Shown one piece after another: positions 1 through 64,000 of a stretch of DNA of 64,000 nucleotides. The notes under the pieces are model-generated. The model searched no databases. It saw only the letters and a list, made by a program, of their open reading frames with translations, and had not been told where the DNA came from. The stretch comes from Channallabes apus (Eukaryota; Chordata; Actinopteri; Siluriformes; Clariidae). Position numbers and translations under genes: made by a program. Numbering within the stretch: position 1 is the first letter of the stretch; every line of letters begins with the position of its first letter. The stretch covers positions 29,888,804 to 29,952,803 of the forward strand of contig CM060114.1 of NCBI GenBank assembly GCA_030522415.1. The letters run 5' to 3'.

Positions 1-540
1 GCACCATTCTGATTAAACTTGTTGTGCATGGAAATCCCAGGAGATCAGGAGTTACAGAAATACTCATGCCAGCACATCTGGCAGTAACAACCATGCCAAG
101 GAGCAGAATAACTGAGATTATATTTTTTTCCCTCATTCTGATAAATGACCTGGGGTTGCTGTCCTTATGACGTGCATGACCGTTACAGGTGTTCCTAAAG
201 TTATTAATTAATTACTAATTACAAATTATACAAATTATTAATGATACAGAATCCCACCAAAAAAAATATTTATGTGGTTGTTTTGCACCCATACATTATC
301 CAGGCTGACTGACACAATACAAAACTTGTTGAAGTTGCTCTCTTCTTGAGTTCTTGGTGTTGAGTCTTCCGATTCCTTTGTCATATAATTCTGTGGTCAT
401 ATATAGAAGGATTTAAAACAATAGCTTACAGCTCATGAAAATAAAAATAAATATCTAAAAATATTAAAATATTTAACTGTGTACTGTATAAATACCATGG
501 TCCTCCGAATCTAGAGAAGAAACACCTGACCGAACAATAC
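1..540. other. Gene-free repeat-like sequence
   Basis: 1-115 resembles a dispersed fish repeat (GAGATCAGGAGTTACAGAAA); 36290-36420 may hold a distant relative. The rest is AT-rich with no frame or RNA gene that I can support. Confidence 0.4.
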
Positions 541-625
541 AGACGAGCTGATGGCTGCTATCAAAGCAACCTGGTCTTCAGTAACGCCTCAGCAGTACCA
601 CAGGCTGATTGCCTCCATGTCATGT
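541..625 (+). mobile_element. Tc1 transposase 3'-end fragment
   Basis: The translation AAIKATWSSVTPQQYHRLIA is the C-terminal segment of a Tc1-type transposase. It abuts the mariner relic on its right. Confidence 0.65.
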
Positions 626-1395
626 CCATCTGTCAACAAGTTTTCATAATCCTTCATTAATACAGTAAATGTTTTAGTTTGAGCTGTGAGCCATAAATGC
701 ACCGCTGTCTTCACTTCTTCTTCAGAAGTGAATCTTTGTCTTTGTAGGACTGCTTTTAGGGACAAAACAGGTGAAAGTCTGATGGAGCAAGATCAAGACT
801 ATAGGGAGGATGTGTAAAAAATGACAGAGTTTAACCTTTTAGCAAACTCAGCATGACTACGGAACAGCATACAGCCACAACTTTCCTGTCTCTCACAGCA
901 CGTACTCTGGCCTTAAAGGAGCAACCCCACATTAATAAAAGAAACCATAACCTATCATCATAACAGGATGCTTTAGCACTTCAAAATGCGGTTTTTGCAG
1001 AGTGTCAACAGAAGTGTGCGGATGTCCTCTGCACTCCTCTGTATTTAATCCGAAGTTTAGGCTTCTGGAAACTTTTTGTCTGATAATTTTCCCATACTGG
1101 CCCTTGAGAATCCCAGAAAACTGTAAGCATTAATGGATTCTTCAGCCGATGGTTGATCTTTGAACTTTTTCTCGGTCAGTGATTGAGGATCTTTCTGTTC
1201 CATACTCTGACATTTACTCTCCAGCTCACTGTGATGAATCAATGTCTCGTCACCAGTAATGATTCTTTGTAAGAAACTTTCACCTCCCATAGCATTTCGG
1301 GATAATTGATACAGGATATTTACAGGATAAAGCATTAGGCATACAGTACTTCTTCATGACATGAAGTGCAGATGCTATTTCAGTTACAGAGTTTG
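615..1395 (-). pseudogene. mariner-like transposase relic
   Basis: On the minus strand, pieces of a mariner transposase run in order: FLQRIITGDETLIHHSELES (the first catalytic aspartate motif), a KFKDQPSA/FLGFSRASMGKL stretch, YSLDLAPSDFHLFCP (the third catalytic position motif, SPDLAPSDFHLF type), and the C-terminal KTxxLTDG region. Several stops and frameshifts interrupt it. Confidence 0.75.
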
Positions 1396-1725
1396 GAATC
1401 TGTTCTGAACATAAAGTTGAATTTGGCAGCATTTGTTTTCTGGCCTTAAGTCAAAAATTTTATTACGGAAGTCCTTAAGTTGAAGAGCTTAACAAAAAAA
1501 ACTAACATTACGTGATGCATGTCACTTCTGTGTGTGTGTGTGGCAAGGGAAAGGATGTGGTCCTATTTTAATCTTTAAAGTCAAGAAGTTCCTCTTTAAG
1601 GGTGACTAGGCTTTTTGTCGTTGATTGTCATTTCGAATGTTTTCCCCATGTCCCTGAAATTTGCTAAATTGATAGGAAAATCTGGGTGTAAATGTGCATG
1701 TGAAATTGAGAATGATTTTTTTATA

Positions 1726-1860
1726 TACAGTATAGTAATACAATACAGTATAGTAGTACAATACAGTATAGTAATATAACACAGTATAGTAATATAACAC
1801 AGTGTAGTAATATAATACAGTGTAGTAATATAATACAGTGTAGTAATAGTATTGCAACAC
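1726..1860. repeat. Short tandem array of AGTATAGTAATACAATAC-like units
   Basis: About seven 18-19-bp units alternating ACAGTATAGTA and ACAGTGTAGTA. It explains the tyrosine/threonine-repeat open frames here. Confidence 0.9.
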
Positions 1861-1913
1861 ACAGGTGGTGATGGAGCCGGTACTTGGGCCTGCTCATAAT
1901 GTGTACAGGTCAC

Positions 1914-2185
1914 GAGGGGCCTGGAGCCTATCCCGCGAGGTGGGATACACCCTTAACGGGGTGCCAATCCATCACAGTGCACACACACACAAACACTCAC
2001 TTCACACACAACGAGAAGTTTGGGAATGCTCATTAGCCTAATTTTCATGTCTTTAGACTGTTGAAGGAAACCAGACCACATGGAGGGAACCCACCAAGCA
2101 CGGGGAGAACTTCTTGCACACAGACCCGAGGCGGGAATCAAACCTTCGACCCAGGAGTTGCAAGGCCTCAGTGCTAACCACTAAT
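1914..2185 (-). mobile_element. DANA-like SINE copy
   Basis: The modules GGGGCCTGGAGCCTATCCCG, GTGCCAATCCATCACAGTGC and the head (minus strand GTGGTTAGCACTGAGGCC) are recognisable, with moderate decay. Confidence 0.75.
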
Positions 2186-2189
2186 CCAA

Positions 2190-3120
2190 ATCGTTTTATA
2201 TTTATATAAATATACAAGAACAATTCATTCATCTAATATTGATGAAAGGACATGAAGAAAACATATCAGTGACTCTGCTCAGAGACCTACCGCAACATTA
2301 AAGGAGCTGCCCGGAATATCTGACTTCCTGCTCAATTTCGACATGTGACAACTTGTCACAACTTCACATGTTTAGGCTATGAGGTGGGGTGACTAGACAG
2401 AAGTATCTATCACAAAATATGAATTGATAAAACGTAAAATGTATTATATTCTGGTGAGATGGTGAGGCAATATTATCCAGGGGTCAGTAAGCTTTTTCTT
2501 GCATTTATTCATCTAATGATGATCTGTTTTCACTAAATGTAAGATCGGGGTAAATGTAGTACATTTAATAATGAATGAGATTTTTTTTCTTTTGGGGGGG
2601 GGGGATATGAGTTTTTCTAACAGATCAATATCTCACCCACCCATTCTCCACAGTGCTTATCCAGTACAGGGTCAGGAAAGGCTAGGAGTCTATCCCAGGC
2701 AACTCAGGAAATAAAGTAGTCCCACCCAAAGGCAAGTAGCGAACCCTTGACCCTGAAGGTGTGAGGCCACAGTACTCAACACTACACCATTGTGCCCCCT
2801 AATAGATCAACATTTTAAACAATATTTGATGAACATATACATTCTTGCTCTGACCTAATAAACCATATTTATGATTGTATTATTGCTCAAAACCATACGA
2901 CTACCCATAGGGCTTTCGCTCATTGGATGTTTTCATTTGTTACAGTACATATTTCTCTGTCACTGTTCACAGCTGTTAACTCATTGTGTTATTCCGGCAA
3001 TTAATTGTTCCAGACAATTAAATTGATGCAGATGATAAACTAACCATATCAGATCAGAACCTAGAATACTTTATTCCCCTTGAAAAGAATTAACTATTGT
3101 TTTAGAATGACACTCATCTC
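2190..3120. other. Gene-free stretch
   Basis: AT-rich with a G run at 2596-2604. At about 2640-2805 there is a minus-strand SINE-like segment (GTGCTTATCCAGTACAGGGT to ACTCAACACTACACCATTGT). I see nothing else. Confidence 0.4.
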
Positions 3121-3390
3121 TTGTGTAAAGTCATCAATCTGGGGATTAGATCCTACACTGACACATTTTCTCAAGCAGATAGTACCAGCAATAACGGAAC
3201 CCCTATTATAATAGTTAACTCTTCACTCAGCAGTGGGTTTGTATTAAAATCTTTTAAATTAGCAGTTATTAAACCACTTACAGTATTAAGAGACCTGACC
3301 TTGAAACTGTCAGCTGTCCGACTACAGGCTGATAACAGACACTCCCCTTTATCTCTAAGATCCTGGAAAAGTTACAGTAGTAGTGCCGCA
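3121..3390 (+). mobile_element. Old L2-type LINE fragment
   Basis: Frame-shifted translation preserves the segment just upstream of the RT fingers (AVIKPL...LRDLTLKLSAVRLQ... and ...LSLRSWKSY). This corresponds to the conserved KPxLDPxxLxNYRPISNLPF region of the same family as 15742-17841. It is degenerate. The flanking 3390-4180 may hold further eroded pieces, but I cannot place them. Confidence 0.5.
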
Positions 3391-4185
3391 GTTATGTTCA
3401 TTATATCCGATCTCCTATATATGGCCTGTGAAAAAATACAGTTTAATCTGCTACAGGAAATGGAAAAGAGAACATAATCAACAGAAAACTTCAGAATAGA
3501 ACATTGACTAATACAGTATAACATAAAAATATTGGATAATAACAAATATAAAGGGATATAAGAAAAGCATATAGGACAGCGCTTGGATAAACATCTGAAA
3601 ATACGAGCTCCGTAAACAAATCAGATGAAGAAGCCTGTCACCTCTGAGCGAAACCGCACCTAGTGGGAGATCAGTTTGGGGAATATGGACAGTAGAAAAA
3701 AAATTAACAGTGAAAATAAATGAATAGCACATACAGTAAGAGATATTTACCCATGCTCTGTTAACTAATAATAGAGCTTGTGTTATTAGTGAAAGGAGAA
3801 AGAGTAGAGCAGATCGGGTTGACCTCATACTATCAGTGTGTAAGGAAGCAGAGCGGAACATACCCACTGTGCTTCTCACTGCTGATGAGGTCATTGCTGA
3901 GAAAAATATGAGCAATTTTGATTTGTGAATAACATCATTCTTTGGTTTTCAGACAGCTGAGGACTTTCTCTGACTGCAGTCGTTCAATATTTCAGGACTG
4001 GAATTTCCTACAGTCCACATCAGCCTCCAATAATGAACTGGACTCCATATTAACTTACTGTAAATACATCAACTGTTATACTGAACCTTCATCCACCTAT
4101 TGTTGTACAGTATGACTGCACAACAATCCCTGCTATCCATTTCACCTGAATGAGGACGGGTGAAAGCTCCTCTTCCTACTGACAT

Positions 4186-4350
4186 TCAATTCAATTCAAT
4201 TCAATTCAATTTTATTTATATAGCGCTTTTAACAATGGTCATTGTCTCAAAGCAGCTTCACAAAAATGAAAGAAATTTAACAAAAAATAAATAAATACAT
4301 AAATAAATAAAAAAAAATAAAAAATAAAAAATAAATAAAATAAATTAATT

Positions 4351-4395
<45 letters not shown>

Positions 4396-4712
4396 GAAAA
4401 TAATTGGAAGTGTGTATGTGTGAGAAAAATGTGCAGATAATAATAATGAAACGAATGAATGAAATTTCTCTGATGAGCAAGCCAAGGGTGACGGCGACGG
4501 TGGCAAGGAAAAACTCCCTGAGATGGCATTAGGAAGAAACCTTGAGAGGAACCAGACTCAACAGGGCACCCATCCTCATTTGTGTGATAACAGATAGAAA
4601 TGATACAAGTATAACATCTTGTGTGTTGTGCAGGTGAAAATTCAATATGACAGAAATTATTTAAATTGACATGAAGACCAGTTCAGCATAGGGACGAGTC
4701 AGTAGGTGCAAA
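4186..4712 (-). mobile_element. L2-type LINE 3' tail fragment
   Basis: The minus-strand copy of the same 3' UTR as 17345-17841, with the (ATTCA)n tail at 4186-4210 and the TATATAGCGCTTTTAACAAT segment next to it. Matching sequence ends near 4712. The chromovirus LTR begins only 26 bp further on, in unrelated sequence. Confidence 0.88.
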
Positions 4713-4738
4713 CATCTGACATCTCAAGACAATATGTC

Positions 4739-5115
4739 TGTCAGTGAACTAACCCGGAGTTGACCAGAAGACTTAGCTTTAGCGGTTAGCCCGTGTAGCG
4801 TGGATGGTAAACCCAAACGCGGAAGCAAGCGAGAAGGCAGGATAACCACGCGATTTAATCTAAGGACTCTCACAACAACGGAGCAAGGGAGAAACACAAA
4901 TTTAACCCGCGTCCTATAAACACACACTCTAGACAGAAAGATAACGCAAGATAGTGAGTACTCACGATTTGGAGGCGATACGAGCTGATCCGACATGGGC
5001 AAAACTCAAGACTGAGTGAGGTAGGACGCCATCTTGTCTCCTTTTATGCTTCCTGTTTTTGCGAGCTGGCTTCTTCCGGGTCCTTGTGCCGGTCGCAACG
5101 CGAGTGTGTGTGACA
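4739..5115 (-). repeat. 3' LTR of the chromovirus element
   Basis: 377 bp. Relative to the 5' LTR it lacks one T in the segment that forms the self-priming complement (around 4989), so the two LTRs are not equivalent there. A purine-rich tract with a run of six G, read on the minus strand, lies immediately to the right (about 5116-5129) and fits a polypurine tract for plus-strand priming. Confidence 0.94.
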
Positions 5116-5552
5116 GTACCCCCCTGTCCAGGACCGACTCCCGACGGTCCCGGGGTGGAGGATACCCGACGACGGTAATCTCTAATAAGGTCGGGGTCGA
5201 GAACGAACCGTGTCGGAACCCACGACCGCTCCTCGGGGCCGTAGCCTTCCCAGTCGACCAGGTATTGGGTGCCTCGACCCCTCGGTCGCGAGTCAAGGAT
5301 CCGGCGAACGGTGTAGGCAGGGGCACCGTCTATGATTCGGGGGGGAGGAGCAGGGGGGGAGGGTAGAATCATTGGAGAGGTGGTGAAGGGTTTGAGTTGT
5401 GAGGTGTGGAATACCGGGTGAATTTGGAGCGCCGCAGGCAGTGACAGGGTTGATCCGGAGGTGAATGCGATAGGGGCCGATGAACCTGGGTGACAACTTC
5501 TTGGACTCTGTGTGGAGATGGAGGTTTTTAGTTGAAAGCCAAACTTTGTCAC
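4962..5552 (-). pseudogene. pol C-terminus: integrase tail and chromodomain
   Basis: After a further frame change near 5440 this frame reads [18 protein letters not shown] and then a chromodomain ([38 protein letters not shown]). The chromodomain defines chromoviruses and in that group helps to target integration to chromatin marks. The true protein would end shortly after RDYRRR; the rest of the frame runs into the 3' LTR. Confidence 0.88.
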
Positions 5553-5557
5553 CTATG

Positions 5558-6763
5558 TTATACAACCGTCCCGGAGGGTGTTGACGGCGATGCTGGGTGG
5601 TGTAACGGGCGTTGGCTCGATGGATGGCTCGGTTGGCTTGATCCCAGAGCCGCTGACACCTGCGGACCAAATGGTACATCAACCTCCGGTTCTTGGTGTT
5701 CGAACATCAGAGGTTGGAAACCGTGACATACCTCGAATGGGCTTAGATTGGTGGCTGAGGAGACGTGGAGGTTGTGGGATAGTTCGGCCCATAGGAGGTA
5801 GCGAGCCCAGGAGCGCTGGCGATCGGCAACGAAACATCTCAGGTAGCGCTCCAGTTGTTGGTTGGCCCGCTCCGTCTGACCATTAGTTTGTGGGTGATAG
5901 TCAGAAGACAGACTACAGGTGGAATGGATCAGATGGCAGAAGGCCTTCCAGAACCTGGCAGTGAACTGGGGCCCCCTGTCCGAGACGATGTCTTTAGGGA
6001 ACCCATGCAGATGGACTACGTGTTCTAACATCAGCTCCGCAGTGTCTTTGGCTGACGGGAGTCCAGCGAGGGCCACCAGGTGTACGGCTTTGGAGAAACG
6101 GTCGATGATGGTCAAGATGGTGGTTTTCCCTTCGGAATCCGGCAGGCCCGTGATGAAATCAACAGCAATGTGCGACCAGGGCCGACGGGGAACGGGAAGA
6201 GGCTGGAGTTCCCCCGAAGGTGTTTGGTTAATAGTCTTGGCCCGGGCGCACACTGGGCATGCCTGGACGAACTCGTTGATGTCCCAGTCCATGGATGGCC
6301 ACCAGAAGGCATGTCGGATGAACCGGATGGAGCGTTGACTGCCTGGATGTCCGGCGATGGGCGAGGTGTGGCCCCACTGTATGACCTCCTCTCTCATAGT
6401 GGGAGGCACATAGAGACGTCCAGGCGGCACACCTGCCGGTTCGTTCTCCGTTGCCTGCGCCTGGCGGACCCTCGTCTCCAGGTCCCAATGGAGGGGTGCG
6501 ACGATCTTGGATGGTGGGAGAACAGGCGCGGGTTCCGTCCGGGGGACGTCTTCCTCATGTTGTCGGGAGAGAACGTCTGCCTTGGTATTTTTGGACCCCG
6601 GACGGTAGGACAGGTGGAAATTGTAGTGCTCGAAGAGCAGCGCCCACCGCGCCTGTCTCGGATTGAGCTGTTTGATATTACGAATGGTAATGAGATTCTG
6701 ATGGTCGGTCCAGATGATGAATGGATCCCTGGCGCCCTGGAGCCAGTGACGCCATTCCTCCAA
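5558..6763 (-). pseudogene. pol: RNase H end and integrase core
   Basis: This is the same frame as the RT piece, separated from it by TAG at 7097-7099 and a second TAG at 6767-6769 inside RNase H. It encodes the RNase H tail (RPGSKNTKADVLSRQH), the integrase zinc-binding HHCC region (HTSPIAGHPG...CPVCARAK), and the D-D-E core with VDFITGLP, SDRGPQF and NGQTERANQQLE. It loses frame near 5700; the continuation is in the frame of 5293-5682. Confidence 0.9.
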
Positions 6764-7096
6764 AGCCTACTTTATGGCCAGCAGCTCGCGGGCCCCTACC
6801 CCGTATCGCTGCTGAGTGGTGTCAAATTTTTTGGAGAAGAAACTGCAAGGGTGCAGTTTCTGATCTGGGCCTCGGTGGGAGAGAACAGCCCCAGCGCCCA
6901 CGTCTGAGGCGTCCACCTCCACAACGAATGGTTTACTGGCGTCTGGATGGAGAAGAATAGGGGCGGTGGTGAAGCGGTGACATAGTTGATGGAAAGCGGA
7001 GACGGCTGCGGGGTCGAGGCTGACTGGATGAGATGATGGGCGGGTCAGAGCGGTTAGGGGTGCTGCAACCGTACTGTAGTCCCGGATAAAGCGACG

Positions 7097-8497
7097 CTAA
7101 AAATTCACAAACCCGAGAAACCGTTGAAGCTGTTTAAGAGTCTTGGGTAGGGGCCAATGACGCACAACCTCTAGCTTCTGCAGGTCCATGGCCACACCCT
7201 GGGACGAGATGACAAAACCCAGGAACGTGGTGGAGCGCTCGTGAAAAGCACACTTTTCCAACTTACAGTACAGTTGGTGCAATCTCTTTAAGACCGCTCT
7301 GACATGTTGGACGTGTTCCTCCGGAGTACGGGAGTAGATGAGGATGTCATCGAGGTATGCAAATGCCCACCGCCCTAGCATATCCCGGAGAACGTCATTG
7401 ATAAAATGTTGGAAGGCGGCTGGGGCATTGCAGAGGCCAAACGGGATGACCAGACTCTCGTAGTGCCCCGTGGGTGTGATGAATGCCGTCTTCCACTCAT
7501 CGCCCTCTCTGATGCGCACCAAGTTGTAGGCGCTCCGAAGGTCCAACTTTGTGAAAATGGTGGCACCCGAGAGAGCGTCCAGGGCAGAGTTGGTAAGAGG
7601 CAGCGGGTGACGATTTTTGATGGTTATGTTATTGAGCCCCCGATAATCGACACACGGGCGAAGTTCGCCCCCTTTCTTTTTGACAAAGAAAAACCCCGCG
7701 GCAGCAGGCGATGAGGACGGCCTGATGGTGCCCTGGCGGAGAGCGTTGGTCACATAGTCCTCCATAGCCTGCGTCTCGGTGGCGGTGAGGGAGTAGAGAT
7801 GGCCGCGGGGAGGCACGGAGCCGGGCTGAAGGTCAATCGCCAGATCGTAAGGGCGATGTGGTGGAAGGTGGGTGGCAAGTCTCTTACAGAACACTTCCGC
7901 CAGGTCCCGGAAGATGGTAGGAATGGCGTCGGTGTCGACATCGGGGGCCTCGGACTCCCTAGAACACGTCCCAGCCGGTGCTTGGAAGCAGAGTTCGGAG
8001 CAGGTCGGCCCCCACTGGAGGATCCGGTTTTGGGTCCAGGATATGAGTGGGTCGTGTTGAAGTAACCAGGGGTGTCCGAGGATGATGGGTGGTGACAAGA
8101 TGGTGGTGAGGTGAAACTGGATCTGCTCCTGGTGTTCATTTATGGTCAGGGTGACAGGTTGGGTTTGTGCGGTGACGGGGCTGGATGATAGGGGGCGACC
8201 ATCGACTGAGATGATCCGAACCGGCTGGGATAACGCCTCAAGTTTCATCCCTAGTTGCTTGGCGTAATTAGAGTCAATGAAATTTCTGCGGCACCGGAAT
8301 CGATGAACGCAGTACTTCTGACTCGTTTGTGGCCAAACTGGAGGTGTACCTGTACCGCGAGACGGGAGATGTTGGTGGTAACGGGAGAGATCTGAAGGTG
8401 GCCCGGTGAACTTCCCTCGTGTCTCACCGGGCCTGGGTGTTTCCCGGACGGAGGGGGCAGATGGCTCGATGGTGGGCATCTGACCCACAGTAGGCAC
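7097..8497 (-). pseudogene. pol: aspartic protease remnant and reverse transcriptase
   Basis: The 466-codon frame covers the end of the protease ([25 protein letters not shown]) and most of the reverse transcriptase, with [32 protein letters not shown] and the catalytic YLDDILIYS box. The protease active-site codons (DSGA) are present but lie in another frame just upstream of a 1-nt deletion near 8282-8293. The frame ends at TAG 7097-7099, directly before RRFIRDY, where related elements keep an aromatic residue. The same frame continues beyond this stop. Confidence 0.9.
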
Positions 8498-8972
8498 AGA
8501 GTCTCTCTCGAAATCTTCGTGCCCGTTCTGCAGCGGACAAGGAGGCGCGGCCTAGTTGCATGGGTTCCCCGGCTCCCGTGTCAACCACGGCGGGTGGTGG
8601 AGATCCGACAGAGTCAGTGACGGCGGGTCGAGCTTCAGGTAGAGGAAGGTGAGGGAAAGGAGCTGAAGGATGTGGCGGGACATAGGAGAGAACAGGTGAG
8701 GCAGGTGGCAGGGTGCGAGGGGCTGGCTTGGGACGAGACAGCAGACGTTGGTCGATCCGAAGGGCCAGCTGGATGAGGCCCTCGAGCGTAGCCGGTAGCT
8801 CCCGCCCCGCGAGTTCGTCTTTTAGGCGGGAAGCCAGCCCTTCGTAATAGGCTGTCCGGAGAGCGGAGTCTCCCCAGGTGGTCTGGACGGCGAGCATGCG
8901 AAACTCCGCGGTGTAGCGGCTCACGGACAAACCTCCCTGCCGTAGGTGATAAAGTCTCGTGTCGGTCTCCAC
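8424..8972 (-). pseudogene. gag, C-terminal part with CCHC zinc knuckle
   Basis: 182 open codons resume the capsid region (LSVSRYTAEFRMLAVQ) and end with the nucleocapsid knuckle [14 protein letters not shown], a perfect C-x2-C-x4-H-x4-C. This segment is in a different frame from both upstream gag pieces, so gag carries at least two frameshifts plus one stop. Confidence 0.88.
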
Positions 8973-9141
8973 CTCTCCGGGTGCTCAAAGGTGAGTCTTA
9001 GCTGGTGGGTAAACTCATTGTAAGAGTGAGCGGTGTCTGAATCTGATTTGATGACCGCCGTGGCCCACTCAGCTGCCTGCCCGGTTAGCAACGAAACGAG
9101 AAGTGCAATTTAATTAAACTCAAACACCAAATCAAGCGATG

Positions 9142-9456
9142 TTAAAAACACATCACACTTTCCATCCGTGCCATTCCACTTATCCGGTAATGAAATGAAT
9201 ACTTCAGAAGGAGTGGGGGGGTTGGTGCGGCCATACCGACGGAGGCCTGGCTAGCCGCGTCATCGACAGTTGCACGGAGCTCCGCGTTCTCCCGCTTCAG
9301 CTCCGCGACCTCGCGGTGCAAGGCCGCGGTGTCCCGGACGCTTTGGCGTAGAGTAGCGATCTCCGCGCTAAGCTTATCGATTAACACAGCATGCCGGTCC
9401 ACCACGTCGCAAAGGCGTGCATGATCCGCTGGGTTTACCGCGCGAGACTCAGTCAT
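9142..9456 (-). pseudogene. gag, N-terminal part (broken)
   Basis: The frame opens MTESRAVNPADHARLCDVVD directly after the 5' LTR. It contains a leucine/glutamate heptad-type coiled coil (EIATLRQ...EVAELKRENAELRATV) typical of sushi-like Gag. It runs out of frame near 9160-9190. The following frame carries the Gag matrix/capsid region but is stopped by TAA at 9110-9112. Confidence 0.85.
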
Positions 9457-9457
9457 T
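9447..9457 (-). other. Putative self-priming site (PBS) of the chromovirus
   Basis: The minus strand here reads AATGACTGAGT, one base inside the 5' LTR boundary. It is the exact complement of ACTCAGTCATT at 9738-9728 in the LTR, where the transcript is predicted to begin. No tRNA-like PBS starting TGG is present. The Tf1/sushi group is known to prime by folding the 5' end of its own RNA onto such a site. The PBS overlaps the gag ATG at 9456-9454. Confidence 0.65.
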
Positions 9458-9458
9458 C

Positions 9459-9836
9459 TGTCAGTGAACTAACCCGGAGTTGACCAGAAGACTTAGCTTT
9501 AGCGGTTAGCCCGTGTAGCGTGGATGGTAAACCCAAACGCGGAAGCAAGCGAGAAGGCAGGATAACCACGTGATTTAATCTAAGGACTCTCACAACAACG
9601 GAGCAAGGGAAAAACACAAATTTAACCCGCGTCCTATAAACACACACTCTAGACAGAAAGATAACCCAAGATAGTGAGTACTCACGATTTGGAGGCGATA
9701 CGAGCTGATCCGACATGGGCAAAACTCAATGACTGAGTGAGGTAGGACACCATCTTGTCTCCTTTTATGCTTCCTGTTTTTGCGAGCTGGCTACTTCCGG
9801 GTCCTTGTGCCGGTCGTGACGCGAGTGTGTGTGACA
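9459..9836 (-). repeat. 5' LTR of the chromovirus element
   Basis: 378 bp, with TG/CA termini seen on either strand. It is nearly identical to the copy at 4739-5115. It contains the TATA-like box and predicted transcript start (reading leftwards) and is followed directly by the putative self-priming site and gag start. Confidence 0.95.
9761..9768 (-). promoter_or_regulatory. TATA-like box of the 5' LTR
   Basis: The minus strand reads ATAAAAGG. Its first base is 30 nt upstream of position 9738, the first base of the 11-nt ACTCAGTCATT segment. That is canonical spacing for a transcript that starts at or next to that segment. Confidence 0.6.
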
Positions 9837-9942
9837 ATGTCCCTCAAACATTAAATAAATGCCACAATATAGATGTAAACTATATTAGAGCATGAAATTA
9901 TTTAGTTCCATTCCTTTTCTAATAAGTGAATCATGTACAGTG

Positions 9943-10083
9943 CTGTGAAAAAGTATTTGACAAAACTCCTCCACAGTGATGTGAAAGGTTCATTGCCAGT
10001 TATTACAAACGCTTGATTGCAGTTGTTACCATCAAGGGTGGCACAACTTACCCCAAGGGCAAATAGTTTTTCTCAGTACTGTA
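9943..10083 (+). mobile_element. Very short Tc1 deletion derivative
   Basis: The ends CAGTGCTGTGAAAAAGTATT and AATAGTTTTTCTCAGTACTG are imperfect inverted repeats related to the intact Tc1 element. In between is only the 3' end of a related transposase gene (ACAAACGCTTGATTGCAGTT). It is about 140 bp in total. Confidence 0.65.
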
Positions 10084-10469
10084 TTTATTTATTATTTATC
10101 ATTAGTAAATCCTTCACTATACTGCGTAGGCAGACATTTATAATGTGGTTAATCGGAAGCCTAGTTTCAGCTTGTCTAGGCTCATTGTGAGAGAGCGGAA
10201 GGAAGCCTTTATATGTGTGATTTACGGCACAGAGGAAGCCTTGCACTTTAACGCTTTAAGAATGCCTGATAGGAAGTTTGCGGTCATGTCTTCTTCGAAT
10301 GTATGAATAGAATAGGCTTGTGACCTTAAAGTTGAAATAAAGTAATTCTCACAGGCATACCGGTATAGTAGGTTCGATTTTAACCATACAGAGTGTGTGT
10401 ATTTTCCTTTCCTTATAATTCATGGAAAATCAGGTTCATTTTAATTTTTTTTTATTCTTTTTTTTTTGG

Positions 10470-10918
10470 AGGGGGGGGGGGGGTTCCAATTTTCTCCCCA
10501 ATATTAGTCGTGTACAATTCCTCCCTGTCACTAGGGGGCTCCCACATTAAGGCTACCACTACCAGTCAGTTGGGAGGGCCGAAGACTATCACGTGTTTCC
10601 TCCGAACCGCGTGACGCCAGCCGGCCGCATCTTTTTCGAACTGCTTGCTCACGCACCATTAGGGGCGGAATAACACACTCGGAGGACAGCGCTAGCCGCT
10701 CCTTCCGCATGCGCGAGCTCACAGACGCCCTGATTGGCTGTAGAGCCGTCATTAATGTGAGAGCACAATTACCTCTCATCCCTCCCCCCTGAGAGAGCTC
10801 GGCCAATCAGCTCTCTCTTTGCCTCCGGCTGTGAGAGGAAAACAGCATCACCCGGGGTTCGAACCAGCGATCTCCGGATGATAGGGTGAGCGCTTTACCA
10901 CTGCGCCACTCGGAGGCC
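10470..10918 (-). mobile_element. tRNA-derived SINE, second copy
   Basis: Same family and orientation as 50326-50777. The head (CGCAGTGGTAAAGCGCTCAC, B box GGTTCGAACC) is at about 10855-10918. The body shares TCACAGACGCCC and GAGAGAGCTCGGCCAATCAG. The tail is a T-rich run at 10440-10475 with a G run. The target duplication is not clear. Confidence 0.85.
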
Positions 10919-11679
10919 AAACATGTTTATTTTATTTCTTTAACCAATTCGCACTAAGTACTTTGTCATCTATGTGTAAACAAATCTTTTTGTAAAAAAA
11001 AAAATCACTAGCCCTGTGCACTGAACTTTTAAGTGGTGACTAACACCCAGCTTTATCTCTGTGAGTTTAACTTTTTACTTGTTTTTATAAAGTAATACTT
11101 TACACAGAAAGAAATACAAACTGGGAAAGAACTTGGAGTTAGAAAGTGTCTCTAAACTTTTGACTGGTAGTGTATGATGACTTGAGTGCCTACAAAACAA
11201 CTGTAATAATTACAGTACATACCTACACTTAACAGAAATAAGATGTGAAGATATAACAGGTACATAATAAGTCATTCTTTCATTTATTTATGGCTTTCAT
11301 TGCACGGTGTTGGTCAGGGCGGCCCTGGGTGTTCGGGCGTCCTTGGTGATTTGCTGCATTGGGGCCCCTTAACCACCGATACGAAATCAGGATTTTTTTT
11401 CCTTCTAACATACAGTATGCAGAATAACATTCACTAGTCATTCTGCTTGCATTTTTGTGAAATTTAGATTTTAGGAAAATAATTTTTTTTGTGAAACAGA
11501 ACTACTAATTCACTAAAGAATGGCAGTATAAAAAAAACACAAGACTGAAAAACATTTTTTGAGTAAAAAAGAAATAAATAAAAGCAAAACAGTGTTGTTC
11601 AACATGACTCTGTTAAGTGAATCGTTCACATACAGTACTTCACATGTGCTGGTACACAAGGTGTCGGCACGACCCCAAA

Positions 11680-11875
11680 ACATAGAGCAGCTGTATACTG
11701 GGTCGCGCGAGGCCTGGATTCTACCCCAGGGGAATGTGAGGTACACACTGGACAGGGTGCCAATCCATCGCAGGGCATACACAGACACACACACACACAC
11801 ACACACACTCACAAGCTCATTACACACATTAGGGGCAATTTGGGTACTCCAATTAGCCTAATCTGCATGTGCAAG
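11680..11875 (-). mobile_element. Partial DANA-like SINE
   Basis: The modules GGTGCCAATCCATCGCAGGG, the (AC)n stretch and CCAATTAGCCTAATCTGCAT are present; the tRNA-like head is missing. Confidence 0.65.
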
Positions 11876-12252
11876 ACATGAAAGATCAGACTGTTTTTGT
11901 GTGTTATTATTTTAGGCATATTACAATTGTAAATACTCTCGATTTAGATAAAGATCAGATCACAAATTAATGCAGAAAACCATGAAAATGCTAAAGAAAT
12001 TCAAATATTTTTTCTTGCCACAGTAAAACAGTCATGTGGCGCCCCCTGGCGGCCCTCAGTGTGATACCTTTTTCCATAATCCTCGATCGTATCGTTATGT
12101 AGGACATCTTTGCATATGACCGGCAGGTGGCGCCACGAGCACACAATGTCAACCAGATATCTACAAGGTGAGCTTTTGTCTGGGCTGAACTGATTAAGAT
12201 ACAGCTACAGGAGTTACTTTGATAAGATCATTGATTAGAATGTGGGGTAATA

Positions 12253-12328
<76 letters not shown>
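12253..12328. repeat. (AT)n microsatellite
   Basis: About 38 perfect AT units next to the Tc1 relic at 12330. It is likely to be polymorphic. Confidence 0.97.
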
Positions 12329-12329
<1 letters not shown>

Positions 12330-12334
<5 letters not shown>

Positions 12335-12879
12335 TACCGTTCAAAAGTTTAGGGTCACTTGCAAATTTCTTTGTTTTTGTTTAGTGATTTATTTTCTTCA
12401 TTCTACAACAATACTGTGGATTTCAAAACTATAGAATAACACATATGGAATTAGGTAATTACGTAACAACAAGAAAAGCACCAGTTAGTTGTTATTTTAA
12501 GACACAGAGGTCAGCCTTTCTGTAATAGTTCTTGCAAGAACAGTATTGTCAAGTGCATTTGCAAAATCCATCAAGCACCATAATGAAACTGTCTCTCATG
12601 AAGGCCGTCCCAGGAGGGCGAGACCAAAACCTACCTCTGCTGCAGACGAGAAGTTCATTTAGAGTTATCAGCCTGAAAAATCACCAATTAACAGCACCTC
12701 AGATTAGAGGCGTTATGAAGTCTTTACAGAGCAGAAGTAGCAGAAACATCTCAATATCAACTGTTCAAAGGAGATTCATGCATTTTTGGACGCCTTCAGC
12801 TTTACAATGTAGAAAGAAATAAAAATCAGAAACCATCATGGAGTTAGAAAGTGACCCCAAACTTTTGAACGGTAGTGTG
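12330..12879 (+). mobile_element. Tc1-like relic, deletion derivative
   Basis: The inverted ends CACTACCGTTCAAAAGTTT and AAACTTTTGAACGGTAGTG enclose about 550 bp. The interior keeps a recognisable slice of a Tc1 transposase (HQLTAPQIRGVMKSLQSRSS, NISISTVQRR) without the catalytic part. The left end abuts a long AT microsatellite, so the left TA duplication cannot be judged. Confidence 0.8.
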
Positions 12880-12899
12880 TGTACTCTTCTTAAGATCAT

Positions 12900-14110
12900 A
12901 TAAATAAAAGCTTATAAATCACAAGTTAAAAAGGGGAACTACTGTAATATGTGAAATAAAGTTAATTGCAGTGCAACCTTGATTCGCAAATTTTAAATGA
13001 CAACAGTGCAAATGGCAATAACACTATAATACAATGAACAGATTCTGTTAAAAAAAAACTGATTCAATAAAACTGATCTGTAAAAGTGAGAGCAACTGAG
13101 CAGACCCTGAAGAAAAGGATGAGACCAGAGAAGAACAGATGAGAGAGTTACAGTATGTGGGCAGCACTGTGATGTACTGTACTGTATGTAGCAGAAGAGC
13201 CTTAAGCCTAGATTTCCCAGTCCACATCCATGCCCCTGTAAAGAGATGCTGAAGAGCCGAATGGCTCTGGCGAGTCTGTCAGTTGAGCAGCTTTGCGACA
13301 GAAGTCCAAACACACTCTTCTGTGCAGTGGTTGTGTATGACAGCGTTTTGTTTTGTATCCTCTACACCACTTCCTCTACATAGTCTAGCTCCAAACCAAC
13401 CATCAACCATATAGGATCCATAAGAGATTCCCTCACCTACAGTATGTAGACTAAGGCTCTGCAGTGGCACCTGAATAGAAGTGTTACGCAAGGCTTTAAT
13501 TAACTGTTAAAAACAATGTACTTAATTATTTGTTTGTGTAGAGACAGGCTGTGCTGTTTGTATCTGGTGAATAGTTGTACCACCCACTTTGAAAAAAAAA
13601 TATATTAATATTAGATTGGTTCCAGTGCTACTATTTGTTATCAAAAGTGAATGGAGCTGAATGGGAATAATTTGTGTGTCATGTTATCTCAGGATAAATT
13701 ACAGTTCCTGCGAGTTTGTTTGAGCTCTCATCTAAATAAATAGCATCATGAAGACCAAAACAAGTCTAAACTATAAGATGCATCTCATGGAGCATCAATA
13801 AATCTATTATGTAAGAAACAAAAAGAATAATGGAAAAAAATAGAGCATGAAAGTCAGGAGGGTTTTGGTCAGAGGAGTAATCAAGTGGCTAAGGGTCATT
13901 TTCAAAGAGTTGGAAGGATGCTGTTGGAAGGATGGAGAAGTGGTTGAAAAGACAACCACAGTATTTTATCATTCCACATTGCAACAGACTGTTCACATCG
14001 TAGCCATCAGACTGGCAAGATTACAGACCGAATGTAACAGATTGAAGGGCAGGTTTTCTTCCCCCGGATGCCATATGCATTTTTAACTGCACATTTATTT
14101 CTCTAAATTT
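12900..14110. other. Gene-free stretch
   Basis: Scattered short frames only. 13847-14086 (MKVRRVLVRGVIKW...) faintly resembles a Tc1 transposase N-terminus but is too eroded to assign. Confidence 0.35.
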
Positions 14111-14119
14111 TATTTTTTA

Positions 14120-14940
14120 TTGGCCAAAAGTATTGAGACAAAAGTGAAATTCAATGTTTTAATAATGTTCTTAAAGTTTTTAAATAATGACGATAATTAG
14201 TTATGTCATGTAAGAAAATTGTTATACAACAATCAATATTTTGTAAGAAATTAATTATTTATTTAAAACCTGTTGGATCGAGCTGGGCATAGAGTCAGAA
14301 CGACATCTTCAGTGCTCTGGAGTCACTCCATTAATCCATCCTGTTTGATTGCTTCCTGAAGATCATGTACAGAAAACAGTTTCTTGATTACTACTGCCTT
14401 CTTCGCCATTGTCCAACAATTTTCTATTGGGTTTAGCTGCAGAAGCTCAATGCCAGAAGCTCAATGCCATCTTCACTAAAGAATGGCAGTACTGTATAAC
14501 ACCACAAATTAGGAAAACTTTTAACAAAACCTGTTTTGTGCACAGAAAGATCTACTGTATCATACATGACAGATGTTGTCTGAAGACATTTGGGCACCAC
14601 TTTATATGCATGTGAGCCATTGACCCATTTAGCGATTCAGCATACTTATGGAGGAAAGAACATCTGGACTGATGAGGCCACAGTGAAGCATGGTGGTGGT
14701 AGCATCACGTCACAGGAAAGCTTTTCATCAGCAGGGCTTGGGACACAATTTGAACACTGTGGGCAAATCTGTGAATATCAAGACGAACTTCAAATTCCAG
14801 GCAAAAAGTTACATACAGTAGGAATTGTTCACAACCAAGACCTCAGTCCAAATCTGTATCAAACTTGTTCACCAGCAGGTACCATGCATTCTGACACAGC
14901 TTGAGCAAATGTGCCAGTAAGAACTGGGTTCCAGATGTGG
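14120..14940. mobile_element. Mosaic of Tc1 relics
   Basis: The TATTGGCCAAAAGTATTGAG end at 14120 and a minus-strand transposase remnant to about 14460 are followed at 14590-14940 by plus-strand pieces (GAACATCTGGACTGATGAGG, TGGTGGTGGTAGCATCACGT) from the catalytic domain of a Tc1 transposase. No open frame survives. Confidence 0.55.
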
Positions 14941-15164
14941 TAGAGATATACTGTAAGACTTGCAGCTGTGAGTGTATGCGAAGGTGCTTCTTCTAGGTAT
15001 TGACTTACAGTAAGGAGGTGAATACTTATACTGTACAGTACATCATTTATCTGAGAAACTTTAAAAACATTAAGTACTTTCAAATATTAGGTATCTTGTG
15101 TACTGTGAACCAAATACCATGTGTTATGATGAGGCAGAAATATCTCTGAGGTACGAACCATTCC

Positions 15165-15345
15165 AATTTGGGAACACCAATTAGCCTGCATTAACCTGCA
15201 GGTCTTTTGACTGTGGGAGGAAATCGGAGTACTAGAAGGAAACCCACCAAGCATGGGGTGACCATGTAAACTTCATGCACACAGACCCTGAGGCGCAAAT
15301 CGAACTCGGACCCTGGAGGTGCAAGGCGACTAACCATTAAGCCCA
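15165..15345 (-). mobile_element. Partial DANA-like SINE
   Basis: Head half only: CCAATTAGCCTGCATTAACC to the head ending near CTAACCATTAAGCCCACG. Confidence 0.65.
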
Positions 15346-15741
15346 CGACATCAAATGAGTAACTGGGTTGAAAAATAGGATTAATTCATTCTCACAACCA
15401 AAAGCACGTATTATTATTTGATCATGAATTAAGGGGAAAAAACATGATTGTGGATTGTGGTTTTTTTCCCTCTTCTTGTTATCAGCAGAAAATTTGGATT
15501 GGTGTGAATGAACACAACTAGAGTACTATTTTTAATAATCTACTGTATAATGCATGTCTAATGGAAAAGAATGTTTCAAACACAAGATTCACACTTTAAT
15601 TAAAAAATTATAAGTAACTTCTTTAATATAGTCAGAATCACAGTGTGTAATAATAATACTAATACTAATACTAATAATAACAAGAGTCTCTTTCAGGACG
15701 ACTGGATGTAAGACAAGAGAGTTCACACTGGATGATATGAA

Positions 15742-17703
15742 ACCTTCCGTTCATATCAAAAATACTAGAAAAAGTAGTATCAGCTCAAATTTGCACATTC
15801 TTGCAGGATAACAACATCCTTGAAGAATTTCATTCAGGTTTCAGGCCCCATCATAGTTCAGAAACTGCACTAGTTAAGATTACAAACGACTTGTTTTTAG
15901 CTTCAGACCAAGGCTGCATCTCATTGCTAGTCCTGCTCGACCTTAGTGCTGCATTCGACACTATAGATCATAATATTCTCATAGATCGCTTACAAAATTA
16001 TATAGGTATTCAGGGACAGGCATTAAAATGGTTTCGATCTTACCTGTCTGATCGCTGCCATTTTGTAGATCTAAATGGAGAACCGTCTGGTGTAATGCCA
16101 GTGAAATATAGGGTCCCACAAGGGTCAGTTTTAGGACCTCTGTTGTTCTCAATATACATGCTTCCCTTGGGTAACATCATTAGAAGACATGGGATTAGTT
16201 TCCATTGTTATGCTGATGATACCCAATTATATATCTCAACTAAACCAGACGAAATACCGAAGTTGTCTAGATTAACTAAGTGTGTCCAGGACATAAAAGA
16301 TTGGATGACCAATAACTTTCTTTTATTAAATTCAGATAAGACAGAGATATTACTTATTGGCCCAAAAACCAGCACCCAACAGCTTTCACAATTCAGCTTG
16401 CGCTTAGAAGAATGTACTGTTACTACCAGCTCAGCAGTAAAAGACCTGGGCGTAATATTAGACAGTAACTTGTCTTTTGAAAATCACATTTCAAATATCA
16501 CAAAAACAGCCTTTTTCCATCTTCGAAATATTGCTAAACTTAGGAACATCTTATACGTATCTGATGCAGAAAAACTAGTTCATGCATTCATGACCTCCAG
16601 ACTGGACTATTGTAATGCATTACTAGGTGGTTGTCCTGCTTCAATAAACAAGCTTCAGTTAGTCCAAAATGCAGCTGCCAGGGTTCTCACTAGATCCAGA
16701 AAATATGATCATATAACCCCAATATTATCATCCCTGCACTGGCTACCTGTTCAGTTTAGAATAAATTACAAAATAGTATTACTTACATACAAGGCCTTAA
16801 ATGGTTTAGCTCCCACATACCTAACCAGTCTTCTGATGCGCTACAATCCACCACGCGCCTTAAGATCACAAAGCTCCGGACTTCTGGTAGTTCCCAGAAT
16901 TTCAAAATCTACAAAAGGGGGTAGGGCTTTTTCATATTTAGCTCCAAAGCTTTGGAATAGCCTTCCAGACAGTGTTCGGGGAGCAGACACGGTTTCTCAG
17001 TTCAAAAGTAGACTCAAGACGCATCTTTTTAATCTGGCATTCACGTAACTCATCCCATAACCTCATACACTGGCATACATGTAACTCATCCCATACCCTC
17101 ACACCTATCCTGAATGGCAACTACGCTAATTCTCCCCATCTGTTCTGTATTTCTCTACCCATCCCGAGGCATCGGGAGATTTTGCCAGCTTCAGTAGACA
17201 AAGGCCGACCCTGCGAGGTTCCTGAGGCATCCAGAGAAGGACCAGCTCCAGCTGGATTCAGCTTTATGATGGTTGGAGCTACACATGCTGCTCCTGTGCT
17301 TCCAGTGATCCAGACCTCATCTGCCCTCTGCACTACTGACTCGTCCCGATGCTGAACTGGCCTTCATGTCAATTTAAATAATTTCTGTCATATTGAATTT
17401 TCACCTGCACAACACACAAGATGTTATATCATTTCTATCTGTTATCGCCCAAATGAGGATGGGTTCCCTGTTGAGTCTGGTTCCTCTCAAGGTTTCTTCC
17501 TATTGCCATCTCAGGGAGTTTTTCCTTGCCACCGTCGCCGTCACCCTTGGCTTGCTCATCAGAGAAATTTCATTCATTCGTCTCATTATTATTATCTGCA
17601 CATTTTTCTCACACATCCACACTTCTAATTATTTTCTTTTCTATAATAATAATAATAATAATTATTATTATTATTTTATTTATTATTATTAATTAATAAA
17701 TTA

Positions 17704-17749
<46 letters not shown>

Positions 17750-17841
17750 TTTGTTAAATTTCTTTAATTTTTGTGAAGCTGCTTTGAGACAATGACCATT
17801 GTTAAAAGCGCTATATAAATAAAATTGAATTGAATTGAATG
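15742..17841 (+). mobile_element. 5'-truncated L2-type LINE
   Basis: It starts abruptly within the reverse transcriptase (LPFISKILEKVVSAQICTFL in frame from about 15745). It has a full 3' UTR with AT-rich trinucleotide runs and ends in the fish L2-like tail AGCGCTATATAAATAAAATT followed by (TGAAT)n. The left edge and the lack of an endonuclease region fit ordinary 5' truncation during target-primed reverse transcription. No convincing target duplication is visible. Confidence 0.9.
15801..17048 (+). pseudogene. LINE reverse transcriptase, open but 5' truncated
   Basis: 415 open codons with the reverse transcriptase motifs LLVLLDLSAAFDTIDHNIL, PQGSVLGPLLFSIY and the catalytic FHCYADDTQLY. It ends with the typical C-terminus GRAFSYLAPKLWNSLPDSVR. 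The methionine at 15801 is internal: the homologous frame continues upstream to the truncation point near 15742. No stop interrupts the retained part, so the copy is young. It lacks the endonuclease and the N-terminal domain and cannot move on its own. Confidence 0.9.
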
Positions 17842-18171
17842 AGTCACCAGTGAAGTCCATTGAAGGACCTCATTCACACAGTGTGACCTCTCCACCTACT
17901 GTATCTGTGTGCTGCTGGACAATACCGGAGAACCCAGAGGGAATCTTGTCACAGACAGCAACCCTATAAGACTATAAATGATAATTTAGGAAATAAAGTA
18001 CAGTCTAATGTACAGATGTTCTCTGTGAATGTGAAAGTGTAGAGCAGTTCTGAATGATTAGGATAATATATAGTGCAAATGGAACAAAACAGCAGATATG
18101 GAACCATACCATCAATAATATAATTGTTGTTGGTCTTTCGGCTGCTCCCGGCACGGGGTCGCCACAGCGGA

Positions 18172-18210
<39 letters not shown>

Positions 18211-18394
18211 ATTTTTATTTTGCAGAATAACAGAATACACTAATTCAATTAGTGCACTCTACTATCAAGGTGGAAAGTTTTTTCAGTGTGCAGGAGTCAT
18301 GATCACGGGTCATGATCGGATTGCTCCGATAATAATAATAATAATAATAAAAAATTTCCCTTTTACCTCCTGGGTCCTGGTTCGATTCATGGCC

Positions 18395-18890
18395 AGATTC
18401 GATTCCTGCCTCTGTGTGCAGGGAGTTTGCATGTTCTCCCTTTGCTTGGTGGGTTTTCCCTGGGTACTCCGGTTTCCTTCCACAGTTGAAAGACATGCAA
18501 ATTAGACTAACTGGCATTCCCAAATTGCCCATGGGGTGTGAATAAGTGTGTGAGTGTGTGTATGCTTTGCCTTGCGATGGATGAGTAATTCAACTTCTAT
18601 AACGCTTTATACTGTACAGTATACAGGGGCATGGGGGACAGGAGACTTACGGCACGAGGTGAGGTACACCCTGGAAGGACTGCCAATCCATCACAGGACA
18701 CACACACATACAGTATACACAGACACACGGAGACACACACACACTATAGGCAATTTCTGAATGCCAATTAATCTACTCTGCATGTCTTTGGATTATGGGA
18801 GGATACTGAAGCACCCAGGAGAAGCTCACCAAGCATTTGAACCCTACATTGGAGGTGCGAGGCCCCTGTGCTAACCACTATACTACCATA
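18395..18890. mobile_element. Two DANA-like SINE pieces in opposite orientation
   Basis: 18395-18560 is on the plus strand (GGAGTTTGCATGTTCTCCCT, GTACTCCGGTTTCCTTCCAC). 18620-18890 is on the minus strand (GTACACCCTGGA to CTAACCACTATACTACC). Just to the left, at 18128-18180, is a TCTTTCGGCTGCTCCCGGCA segment that matches the 3' module of DANA elements. Confidence 0.65.
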
Positions 18891-18959
18891 CCAACTTTAA
18901 TACTACTACTAATAATAAGCTTTTATTCATCTTATATACCGTGTATTCACAGGGTCAAC

Positions 18960-19230
18960 ATACACACAATCTCACACTATGGGAAATATGGGAACGCTAA
19001 TTAACCTAATCTCCATGTGATTGGTGGGTTTCCTCCAGATTCTACGGTTTTCTCCCATAATCCAAAGACATGCAGATTAAGCGAATTGGTGTTCTCAAAT
19101 CGCCAGTAGTGTGTGAACGAGTGCGTGTGCCCTGAGATGTATTGTCACCCCATTCAGGGTGTACCCCGGCTTGTACCCTAAGTCATCTGGGATAGGTTCT
19201 ATGCTCCCTGTATCCAGGATAAAGCTGAGT
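18960..19230 (+). mobile_element. Degenerate DANA-like SINE
   Basis: GGTGGGTTTCCTCCAGATTC and the GGATAGGTTCTATGCTCCCT module are in plus orientation, after a short opposite-strand stretch. Confidence 0.55.
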
Positions 19231-19407
19231 GAATGCTATACAGTAGGTACAGTAAGAATCACCTACTGTCCTGTTGTTCCCTGCAACAGCTGAGTTGTGT
19301 AAGTATTTGCTCCTCTGTTTTGAGGATAAAATGGTACGGTACATTGGATAACAGTGCAATCAGGATGAAGCATGCACATACAGTAAGATGTTAAGCAAAA
19401 CACTTAT

Positions 19408-19483
19408 TCATTCATTCATTCATTTTCTATACCGCTTAATCCTGTGTTCAGGGTCGCGGGGGACCTGGAGCCTATCCCAGGAG
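19408..19483 (-). mobile_element. Severely 5'-truncated DANA-like SINE
   Basis: Only the last 76 bp of the SINE are present: the (ATTC)n tail, TTTCTATACCGCTTAATCC and the GGAGCCTATCCCAGGAGG module. A perfect 13-bp duplication GCAAAACACTTAT flanks it at 19395-19407 and 19484-19496. Confidence 0.85.
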
Positions 19484-19639
19484 GCAAAACACTTATACCT
19501 ATGTAGAATATGTCTTACAGCATTGCAACATGAGTATGACACAAATGATACCCAGACTAATGATGTCACCATCCTCCATCAGTATTAACTACTAGTGTAC
19601 AGTGTTAACCTATTTGGGAATCAGTGATTTACTCGAGCT

Positions 19640-19962
19640 TGAGCAGGTCAGTGTTGACATGCGCGGTGGTACAGACTAAATCCACCCCCACCACCACCCT
19701 CACCCCTCCTCGCGCCTGTCTCCATTCCTCACGCGCGCTCTCGAGCTCCCTTTTCAATCCTCACGCGGCGGATTGAAGCGCGCGCGCGCGAGCGACTCCT
19801 CCAGCCTTTTAATTTGATTGTTTTTAGAATATTGCTAGTAGGAGTAATGTGAACTATTGCATGCATTAATAGGTGTTGCATCCTGTAGAAAACAATCAGG
19901 CGTGTGTCGGTGTGGTGTAGCCTGTCAGATGTAGGACTGATTGGAGTGCACTGCACGGAGCC
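19640..19962 (+). promoter_or_regulatory. ptprr: Probable PTPRR promoter / 5' UTR with CpG-rich block
   Basis: From about 19680 to 19800 the sequence becomes C-rich and then dense in CpG, including a run of alternating CG around 19778-19790. This is unlike the AT-rich, CpG-poor surroundings. No clear TATA box is visible between this block and the ATG at 19963. The rest up to 19962 would be 5' UTR. A TATA-less CpG-rich promoter is the simplest reading; the exact start site cannot be seen. Confidence 0.5.
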
Positions 19963-20026
19963 ATGCATGGACGAGGAAGCCGTGTTTTTCTCCTCATTGC
20001 TTTGTTGCATGGAGCTGGAGTGGCAG
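19963..20026 (+). CDS. ptprr: PTPRR exon 1: start codon and signal peptide
   Basis: ATG at 19963 opens 21 codons (MHGRGSRVFLLIALLHGAGV then A) plus one base before a GTGAGG donor at 20027. A short basic stretch followed by a hydrophobic core is a typical signal peptide, and the human protein also starts with a short signal peptide ending near a GCFSG motif. The phase-1 end joins exon 2 to read GVAGGFSG, which restores the family-like GxFSG junction. This is why I chose this start rather than an internal methionine. The exon sits just downstream of a CpG-rich block. Confidence 0.8.
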
Positions 20027-23000
20027 GTGAGGAGACAGAGGAGTGTCGCATGTCCCGATTTGTGTGTGCATGAGATCACTGTCTGCCAGGTTATTGTGTC
20101 AGATTATAGCCTGAGAATAATATCCTGGTTATTATTATTATTGTAACAGTGTAATGTCACTCTGTGCTGGAGAATGACTCCGTGCTCACATCCAGCGCAT
20201 GCACATGTTTTCTGCATGTATTCAATTAAAAACAGAACGTATAGAGTGTTAGGAGATGCATGGTGTCCTCAAGGCACCGCCCCCAGTCACGTGATTGGTT
20301 GTTCCAGAGCTTTCTCTGGTCGCCAGGGAGAAAAAAACATGTCATCTGTCGCCTAGTCATGAGATGCTAGTCAGATTTCATGTTTTATTTGGCTGTTAAA
20401 GTTAAGGAGTTTGTAGAAATAGGTAAAAGGTTAAAGCTAAAAATAATATTATCAGCTTTAATGTAATCAGTGATATTATTATTTCATTATTCTTTTTTAT
20501 TAAATGTCTGCCTGTCTTCTGTTTTGTGTAACGCAGAACTCTCTGACTAACTTATTAATACTGTACATCACCATCGCCTCATTGTCTATACTGTACCACT
20601 CAACCCATTTATATAGGTTTATGAAGGGCCTGGAGCCTATCCCAGACAACTTAGGGTACAACCTGGACAGGGTGCTAATCCATCGCAGGACACATATATA
20701 TATTTACACACTCATTCACACACAACAGGCAACTTGGAAACCCCAGTTAGCCTAACCTGCATGTTGTCAGACTGTGGGAGGAAACCCACTAAGCATGCAA
20801 ACACAGAGACGGGAATCGAACCCAGACCCTGGAGGTGCAAGGCGACAGTGCTAACCACTGTGCCACCTCTTATTAATACAAAGAAATCACATTTTTCTAA
20901 AAGGTTTGTAGTATCTTACACCTTGTGTTCGCTTTTTTAAGTTGTACACTCCCTGTTCGGTAATCTGAGAGTCGATCGCAGATAAGAAATCGAAAAAGTA
21001 AGTCAGATAAAGATTACGTTTTGTCTTGAAATGACTCCAGTGCGTTAAAATTCACTTACACCACTTCAGCGCTGTTATTTCAGCGGTGAAAGTATGAAAT
21101 GAAAATATTCAGTTTATCGTTTCTAAAGATCTGTTGGTGCAGATGTTTGTTTACATTGAACAAGTAGCTTATTAGTATCTTATTTTAAAATGTAGATTAT
21201 TAAATCGGGCACATAACTGTTTTATAACATCGCTTTTAAAGAATTCAACATTTTGTTTTCACTTATGGTGCAGGGTACATTTCAGACACATATATAAGTA
21301 CTTCAAAAAGTTCCAATAAATTCTGCTCAGTGGTCAATTTAAGATGCGCCCACAGTTTCACACATGCGGTTTATATTTTGGTACATAACTGCTCATAACT
21401 TCACTTCTGCTCAACATCTAGATTTCATTTATGGTGCTGGTTTAACTTAAGGCAATTTAACTTAAGGAGTGGAAAAGTTTCATAAAATTCTGTCCAGCCA
21501 GTTTTGCATGATGCTGTGACAAAATCTGACTAGACAGACAGACAGACAGACAGGTGAGATGGTTTCAGGTCCTCCAATGCATGAAACATAAAAATATAAT
21601 TGAAAGAGCGATATCCGACCAATGAACAGAAAAATCTTTATTTATTTTATATAGATTTGTACAAATAACCTGGAGGTTGACACGGTGACGGTTAGGACTG
21701 TCACCTTGCACTTTAGGCTCTGGGTTCAGTACCGCCTTGAGGTCTGTATACATGGAGTTTGCATGTTCTCCCCTGTGTGTGTGGTGTGTGGTGTGTCCAT
21801 GTGTGCCCTGTGATGGATTGGCACACTATCCAATATAGTTCAAGCACAAACCCACCTTTGTGTTTGAAGTTTCCTGGGAAAGAATAGGATAAGCAGGATA
21901 GACGTTGACTGGGCGGTATGGTGGTGTAGTGGTCAGCCTTGTGGGTCTGGTTTCCTTCCACAGTTCAAAGACATGTTGCTCATAGTGTGTGTGTGTGTTT
22001 GGGGGGGGGGGTACAGTATGTGTCCTAAATAAATTGGCACCCTGTTCAGGATGTACACCGCATCGTGCTCTAAGTCAAGATGAATCAATTTACAAAAAAC
22101 CCAGAGGACAATATTGGATAATATTAGAGATCATTTAAATGTAGTAAAATAATATTAGTTGAATCCATGACATTGGCACAAGTGTGTTAAGTATCTGAGG
22201 AAAACATTTTGTTCAGCTGACAATTCAATTCAATTTAATTTAATACATAATTTACTCCAGTGGACCCAAATGAGACAGGGGGACGTCTTCAGGACCATAC
22301 AAACTAGAGACACATTGAGGACATCTCTTCAGGACCCATTATAGCCTGAAAAACAACCCCTGACATTTTCAGGACTAATTTAATTAAATCATCATCTAAT
22401 ATTTTTGTAAATATAAAAAAAACTAAAGAAATCTTAAAGAATCTTGAATTTTAAAGACCTTCAGATGGTCAGATGGGCAGTCAGCATGTCCTGTAGGACT
22501 CTGTGGTCTAGGGTAGATCTTTAAAAAAAAAGTCAGCACAGGTCTTACAGACCTATTCTTTATTTTTAAAAAAAATCTTCAAGGTTATGTTATTTTAACC
22601 CTATAACTGATGAAGCCTCCCTTTAGCTGTTGACATCAGCAAGTATCCTAGACATCCTCTGCGGTTGTATGAAAGTCACATGACTGCGTATCAACTATGG
22701 ATTCAATCTAGGACCATATACTGTATTAAAGTGACTCAGATCACCATCAGTTTTGTGCATTCACTCACTCACTTACCGTCTTTATCCTGTATACAGGGTC
22801 ATGGGGGGGGGGGGGGGGGGGGCTAACCACTAAACCTCAGACAGTCCTAAAAAAATCTGACGGTATCATGTTAGCGTAACAAAATTTGAATTCAGGCTGG
22901 TAATGTGAATGCAGCCTATGATACAATGCTGTTTTGTTTATCCTTGTGCACAATATTACATTTTACAGTATTATGGACCAATATACTGTATGACGTTCTT

Positions 23001-26000
23001 TATGCTTGAAATGCTTTGGTAGTGAGTATCACATCTAAAGATATGAACTAGCCTATAAAGCTGAATGAGTCTTTCGGTCTCTATGTACAGATCCAATAAT
23101 GGTACTTGTAATTAAATGCTGGCTTATTATCACGTCAGATTTTATACATTATTCAATTGTAGGACGCTTGCTGACTATACAGGGCAGGAGGTAGCTCATT
23201 GGTTAAAGTGTTGGATTACTGATTGGAAGGTCCCAGGTTTAAACCCCACCACCAAGCTGCCACTGTTGTGCCCTTGAGCAAGGCCCTCAACCTTTACCTG
23301 CTCAGCTGTATAATAAGATGAAAATGTAAGTCGCTCTGCATCAGGGTGTCTGCAAAATGTCCTAAATGCATATGGCAAATGGTAAATAGCCACACATGTG
23401 GTTCTTCCTCAAATAGTCTACATGAGAATGTCTTTCTACACTCATGCATTACAGTTTCCCTTCACTGGAACTACGAGGCCCAGATCTGCTCCAACATGAC
23501 AGTGTGTACAAATTGAACTCTGTAAAGAGATCCTGTGTTAGTCTTGGACTGGAAGGATTTGATTGTCCTAATGCATGGAGCCGTGATCGAACATTCAATC
23601 CCTCCTAGACATCCCAGCCCTTGTAACGGAATGAACACAAATCCCCAAAGCCACACTTCAAAAATCTAGTGCTAAGCCTTCCCAGAAGAGTGAAGCTTAT
23701 AATAACAGCAAACACAAAGGGGAATAAATCCTGAATGAGATGTTCAACATGTACATCTGTGTCTTGCACATGAGCACTAGATTCAGATCGCATTTTTGTT
23801 TTTAAAAATCACAACCCCTAACTATCATTAGTGTTTTGTTTCTAATCGAGATGTTGTATAAGCTTGTTTGACTGAATTAAACGGGTTTGATCCAGACCTG
23901 GGCGGCATGGTAGCTTAGTGGTTAGCACTGTCGCCTTGCACCTCTTTGATTCCTGTCTCTGTGTGCATGCAATTTGCATGTTCTCTCCATGCTTGGTGGG
24001 TTTCCTCTGGGTACTCCGGTTTCCTTCCACAGATTAGGCTAATTGGTGTAAATGAGTATGTGTGTGTGCCTAATGGATTGACACCCTGTCTAGGATGTAC
24101 CCTGCCTCATGCATACCGTAAGTCTTCTGGGATAGGCTCTAGGCCTCCCGCGACCTTGTATGCAGGATAAAGCGGTATTGACGATGAGTGAGTGAGTGAT
24201 CCAGACCTTAGTTACAAGTAGAGCCTTGAATATAATATCAGCTTGGATCCCCAAAATATTGAAATGGCTTTTTTGTGGATGCTCTGATTAAGGAAGATGT
24301 TCCCAGTCCTGGTTATGATCTAAAAAGTTTCAATGGCGGCACAGTGGCGTAGTGGTTAGCACTGTCGCCTTGCACCTCCAGGGTCTGGGTTTGATTCCTG
24401 CCTTCCTGTGCTTGTTAGGTTTACTTCCACATGTTAAAGACATACGGATTAAGCTAATTAATGTTCCTGATTTGGCCGTAGTGTGTGAATGCGTGTAGAA
24501 TGTTGACTGGCAGTCCTACCATGGTTGTTAAAATGACTACTTAATAAATACAATAGTCACTGTTGGACTACAGAGGTTCCTAGATGGATATATACAGTAT
24601 ATATACAACAGTATACAGTACTGTATATGAATGATTGGTGCATGATTATGTTTTACCAAAAACCTGTCATTTTAGTCCATAACTGGCAGCCATGCTTGTT
24701 TTTGGCCTCCACAAACAAATACCAAGACTTTGCAAGTCTAAAGTATCTTTCATATATACAGCATATAAGCGGCACAGTGGTTAGGGCTGTCGCCTTGCAC
24801 CTCCTGGTTCTGGGTTCGATTCCGTGTGCATGGAGTTTGCATGTTCTCCCTGTGCTTGGTGGGTTTCCTCACACAGTCCTTAGCATAATGCAGATCAAAA
24901 GAAAAACAAATACCAAGACTACAGTATCTTGTGCTTTGTACGGTTTTCTTTCAGGAGGCTTCTCGGGGGACTATGAGAGTTACCAGTCTCAGCGGTATGC
25001 TCGTTTAGCGCCGGCCACCCCGCTGTATCGACGTGCGGACTCTCAGAACCTGAAGCACCCGCTGAAATATAGCAGCCATGCACGGTTCCACGGTCTCACA
25101 GCCAAGCGGACGCCCTCCGCCCTACTGGCCGCGTCACGTTTCCGGCAGGTGCCGCAGGATCACTCGGAACTCAGGCTCCTGGCCAAGACGGACGACGAGG
25201 TGCACATGGAGAACACACCCGTATCTGCACGCCATATCGTCACCATGGTGAGTGCCTTCTGCGGCCGCGGTGGGTGGGGTAAAGGACCAGAAATGAAACC
25301 AGGGCTGATGAGTAAGTCACTCATACTTTCAAAGTGTTCGAGTTTCAATGTGTTAGATAAAAAAAAAAAATAGAAAAATCTTTCAATTTCAGCATTATGG
25401 TGTTAAAGCTTCTCCTTGTCTGATTGCCAGCATGGACATATCCAGCACCTCTGTATCTGTGTGATCATGTGGATTCATGACGCTGGACTGCGTATCCTAA
25501 AGCGCTGATCAGTTTGAAAGATATTAGACTGACTTCTGAGTCACGGACTGTATTTAGAGACTGCGTGGGCGGCTCTAGGTTTCATGGTAACATGGTGTTA
25601 TTTTTTTTTTCTTCTCTTTTTGCCAGAACTTTCATTAAAAATAAATACATTCTGTTAGTAACTAGCTGCTTTGTATAAGATGTGGACCACTGACCCAGAT
25701 GCGTCATATCTTAACTTGCATCAGTGAAGCAAATAACCTTATAAATATTTCAGTTCCTTTGCTAATATTTCCTGTTTAAAGTCAGACGCCCCCCCCAACC
25801 CCCTCCCCCTCAGTGTGTCTTGTTGAGAAAAGCTTTTTGCATTGAATACAGGTTAAATATAGACCATGGGTTTTATTTTAGATGGGTTATCAAAGATCAG
25901 ACTGTAAAATCGGCTGTATTTTTTAATTGCTAATATGGTTAGATTTACATCTTAAACACGGTGCATTAACATGTAGAGCAGGATCAGGATCATTTAATGG

Positions 26001-29000
26001 AAATGAAATTAATTATTTATTCTTCTGAAGAGAGTGTTTTTCTTTTGCTTTGTGTGTGTGCGCATGAGTGTGAGTGTGTGTGCTTGTTTTAGTGCACATA
26101 TGCTGCCGGGTGTGTAGGCGTATTTGTGTGTTTGTGTGTGTGTTTAAGTAGAGGACCTCTCCGTCTCACAATCTCTTTATCAGAGCAGGAAATGAAGGCA
26201 GGATTATTGCACATCACCGGAGTGTTGCGTGTCGTTCCATGCCGAGTTCTGGTCTTTAATGGATTGTAAGGTCATAGAAGAAGGGTGAATAAATGTCCAA
26301 GGCAAAATAAGCCAGCGTGCATAAAAATCTGCAAGCGTGCATAGGTCTTGATTTTGATGCTAAGGCACATCTTACCCAGACTAACCCTCCTTATTCAATA
26401 ATTCAGAGCTGTAATATTAGGTTGACACTTTGGGTCGATTTTGTATTGATGCAAAAAAAAAAAAAAAAAAGAGATGCTCATTTATACCGAAATGATCCCT
26501 GCTATCCAATACACAAGGGGTGGAATATACAAATGTATATACAGTATATTATACACACACACAATAATAATTCATGATATCTAAGCGATATAATACTGTT
26601 TTCTCGTGTTATGTTATCTGGTCCTACTTGGGATTTTTGAAGAGGAGCTGCAAATTGAATGCAGTGCAAATTTAATGTGTGCCAACTCAAATAACATGCA
26701 GTATTTAAATTTTTTAAATCTCATGCATCGTTACATAATCATGCATTTACTCTACTACCATTTCATACTAGTATTCCCCTAAAGCTATTAAATATACTTT
26801 TTATTTTCAGTTTAAATGCCTGCATGCAATATTAAACAGTAAATGTTTGATCTGGCAATTATTCCGTCCAGGCCTGTGGGGAGCGCACTGCCACGCCGTT
26901 AGTAATTAGTCCTCCTGAAATTGAAAAGAACTTCATAATGTTCTTAATTTTTAATAATCCGAAATCCAAACACTGTCTCTGATCTCTTCATGCGAAGCAT
27001 ATTTTAGAAAAATCGAAACGCAGACGGCTGTCGTGTGTTCTGAGCATGCTTTATCATACAATGTTGAAACTGTATAATGGAGGTTTTACTATGAAAAATG
27101 CATGAAGCAAAGCGATATGTACTCATCACATACTGTAGAAATAGAAGAAAGGTTTTGTCTGTACCTTGGTCAGAAAACGCTCTTTCAATGATGTGTTCAC
27201 GTTTCATACATTAGAGGACCTGAAGGCTAATTTCTCTGTATGTCTGTCTGCTCAGCCAGATTTTGTGGGCTTTAACCTGAAATAATAACTTAAAAGCTGA
27301 TCAGCTTAGTTTTAGCTTTAACCTTTTAAATATTTCTATAAATACATTTAAAATAAATAATTTTCCCATCAACGACCCTCACTTACACTAGTTACCTACA
27401 GTATATGTTAAAAAGTTCTCAAACAGTGAAAGTGACCTTTTGATCAGGGCTTAGTTAATTCTATTTCTGCCTAAATCAATACACACACGTCTCGAGAGAC
27501 TTATGTAAATAGACACTATGCGTATTTACATTTGTACAGAAACCCTGATGACTAGACTTTACTCAAAGCGTTGGAGGAGATACATTGTTTAAGTTGTCAA
27601 AGTAGTGTAAATCTATATTGTGTTATTGTGAATATGGGTAAAGGTGAATATAGAGAACCATGGAGGTATTGTACAGTCCTGTAAATCTCCCTGTAAAGCT
27701 TTATGTCTAGATTTATTACTTGTTAGAATAACCTTAGCTAACTGGCTGATTCTTTTGTGTGGCAATGCATGTATCACAGAATTGATTTTTTGAAGTGACA
27801 GGTAGTCCCCGACTTACGAACAAGTTCGTTCATAAGTCTGACTTGTTCTTAAGTCCGACAAAGTGAGTCTGATACGCTTTTGACACAACTATACAAAGTA
27901 AAAAGCATACCAGTCCACTTGACTAAATCTCTGTTCCTTTTCCCCACCCCACCATCATGTGGCCAAAACCTGTACTTGCGTCTAAGGAGAATCCTGGACT
28001 CTCAGAGCTGTTTTCCACTGTATCGGACTGTGAACGCTGTTTTGTTAAGGATTTTTTTTTTTTAGAAATTAGGATTATTTATCATCAGGACAGCTTTACA
28101 GGATGCCCGCCGACCCCCCCCCTTCTTAGCTGGTGAAAATATCCTGAATATTGTTAAATGTTTCTATACTTCCATAAAATAAGATTATAACAAACCACAT
28201 GTAAGATTATTAAGCATCTTTCTAATACAGTAAGAATTACTGAAATGTTAAGCCAAAATGTCTTGTTTTATTGGCGGATATTTTTGATAGTTTTAGGAGT
28301 TTATTTTTTGAAGGAAGCAAAATTTACCTGCAAATAGAACAAGACATTTTCACTTACAATTTTAGTAACACTGGACTAGAAATAAGCTTATTAATCTAAT
28401 ATTACATAGACACTAAAATGGCATGTTTGGAAGAGGAGTGAAATAAAATCAGTTCGAAGAATGAAATACGTTATCTGTGGGGTATTTCAGCTGCATCTTT
28501 AACACAAACGCACACACAGACTTTGAGGGAGCTCTCAGATCTACTGTATGTTGACTTAAAAAAAAAAAAAAAAAAAAGTTAAATGTCGGACCTTTAAATG
28601 CATATTCATTGGTATCTGGTGCTTGCATTTAGGGACAGGAAGCCCTAAACAGGAAATGATCTTGTTTTGCTCTCAATTTTTTTTTCTGAGGTAATATAAA
28701 GGGCGAATGTTGGTGACACGCTGAACCAAATGATGCGTGGCAATAAACAGGCGTATTAAGATCACACGCTAGAAAAATATTAAAGACAGACAAGTAGTGG
28801 AAAAGGAATGTTTATGGTCTGTTAGAAACCTACTGACAGGTTCAAATAGACAGAACGGACGGGTGAAATAATACATGACAGGCCAGCAGGTCACTGTTAG
28901 AGCTGTTAGATAGTTTACTATGTGCGTCATAGCAGTGTTGTGCTGTACAAGACAATTTAACAGATTGCTTGCCAAAATATATATCACCCACTTATCATCT

Positions 29001-32000
29001 ATTCCGCTTTATCGTGTGCACAGGGTGTAGGGGGGCCTGGAGCCTATCCTAGGATACTTAGGGCATGAGGTGGGTTGCACCCTGGATGGGGTGCCAATCT
29101 ATCGCAGGGCACAAATTACAGGCAATTTGGGAAATACCGGTGTACCCAAAGGGAAACCCACCAAGCATGGCGAGAACATGCAAACTCCATGCACACAGAC
29201 CCCAAGGCAGGAATCAAACCCGGACCCTGGAGGTGCAAGGTGACAGTGCTAACCAGACAAGAGTTGCAACATTATTCCATCAACATTACCTTGTGATTCG
29301 ACTTCTATTCCAAAAATAGTGACTTTCAAGGAATTTATTATTGGAATAATGTTTAGATATTATCACATGTAAAGAGTTTCAACAGAGGAACAAATATAGC
29401 CCAGGGCAGTAGTGGTTGTGAGAACATCCAGTACAGTAAATATGCATCTGTTCTAAACGTGATCCTCCTTACGGAGAAAGCTGAAAGATCAATAAGTGGA
29501 CAGGGGTCTTCCAGAAAGGAGTACAGCGAGGTTTGTTTCCGCCGCGCACCGAGTTAAACCCGATCCTATAATGCGATTGGCGAGGGAGTCCATGATATTG
29601 CATGACCTCAGGATCTCCGGTCACATGCGTGTTTGGGTTTGTGTATGGGAGGTGGTAGGGTTGAGTGATCATGTGCGGTGTGCAGTTGACCCATAATGCA
29701 CTTTAACTATCAGTTCACCAAAATATCTCATGGTGTTTTAAAGACATGTAATGTCATGTACACTGTACGGTTAGAAGTTAGCTGCTAGTCACTGAAGTTA
29801 CCTGGTAAAAATGACACCTTTAATGGTTAAATAGGTGGAGCTGATTGATGTTTTGTTTTTTTTACTCCTTGACCCCATCCATGAAAAGCTCCACCCCCAG
29901 CACCAATCATGTTTTAGCATGAGTTAGCATTAACAAGAACTTGAAAATCAAGGTACTGTACAACTCTATCATCATCAATCATCATCTTCTATACCGCTTT
30001 ATCCTGTATTTAGGGTCGCAGGGACCTGGAGCCTATCCCAGGAGACTCAGGGCACTAGGCAGGGTACACCCTGGACAGCGTGCCAATCCATCGCAGAGCA
30101 CACACACACACATGCTCATTCACACACTATGGTCAATTTAGGAACGCCAATTAGCCTAATCTGCATGTCTTTGGACTGTGGGAGGAAACCAGAGTACCCG
30201 GAGGAAACCCACCAAGCACGGGGAGAACATGCAATGCAATGCTCCATGCACACAGAGACGGGAATCGAGCCTGGCCGGGAATCGAACCTGGACCCTGGAG
30301 GTGCAAGGCGACAGTGCTAACCACTACACCACCGTGCCGCCGTTACAACTCTATAAAGATGCAAAAGTTGGCATAATAACGGTTTATAAGAAGGTTCACA
30401 AATGACCTTTTGTTTTATTATTAAATTTTTTTGGGCTCTGTAGTTATCAATAATCTTAAAATTATTTTTTTTCTTGGGCATGATCATTTTTATCCTAGGT
30501 ATTCCTACATTTAATTATTTGATACGCAAGATCTGGCACAAAAAAAAAAAGCCCTTCTTGTGACAACCCTCCCATATTCACTGGCTGTCTGTGGGGTGTG
30601 GGGTTAAGGGTCTTGCCTAAGGGGACTGGGCTTGAAACCTAGACCCTCCTATCAGCAACTCAGAACCTCAACCGCCTCAGGGTGCAATATCGCCATCTGC
30701 TGGACTGGAGTATGGAGATTGGCAAGGAAAAACGATTGCTTTGTGGAAGACTCGTAATAATGAACAAGACAAGTTATACAACATTTCAATGTTTACTAAA
30801 TACTTTTAGTAATTTGTAACACTTCAAAACCTGTAAGAAAAAAAGCTCATTGCTCTACTTATGATTCACAGCTCTAGTTGCTAGGGTTCAGGGAAGTAGC
30901 ACACTTCTGGATTATAGTATATGGGGCGTTCAAGTCAAACCGGCACTCATGATGGAATTACTGGTGAATAAGGTGTAAAATCGTTAGACATTTAACGTAC
31001 TAAAGAAACTTTCTACCTATTCAAGCACTAGTGAAACGTTGGGATAAGCGCATTAGTGTAGCAGGAGATTATATAGAGAAATATAGGAAGTTTTTAATCC
31101 TATAACTGTTTTGTTATTCTGCACAATCAAAAGTCCTGATTTGCAAATGAATTCAGGTTAATTCTTTCTATAATCTGTGATAAAACTACACTCCTTTTTT
31201 AATGCATTAATAGGAGCGGTAGATATGGGTAGAAATCTTACCAATTGCATAACGACCAAAATCTTCTTTTCCATGAACATTTCAGTCAATACAATTTTAC
31301 TGAAGCGTGCTTCAAAACAGAAACATAATTCCCTTATTTTCACATTGATTTTTAACCGAATGAAACCTCTCCAAAGAGCAGCCTAATTACAGGCGTGGGT
31401 TGCTGCTGTAGCTTTTTTCTGCTGAGCACCTTTTCCATTGAACCGTGCAGGTTTATACCTGCTCCCCTCTCTCTGTTTTCTGTTAAAATCATAAAATTTT
31501 ACTTTCACTTATCAATGTTCAGTTCTATACCCCAGTGAAAGGATCTATTAGAGATATAATACTTAATGACATCTCTGAAAGCTTTGTAGAGCACTGACGT
31601 TAGGAAGCCGAGAATGGACCTGGTACTGTACAGTAGGTCAATGTTTTATTTATAAGACTGGCAGATGAATCCAACATGTAAATCAAAAACTTGGTCAGAA
31701 ACGGGTAAAAAGTCAGGCGATCTGGAAAAACCCAGAATCTTGGCAATCACAGTGCGAGAACCAGAAAAGCATGCACAGGAAATTCAGTATGTCTGGGAAA
31801 TAAACACAGGAAGAAATAAATACGAGTAATAGAACTGAGGTGTGTGTGGTCATTATTAGGGGTGCATTTGGAAAGGAAAATAAAATGGATTCTGGGAGCT
31901 GTCAGACACACTGTTTGCTATCTGAGATAGCAAAAAAAAAAAAAAAAAAAATCTGATTAACATTAAAAAAAAAATTTTTAAACAGGATATTAAACGAAAC

Positions 32001-35000
32001 TATGCCACGTTTTTATTTTGTTGGATTTGGTAGGCATCCTTCTGACACAATTACATACATACACCAAAACTATTAAGGCCTATCAACCACGCACACTCCT
32101 ATACTCACCACACAGTGCCGTGAAAAAGTATTTGCCCCTATTTTTTGCTATTCTGCACAATCAAGAGTCCCGGTTTGACTTGAACACGCAGTGTACTGTA
32201 TGTAAATAATTATAGGTTAATTTGCAAGAAAAACGTACAATTCTGTGATAAAACTACACTTTTTAAACTTGCATTAATGGGAGCGCTCGGTATCAGATTA
32301 TCCTGATTTAAACTTAAATTTACACTGAAATTAATGAGATGATCAGACAAGATAATTTAAATGATATTTACATTTATTAAGGGGGAAAAAAGAAGTTCAA
32401 ACTTACATGAACCTACTGTATATGAAAAAGTCTTCCCCAAACCCTGAATTTGCGTCTTTCATAAAATTCCAAGGCTAACATCATCACAGATATTACTTTA
32501 ATCCTAATAGCCTTAAAACTAAAATTATGACTCCAATCTATTTCCCTTTTTGCCGTACCGAGAAAACTTTCTACCATGATGGTATCTGCCGCCATGTAAG
32601 AGCCATAAAGTACTGTAGTGTGTAGTTAAAATCCTGATTCTAAAACAAATCATGTGATCACTTCTCCATGTGATCCATGTGCCCGTGTTATACTCATTCC
32701 AGCCCTCCAATCCTCATGTGTACCAGTTTGCCTGAGGGCATTGTTCACCTGCATGACTAACGTAAAGTACATGTTGGCATGCGCTCAATGTTCTAACCTG
32801 CTCAAAGAGACCAAAACATGCAAATATGATTTTACGATTATGATATTAATAAATAATACATAAGCTCACATAATTCAATTAAACATGGCTTTGGACAAAT
32901 CTAACCTCCTTCAGGGTTCATCGGTTGTCTCTTTGGAGGAAACCCTCAAGATGAAGCACTACCAAGTCAAAAGTTTGGACACCCCTTCTAATTCCCTGGT
33001 CTTTCCTGACTTTTATTTCTTTCTACATTGTAAAACTATACTGAAAATATGTAATAATCTCTTTTGAACAGTTTATACTGAGATGTATACAGTGGTGTGA
33101 AAAACTATTTGCCCCCTTCCTGATTTCTTATTCTTTTGCATGTTTGTCACACTTAAATGTTTCTGCTCATCAAAAACCGTTAACTATTAGTCAAAGATAA
33201 CATAATTGAACACAAAATGCAGTATTTAAATGAAGGTTTACGTTATTAAGGGAGAAAAAAACCTCCAAATCTACATGGCCCTGTGTGAAAAAGTGATTGC
33301 CCCCCTTGTTAAAAAATAACTTAACTGTGGTTTATCACACCTGAGTTCAATTTCTGTAGTCACCCCCAGGCCTGATTACTGCCACACCTGTTTCAATCAA
33401 GAAATGACTTAAATAGGAGCTACCTGACACAGAGAAGTAGACCAAAAGCACCTCAAAATCTAGACATCATGCCAAGATCGAAAGAAATTCAGGAACAAAT
33501 GAGAACAAAAGTAATTGAGATCTATCAGTGTGGTAAAGGTTATAAAGCCATTTCTAAAGCTTTGGGACTCCAGCGAACCACAGTGAGAGCCATTATCCAC
33601 AAATGGCAAAAACATGGAACAGTGGTGAACCTTCCCAGGAGTGGCCGGCCGACCAAAATTACCCCAAGAGCGCAGAGACAACTCATCCGAGAGGCCACAA
33701 AAGACCCCAGGACAACATCTAAAGAACTGCAGGCCTCACTTGCCTCAATTAAGGTCAGTGTTCACGACTCCACCATAAGAAAGAGACTGGGCAAAAATGG
33801 CCTGCATGGCAGATTTCCAAGCCACAAACCAATTTTAAGCAAAAAGAACATTAAGGCTCATCTCAATTTTGCTAAAAAACATCTCAATGATTGCCAAGAC
33901 TTTTGGGAAAATACCTTGTGGACCGACGAGACAAATGTTGAACTTTTTGGAAGGTGCGTGTCCCGTTACATCTGGCGTAAAAGTAACACAGCATTTCAGA
34001 AAAAGAACATCATACCAACAGTAAAATATGGTGGTGGTAGTGTGATGGTCTGGGGTTGTTTTGCTGCTTCAGGACCTGGAAGGCTTGCTGTGATAGATGG
34101 AACCATGAATTCTACTGTCTACCAAAAAATCCTGAAGGAGAATGTCCGGCCATCTGTTCGTCAACTCAAGCTGAAGCGATCTTGGGTGCTGCAGCAGGAC
34201 AATGACCCAAAACACACCAGCAAATCCACCTCTGAATGGCTGAAGAAAAACAAAATGAAGACTTTGGAGTGGCCTAGTCAAAGTCCTGACCTGAATCCTA
34301 TTGAGATGTTGTGGCATGACCTTAAAAAGGCAGTTCATGCTAGAAAACCCTCAAATAAAGCTGAATTACAACAATTCTGCAAAGATGAGTGGGCCAAAAT
34401 TCCTCCAGAGCGCTGTAAAAGACTCGTTGCAAGTTATCGCAAACGCTTGATTGCAGTTATTGCTGCTAAGGGTGGCCCAACCAGTTATTAGGTTCAGGGG
34501 GCAATTACTTTTTCACACAGGGCCATGTAGGTTTGGATTTTTTTTCTCCCTAAATAATAAAACCCCTCATTTAAAAACTGCATTTTGTGTTTACTTGTGT
34601 TATCTTTGACTAATAGTTAAATGTGTTTGATGATCAGAAACATTTTGTGTGACTAACATGCAAAAGAATAAGAAATCAGGAGGGGGCAAATAGTTTTTCA
34701 CACCACTGTATCTGCTACTCATGCTCTGTAAAGCCTTCATAATGACTTTAATCTGAGGTGCTGTTTGTTAATTGGTGATTTCTGAGGCTGGTGACTCTAA
34801 ATGAACGTCTCCTCTGCAGCAGAGGTAGGTTTCGGTCTTGCTTTCCCGGGAAGCTCTTCATGAGAGACAGTTTCATTATCATGCTTGATGGGTTTTGCAA
34901 ATGCACATGACAATGCTGTTCTTTCAAGAACTGTTCCAGATCAGCTGGCCTTCATGTCTTAAAATAACACCTGGCTGTTGTTGTTGTTACATTATTACCT

Positions 35001-35281
35001 AATGCCATATGTCTTATTTCATAGTTTTAAAATCACCAGTAGATTTAATTAGAAGTTTGATTTTCTCAAGAAATTTGACGAACCCACAAAGAACTCTGCT
35101 CCAGTGTTTAGGTGGGGGCCCATGACATGCTTTATGCTCTAATATCTAGACATGTTGTTGGCCTCACCATCATCACCACAGTGGGGTTAAGCACAATCAA
35201 GAACTGTGCAACAAAGGCTGCTGTTTTGTTGGCTAGGGTGATTAAACATTCAGTTCTTTTAGGCTAGCTAGAAGTGGGCAA

Positions 35282-35322
<41 letters not shown>

Positions 35323-35342
35323 CGCTCTCTCTCTCTCTCGCT

Positions 35343-35378
<36 letters not shown>

Positions 35379-35446
35379 CTCTCTCTCTCGCTCTCTCGTT
35401 CGCTCTCTCTCTCTCTCGTTCTCTTTCTCGCTCGCTCTCTCTCTCT

Positions 35447-35486
<40 letters not shown>

Positions 35487-35610
35487 CCTTCTCTCTCTCT
35501 CTCTCTCTCTCGTTCGCTCTCTCTCTCTCGTTCTCTCTCTCGCTTGCTCTCTCTCTCTCTCATTCTCTCTCTCTCTCTCTCTCGCTCACTCTCTCGCTCA
35601 CTCTCTCTCT

Positions 35611-35654
<44 letters not shown>

Positions 35655-38600
35655 CGCTCTCTCTCATTCTCTCTCTCTCTTTCGCTCTCGTTCTCTCTCT
35701 CTCTCTTTCTTTGGCTGTTTGCACCAAATTGGATTTTCCCTAATGTCTAATGTCACTGGAGCTCAGAGCAGTGCACCAGCCACCCTGTTGTTGTCATCCA
35801 ATTAGATTCGATTTTCCCAACCTGAAATGCTCTTAAGAGCTAATTGAGGTCTTTGCGGTGTAGCCTAGTCCATAACATGGCTCTCAGTCACGGCCGGTAA
35901 TTATACAGCTCCATAGTGTTGCCCCCTTTTTATCAATACCCGACTCCACAATTAGATAATCGTGGGTCAAGTTCTGATAAACTGATCTGCCCTTATCAAG
36001 AAGCTACTCTTCTTTTTCCATCCTGACCTCTGCAATTCACTTCTATCCTGTCTAGTCTTCAGATTCTTGTTCTTGCCCGACAGGAGTGGACCCCAATCCG
36101 TTCTTCTGCTCTTGTTCTGACATGATTTTCTGCTCAGCACGGTTGCAAAGAGTGTTTATTTGTGTCACCAGTGTTGATCCGGTCTGCTCGTTCTCTTCAG
36201 TTGTCTCGCATCGACATGTAGATATCTCTTTACAGTATGGCAGCTCAGTTTTTTACACCATTTTGTGTAAACACTCATAAAACTCTCAGGGGATCAGGAG
36301 TTTATTGAATGCTCAGAAAAGCCTGGCACCCTGGCACTAAGATCTCCCTACATAATCGCAGAGATGTTTCCACCAGTCATGCGTTTTGCACAGAGCATCG
36401 CACAAGCAGCATGGTTGATTGTGAAAAACAGCAAAATCAGATATAGTTATGGTTTCCGTACACTTCCGCTTTCTAACTGGTCTAAAACCCGACATTGATC
36501 AAAAGAGCATGGTACTGAAACATGTAGGTTACCCTTGTTGTCTGTGGTTGTATTTTCAATACATAATGCTGAGAGTTAAATCTAATTAGTTCTTAAACAG
36601 AATGTACTGTAATGTTGAGATTTGGACATATGGTGCTTTTTATATCTATCTTTCTTATCTGAACAAGCTAGTGATGGTTTCCGCAACCCACATGCCTTTT
36701 GATAACGATCAGCCAAACTATTTCTTTTAACGAATAGAATACAATTTAGAAGTAACCGTGAAACCAGTGTATACATGACATTATGTACACCAGTGTATAC
36801 ATGACATTATGTACATACTGTACATAATGTCATGTATACACTGGTTTCACGGTTACTTCTAAATTGTATTGTATGTATGTATTTTTGAACGCGTATGTAA
36901 TATGAACATCATATACAGTAATGTGCCATTATTTACAGTATTTAATAAAAAGGAACATGTGGCTACGAACCCCCCACTGCTTCCACAGGATTTAAGTGGG
37001 TGTGTTGGAGCTACAGTAGGCAGAGGTGTCAAGTAACGAAGTACAAATACTTCGTTACCTTACTTAAGTAGAAATTTTGGGTATCTATACTTTACTGGAG
37101 TAATAATTTTTCAGCCGACTTTTTACTTCTACTCCTTACATTTTTAAGCAATTATCTGTACTTTCTACTCCTTACTTTTTAAAAACAGCCTCGTTACTCT
37201 ATTTTTATGATCAGAACGCGCACAACGCCCCCCCCCCCCCCCCCGTCACATGATCAGAACGCGCACAACGCCCCCCCCCTCGTCACATGATCAGAACGCG
37301 CACAACGCCAGACCCCCCCCCCCCCCCTTTGCATGATCAGAAAGCGAGACCTTAATGTTCTTGTCGCCCCTCACGGTACTTTTACTTTTATACTTTAAGT
37401 AGTTTTGAAACCAGTACTTTTAAACTTTTACTTAAGTAAAACGCTTGGGTTGATACTTCAACTTCTAAAGAAGTATATTTGAACCCTAATATCTATACTT
37501 CTACTCAAGTAATGAATGTGAATACTTTTGACACCACTGACAGTAGGTGCTGTTACTCTTCAGCCCATGATTTAATTAATCATTTCAAGATGTGCAAACC
37601 TTTCTGTATATAAAACAGGTGTGTGTTAACACAATGCCAAGAGGAAAACACATAATCAAGGATCTTAGGTAAGCACTTGTTGTCCCACACCAATCTGGAA
37701 AGGGTTATACAGTAAAACCATTTCCAACCAATTTGTAGTTCAAGTAGGAAGCATTCAAGGCAGTTGCCAGTTTTCACCGGACTGGACGTCCCAGCACATT
37801 CACCCCAACGTCAGAACATGTCAGACTCTACAGGCCTCATTAAGTATGTTAAATGAGACCATTTCCATGTTTGGCGAAAACTACACAGCATTTCAACAGA
37901 AACACTTCATACTCATCATCAAGCACTAAAATCTTTGTCTGCAGGAAAATAGTTGAAGTTACATGAAAGAAGTTGAAGAACGTTAAAGCTTTTGGCTGAG
38001 GGTAAAATATAATACCTAATAATGATTCGATTACTTGTCACATGTACCTTACAGCACAGTAAAATGAGCTTTTTGCTTATTCCAGTTAGGAAGCTGGAGG
38101 CAGAGTGCAGGATCAGTAACCAGTAACCCACAGCCTCAACTAATTGAGCCATCACTGCCCTTATATAGGCACTAAATATGAGAGTTAAGCAAATATTCAA
38201 AATTTTTATTATTTTATAGAGTGGTAAAAACTAGGGCTGCACGATATATCGACAAATTATCATTATCGCGATAATGGTATATGCAATATCTGTATCGCAA
38301 AGAGTTTCGATAAATGAAATTTAATTTATGTGCCAAGCATTTGTGTGTCCAAATTTGACCAATCAGATGGCCCTTACTATCTTTATACCCGAAATCCGAA
38401 GTCAGAATATCTGCTGAGGGTTTTAAAGTCATTCATATTGTTTCGTAGTCTAAATATTTGCAACTTCCTTGATGTATATTTTCTTTTTAGCCTGAATTAG
38501 ATTTAATTACATCAGACGAATACATATTACCTGTTTATTTTAATATGATCATTACATATAGAAATGATTTTTTTTAAATAGCCAATAATAATAATAAAAA

Positions 38601-41600
38601 ATGCACTTCTCTAGGGAAATGTTATATCGCAAGAAATATCGTTATCGCAATATTCAACAGCATATCGCATATCGCATATTTTCCTAATATCGTGCAGCCC
38701 TAGTAAAAACATCATGAATCTATTATTGATCTTTATGTTTTTAGGTTTAGATGATCACCAACCTGCTGGTTACTAATGTCCCTGAATGTAATGAAGGGAA
38801 GGTGTTGAAGAAATCATTAACTCTTTCACACAAATTCATTACCAAAGGCTAGGAATTATGGACCAAATAAAATATTACATGTGCAGTCGTGTTTTGCTAT
38901 TACTGTGATTGGAAGGCCAAAAGTATGCGGACACCTGACCATCACCCCCAAAATTTGAAGCATACTGTATATTAATAAAGAATGTCTTTGTATGTTGAAG
39001 CATTACTTTCCCAATTGGCCTAACCTGTTCCGGTGGCGCACCATTATACCCAAAACGAGCTCCATGAAGAAATGGTGTGTTAAGGCTGTAGTAAATGAAC
39101 TGGAACTGGAGCCTCCATGACATCCCAACGTCAGTACCTGGTCTCACTAATGCTCTTGTAGTTGGACGAACAAATCCCCACTGGAACACTCTACAAAGCC
39201 TTCCTATAAAGTGGAGTAAACACAGTAGGCTATATCTGGAATAGGATTTTCAACAAGAACATCTGGTTGTGATGGTTGGGTGAGTTCTATGAAGAATTGC
39301 TAAGCTGTTATGGTTTTAATAATTAGATTGCAACACCTGGGTTGTTATGCTGCTCTTCTTGTTGTGTTTTGTTGTTAGTTTGTACGGATCTCTTGCCAAT
39401 GCTCGAAGAGATGTCAGAAAGAAAATCTCTAACATTGTACAAGTTATAAGATTTTATTCATTCACCTTTAGCTTGGATAAGAGCAGACAATGCGGCCTCC
39501 ATTCACAATCTCTTTCACATTTTGACTCCTGGAATATGATTGTTCCATAAGGGGGAAAAAAAGCTCCATAGAGCTGAATTCATTTTATTGTCACATAACG
39601 TTGCTGAGTCTAGACCTGAGCAACTGAAGGAACCCCAGATCATAACACTGTCTCCAGAGGCTTGTACAGTGGACACTATGCATTGTGTTCTCCAGAGTGA
39701 TGGGTGCATCAGGATGAGAAGAAATCTGCATGAAGTGATGCACCCATTACTCTGTAACAAGGTCAATCTGGACTTAACAGACCACATGACCTTTTCCCAT
39801 TGCTCCAAAATCCCATCTTTATGCTGCCTAGCAAATGGAGGCCTTTTTTTCTGACGTGTCTCAGGAGCAAGTGGTTTTCTTATGGACACACAGCTGTTTA
39901 GTTCCAATCCTGTAAGTTCTCATCACTTGTGTGTGTATGGAAATGCTCTTGTGTCACCATTAAAATAGCTCTGTTTTTTTTCTGATTTTTTTTTGCCATG
40001 CATCTTCACCAAGGGTTTACTGTAAGTGATCTCCACTCATGATTTCTTCCAACCCAAGTTGACCAAAGTTCAGCACCATCCTTCCAGGTTTTGATAATGT
40101 GTTGAAGCGTTCTCAACCTAGTTCCAGTCATTTCAAATCTAATGAGATGTTTTCTTTGTCTAATTCCTCCATTACTCATAACACTTTAGCGCTTTACAGC
40201 TTGAATCAACAGAAGTGGAGCCCATTAGTTTGTCCGAAGAGCTGAATGAAATTGAGATGACATCGGGAATGATTTGATCTCGAGTGTCTTCATAAGTTTC
40301 ATTGTTTTCCACATTCTATCCTTGTTTTTCCATCAAAACAAACTCATTAAGCCTTGTGTGGATTGGATTAATCACGATCTATCACGATCTATTCAATACC
40401 ATATTGAAGAAGTGTTTTTTTTTGTTCAATTAAAAACACTGCATGTATTTTTAGAGTTGTTTTGTTCTGTGATCTGCGACCGACACCCCTTGAAAGACGA
40501 CACGGCCGATCGTGATCGGTGTGTGTGTGTGTGTGTGTGTGTTTGAAGTCTATAAGTTGGGTTTCGTAACAAAAACACGGTGGCGATTGATGGAGTCATC
40601 ACATCCTCCTACACACATTACACAAACAAACACATTAACAAAAAAAATAAATCACTTTCATTCACAATGAAGTTTAATGTTGGTGCTTAGTGTGAACCCT
40701 CTCACTTGTAGCAGGTAGCAGTTGCCTGGATACGGGTTTTGTTATCTAGACTGTGCTTTTGACAGTCTATCTCTCTCTCTCTCTCTCTTTAATTTCTCCC
40801 ATGAACATATCAAGCCTCTTCAACTCTTCATACTGCTCAGTTTGTAGATTTACTGGCAGTGATTACATTGCAGGATCAAGTTGTTCCCTTAATTCATCAA
40901 GAAGAAACCGTAGAAGTACCAAGCTCTTTGGTCGTGTAAATGAAACAGATTAGTGTGATCGGTTGCACTGGGACGATGTGAATCACTGGCATTGTGATTC
41001 ATTGTGGGGTGAACTCATTCTGGTGCCATTTTATATCACTTAGTTGAAGACCAGCCTTTGTCTAATTGTCAGTGAAGAAAAATCGCAAATAGAGATGCGT
41101 TTTGGTGAATTTGGTGAAGGTTTGAGCACACATTTTCATCATGTACCGACTATTAGCAAGCTCGAAAGACAAAACATTTGTTATTTCTATATACAGCGTT
41201 TTTGTTGCATGTTGTGCGAATTTGTGTGTATATGCGCACACCCGTGTGTGTGTGTACGCGCTGTCATTACCAGTGCCACTTTCATTTCAGTAATGTTTCC
41301 CCGATGCTCCCTTTTGTGTAGGTGAGTCATTGTGCTAAATCAGTCTCGGTGGGACTCAGGTTCAAGCAGAAGAGCTCGGTTAGCCCACCCGCCTCCTCCC
41401 CTACCTCCACTCCACGCTATTACCGTAATTGCTCCACATTTTCAGCCGCTGTTGTGCACAGAGCCGCACACAGCGGGAGAGAGTGCCAGAGAATGCTCGC
41501 CCAGCTGCGAACGTTTGCAGAAAATGGGCTTCAGGGTTGTAGCGGCTTGGTTCTGAATGGGTTTCTAGCCGGAGTGCCGTAATGATAAAGGATGGAGGTT

Positions 41601-42097
41601 CGGCTTGTCTCTCCATCTCTTGGCAGATCTCTCAGGTGAGAGTTCGGTGAGTGCCGTGTCTTTTTCAGTTCTTCAGGTTCTCCAGTTTTGGGGTTTCAGT
41701 TTTCAGTTTTCAGTATAGATGATGATGATGATGATGATGGGTATTCTCAGAGCTCTGGAATTTAAAAGATCATCTTCTGGGGTTAATTATTTATTTCTGA
41801 GAGTCATAAGTTATCTTGATTGGATGTTCTATTTTAGTTTATTTTAAGATTTCCATTTGCATTTACATTTTTTGTTGAGTACGTGTACTGTATGTGTCTG
41901 TACATATTTATTGCATTTATTGTTATTGCAATGTCCCCACATTACCAGTAAGATCTGACCATTTTCACCTTTAATTATAATTTTTTTTGCTATTATTTTA
42001 TCATATTAGAAAAGCAAAGTGCATTTCGATATGGTTACTGATGGTTAGCGTTTGGTTTGGATGTCTAGTAGGCTGCATGAATCACAATGATGTACTG

Positions 42098-42166
<69 letters not shown>

Positions 42167-43669
42167 CGTGTCTGTTTTCTGTTTGCAACACAAGTGAACA
42201 GTCCAAATGTCAGCCAAATGTAATTTCCTGTTATTCTCTCTCTTACACACACACACACACACACTCTAGCGCATATTACTTCTTGATTTGTCTGTCCTGC
42301 AGGACACTAAGCTCTATTTTATATTTTATTATTATATTGTTTTATTAATAATTCATTCTCATTGTTTCTACAGAGTTTATAACACAGATATTAATCAGTG
42401 CTTACAGCATATACAGGTGTCAGTTGGTCGACAGACTGCTTTCATCAATTATGTGTCAATTATTGAGCAGAGAGATTGTCTGTTTCTCTCAAAACCTTCC
42501 GCTGTCATCGTGATTGTCATTAACCGCATCTCAAATTCCAAATTTCTGACCATATAGTCGAAAAAAATAGAACAATCGAGAACATTTAGGAGGCTGGTAT
42601 GCAGAACTGACCGTTCAGTTACACACTAACTATAATTGGAAAAAAAAAAGAATTGTTCAGTATTAGTACTCAATATCAGTCTAGAATAATATATAAATGT
42701 GTCACTTGGGACAAATTCCTACTTTAATATTTAATTAGACAATCAGATTTATTATTTACAAGCAGATGGATAGAAATATATGGCTTTTTCAAAAAAGATG
42801 ATGCTTATTAGAATAATACTTTGTGATATGTGTGGTGCCATTTTTATGTGTAAAATTTATATGTAATTTATTCACAGGGAGTAAAAAATGAATAGACTCA
42901 TGAATGAAGGCATAAGAAAACGATTGACATTTACAGAAGACTTTAGGCACCGCACAGAACAGTGATGAGACTTCTAGCTGCAGTAAAACATTAAAAAATG
43001 CAAACGTTTTAAAGAAGGCTTTACATCTGTGAATGACGATCCCGGCCGAGTTGGTGCAGAGCCCACTGCAGTCGTTTCCGTTAACATTCAGTGTGTGGAA
43101 CGCCTGATCCTTTTACAATCGATGCATAACTTGTCACCAGCTTGCGGAAGAAACACATCTGTCTGTGGGAAGTGTGCACACAATCATTCACCAACACCAC
43201 TTGTACATTACAGGAACTTGGTTGAGAGTTATTGCCACATCAGGGAGTCCGATCATGGCTCCCACCGGTGTACTGAGAAAACTTTCTAATCTTGATGGTA
43301 TTCCAGCTCTTGTGAAACACTGGTTTAAGTGCATTTGTGTAGCAGAGGATTATATAGAGAAATAAAGGAAGGTTTTGCTCCCTTAACTGTGTTCTGTTAT
43401 TCTGCATCGGAAGTCCCAGATTGACTTGAACACCCCTCGTGTTTATCTTTTAAACTTTATGTGTGTAAAATGAATGAATTTAAATACAATGGAAATGTTA
43501 ATCATTATTGGAAAAAATGTACTGTATATGAAATGTCTCGTCAGCTCGTCATCGCACGTTGCTCGGAAAAATCTGTGTGTGCCTCACGTTTCATATTCAT
43601 TATTCATTTAACACAGGGAGAAAGGAAGTTATAGAGCTTTTAGAGAAACGTTAGTTTTATTCTTTGTTT

Positions 43670-43703
<34 letters not shown>

Positions 43704-46700
43704 ATAATTATACTGATTCGGATGAGTCTTGAATGTGGGCAGTAAATGCTAATTTTGTGCTTCCTGTCAGTGAGCACTGTCAGCACTTGAGCTTGACCTT
43801 CAACATGTAGCAAAACAAACCAGAGTGAAGACTTTATGTTGTATTGTGTGGGAAAGAAACACACATTTTAATACCTAAATATCTATTAGTGTTTTCTTGA
43901 ACTGAAACATCACATACAGTATGTAATGAACTACAGACTCATTTTGTGTTAGCAAACAAAATGTAGTAATAATCTGACAGGATAAGGAAGTCAGATTGAC
44001 ATTCGCTAAAAATGTTATTATCTTATGTTGTATTAGCATAAAAAAAAGAAAGGGAGTGCTATTTAGTCAAACTATCACTTTTAAACTTCTATAGAGAGAG
44101 TGTCCTGCTAATGGCTAAATTTTGCTAACGACTGTTTTTAGCTCATGATACAAATGTGGCAAAAAAAAAAAAATCATAAATTTTTTACCCCTAAATATAT
44201 ATTAGTATTTTCTTGAGCTGAAGCATTATGTTTGTAATGAACTACATGCTCATGTCATGTTAGCAAACAAAGCGTAGCATTTTAGCTAAAAGACCTGACT
44301 ATGTTAGCGACTTTATACTATTAGCCATAATCTGACTGGAAAAAAAAGCGTTCAGATTGATATTAGCTAAAATTTTATCATCTTATTATCGTGGATTAGC
44401 ATTAAAAGGAAAAAGGTATTTAACCAACTGTCACTTTTAATTCATCTGATTCTAGGAGACTTCTATGTGTGGCTAAATCATGCTGAAGAATGTTTTAGCT
44501 AGCTAAGCAACTCCTTGGTACAAACATGACTTAGCTATCTAGTGTGTGTTGCTAATTTCTTGGTATACATTTTAGCCAAGAAAAAAAAAATCTACATACA
44601 ATGAGATCAATAAGTATTTGATCACCCTGTGATTTTGCAAGTTCTCTTATGGCGCTTTTCCACTGCATAGTACGGCACGAAACGGTTCAGTTCTACTCAC
44701 TTTTGGGGGGTTTACCACTGGGAACAGTACCTGGTACCTGGTCCTTTTTTTAGTACCACCTCAGCCGAGGTTCCAAGCGCGCCGAACCGTTACCAAAACG
44801 TGACGTGTAAACTCTGCTGGTCACTGATTAGCCGGAGAAAATCGTCATTACTGCGTCACTGAACTTGCGACACGAGACACAACAGAACCGCTATATTTAG
44901 AACAGCCAGAGAAGGATCGCACGCACCTTTTTGTATTAACCGTCGGCCTCTTTTGAAACAAACTCCTTCGTCTCGCTGTTAAAAACATCCACATGCCGAG
45001 AATGAAGAACACCATGCCGTCGATATGCTCCATTGTTGTGTTTGTTTGTGGCGCATTTACGATGACGTCACGGCAGTAACGGCGCCGCAACTAAACGACA
45101 CGTGAGTAATCCCGCCCATGCTAAAGCGTTACTACACTGCAGTGGAAGCGCAAACCGAGCCAAACTGCGCCGAATCGAAGTGAGTTGAACTGAACCGTGT
45201 CATGCCGTACTATGCAGTGGAAAAGAGGCATTACTTAGAAATCATGGAGGGGTCTATAATTTTCAGCATACAGTAGGTGCATTTCCACTGTGAGAGACAG
45301 AATCTAAAAAGAAAAATCCGGAAATCACATTGTATGATTTTTTAAAAATGTATTTGTGAATTACTGTGTCAAATAAGTATTTGTTCACTTGCTTATCAAC
45401 CAGATTTCTGACCGTCAAAGACCTGTTATTTTGCTTTTAAGTAGCCCAGCTACACTCTGCTCATGATTTAATCTAAAGGCTAGATACGTATAAAGGTTTA
45501 CTTTACTTTAATTTACTTTGCTTAAATATGCAAATAAGAAATGCATATATTTAATTTAAATTCTAAATCTGTACTGTAATTTTAGTCCTGTGATTGGAAA
45601 TTTGTTTACAGTAATGTTTAACTTGTATTTCATAAGGTTTTGCCAGTGGTGGTACACAGAAACAGGGGTCATTATTAACTATTAAAGAAAATTATGATGA
45701 TCTGTCACGGTGTGCGCCCAAATCTACTATCACTACTCGCTTACTCTGTAGGCTCACTAGACAGGCGGCACCCCCTTCTGCATTATGATCTCATTATAAA
45801 AGCAAGGCGCGGAGTTTAGTCCGAGGTCCGGGAAGTATGTGACGCGGTGATGAATTGGAGAGTGACTTTAAACAAGGAAACTAGAATTCCGCCCTTTGAT
45901 CCTCGCGGTGAGGATAGCGCGAGAAAAAGCTGCGCGAGCTCCCTCGGCACCTTTGCTCCTGCACCGTGCCTGCCTTTATTTTATTTTATCCTAAGATTTA
46001 ATTTTATTTGAATTCTACATTTGTACTGTAATTTTAGTACTGTGATTATGAATTTGTTTAACTACAATGTTTTATTTTCTTTTATCCGCTGCTACGGATG
46101 AATCCTGCAGAGAATGAACTAAGTCCTAAGGCGTCAGTCTACAGTATAGTTATATAGAGCCACTCAGCGGTAAAAGCCAGCAAACGCACAAATCCAAATG
46201 CTGCGGCCGAGTACTGCAAATTGTAGACCCCTCCATGATTTCTAAGTAAGAGAACTTGCAAAATCACAGGGTGATCAAATACTTGTTGACCTCACTGCAT
46301 GTAAAAGAAAGGTTTTGTCTTTACATTTGTCAAAATTCGCTGCTTCGATTATATATTTTTGTTTCATACATTAAAGGACCTGAAACCAGTCTCAGGAAAA
46401 TTTCTGTCTGTCTGTACAGTATGTCTGTATATCTACAGTGGTGTGAAAAACTATTTGCCCCCCTCCTGATTTCTTATTCTTTTGCATGTTAGTCACACAA
46501 AATGTTTCTGATCATCAAACACATTTAACTATTAGTCAAAGATAACACAAGTAAACACAAAATGCAGTTTTTAAATGAGGGGTTTTATTATTTAGGGAGA
46601 AAAAAAATCCAAACCTACATGGCCCTGTGTGAAAAAGTAATTGCCCCCTGAACCTAATAACTGGTTGGGCCACCCTTAGCAGCAATAACTGCAATCAAGC

Positions 46701-49700
46701 GTTTGCGATAACTTGCAACGAGTCTTTTACAGCGCTCAGGTCAGGACTTTGACTAGGCCACTCCAAAGTCTTCATTTTGTTTTTCTTCAGCCATTCAGAG
46801 GTGGATTTGCTGGTGTGTTTTGGGTCATTGTCCTGCTGCAGCACCCAAGATCGCTTCAGCTTGAGTTGACGAACAGATGGCCGGACATTCTCCATCAGGA
46901 TTTTTTGGTAGACAGTAGAATTCATGGTTCCATCTATCACAGCAAGCCTTCCAGGTCCTGAAGCAGCAAAACAACCCCAGACCATCACACTACCACCACC
47001 ATATTTTACTGTTGGTATGATGTTCTTTTTCTGAAATGCTGTGTTACTTTTGCGCCAGATGTAACGGGACACACACATTCCAAAAAGTTCAACTTTTGTC
47101 TCGTAGGTCCAGAAGGTATTTTCCCAAAAGTCTTGGCAATCATTGAGATGTTTTTTAGCAAAATTGAGACGAGCCTTAATGTTCTTTTTGCTTAAAAGTG
47201 GTTTGCGCCTTGGAAATCTGCCATGCAGGCCGTTTTTGCCCAGTCTCTTTCTTATGGTGGAGTCGTGAACACTGACCTTAATTGAGGCAAGTGAGGCCTG
47301 CAGTTCTTTAGATGTTGTCCTGGGGTCTTTTGTGGCCTCTCGGATGAGTTGTCTCTGCGCTCTTGGGGTAATTTTGGTCGGCTGGCCACTCCTGGGAAGG
47401 TTCACCACTGTTCCATGTTTTTGCCATTTGTGGATAATGGCTCTCACTGTGGTTCGCTGGAGTCCCAAAGCTTTAGAAATGGCTTTATAACCTTTACCAG
47501 ACTGATAGATCTCAATTACTTTTCTTCTCATTTGTTCCTGAATTTCTTTGGATCTTGGCATGATGTGTAGCTTTTGAGGTGCTTTTGGTCTACTTCTCTG
47601 TGTCAGGTAGCTCCTATTTAAGTGATTTCTTGATTGAAACAGGTGTGGCAGTAATCAGGCCTGGGGGTGACTACAGAAATTGAATTCAGGTGTGATAAAC
47701 CACAGTTAAGTTATTTTATAACAAGGGGGGCAAATACTTTTTCACACAGGGCCATGTAGATTTGGAGTTTTTTTTCTCCCTTAATAACGTAAACCTTCAT
47801 TTAAAAACTGCATTTTGTGTTCAATTATGTTATCTTTGACTAATAGTTAACGGTTTTTGATGAGCAGAAACATTTAAGTGTGACAAACATGCAAAAGAAT
47901 AAGAAATCAGGAAGGGAGCAAATAGTTTTTCACACCACTGTATATGTCTGTCCAGCCAATGTTATCACTGCATCATGCAAAAAATCTCCACCATATATTA
48001 AATCAAAATATTGAGTAAAAGGGACTTTATGAGCAGGTTTGTGCCAGATTACATCAGAGCAGCATCGCTGCAGGTCTCACCACAGTCGTACAAATGGGAA
48101 TAAATACAATAAAGCCTCCATGGTCCGTAGTTGGACTATAGAGAAGTTCCTAGATGGGTGGATGGATTGCATTAAAGCTGATTAGCTTGTTTTTATTTTT
48201 AACCTTTTAACTATTTCTACAATAGTTTACTTCTACAAAATGACATTATTTTACAAACTCTTTTCACATCAACAACAGGTACTAACGCTAATATAACGTG
48301 TAATATAATATAATATGAAATCATATAATATAACATATTCTTTAATATATTTTATATATACAGTATTCTTTATATATTCTTTAAGCTTTAAAATGTAAAA
48401 AACAGTGAAATTGTCCTTATTTAAGCACACGCTGGAAAACTTGAGTGCATGATAATAAAAATTAAGCACACAAAACACGAACACAAAACGGAATGTCTGC
48501 AAAGAAATACTTCTTTACAGATGTGGTTTATGCCAGCGTGACATTACACAACATAGTGTAATTATTATTACAACATGACGACATTATTACAACATGGGAG
48601 TGCATACTGTACATTGGCAAAATATTAGCTGCCAATTTTACGCTATTGGGACTGTTATTACGATTATAAAGCAGTTTTACAGGATGTGCAAATGAGGACA
48701 CTTAATAGATAATAACTAATCAGCCAGATCACTGAATCAGTACATTTAGTCCAATATCTTGATTTTCTGCATCGGGAAGCTGCATCAGCAAATCTGCTGT
48801 ATAAACCCACACACATGCACCAACCATAAAAGAAAAAAATGGTAACCTTAGTGGTAAGGTGAAAGTGACTCCCTTTTCTTCTTGCTACAGTACTGTTCTT
48901 CTTGGGACCCATGGTGCTATTTCTTCACTAAATCTTGCACGGAATGCAAAAATCCCACAAAAATATGTAAACATGCTTCGCTTGGCTTTTCAATGACAAA
49001 CAAGTTGGAAGCGGCTCCTGAATGTACAAACGCAACTTAGCCGCCATTCGGATCGGTTTGGTTGCTTGTAGTGTATGCCAAGGCAAATTTCTTGCAAAAT
49101 TCATATTATAATGTATATACACTTCAGGAAATAAAAAAGGTGATGAATATTACTGTATATTAATATAATATGAATAATATTATAATATATAACATACAGC
49201 AATAAATTTAGCATTAAAATATTAATACAGGGTTTTCTTTTCCTGAAGTGTGTTTACATTTTTGACTGAGTCTGTATATAGTTAACTTCTAATCAGAGGA
49301 GCCCAGAGGAGAACCACACAGGCATGAGAAGATGTGAAGATTCATACATCTCTTCATAGATAGAAACCTGGGTTCAGGATCAAACCAGGGACCTGGAGCT
49401 GTTCGTGTGTGTGTGTGTGGTGTGTGGTGTGTGGTGTGGTGTGTGTGTTAGTTATTAGTATGAATTTTAAAACAGTCACCTGGAGGGGTGAAGGAAGTTA
49501 AGTGGTAGGTTTTACAGCATCGTGGGTGGATTGTGTGTGCTGCTAAGATCTGCTGTGTGACCTCTGGTGTGCTCACCTCCCCTGACCTTTCCAGCCTCTG
49601 AGGCTGCTCTTTCACTTACATGACTTTCACTTTCAGAAGTTATTCCTTTTAAAAAGAGAAGTAATCAAAAATAATAATATAAGCCAAAAAATAATAATTT

Positions 49701-52660
49701 AAGCAGTTTTAAAATATATATATATATTTATATATTAGATTGTATTATAATACAGTATATTATACTATAATATTATATTAGTCTTAATTGTCAAAAAATC
49801 TAACAGTTGTATACACTATGTATTTTTAATGTTTGATAATTTCATTACAAATATTCATTGTAATACTGTTTTTGAATTTCATTGTAAACGTATATACTGA
49901 ATATGCTTAAGCGAATTGACCTGATTTACTGTAGATGTGTACATCAGTTCAACATCAATGAACTGACTTGCATACTGTATTTTTCCCCTCCTTCATATTC
50001 AACACAATTTAATTATGTTTTTCATCAAAGAAGCAACTCCAGATCCTATCACTGTGCCTATAGACTTGTACCGTAGGCACTAGGCATTATGGGTGCATCG
50101 CTTAATCCGTCTCTCTTCTTACCCTGATGCACCATTGCTTTGGAACATGTTCAATCTGGATTCATCAGACCACATGACCTTTTTCCCAAGGCTGTGCTCA
50201 CTAGCAAATCAAAGCCTTCTTTCCCAATTAGCCTCACAGCTGTTTAGTCCCAAACCCTTGTGTTCTCTTCGCATTGTGGGTGCAGAAGTGCTCTTCTTTT
50301 CACTATTAATCATAGCTGTGATTTTCTTTTTTTTGTTTTTAAAATTTTTTCCTCCTTTTTATCCGAATTTTCTCCCCTAATTTAGTCGTGTCCAATTGCT
50401 CCCGGTCGCTGGAGGCTCCCACATTAAGCTTCTACCGCCGCTCAGTCGGGAGGGCCACAGACAGACCCTCGTGTTTCCTCCGTTCCATGTGGCGTCACCG
50501 ACCTTTTTTTTCTAACTGCTCACTCACGCACCGTTGGGGGCGGCGTAACACACTCGGAGGAACAGTGCTATCCGCTCCCTTCGCCTGCATGAGCTCACAG
50601 ACGCCCCTGATTGGCTTGCAGGGCCGTCATTAATCTCATCCCTCCCCCCTGAGAGAGCTCGGCCAATCAGCTATCTCTAGGCCCTCGGCTGTGAGAGGTT
50701 ACAGCATCACCCGGGGTTCGAACCAGCGATCTCCGGATGATAGGGCGAGCGCTTTACCACTGCGCCACTCGGAGGAGCATAGCTGTGATTTTACCAAATG
50801 TCTGTGTGATCTCTGATCATGATAATTACAAAAAAAAAATGCAACCACATTACTTCCTCGTAGATGATGGTTCACCTTTATTCTTTAAAGTTTTAATGAT
50901 GCATTGGACAGTTCTTAGCCCAATGTTTGTAGATTCAATAATCTCTTTAGTTGTTTTGTTTAATAAATTGACCCTTCTGAAACAGATTAACTTCTTGGCT
51001 ATGACCACAGGGGAGTAAGCCACACCTCAGTATTATTTTTTGATGTCATGTAAGTTGTAGATAGCTGATTTAAGGGTTATGAAGCTTAAACCTAAATAGG
51101 TTGTTTCATAGGGCCTAATTTGAAATGAAGTTGCGGTCATGTGACCTGAAAGCTGCCGAAAAGGGACTTTCACAGCCATGGTGGTTTATTAGATTTTCCT
51201 GTGCAAAACCTTAAGCCACCTTTCGTTGCTTCATATTAAATGGCATTAAATTGTATCGATTAAAGAAACAGGAACAAATGTTTTACTGCAACAGACCATA
51301 AGTGCCTAAAGAAACAATTAAAAAAAAATTGTTTATGTAACAACCTCAGCAGCGACCTCATTTCCCCTCTCATTTGTTCCAACCACTCAGCATTCAACAT
51401 CAACAGTAATACTAAGCATTGGCCTGATAATACTGAATGTCATCATCTGCTCCTGTTTCTCACTGGTTCATGCCTTAAGTTAAATATTTTTATGCTTAAA
51501 TTATCCATAGCTTACTGTGTGGCGAAACAAACAAAAAACATACCTTTGAAACTGTTCAGGTACACTGACTGGGCTGAAAATGAGAGACACAATATGAAGA
51601 AATAAGGGTTGACTCAAGGCTTTTGCACAGTTGTGTAGGTATATCTTTTGGGGCATTGGTGATTTGAATTGGTTTCTCACCTCCGGAAGGCCCGGATTCA
51701 ACTCCCACCCAATGCCGAAACCCCAGCCACTGGATGTACAGTAGTGTCGGTACCAAGCCCCGATAAAATGGGAGGGTTGCATCAAAAAGGGCCTCTGACA
51801 TAAAACCAATGGAATTAGAATTGGGTGCAGATCGGATTGCCCGCCCCCTCGACAGGTTAGATTAACAACAACTGTAGGTAGACTAAGTCACTAACTTACG
51901 AGGGAATTCCGTTCCGAGAGCTCGTCCATAAGTCAAATTTGTTTGTAAGTCCACCAAAGGATACTAACACTATACTAACTAAATGGGTTATACACAGTAA
52001 ATAACTAACATGTTCTATTACTGTACTGTATCTAGACCTTGTTCTTTAGAATTGTGCCGATGGTTAAACAATTCAAGTTAAAAGAACGAGCAATGTCTGT
52101 CATCTTTTTTCACCTACATTCTCTCTATTATTTTCGCTTTTGTCTCCAACATTATTGCTTGGCGCTTTTTAGCAATACCAACTTCATCACTCGCTTTTGG
52201 ACACACTGGACTGCACGCGGCACGCACGTGACAATATGATTTAACTTCCGAGATTAGATATATGTGAATGCATGTTCGTACCTTCAAAAGTCCGTATGTG
52301 GGGAACTTACAGTATTTCCTTTTTGGCTAATGATGAGTTAACCGAAAAGGTTTGGTATGACAGTTATGGTAATTCCATGGAAATGGAAATTCTTTGTCTA
52401 CTTTTAACGACTACTTCTGCACAATGAACTAGATAACTGCGAGTCAGACTTTGGTCTTTGAAATTTTTCCGTGGCCATCACAAGTGTAAACGTGTAACCC
52501 TAGTCAACTGTACTGTATATCTGTGACCTTCTTAAGGTAAGTATTTCTAAAACTTGAGCTATGCATGTGTCTCAGGTTTGCAGTAGTACAGTAAGGTCTA
52601 TAGGAACCGTTGCTTTTTCTTACATCTAACAGGCTACATTAGTAGTAAAACTATTTAAGC

Positions 52661-52697
<37 letters not shown>

Positions 52698-55600
52698 TGT
52701 TAATAATAAAAAAAACCGCTGGTGGGTGGTGTGTTGTTTTCTCAGCAGTTTTTCAGTCTTTACACACTGACACAGCTCTCTCTCTGTTTGTGATATTTGG
52801 TGAGAGAAAGCCTGGTTTCCATGGTGATGCATCTCTCTGCTTCCTCTCTCTCTCTCTCTCACTGTCTGTCTCTCAGGCTCTCCAGCTGGATGTTCGGCAG
52901 TTGAACATAAGCCTTTTGAGGACGTTCCGTGAAGGCGTGGCTGCTGCCCTGGACATTTCACCACGACAAGTTCACATCAACCGGCTGAATGTAAGAACAC
53001 AACGCTGAGCTACACCCTCATCTGATTTTCTACAATTGCGCTTTGTCTCTTATTACTGTTTACCTGTTGCTTGCTCACATCCTTGCACTTTGTTCTGTAT
53101 CCCGTTACACACACACTAGTATGTATAATAATGAAGCATACTGTATATGCGTGCACTTTGCACTTTGAGCGATGATGGAGCAGGTTTTTATGAATAAGCA
53201 CTCGCTCTGCTATTTGCCTCGTTGAACCCGATGCCATGCAGGAGATGGTATGAAAAATCACGAGTTTACTACCTGATATAAAATAAAGTTTCTCATTCAT
53301 CTATAATTCAGTTTCAATCCCAATTAACGTCTAATTTTTAAGGAGAACCAATCGAACTGAAGGAATTAGTTATGCTTTAACTTATTCATGTTCATATGGG
53401 ACATAAATTACAATATACCTGGAACAAATCCCTCAAGGATCGAATTAATATTAGAAGCAAAGTTACACATGTCAATACTATGAAATAGCATTTTGTTTGA
53501 TCTCATAAGGGTGAGTCAAAAATTATCCGCACTCCAATTACGGCGCTTTCCGTTCAGTTCTACTGTCTTCCCAGTCACGGCCGTGCAGGTGTGAACGTGT
53601 TAAATCAGTTTATTTGTAACTGCGGTGCAAGTGATTAGTACCTGGTGCCAAAAGAGCATAAACAGAAGTGTTTGGATATCTGCAAACAAAATTTGTACTG
53701 ATACTCTAAGGAAAGTGAAAGTTTCTTAAAGAGAATCATTACCGGTGATGAGACATGGATTCTTCACTACGAGCCTGAGAGTAAACGGCAGCGTATGGAA
53801 CAGAAACATGAAACACAGAAAAAGTTCAAAAGTTTACCATCAGCTGGAAATTTCATCAATGCTTCCAGTTTTCTGGGATTCCCAAGGGCCAGTACTGGAA
53901 CATTATCAGGAAAAAGGTTCAACAATCAACAGTGCTCATTACAGTGAGACGCTTATTGAAGAGCTGAAGCCTAAACTTCGGATTAACCCCTGAAAGCAGA
54001 CCTACGAGTACGAAGATACACTTCTGCTGAAGAAGTGAAGACAGCGGTGCATTCGTGGCTCGAAGCTCAGCTTAAAACACTTTTTAATTAGGGAATATGA
54101 AAGCTTGTGGACAGATGGACAAAATGCATTGAAAAGCAGAAGATTATGTCGAAAAAAATTGTATATTTTGTTTTTTTTCTTTTCTTTTTTCTTCATTTAT
54201 CTTCATATTTTCATCATATTTCCAAGTCCATTTATGATGCGATGACGTACAGTATGTACACGAAATGACATTTAATAACTGTTAGTTTATAAGTCTAACA
54301 CACACACACATACACACACCACTATTCTTCTTTTTTAAATAATATAATGTCCTAATTTCTGACATTTTTCCTTTCAGTTTTAGCAGTGCTGTATTTGTTT
54401 CATGGTGTAATGTCAATGTGAGTGCCATATATCTTTTTAAAATAATGAATTTTACACTTTTCCCAGACATGACTTTGAGCTTTTACATGTATTCTTTAGA
54501 CGGCACTTATTAATCGAATGCCGCTGACATTTAGGGTGACATTTAGCTCCTGAAAACGTGCTGACAGAAATACGTATAAGTGATGAGACACAAAAAAACA
54601 CAAATGCAAGACGGTTGCTGGAGTGTGACGATGCTCGTGCTCCGTGTCGCTCCAAGCATTAGTCATGAAGAATTACGTGCAATAGAAACCCAATGAAGTG
54701 ATGAATAACGCACGAACACACACACACATGCTTTTTTCTTTTTCTTTTTCTTTTTCAGCCATGCTCTGTATTTTTAGTTTAGTTCCTATTCATATTAGAT
54801 AAATTTTCTGGTGAAAGTCATGTTTTTTTTGACTCCTTATGATTTTCTTTGTTTTTTTTAGGAGCAACAGAATGGCATTGAGTTGTACGTGTCATCAGAC
54901 AGGACCGGAGCGTCGGAGCCGGTGTCCTCAGACGAAGTGATCAGCGCGCTCGACATCAACACTCTGCACAGCAGCCTCGGTCCTTTCGGCATCACCCGGG
55001 TCTCGGCTGAGGTCTGTCTCTGGGATTTTCACTTGTCTTTACGCCACCATCTGGTTTGTTTCAAAAGAAAGATCTTAAAGAATGTTGCTTCATTTTAAGA
55101 CGAGTGTTAGACGAGAATGTTATCAGTTTTATATTGTAATATCAATAATAATATCAATATTATTATTTCAGGTTGAAGCCCACGTACTGTCTCTGCCTAA
55201 TTTATTAATACAAAGGAATCTAATTTGGTAGGCTGAGTATCTTAGACCTTATTTACACTAAGTTCTACTTCTTTCATCATCAGCCAAATAAACTCCCTGT
55301 TCGGTAATTGGCGAGTGAACCACAGATGAGAAATTGAAAAAGTAAATCAGATAAAGATGAAGTTTTAAACCACTTCAACGCTGTTATTTCAGCTTTTATT
55401 CAACATTGCAGTCCAGTGCAGGTTGAACTTCTGGCAGATCTCTAAGTACTGCAAAAGTTTCATTAATTCTGTCCAGCGGTTGATTTAGGACACGCCCACA
55501 GTTTGACGCAACATTTTGATTTCTTATATTTATGGTGCAGGTTAAACTTCAGGCAAATACCTAAAGAGCTGCAAACTTTCATTAAATTTTGTCCAGACAG

Positions 55601-56211
55601 TTTTGCGTGATGACGTAACAAAATCCGTCTGGACAGACATACAGACATACAGATGTATGAAATGCAAAGATATTATTTAAAGATTAAGTTCTGACCAATG
55701 TACAGACAAAACCTTTTTAAAACCTTTTTTAAAATTGTTTATTTTTTACATATAGTAGATAAATATAAAAAAACATCAATTTAAAACAGTTTTCTGAAAT
55801 AATTCTTATATTTTAGTCTGAAGGTTCATGTTGATAATAAAACATTTTGTAAATCCATCTCCAAGAAGCGCTTTCTCATGAGCCGACGTGTAAAGTGTCG
55901 TTGTAATGGGAACATAAATAATTTAAATGAATCAATTAGTAACCCTTCAGATGAACGTGGAGTCTCTCTAAGCACCCTTGAGGAAAAAAAGGTGTTGCAT
56001 CAATGGTACTGTATCATTTAGCAATTAACATCACAAAACCTGACGCTCTCCGCTTCATTCTGACACCCTCAAATATCACCTTATTTTATTTACAATGAAA
56101 TATAATGTTGGGTAAGTTAAAATATTTTACATAAACTTACATAAATCAAAATGAAATGCTGAACGTTTCTAATTAAAGAGCGATTCAGAAATAAAACATA
56201 CTTGATTAGCA

Positions 56212-56285
<74 letters not shown>

Positions 56286-59200
56286 GCTTGGCGTAAGCGT
56301 AAGTATCCACCCCTTGCTTCCTTTGTACTGTCACAACTTTTTTTTTTTAAATTATGACACAAAAGTTAATTAAAAAAGTATTCACCCCCTTTATTTATCA
56401 CTTCAGAACCAGCTTTGGCTCCGTCTCCAACCTTCTGGGACACGCCACTGTCGGCTCTGAGACTTTTAACCCTGAAGTAGCCAGGTTAGACTCGATGGCG
56501 CTTGATTAGTGAGATTCTTTTGTCATAGAGGAAGTCATAACTAAAATAACATTTTTCACTTTATGCTAGTGTTACAAATTCATGTAATGTTATTAGCTAA
56601 CAATAGCTACGAGCAAAGTGAAGAAATTTAAGATAATGAATATGGCTAAAAATGATGATGTTATAAAATCTCTTTTGTGTTTTCTGAAATTAATAGTTGG
56701 CTTTCCTATGTTACTGACAATCTTTGATGAACACATTAATGAAACAAAGTTTCTGAGAGATATTGTAGTTGGCGTTATGTTATTATTTGAGCCAATCAAA
56801 GCAAGTGTTAACAAGTTGCTCGATTTTCTATGACATTGGAAACCACGCTGACTAGTAACTACTACTAATACTGCTTCTATTACTACTACCAATATTACTA
56901 CTTCTATTACTGCTTCATTTACTTCTACTGCTCCTACTATCATAACTACTAATATTACAATTATTACTCGTACATCTCCTACTATTAGTACTACTTTAAC
57001 GATCACTACTATTACTAGTGCTACTATACTATACTATACTATACTGTCTAATTTACTGTAAATCAAATGTCTTCTACGAATCCTGCCCTGTATTTGGCTC
57101 CATACGTTATATTAGTCAGCTGTTCTTAATAATCACCTCCCTACTGACTCTTGATAGAAGGAATTCAATGGGCAGAGCCACATGGGTGAACGTTTTCTTA
57201 AATAACAGACAAATAACATTTTAAGCTTTGCTAGATAAGAGATTTAATGTTTTAGTTAGAAAATTCCTAAAACTAAACTCGTACAGTACCAGTCAAAAGT
57301 TTGGACACAAATTTGGATTTATTTTTGTACATTCCAGAGCAATACTGGATTGTTTCTAAACTACAAACACATATGGCATTATGTAATTAAGTAACAACAG
57401 AAACAAATAACAAACAGCACCTCAGTTTAGAGGCGCTATGAAGGCTTTACGTAGCAGTTACATCTCAATATCATCAACTGTTCCAAAGGAGATTGTTGCA
57501 GACGCCTTCAGTATTGTTTTACCGTGTAGAAAGAAAGAAAAATCAGGAAGGACCATAGAGTTACAGTATACGGCGTGTCCTTTACAGGACTGGTTTTGCT
57601 ATCTCAATGGTTTTCATGATGTTCCAAACTGTTTCGGACACGACGTTACTACTGTATGTTCCAACTCCACTTACAGTAACTAATCATGTCACTTCAGCAG
57701 AATAACAGACATGAATATTTACTTCCAACTCCAACATTTTTGAAATCATTCGAATGCAATCTGTATTCATCCTTATTAATAATTTAGGCTATAATGGACA
57801 GATTTTTGTCTCCAGGTTGTAATACTACTAAATGCAGAATGGATACAGAATGGTTACATTTTGCAACTGTACAGAATAAGAAGGTTATAATTAAGGCGGC
57901 ACGATATTAGGAAAATATGCGATATGCGATATTGTTGTTGAAGACTGCGATAACGATATTTCTTGCGATATAACATTTCCTTAGAGAAATGCATTTTTTA
58001 TTATTACCTTTTTTTTATTATTATTTATTTATATGTAATGATGATACTAAAATAAACAGCTAATAAATATTCGTCTGATGTAATTAAATCTAATTCAGGC
58101 TAAAAAGAAACTATATGTCAAGGAAGTTGCAAATATTTAGACTTCAAAACACTATGAATGACTTAAAACCCTCAGCAGATATTCTGATTTCTGGTTTGCT
58201 GTTACTATAAACCTGCCAACACAATATGAATTACTTTCAAACATTACTTTTTGTTTACGTGTAACCATACACTCATTGATTTCATTTATCGCAATTCTTT
58301 GCAATACCGATATTGCGTATACCATTATCGCGATAATGATAATTTTCCGATATATTGTGCAGCCCTAGTTATAATTTAACTTTCCAAAAACTTGAAGGGA
58401 ACACAATAATTAGTATCACAATGTTCTGTTTATTTCGGGATAACAGCACAGTTATAACATCACGGCGAAAACTTTTTTGCCCAGGATTGTGTAGTTTCCT
58501 GTGTAGTTGCCACCGAAGCAGTTCTGCCCAAGGATGAGCCTTGCGTGGCCGTGACCCTCTCACCAGCTCAATGTTAATGATTTATGGTCTTAATGTCATG
58601 GCTGATCCTTGTATACGCACCTGCTTCTAGAGCTGGTGCCTTGAAACAATAAAGAAGGAGAAGCTCAAAATTCTTCAGTATGACCCCGGGTCATCACATA
58701 CAGTATACAGTGAAACCAAAATGAAGGTTCCAACCGAACAACATCCCGAAACACACAAGTTATATAAGCTTATAAGTTCAGCCTTTATTTATCACTGCAC
58801 AGTGAAAGTCTTTATTCTTTACACATCCCAACTTTTTTGTTAGTAGGCTGGGGTCAGAGTATACTGTAGGGTCAGCTATTATAGAGTACCCCTGGAGCAG
58901 ACAGGGTTAACGGCCTTGCTCAAGGGTCCAACAGCAGCAACCTGATGGAGTTAGGACTCAAACCGCCAACCTTCCAATCAGTAACTCACTTAACACACTG
59001 AGTCACCACCAACAACGCTGGGTGTGGAATTCACAAATTGGAGACTCAACCCTGTCGAAAAATTCGAGCAGCAGGTTTAAAAGGAAATCAACACTTAAAA
59101 GGAATCAACATAATTATCTTTATTACACGGGTAATTATGCAATAAGAGTTGGCAAATATCCAGAAAAAGACATTTCCAACGAGCTTGTTGATGTCCGCTA

Positions 59201-60094
59201 AGGAACGTTCAAGTTGTTCCGTGTGCAATAAAACTTCTTTGGGTTCTTCTCTACTATTAAAGATGTATGTTGTTCTTTCTGTCTCAGAAAAAAAAAAAAA
59301 AAACCCTGATGAGTGTAAACTTCCAACCACATCTGTACGTTTGACTCTATTAAAGATATTTCCACTTGATAAGATCTTTCAGTTGATACGTCGTTTCTCA
59401 GCAGTCTTTCAGGAAGCATTCATCTGTTGCTTTGGCACTATAAACCGATGTGCACAGAATCCGGTGTAGTTTGTTTTTTTCAACCATCACCCGTGGCGAT
59501 TATTAGCCGTGTAGCGGCGGTGGCGTGAGCAGGACATGACAGGACACATGCTCAGCTCCTCTCCTGCTTTGTTCTGGGATTCTGATCCAACTTCACGCCT
59601 GCGTGTTCTGTATAGTCGGAGTGTGTGTTTGCAGGTTAGCATGTGTTTGTTCTAGGGGCAAGTTAAGTGTTGCATGTGTGTGTGTGTGTGTGTGTGTAGG
59701 GGGTGGTGTGTGGGCAGGCTGAGGGGCGGAGTGAGCCTCCTGTCTGACTCCGCATGTCAGAAGAAATTTGTCTCTTGAGTGCTGCACATGTTGCCCCTTG
59801 CATCACCTGCACAGGCAGACAACAGAAACACACTTTCTCCTAGCGTGCGAGTCCGGGCTCGGGCGAGCCACCCGTGTCTGGACTGGTTGGTGAAGTTTTT
59901 TTCTGACTTGCCGGTGCTCGCTAGTGTTTCTTAGAGGTGAACTAGGAAGAGATGACGGTTGATATGTTCTCTCTCTTCTCTAGAAGAATGTGCTTCAAGG
60001 CCAGCATGAGAGGGACAACGTGTGGAGCAACGAAGGCTTCTACGTGGTGGTCATCTTCCTCACGATCTTCATCATCATCGTCACCTGTTTAATG
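19963..60094 (+). CDS. ptprr: PTPRR, receptor-type protein tyrosine phosphatase R, 5' part (five exons, incomplete at 3' end)
   Basis: Join of 19963-20026, 24955-25247, 52877-52990, 54862-55011 and 59984-60094, all with GT donors and AG acceptors and compatible phases, giving about 244 residues without a stop. The order is signal peptide, divergent N-terminal region, a conserved lumenal domain (QLNISLLRTFREGVAAAL, QVHINRLN, FGITRVSAEKNVLQGQHE) and a transmembrane helix (VVVIFLTIFIIIVTCLM). These blocks match vertebrate PTPRR (PTPBR7 form), a single-pass neuronal phosphatase whose cytosolic part binds and dephosphorylates ERK/p38 MAP kinases. That kinase-interaction motif and the phosphatase domain are encoded by exons beyond this window. 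Introns are about 4.9, 27.6, 1.9 and 5.0 kb. The identification rests on recalled family sequence; exon 1 is the least certain part. Confidence 0.93.
20625..20867 (-). mobile_element. DANA-like SINE copy
   Basis: Modules run from GGGCCTGGAGCCTATCCCAG to the tRNA-like head (TTAGCACTGTCGCCTTGCAC on the minus strand) at the right. It lies in PTPRR intron 1. Confidence 0.75.
20875..21640 (+). repeat. Dispersed repeat of unknown family, copy 1
   Basis: It shares an ordered series of blocks with 55195-55715: ATTAATACAAAG, CTCCCTGTTCGGTAAT, GTCAGATAAAGAT, CCACTTCAxCGCTGTTATTT, CGCCCACAGTTT, ATGCATGAAACxTA, GACCAATG. There are no terminal repeats or coding potential. A (GACA)n run is at 21533-21551. 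It lies in PTPRR intron 1. Confidence 0.7.
21675..22080 (+). mobile_element. One or two degenerate DANA-like SINE copies
   Basis: A head-like ACACGGTGACGGTTAGGACT with GGAGTTTGCATGTTCTCCCC is at 21675-21830. A second head-like GGGCGGTATGGTGGTGTAGT at 21910 is followed by eroded modules to about 22080. Confidence 0.55.
22085..23170 (+). other. PTPRR intron 1, no feature recognised
   Basis: AT-rich with a G run at 22806-22822 and no coherent frame. 22260-22350 has a GGACCCAAATGAGACAGGGG-type repeated phrase of unknown origin. Confidence 0.4.
23185..23385 (+). mobile_element. tRNA-derived SINE of another family
   Basis: The head GAGGTAGCTCATTGGTTAAA and B-box-like GGTTTAAACCC are followed by CTTGAGCAAGGCCCTCAACC. 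The tail GTAAGTCGCTCTGCATCAGG is a widely conserved fish SINE 3' module. Confidence 0.75.
23900..24197 (+). mobile_element. DANA-like SINE, full copy
   Basis: 298 bp with the perfect 11-bp duplication GATCCAGACCT at 23889-23899 and 24198-24208. It starts GGGCGGCATGGTAGCTTAGT and ends in (GAGT)n after AAAGCGGTAT. It lies in PTPRR intron 1. Confidence 0.87.
24334..24890 (+). mobile_element. Two further DANA-like SINE fragments
   Basis: 24334-24520 has a clear head (GGCACAGTGGCGTAGTGGTT). 24768-24890 has a head plus GGAGTTTGCATGTTCTCCCT and stops about 65 bp before PTPRR exon 2. Confidence 0.65.
24955..25247 (+). CDS. ptprr: PTPRR exon 2: N-terminal lumenal region
   Basis: The acceptor is TTTCTTTCAG before 24955 and the donor is ATG|GTGAGT after 25247, giving 97 codons plus the split glycine. 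It encodes GGFSGDYESYQSQRY, then a basic serine-rich stretch (HPLKYSSHARFHGLTAKR) and ends ENTPVSARHIVTM. The family is poorly conserved here, but human PTPRR has the same landmarks in the same order (FSG, a histidine/serine-rich HSYHSSSEAQ segment, VENLPIPAANVIVVT). Paired basic residues (RR, KR) could be convertase sites, which is inference. GC content jumps sharply relative to the flanking intron, as expected for coding sequence. Confidence 0.9.
25248..28985 (+). other. PTPRR intron 2, 5' portion
   Basis: Mostly unique AT-rich sequence with few recognisable transposons, unlike the rest of the intron. It has an A run at 26453-26470 and another at 28558-28577. The lower repeat load next to exon 2 could reflect regulatory constraint; no specific element is identifiable. 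Confidence 0.4.
27800..27870. mobile_element. Transposon end remnant (GTAGTCCCCGACTTACG type)
   Basis: AGGTAGTCCCCGACTTACGA followed by a partial self-complement (GTTCGTTCATAAGTCTGACT). It is related to the ends of 51885-52315. The superfamily is probably Tc1/pogo, unproven. Confidence 0.5.
28990..29255 (-). mobile_element. DANA-like SINE copy, head truncated
   Basis: The right end stops inside the head, after GTGCTAACC. The tail module TATTCCGCTTTATCGTGTGC is at the left. It lies in PTPRR intron 2. Confidence 0.75.
29970..30343 (-). mobile_element. DANA-like tRNA-derived SINE, full copy
   Basis: 374 bp, bounded by the perfect 11-bp duplication TACAACTCTAT at 29959-29969 and 30344-30354. 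On the minus strand the tRNA-like head (GTGGTTAGCACTGTCGCCTT, B box GGTTCGATTCC) is followed by GGAGCATTGCATTGCATGTT, where the other copies read GGAGTTTGCATGTTCTCCC, then the TGGATTGGCAC and TATCCCAGGAGACT-type modules. The module order is that of the zebrafish DANA family. Confidence 0.85.
30921..31135 (+). mobile_element. mariner MITE (deletion derivative)
   Basis: The termini GGGGCGTTCAAGTCAAACCG and GCACAATCAAAAGTCCTGAT are degraded inverted repeats. The interior carries GAGATTATATAGAGAAATA, shared with 42990-43435. Confidence 0.6.
32110..32200. mobile_element. mariner/Tc1 terminal-repeat remnant
   Basis: A CAGTGCCGTGAAAAAGTATT segment (Tc1 outer repeat type) runs straight into CACAATCAAGAGTCCCGGTT (mariner terminal-repeat type). 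Two transposon ends are fused in 90 bp. Confidence 0.5.
33090..33305 (+). repeat. Left inverted repeat of the Tc1 element
   Basis: About 216 bp. The outer direct repeat is at about 33094-33114 and the inner one at about 33282-33305. It is roughly 90% similar to the inverted right end. Confidence 0.85.
33469..34491 (+). CDS. Tc1-family transposase, apparently intact (DD34E)
   Basis: 340 residues from ATG 33469 to TAG, the usual Tc1/Sleeping Beauty length. The N-terminal paired-like double helix-turn-helix runs over about residues 1-110 (GKGYKAISKALGLQRTTVRA, then LPRSGRPTKITPRA, which includes the GRPR-like hook). The catalytic triad is Asp153 (WTDET), Asp244 (QQDNDPKHT) and Glu279 (PDLNPIEMLW), with 34 residues between the last two. 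The glycine-rich KYGGGSVMVWGC box is present. There are no stops or frameshifts. It would bind its inverted repeats and cut and paste at TA. Whether this particular sequence is active cannot be told from reading. Confidence 0.93.
   Translation: MPRSKEIQEQMRTKVIEIYQCGKGYKAISKALGLQRTTVRAIIHKWQKHGTVVNLPRSGRPTKITPRAQRQLIREATKDPRTTSKELQASLASIKVSVHDSTIRKRLGKNGLHGRFPSHKPILSKKNIKAHLNFAKKHLNDCQDFWENTLWTDETNVELFGRCVSRYIWRKSNTAFQKKNIIPTVKYGGGSVMVWGCFAASGPGRLAVIDGTMNSTVYQKILKENVRPSVRQLKLKRSWVLQQDNDPKHTSKSTSEWLKKNKMKTLEWPSQSPDLNPIEMLWHDLKKAVHARKPSNKAELQQFCKDEWAKIPPERCKRLVASYRKRLIAVIAAKGGPTSY
34495..34708 (-). repeat. Right inverted repeat of the Tc1 element
   Basis: About 214 bp. The inner repeat at about 34497-34519 begins right after the transposase stop. 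The outer repeat ends in CACCACTG next to the TA duplication. Confidence 0.85.
35285..35712. repeat. CT-rich simple-repeat tract
   Basis: About 426 bp of (CT)n broken by GTT, GCT, CTT and ATT variants, with imperfect longer units (GCTCGTTCTCTCT-like blocks recurring about every 60-130 bp). All long open frames here are repeat artefacts. Confidence 0.97.
35715..36735 (+). other. PTPRR intron 2, no coding feature
   Basis: No frame with recognisable content. A repeat-like phrase at 36290-36420 (GGGGATCAGGAGTTTATTGA) may be an old transposon piece. Confidence 0.35.
36738..36870. repeat. Long near-perfect hairpin with a nested direct repeat
   Basis: The arms 36738-36789 and 36819-36870 are exact 52-bp reverse complements. 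The inner 26 bp of the left arm are repeated directly at 36790-36815, which can pair with 36819-36844 around a 3-nt loop. The centre contains TACTGTA (36816-36822). Confidence 0.92.
37021..37539. mobile_element. hAT-like MITE with an internal GC-rich minisatellite
   Basis: 519 bp with inverted ends CAGAGGTGTCAA and TTTTGACACCACTG and a perfect 8-bp duplication ACAGTAGG at 37013-37020 and 37540-37547. The ends are AAGTA-rich (CTTACTTAAGTAG type). The centre carries three to four copies of a TGATCAGAACGCGCACAACG unit, each followed by a poly-C run. Confidence 0.85.
37209..37350. repeat. Minisatellite inside the hAT-like MITE
   Basis: Three clear units of TGATCAGAACGCGCACAACG separated by C runs of differing length, plus one degenerate unit (TGATCAGAAAGCG). 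The C-run lengths probably vary between individuals. Confidence 0.8.
38030..38160 (-). mobile_element. Probable SINE fragment
   Basis: The left part CTTACAGCACAGTAAAATGA and right part ACTAATTGAGCCATCACTGC look like an eroded relative of 58790-59015. Support is weak. Confidence 0.4.
38232..38702. mobile_element. hAT-type MITE, copy 1
   Basis: 471 bp with termini TAGGGCTGCACGATATATCG and ATATCGTGCAGCCCTA. It is bounded by a perfect 8-bp duplication GTAAAAAC at 38224-38231 and 38703-38710. An eight-base duplication with TAGGG-type ends is characteristic of hAT. The ends are rich in ATCG/CGAT motifs that can fold into long stems. Confidence 0.88.
38875..39300 (-). mobile_element. Probable Tc1-type MITE relic
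   Basis: It starts near GGCCAAAAGTATGCGGACAC, a common fish Tc1-type terminal phrase. The minus strand has a non-functional 104-codon frame (VRPTTRALVRPGTDVGMSWR) that reads through the interior. The right boundary is unclear. Confidence 0.5.
39520..40150 (-). mobile_element. Tc1-like relic
   Basis: The minus strand shows degraded catalytic-domain coding. The plus-strand text CAGACCACATGACCTTTTCC and ACAGCTGTTTAGTTCCAATC is shared with 50030-51050. No intact frame is present. Confidence 0.6.
41320..41645 (+). other. GC-rich, non-repetitive island in intron 2 (possible alternative exon or enhancer)
   Basis: It stands out from the AT-rich transposon debris by balanced base composition and many CpG. 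It ends in a CTCTCAG|GTGAGA sequence (near 41635) that could be a splice donor. The open frames (for example 41332-41556, proline/serine-rich) match nothing I know. PTPRR is known to use alternative promoters, so a non-coding first exon is possible. A conserved enhancer is an equal alternative. Confidence 0.3.
42099..42172. repeat. (GT)n microsatellite
   Basis: About 36 GT units ending in GCGTGCGTG; an (AC)n tract follows at 42244-42264. Other GT/CA tracts are at 11786-11808, 40519-40541, 43672-43700, 52660-52695, 59675-59698, 60249-60290 and 61038-61071. Confidence 0.97.
42990..43435 (+). mobile_element. mariner-family fragment
   Basis: The translation GAEPTAVVSVNIQCVERLIL resembles the N-terminal helix-turn-helix of a mariner transposase in a disrupted frame. 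The right end GGAAGTCCCAGATTGACTTG matches the terminal repeat of the copies near 31130 and 32160. Confidence 0.6.
43873..44480 (+). repeat. Diverged tandem duplication of a ~300-bp unit
   Basis: Unit 1 (about 43873-44170) and unit 2 (about 44190-44480) align along their length: CTAAATAT, TTAGTxTTTTCTTGA, GTAATGAACTACA, GTTAGCAAACAAA, AATCTGAC, TCAGATTGA, TATTTA. Unit 2 carries an extra ~50 bp and unit 1 a 5-bp insertion. No transposon ends are seen. Confidence 0.75.
44599..46297. mobile_element. Tc1-type nonautonomous element carrying an internal Harbinger-like MITE
   Basis: The inverted ends are GAGATCAATAAGTATTTGAT...CAAAATCACAGGGTGATCAA, with GCAAGTTCTC/GAGAACTTGC on the inner sides. There is a TA at 44597-44598. 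The interior has no transposase. It contains the insertion 44650-45230 and a ~65-bp direct repeat (about 45560-45625 and 46010-46070). Confidence 0.65.
44650..45230. mobile_element. Harbinger-like MITE
   Basis: 581 bp with long terminal inverted repeats starting TGGCGCTTTTCCACTGCATA and TGCCTCTTTTCCACTGCATA, flanked by TTA at 44647-44649 and 45231-45233. A TTA duplication fits the PIF/Harbinger superfamily. The 80-codon open frame at 44848-45090 has no recognisable domain. Confidence 0.75.
46436..47940 (-). mobile_element. Second copy of the same Tc1 family, internally deleted
   Basis: 1505 bp, with TA at 46434-46435 and 47941-47942 and the same termini and internal repeats as 33090-34708. 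Most of the length difference is one 115-bp deletion inside the transposase gene, corresponding to 34294-34408 of the intact copy. The remaining sequence is very close to the intact copy, so both are recent. The ends look competent, so it could be mobilised in trans. Confidence 0.93.
46695..47561 (-). pseudogene. Tc1 transposase lacking the catalytic glutamate
   Basis: It is collinear with the 340-residue protein up to SQSPDL, then frameshifted by the 115-bp deletion, ending after SAVKDSLQVIANA (288 residues). It keeps the second aspartate (QQDNDPKH), and the first motif reads WTYET, where the intact copy has WTDET. It therefore lacks two of the three catalytic residues: the first aspartate by substitution and the glutamate by deletion. 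The DNA-binding half is intact, so a product could still bind inverted repeats. Confidence 0.9.
47943..50029 (+). other. PTPRR intron 2, no coding feature
   Basis: AT-rich. At 48120-48180 and again at 24545-24595 there is a shared phrase (TAGTTGGACTATAGAGAAGT type) of unknown origin. A run of GTGTGTGGTGTGTGGTGTG is at 49408-49448. Confidence 0.35.
50030..51050 (-). mobile_element. Tc1-like relic interrupted by a SINE
   Basis: Same family as 39520-40150, sharing the CAGACCACATGACCTTTT segment. It is split by the SINE 50326-50777, whose 15-bp target duplication is relic sequence on both sides. Confidence 0.6.
50326..50777 (-). mobile_element. tRNA-derived SINE with a 15-bp target duplication
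   Basis: The tRNA-like head is on the minus strand: an A box (GTGGCGCAGTGGTAAAGC) at about 50751-50770 and a B box GGTTCGAACC at 50715-50724. It ends in a T/A-rich tail at the left. The duplication CATAGCTGTGATTTT at 50311-50325 and 50778-50792 is perfect. It would be transcribed by RNA polymerase III and moved by a partner LINE. Confidence 0.88.
51885..52315. mobile_element. Probable Tc1/pogo-type MITE
   Basis: About 430 bp with weak inverted ends (CTAACTTACGAGGGAATTCC at the left, GTCCGTATGTGGGGAACTTA at the right) and no open transposase. Confidence 0.45.
52877..52990 (+). CDS. ptprr: PTPRR exon 3: conserved lumenal domain, first half
   Basis: A 38-codon phase-0 exon lies between a CT-rich acceptor (CTGTCTCTCAG) and a GTAAGA donor. 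It encodes ALQLDVRQLNISLLRTFREG followed by VAAALDISPRQVHINRLN. It aligns nearly residue for residue with human PTPRR (LQMDVNKLNITLLRIFRQG, then VAAALGLLPQQVHINRL). The Asn-Ile-Ser N-glycosylation sequon is kept (Asn-Ile-Thr in human). This is one of the two most diagnostic exons in the window. Confidence 0.96.
53511..54160 (+). pseudogene. mariner-like element, deleted copy
   Basis: The left end GGGTGAGTCAAAAATTATCC is a mariner-type terminal repeat. Frame-broken coding follows: VPKEHKQKCLDICKQNL, SFLKRIITGDETWILHYEPE, then the C-terminal region around EEVKTAVHSWL. It belongs to the same family as 615-1395 but lies in the opposite orientation. It sits in PTPRR intron 3 between exons 3 and 4, and the frames do not continue the host reading frame. 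Confidence 0.78.
54862..55011 (+). CDS. ptprr: PTPRR exon 4: conserved lumenal domain, second half
   Basis: A 50-codon phase-0 exon runs from after TTTTTTTAG to a GTCTGT donor, which is a weak but valid GT site. It encodes EQQNGIELYVSSDRTGASEP, then VSSDEVISALDINTLHSSLG and PFGITRVSAE. Human PTPRR has the corresponding NSIELFVSP, LPSEEVLRSLNINVLHQSL and FGITEVSPE. The pattern is that of the membrane-proximal lumenal domain before the transmembrane exon. Confidence 0.95.
55195..55715 (+). repeat. Dispersed repeat of unknown family, copy 2
   Basis: Same orientation and block order as 20875-21640, about 245 bp shorter through internal gaps. It lies in PTPRR intron 4. Confidence 0.7.
56217..56281. 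repeat. (TA)n microsatellite
   Basis: About 32 perfect TA units in PTPRR intron 4. Confidence 0.97.
56860..57055. repeat. Degenerate (TAC)n/(ACT)n trinucleotide tract
   Basis: About 195 bp of CTACTA, TACTAC and TTACTA variants, ending in (ATACT)n. Confidence 0.85.
57283..57575 (+). mobile_element. Tc1-like relic of the same family as 12330-12879
   Basis: It starts ACCAGTCAAAAGTTTGGAC. It shares the CACCTCAGTTTAGAGGCGCTATGAA... and CATCTCAATATCAxCAACTG segments with the relic at 12330-12879. The right inverted end is not recognisable. It lies in PTPRR intron 4. Confidence 0.65.
57892..58367. mobile_element. hAT-type MITE, copy 2
   Basis: 476 bp, the same family as 38232-38702 but inverted. 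The perfect 8-bp duplication GTTATAAT is at 57884-57891 and 58368-58375. The left terminus has decayed to TAAGGCGGCACGATAT. Confidence 0.88.
58790..59015 (-). mobile_element. tRNA-derived SINE of a third family
   Basis: The minus strand has a head with GTTACTGATTGGAAGGTTGG and GGTTTGAGTCCT, then CCCTTGAGCAAGGCCGTTAA. The 3' part contains AATAAAGACTTTCACTGTGC. Confidence 0.65.
59984..60094 (+). CDS. ptprr: PTPRR exon 5: juxtamembrane stalk and transmembrane helix
   Basis: A 37-codon phase-0 exon with acceptor TTCTCTAG and donor ATG|GTAGGT. It encodes KNVLQGQHERDNVWSNEGFY and then a 17-residue hydrophobic helix VVVIFLTIFIIIVTCLM. It is almost identical to human PTPRR (KNVLQGQHEADKIWSKEGFY, then VVIFLSIFVIIVTCLM). 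The next human exon begins ILYRLKER; I found nothing like it between 60095 and 64000, so the gene leaves the window here. Confidence 0.97.
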
Positions 60095-60243
60095 GTAGGT
60101 TCGCCATGGTTTCTCTTTCACTCACTCACACACACACTCACACACACTCACACACGCCGTCATTTCTTATAGACTTCACTACGGATTCGGCGTAATGAGG
60201 ATTGAGGTTTGAGTCAAATTAGGCCACCTTCTAGAAGCCTGTG

Positions 60244-60290
<47 letters not shown>

Positions 60291-61037
60291 CATGGCCTGA
60301 AGTAAGACGTTGCCTAAGACGCTGAATATCCACCCACGCTTTGCACCTCTACCACTTCCTGCTTCACATGAATAATACATGCCTGTCTCAAAAGACGCTC
60401 GATGTTTCGGAGCTCGAGTCTAAAACTCATCTCGGATTCTTGTCCCGAGGCTCCACGCGCTGGTATTTACGCACGTTTGCACGTACACGATTTCTCCAAA
60501 TCGCACACATCAGAGTTACACCTGAGTACAAAAGCAGGAGAGTGTGTGTGTATGTGTGTGTGAGAGAGAGAAACAGAGAGGAGGGGAGCGAAAGCAGAAA
60601 GAGGGAGAGAGAGAGAGAGTGAGAGACTGCGAGAGATAACAGAAAGCGAAAAAAGGAAATGTGTGGTTGTACTTGAGAGAGAAAGAGAGAGAGAGAGAAG
60701 GAGAGGAAGTTAGTGGTCGGGTCTCTTCAGCCTCTGTGGTGATGTGACTGAAGCTCGGCTCAGGCATGACATCTCCTGATCTCACACCGCGACGTGTCGA
60801 CCTTCCCGCTCTACTGCTCCGACTGTCCTTCTTACCCAACTAGTAGGATGACATAAGAGGAGAGCTGCTCACCTGATTGGCTGAGATCGGTAAGTCGATC
60901 AAACGTAAGCTGGAAGCATAACACGGGATGTTTTACTTACTTCTGGTCAGAGCTGTTCACTGAGGTAAGGACGGATTAACCCCCCGAGTTAGAATTTCAT
61001 ACCTAATTAGCACTGCATTACGACCCCGTTCTCTACC

Positions 61038-61073
<36 letters not shown>

Positions 61074-61360
61074 CACTGAACAGCATGCAATTAATTTTCT
61101 GAACAGAAATATGTTCCTGCTGTAACGGTGAGATTTCCATGTCTCAGATCGCTAATTAATATTGCGCACATACAGTACTGTAGTTTTCGGCTTTTCATCT
61201 CGCTGACTCCGAGAAGCGTTTCTAGTTATTAAAGAAGGCGACTGATAAGCGATCGATATCTGTTATCATATCTTCAAACCAAGTCATGCAGAAATATTTA
61301 TCATCATGACATTATATAACGAATATATAACGAATGTAGTGAAAGTGATGAGGCCATCTC
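60095..61360 (+). other. PTPRR intron 5, 5' portion
   Basis: It contains CA/GT microsatellites and a purine tract (GAGAGA, 60550-60705). I searched it for the next PTPRR exon (ILYRLKER-like) and found none. The short frames are repeat artefacts. Confidence 0.5.
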
Positions 61361-61570
61361 TAGTTCAAGTTCAAGTTCAATTTATTTGGATAGCACATTT
61401 ACAACAGCCGTCAGGCTGACCAAAGTGCTTCACATAAAAACAAACTCATAAAACACACAATAAAACACAAATAGCACACCTAGCGGAATTAAAATGCTAA
61501 TGAAAACAAATAAGTTTTGAGCAAGGACTTAAAAGCGGATAGAGAAGGTGCCAGTCTGATCTCTAGCATC
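61361..61570 (-). mobile_element. LINE 3'-end fragment of a second family
   Basis: It starts with (AGTTCA)n and continues TTTATTTGGATAGCACATTT, then a CAGGCTGACCAAAGTGCTT motif. This arrangement is typical of the 3' end of another fish non-LTR element. It lies in PTPRR intron 5. Confidence 0.55.
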
Positions 61571-62311
61571 AGAACTGTACGAACTCATATGTGTAAAGTA
61601 TTTCGAAACATGTTTAATACGCTTATATCATATCTGTTCATAAACAGTCGAACAAAATGAAATGATCGTTGAAACTCGCATGAAAACTGGCACACAGATA
61701 TTTTAACGTCTGGTTAGGTCGTTCTATTGTAACACAGGTGTTGCTTCATCAGCGTGTCTCAGTGGAAAGTTAGAAGAGTTGAAGATCATTGGGCTCGAGC
61801 TAATGTGGAAGTACTTTACAGAAAGGGGAATTAAAATTCTCAGCTCGCGTTGAGGTTATGAGTTAAAACAGGCTGTTATTCAGGTTGTTATTATTAAGTG
61901 ATTGATTTTCATGATTAGTAACTGAACTAGTTTTTCCCTTAATTTGTAAGTAGTTCATTTATTAGTACATGAGTAACTCTCAGTAGTAGCTGAAATGAAA
62001 CCGGGCAGGTTTGATGAGACAGAAATACATGACGCGCAACAACAACAGCAACACGATTCAACCCCAAAGCTGCTGTTCATGATATCAGAACATCAGCAGT
62101 TCATATAAAAAAAAAACTAAAAACAACACAAAAGCAAAAACTATAGAAATATTAACTTTTTTCTCCAAAAAAAACAGATAGAAAGCTGAGTAATATCTCA
62201 AGAACAACAACGACAACACTACATATATTCAATGGTCATCAGTGCTAGACCAGTAGTCTTTATCTGTCTCTGTGTCATGCTGAATTTACCACCCGGCGCA
62301 TATGAATTTTC
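61571..62311 (+). other. PTPRR intron 5, no feature recognised
   Basis: Unique-looking AT-rich sequence without a coherent frame. Confidence 0.4.
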
Positions 62312-62690
62312 ATTCATCCATTCATTCATTTTCTATACCGCTTAATCCTGTGTTCAGGGTCGCGGGGGACCTGGAGCCTATCCCAGGAGGCTTCGGGCAC
62401 TAGGCGGGGTACACCCTGGACAGGGTGCCAATCCATCGCAGGGCACACACACATACACACACTCACACACCCACCCATTCACACACTACAGGCAATTTAG
62501 GAACGCCAATTAGCCTAATCTGCATGTGGACTGTGGGAGGAAACCGGAGTACCCAGAGGAAACCCACCAAGCACGGGGAGAACATGCAAACTCCATGCAC
62601 ACAGAGACGGGAATCGAGCCTGGCCGGGGAATCGAACCCGGACCCTGGAGGTGCAAGGCGACAGTGCTAACCACTACACCACCGCGCTGA
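62312..62690 (-). mobile_element. DANA-like SINE, full copy
   Basis: All modules are present, from the (ATTC)n tail at 62312 to the tRNA-like head near 62690, with little decay. The head carries an internal duplication (ATCGAGCCTGGC followed by ATCGAACCCGG) also seen in 29970-30343, so these two copies share a subfamily. Confidence 0.82.
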
Positions 62691-62744
62691 TAATATAGGA
62701 TTTATGTTTAAATACAATGCCCTGCTGCCATGTCCACTATAGTG

Positions 62745-63385
62745 AGCTAAGTAGCCTAAATTACACTACATGTACACTTACACTACACTACAATAAATTA
62801 TATTAAACTACACTGCATTACACTACACTTACACTACAGTAAACTAGATTTAATTACAGTAAACTACACTACATTGTGTTACACAAAAGGCAACTACACT
62901 ACTCTATAGTAAACTAAACTACACTACAGTAAACTACTGTATACTACATTATGCTACACAAAATTAAGTTAAAGTCAACTACACTACAGTAAACTACACT
63001 GCCTTACACTACAGTAAACTAAATTACACCAGACTACAGTAAACTACACTACACTATATTACACTACATTACACATATACTATACTTCATTACCCTAAAC
63101 TACACAACACTAACCTACTCTACAGTAAACTAAACTACACTACAGTACATTAACTGCACTTCATTAAACTAAATTACACTACCCAACACTACACAACAGT
63201 AAACTAAACTACAGTAAAATAAAAAACATAAAACTACACTACACCAAACTACACTAAGATACACTAAAGCTCACTAAACTACACTATACTAAACTACAGT
63301 AAACTACACTAAATTAAACTACAATTACCCTAAACTACACTACACTTTACTGAACTACACTAAACAAAACTACATTAAACTAATG
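62745..63385. repeat. Degenerate ACTAC/TAAACTACACTACAG array
   Basis: About 640 bp made almost only of ACTAC, ACACT, TAAACT and CAGTAAA words in variable order. It looks like a pentanucleotide microsatellite that expanded and then decayed. It is followed by an AAATAA-rich tail. Confidence 0.9.
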
Positions 63386-63389
63386 TTTA

Positions 63390-64000
63390 AATAAAAATGT
63401 AAAAAAAAAAAAATAAATAATAATAATAAATGAATCAATACATAATTAAATGAATAAAATTATTTATGAATGAATGAATAAATTTAGAATAAATAATTAC
63501 ATTTAGAATAAAATAAATCAAATAAGATAAACAGTAAATAAAATAATAAATATGTAATTAAATAAATAAAACTAAAATAAATTAAATAATGGATGGGTGG
63601 ATGGATGGGTGGATGAATATAATTTTAATAAAATCAATAAAAAATAAATATGTAATTCAGTACATCAAATAAAAAATTAAGGAATTAACAAATTAATAAT
63701 TCAAGTTCATAATGTAATGAAGAAAAATTCATTTAATATAAAATATGAAACTAATAAATACATAAATACTATAAATTAAATACAATTGAAACATAATAAA
63801 TCAATAAATTATGATGATGATGTTTATAAATAATAAATAGATCAACATTCATGCATAATTATGCAATAAGAGTTGTCAAATATCCCAAACAAGTTAAATA
63901 AAATACAAAGAAATTAAATTAATAAAATAAAATTGAATCATCAATTTAAAAACGTACTTGATTTTTTCTTTTTTTGGCCATGTACAAATGTCAGTCCTGT
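63390..64000. repeat. AT-rich low-complexity tail
   Basis: (AAATAAATA)-type sequence with a short (GGATGGAT)n at 63592-63615. A 40-bp piece at 63855-63890 (ATTATGCAATAAGAGTTGTC) also occurs at 59134-59155. No gene is visible. Confidence 0.7.

Follow-up and report, generated by a model that had tools for sequence, protein, structure and literature searches.

A heptamer dense in a 64-kb window as a probable record of Tc1-type transposon excision

According to the accessible text of the relevant report, the consensus excision footprints of the Sleeping Beauty transposon are TACAGTA and TACTGTA, and the mouse genome holds more than 300,000 sites of this word (PMC4378557). Partial texts of two further papers give the target preference of ZB and SB as ATATATAT (PMC7913693), and derive the CTT half-site of the pogo element Passer from AAGTACTT (PMC9976928). 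In the accessible part of a description of the channel catfish genome, Tc1/mariner elements make up 8.8% of the sequence and the expression "transposon footprints" is used (PMC5953449); in a rice study, as far as its accessible text goes, perfect excisions numbered 8 of 94, and the ratio of Mariner insertions to excisions was near 2:1 (PMC4423477). Titles and abstracts found in the open-licence literature describe no standing record of excision footprints in a fish genome, and transposon history is usually read from the copies that stayed.

We find that TAC(A/T)GTA occurs 117 times (67 TACAGTA and 50 TACTGTA, exact count) in the whole stretch of DNA analysed here, a window of 64 kb, which gives a density of 1.8 per kb. 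The interval 1..62740, taken without regard to strand, holds 106 copies where base composition predicts 12.0, and we read the excess as footprints of Tc1-type excision. The count agrees well with a preliminary description that had claimed just over 100 against about 14; the AT content of this interval is 59.4% and not the ~63% given there, and 29 of the 30 coordinates that it listed are exact, the site placed at 20569 being in reality two sites, 20559 and 20589. Masking nine arrays (1932 bp) removes 15 of the 117 heptamers, 11 of them in the ACTAC array and 4 inside or touching other masked arrays; 102 are left, and an array effect is thus ruled out. These 102 compare with 11.2 expected from an order-2 Markov model (z = 27), 14.1 from order 3 (z = 23), and 8.0–8.2 once the model is trained with the heptamers masked, while orders 4 and 5 expect 30 and 66 and absorb the heptamer word itself. 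The chance share under the background models is ~8–11 of the 102, so that about 94 exceed chance expectation, and a chance origin of the heptamers is ruled out by the base-composition and Markov models. Among the non-simple-repeat 7-mers of the window, TAC(A/T)GTA ranks top in enrichment; no other TANNNTA word exceeds 3.3-fold, the next by fold being TAGCCTA (12 versus 3.7 expected), and comparable enrichment of such words, which the preliminary description had named as grounds for abandoning its reading, is thus not seen. Our counts take the clean footprint word; deletion-bearing footprints, which end joining makes too, would not register as one word.

We conclude, with a probability of roughly 0.9, that Tc1/Sleeping Beauty-type transposons left most of these heptamers (~94 of the 102 that lie outside arrays) behind as footprints when they excised. 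The basis for this within the window is the enrichment, its specificity for one word, a target-site signature, 5-bp insertions at most sites that can be tested against a paralogue, and scarcity in younger elements. An element would enter at a TA and duplicate it; the transposase would then cut the element out, with ends staggered by 3 nt, so that the terminal CAG or CTG stays behind; end joining and repair of the middle mismatch would yield TA-C(A/T)G-TA, which makes the site 5 bp longer than before; and scars would accumulate beyond the number of recognisable elements. Since the scars would outnumber those elements, the sequence would keep a tally of hops. We infer the cut geometry and repair from work on Sleeping Beauty, and the excisions would be germline events.

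Two compatible CAGT-ended elements are present in the window. Element A (33086..34714, plus strand) has the form TA-CAGTGGTGTG...CACCACTG-TA, with terminal inverted repeats of ~217 bp at 90% identity and a 340-aa transposase ORF (33469-34491) that matches a Sleeping Beauty transposase structure (E = 7e-83); it begins CAGT, as had been noted before, and its excision is predicted to leave TAC(A/T)GTA. Element B (46434..47946, minus strand) is ~98% identical to A, with an ORF truncated to 288 aa. Younger insertions are poor in the heptamer: the four transposable-element blocks taken as younger hold 2 copies versus 10.4 expected (p = 0.002), and both read as ordinary codons. They lie at 7072 and 7264, within pol, and are the only two in an element at 4737..9836 (minus strand) with gag, reverse transcriptase and integrase domains and end repeats 97.9% identical, which we take to be of Gypsy type.

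A diverged paralogue within the window spans the heptamer at 15 of 103 sites, the remaining 88 having none. At these 15 sites the 5-bp-shorter, empty form aligns better in 9 cases, the filled form in 3, with 3 ties, whereas control TANNNTA words (n = 50) give 4, 42 and 4, respectively (p = 1e-5 for the contrast, the tested sites within repeats not being fully independent). The 5-bp insertions that the preliminary description had proposed to look for are therefore found at 9 of 15 sites versus 4 of 50 control words. The control set held 11 sites in near-identical young copies, a bias toward the filled form; with these and two weak heptamer sites removed, the empty and filled forms stand at 7 versus 3 for the heptamers and 4 versus 31 for the controls (p = 6e-4). 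Seven of the nine empty-favouring sites are judged sound. The weak pair comprises 10077, at an element end, and 22012, which adjoins simple repeats. Among the seven sound sites are three whose empty copy shows a one-base variant (AA, TT or TG) in place of TA.

Individual alignments illustrate what such an insertion would look like. TACAGTA at 661..667 (plus strand) carries a 5-bp CAGTA insertion relative to a diverged paralogue at 54121-53988, which has AA for the expected TA (123 versus 109 bits), and TACAGTA at 43915..43921 (plus strand) a 5-bp insertion relative to 44182-44277, with TT for the expected TA (93 versus 84 bits). At 37708..37714 (plus strand), TACAGTA falls within the N-terminus of an old Tc1 transposase, and omission of five bases, leaving TA for the heptamer, gives the frame SGKGYKTIS, which matches SGKGYKAIS in homologues. 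The minus-strand site at 32414..32420 (TACTGTA on the plus strand) adjoins an old Tc1 terminal repeat, and its empty form aligns to 47805-47733, with TG for the expected TA. Only the empty form aligns across 27131..27137 (minus strand; TACTGTA on the plus strand), to 21666-21571, and across TACAGTA at 57562..57568 (plus strand), to 33066-32977; the former alignment has small gaps elsewhere. In the paralogue pair 45572/46024 (45572..46030, minus strand) the heptamer is present in both copies, and would be either older than the duplication or no footprint.

Overlapping tandem pairs were attributed in the preliminary description to repeated hits at newly created TA sites. The three TACTGTACAGTA positions that it gave, 15029, 18610 and 31624, are all exact; four further tandem-overlapping pairs occur at 13175, 24614, 52019 and 61171, and the resulting 7 pairs exceed the 2.4 expected (p = 0.011). 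The excess thus stands, with doubt over one case: a repeat copy at 29982-30096 lacks one 5-bp unit of the pair at 18610..18621 (strand not assigned), one half of which may reflect a point substitution in the repeat itself and not a second hit. A random-TA null for tandem pairs (7 versus a mean of 0.86, reached in 0 of 5000 draws) was dropped as too strict, because every footprint creates its own TA. Non-overlapping neighbours 6–50 bp apart show no excess (11 versus 8.4, p = 0.21); all gaps of ≤100 bp taken together do (26 versus 17.1, p = 0.01). One-base variants of the heptamer show a weak excess of 26–34, with an error of 14.5, and a corrected model gives a decay estimate of d = 0.04–0.055 with an error of 0.023. 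This weak decay counts against the footprint reading, as do the paralogue tests that favour the filled form or tie, the element end at 10077 and the heptamer shared by the pair 45572/46024. A first decay model, which gave zero excess of one-base variants, was dropped as inflated by the heptamers themselves.

Pogo/Tigger-type elements also insert at TA and may begin CAGT, and an origin of the footprints in such elements is one alternative; MITE termini of Tigger-like type have been listed for Rhodnius, TACAGTA... among them (PMC4678618), and Passer footprints measure 0–4 bp (PMC9976928), both according to partial texts. An outward T-R-T flank is found at 39 of 200 heptamer sides versus 28 of 668 at other TANNNTA words (p = 9e-11), a contrast that persists without low-complexity and tandem sites (32 of 166 versus 27 of 632, p = 3e-9) and resembles the ATATATAT preference reported, in the accessible text, for ZB and SB (PMC7913693). 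The Passer-type CTT half-site is not enriched at heptamers in the window (3 of 200 versus 12 of 668), so that AAGTACTT-type target flanks are not found there, and the heptamer flanks show a Tc1-type and not a pogo/Passer target preference. Core one-base variants of the heptamer do not carry T-R-T flanks (6 of 142), a point against the footprint reading, and a literature search for the SB consensus AYATATRT did not find that string. The two largely intact elements found are Sleeping Beauty-like, in a search that was not pogo-specific, and we regard a pogo origin, disfavoured by the flank comparison, as improbable.

Marginally less probable still is that the heptamers mark the termini of Tc1 elements or MITEs that never left (TA followed by CAGTA...), or are what remains of a single repeat family. 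Such ends do occur: 10077..10083 (minus strand) belongs to the terminus of an old Tc1 copy, which reads TA-CAGTACTGAGAAAAACTATTTGCCC on that strand, and is not an empty footprint, and the heptamer at 57282 directly adjoins a Tc1-like terminus, CCAGTCAAAAGTTTGGACAC. However, the words TACAGTG, TACAGTT and TACAGTC, which likewise resemble element ends, do not exceed their expected counts, a spanning paralogue exists at just 15 of 103 sites with a single pair in the window carrying the heptamer in both copies, and no common consensus is seen by eye in the 40 bp on either side of the 117 heptamers. A one-family origin, which had already been thought hard to sustain, is rejected because the flanks are diverse; heptamers number 2 to 13 per 4-kb bin across the whole window. 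The remotest of the rival explanations is a short functional or mutational motif, such as a protein-binding site or a palindrome-driven replication error, whose identity with the footprint word would be a coincidence. The heptamer is indeed near-palindromic and weakly decayed, but such a motif would not predict 5-bp TA insertions relative to paralogues, target-site flanks, the frame match at 37708 in a transposon fragment, or scarcity in younger elements. The original reading of the heptamers as Tc1 footprints is thus supported by the enrichment, the T-R-T flanks and the paralogue insertions. The flank preference goes beyond what the preliminary description had considered.

Taken as Tc1-type footprints, the heptamers make the window seem a record of transposition that has outlasted the elements that moved. 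Provided that the traces of such lost copies can be counted directly, an assembly would let one measure how many hops took place, how excisions compare in number with insertions that were kept, and how much mutational input cut-and-paste elements contribute in the form of 5-bp frame-shifting inserts. Some 94 scars in 62 kb would correspond to more than 1 million per genome of ~0.7 Gb or more, only if the window is typical; the "genome-scale" record of the preliminary description is an extrapolation from one window, and we infer the genome-wide extent of the scars. We lean toward a broader proposal, with appreciably less assurance than for the footprints themselves: that Tc1 hop-and-leave has been fixed genome-wide at ~1 per 660 bp (~2% of TA sites) with the footprint as the top non-simple 7-mer, and that scars several-fold in excess of retained elements form a transposition counter that can be read from one assembly alone and, in principle, dated by decay.

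The Tc1-type footprint of C. elegans is 2 nt long, and the corresponding words TACATA/TATGTA are not in excess in the window (39 versus 41.3 expected), where 4-nt footprint words are likewise at expectation; both results support the Sleeping Beauty-type reading. TACTA is somewhat high (99 versus 77, z = 2.5). The mouse genome measures 2.7 Gb. At that size, the mouse sites reported in the accessible text come to ~0.11 per kb, versus 1.8 per kb here (PMC4378557). Like Sleeping Beauty, the window shows these heptamers, with a CAG/CTG core at TA targets, and a related transposase (PMC4378557, PMC7827188); it differs in that the footprints described in the accessible texts are laboratory or somatic events, whereas the word here stands in reference-type sequence. 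Zebrafish ZB is likewise Tc1-type, with an AT-palindrome target and footprints of 0–3 bp, seen in transfected cells and not as a standing genomic record in the available text (PMC7913693). The catfish "footprints" denote Tc1 sequence that was kept, and the accessible text uses neither "excision" nor "target site" (PMC5953449). In rice, excision polymorphisms of DNA transposons were likewise inferred from genome sequence (PMC4423477); unlike in the accessible rice account, one clean footprint word dominates the window and seems to exceed the retained copies.

We find that TAC(A/T)GTA (TACAGTA or TACTGTA) is strongly overrepresented in the window, and that most of these heptamers, about 94 of the 102 outside arrays, are very probably excision footprints of Tc1/Sleeping Beauty (SB)-type elements. 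This reading, to which we assign a probability of roughly 0.9, draws on observations made here: the excess, its specificity, a flank signature, a gain of 5 bp at most of the sites that could be tested, low heptamer numbers in younger elements and the presence of a CAGT-ended Tc1 in the window. Exact counting gives 67 TACAGTA and 50 TACTGTA in total; before position 62740 there are 106 against 12.0 expected from base composition, which bears out the strong excess claimed in the preliminary description, where 29 of 30 coordinates are exact and one is not. With nine arrays masked, 102 heptamers compare with 11.2 expected under an order-2 Markov model (z=27), or 8.0 if the heptamers are masked during training; order-4 and order-5 models expect 30 and 66, as higher orders absorb the heptamer itself. 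Only CACACAC, CCCCCCC and ACACACA outrank it among 7-mers at order 2, and only CACACAC at order 3. The proposed check on other TANNNTA words finds as runner-up by fold the mildly enriched TAGCCTA (12 vs 3.7 expected). With a mouse genome size of 2.7 Gb assumed, heptamer density is 1.8 per kb in the window versus 0.11 per kb in mouse, an approximate external comparison that does not stand in for a matched control. The mouse count, >300,000 TACAGTA/TACTGTA sites, comes from an extract of one paper (PMC4378557).

In the window, words for 2-nt and 4-nt footprints occur as often as expected, and TACTA a little more often; TACAGTG, TACAGTT and TACAGTC, the words expected from intact element ends, are at or below expectation there. 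A degenerate TACAC/ACTAC array (62762-63382; 123 copies at 64% match) holds 11 heptamers, probably owing to its own composition. A palindrome of ~141 bp (36734-36874; 89% self-complementary, with a 26-bp tandem repeat) has a TACTGTA at 36816, close to its centre.

The resident Tc1 has CAGT ends, as had been described, and its transposase matches an SB transposase structure (E=7e-83). The window DNA is vertebrate and fish-like, the named relatives of this transposase among 120 listed being fish and amphibian; four scans of viral and prokaryote collections, three of them with the exact element or its transposase as query, return no confirmed relatives. The transposase at 33469-34491 is 93-95% identical to named proteins of Xenopus tropicalis, Erpetoichthys, Polypterus, Oryzias and Nothobranchius, an identity higher than expected from vertical descent and possibly due to horizontal transfer. 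At 32957-35041, this copy (Tc1 A, 33086-34714, plus strand) is nested within a Tc1-like element that is older and belongs to a different family (CAGTCAAAAGTTTGGACAC type), with related pieces at 12412-12877 and 57282-57563.

We compared 103 heptamers, as they stand and with TA substituted, against the rest of the window (103 rather than 102 because 12251 begins just ahead of a masked array). This 5-bp insertion check, proposed earlier, comes out in favour of footprints: among 15 sites with a spanning paralogue, the empty form fits better at 9 and the filled form at 3, with 3 ties, versus 4, 42 and 4 at the 50 of 334 other TANNNTA heptamers with such a paralogue (p=1e-5). Seven of the nine look sound (661, 18615, 27131, 32414, 37708, 43915 and 57562); 10077 is the terminus of an old Tc1 copy and 22012 adjoins simple repeats. 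Without these two, the ratio is 7 to 3 versus 4 to 42 (p=1e-4). If the controls also lose 11 sites that lie in young, nearly identical sequence (the Gypsy-type element's end repeats and the pair Tc1 A and Tc1 B), their ratio becomes 4 to 31 (p=6e-4). These p values are guides, because sites within one repeat family are not independent. By eye, the empty copy keeps TA at four of the seven sound sites (18615, 27131, 37708, 57562); at the other three it differs from TA by a single base (661 AA, 43915 TT, 32414 TG). Counting against the footprint reading are 45572 and 46024, copies of each other that both carry the heptamer, 28542, where the filled form fits better, weakly (34.6 bits), and the ties at 18610, 18709 and 28226. 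At 37708 the heptamer breaks up the N-terminus of an old, degraded Tc1 transposase, which reads SGKGYTVKPF with the heptamer in place and, with TA substituted, SGKGYKTISNQF, in register with the homologues' SGKGYKAISKALGL. A dispersed family of many copies, mostly 66-90% identical (1900-2183, 18359-18835, 29972-30337, 62314-62687), is useful for genome-wide empty-site tests.

Four elements taken as younger hold 2 heptamers versus 10.4 expected per TA (p=0.002), and these two (7072 and 7264) both read as normal codons of pol. The set comprises a retroelement with gag, reverse transcriptase and integrase domains that we take to be Gypsy-type (4737-9836; 97.9% identical ends), Tc1 A and Tc1 B (46434-47946, minus strand; 98% mutual identity), and a separate reverse-transcriptase ORF, presumably LINE-type (15700-17330), whose youth is assumed from its long ORF. 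One-base variants of the heptamer are in slight excess (211 vs 177-185), which corresponds to a mean decay of 0.04-0.055 (error 0.023), a weak clock because core variants lack T-R-T flanks as a signature (6/142). Tandem-overlapping pairs number 7 versus 2.4 expected if every TA were hit equally (p=0.011), which local hopping or, as proposed earlier, repeated hits would produce, but in the pair at 18610 one half may be a point change. Neighbours 6-50 bp apart show no excess (11 vs 8.4, p=0.21).

Were the heptamers scars of Tc1 insertions, their TA flanks would be expected to show the insertion preference. In 200 half-sites read outward from each TA (usable flanks at 100 of 102 sites), composition is T 0.41, then purine 0.69, then T 0.48, and T-R-T occurs in 39/200 versus 28/668 at other TANNNTA words and 392/8654 at all TAs (32/166 vs 27/632 after dropping low-complexity flanks and tandem pairs). 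With T-R-T on both sides at just 3/100 sites versus 1/334 controls, the preference is weak and statistical.

Excision leaves a 3-nt overhang and is followed by middle-mismatch repair. In extracts of the literature, SB excision proceeds by staggered cuts, repaired mainly by end joining, with footprints identical to the overhangs (PMC7827188), and the SB footprint pair is TACAGTA/TACTGTA (PMC4378557). Tc1 copies in this lineage would likewise have been cut out by staggered cuts, end joining leaving the TAC(A/T)GTA scar, in germline events presumably then fixed. The 'genome-scale' extent is a prediction extrapolated from one window. As guesses, a site may put up with a scar of 5 bp yet not with an insert of 1.6 kb, and every Tc1 copy may have made several hops.

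The SB target in degenerate form is AYATATRT, a string for which a literature search found no paper. The T-R-T preference of the heptamer flanks resembles the target reported for ZB, a zebrafish Tc1-type transposon, ATATATAT, said in an extract to be very similar to those of SB and Bari (PMC7913693); the pogo element Passer, by contrast, prefers AAGTACTT in another extract (PMC9976928), and its half-site is not enriched at the heptamers (3/200 vs 12/668 controls). In rice, an extract gives 8 of 94 excisions, across all superfamilies, as perfect (PMC4423477). A difference that could be biological or come from the different method separates the two systems: Mariner insertions in rice exceed excisions by close to 2:1 in that extract (PMC4423477), whereas the window holds ~94 footprints against roughly a dozen recognisable Tc1 pieces, an informal tally in which old ones may be missed.
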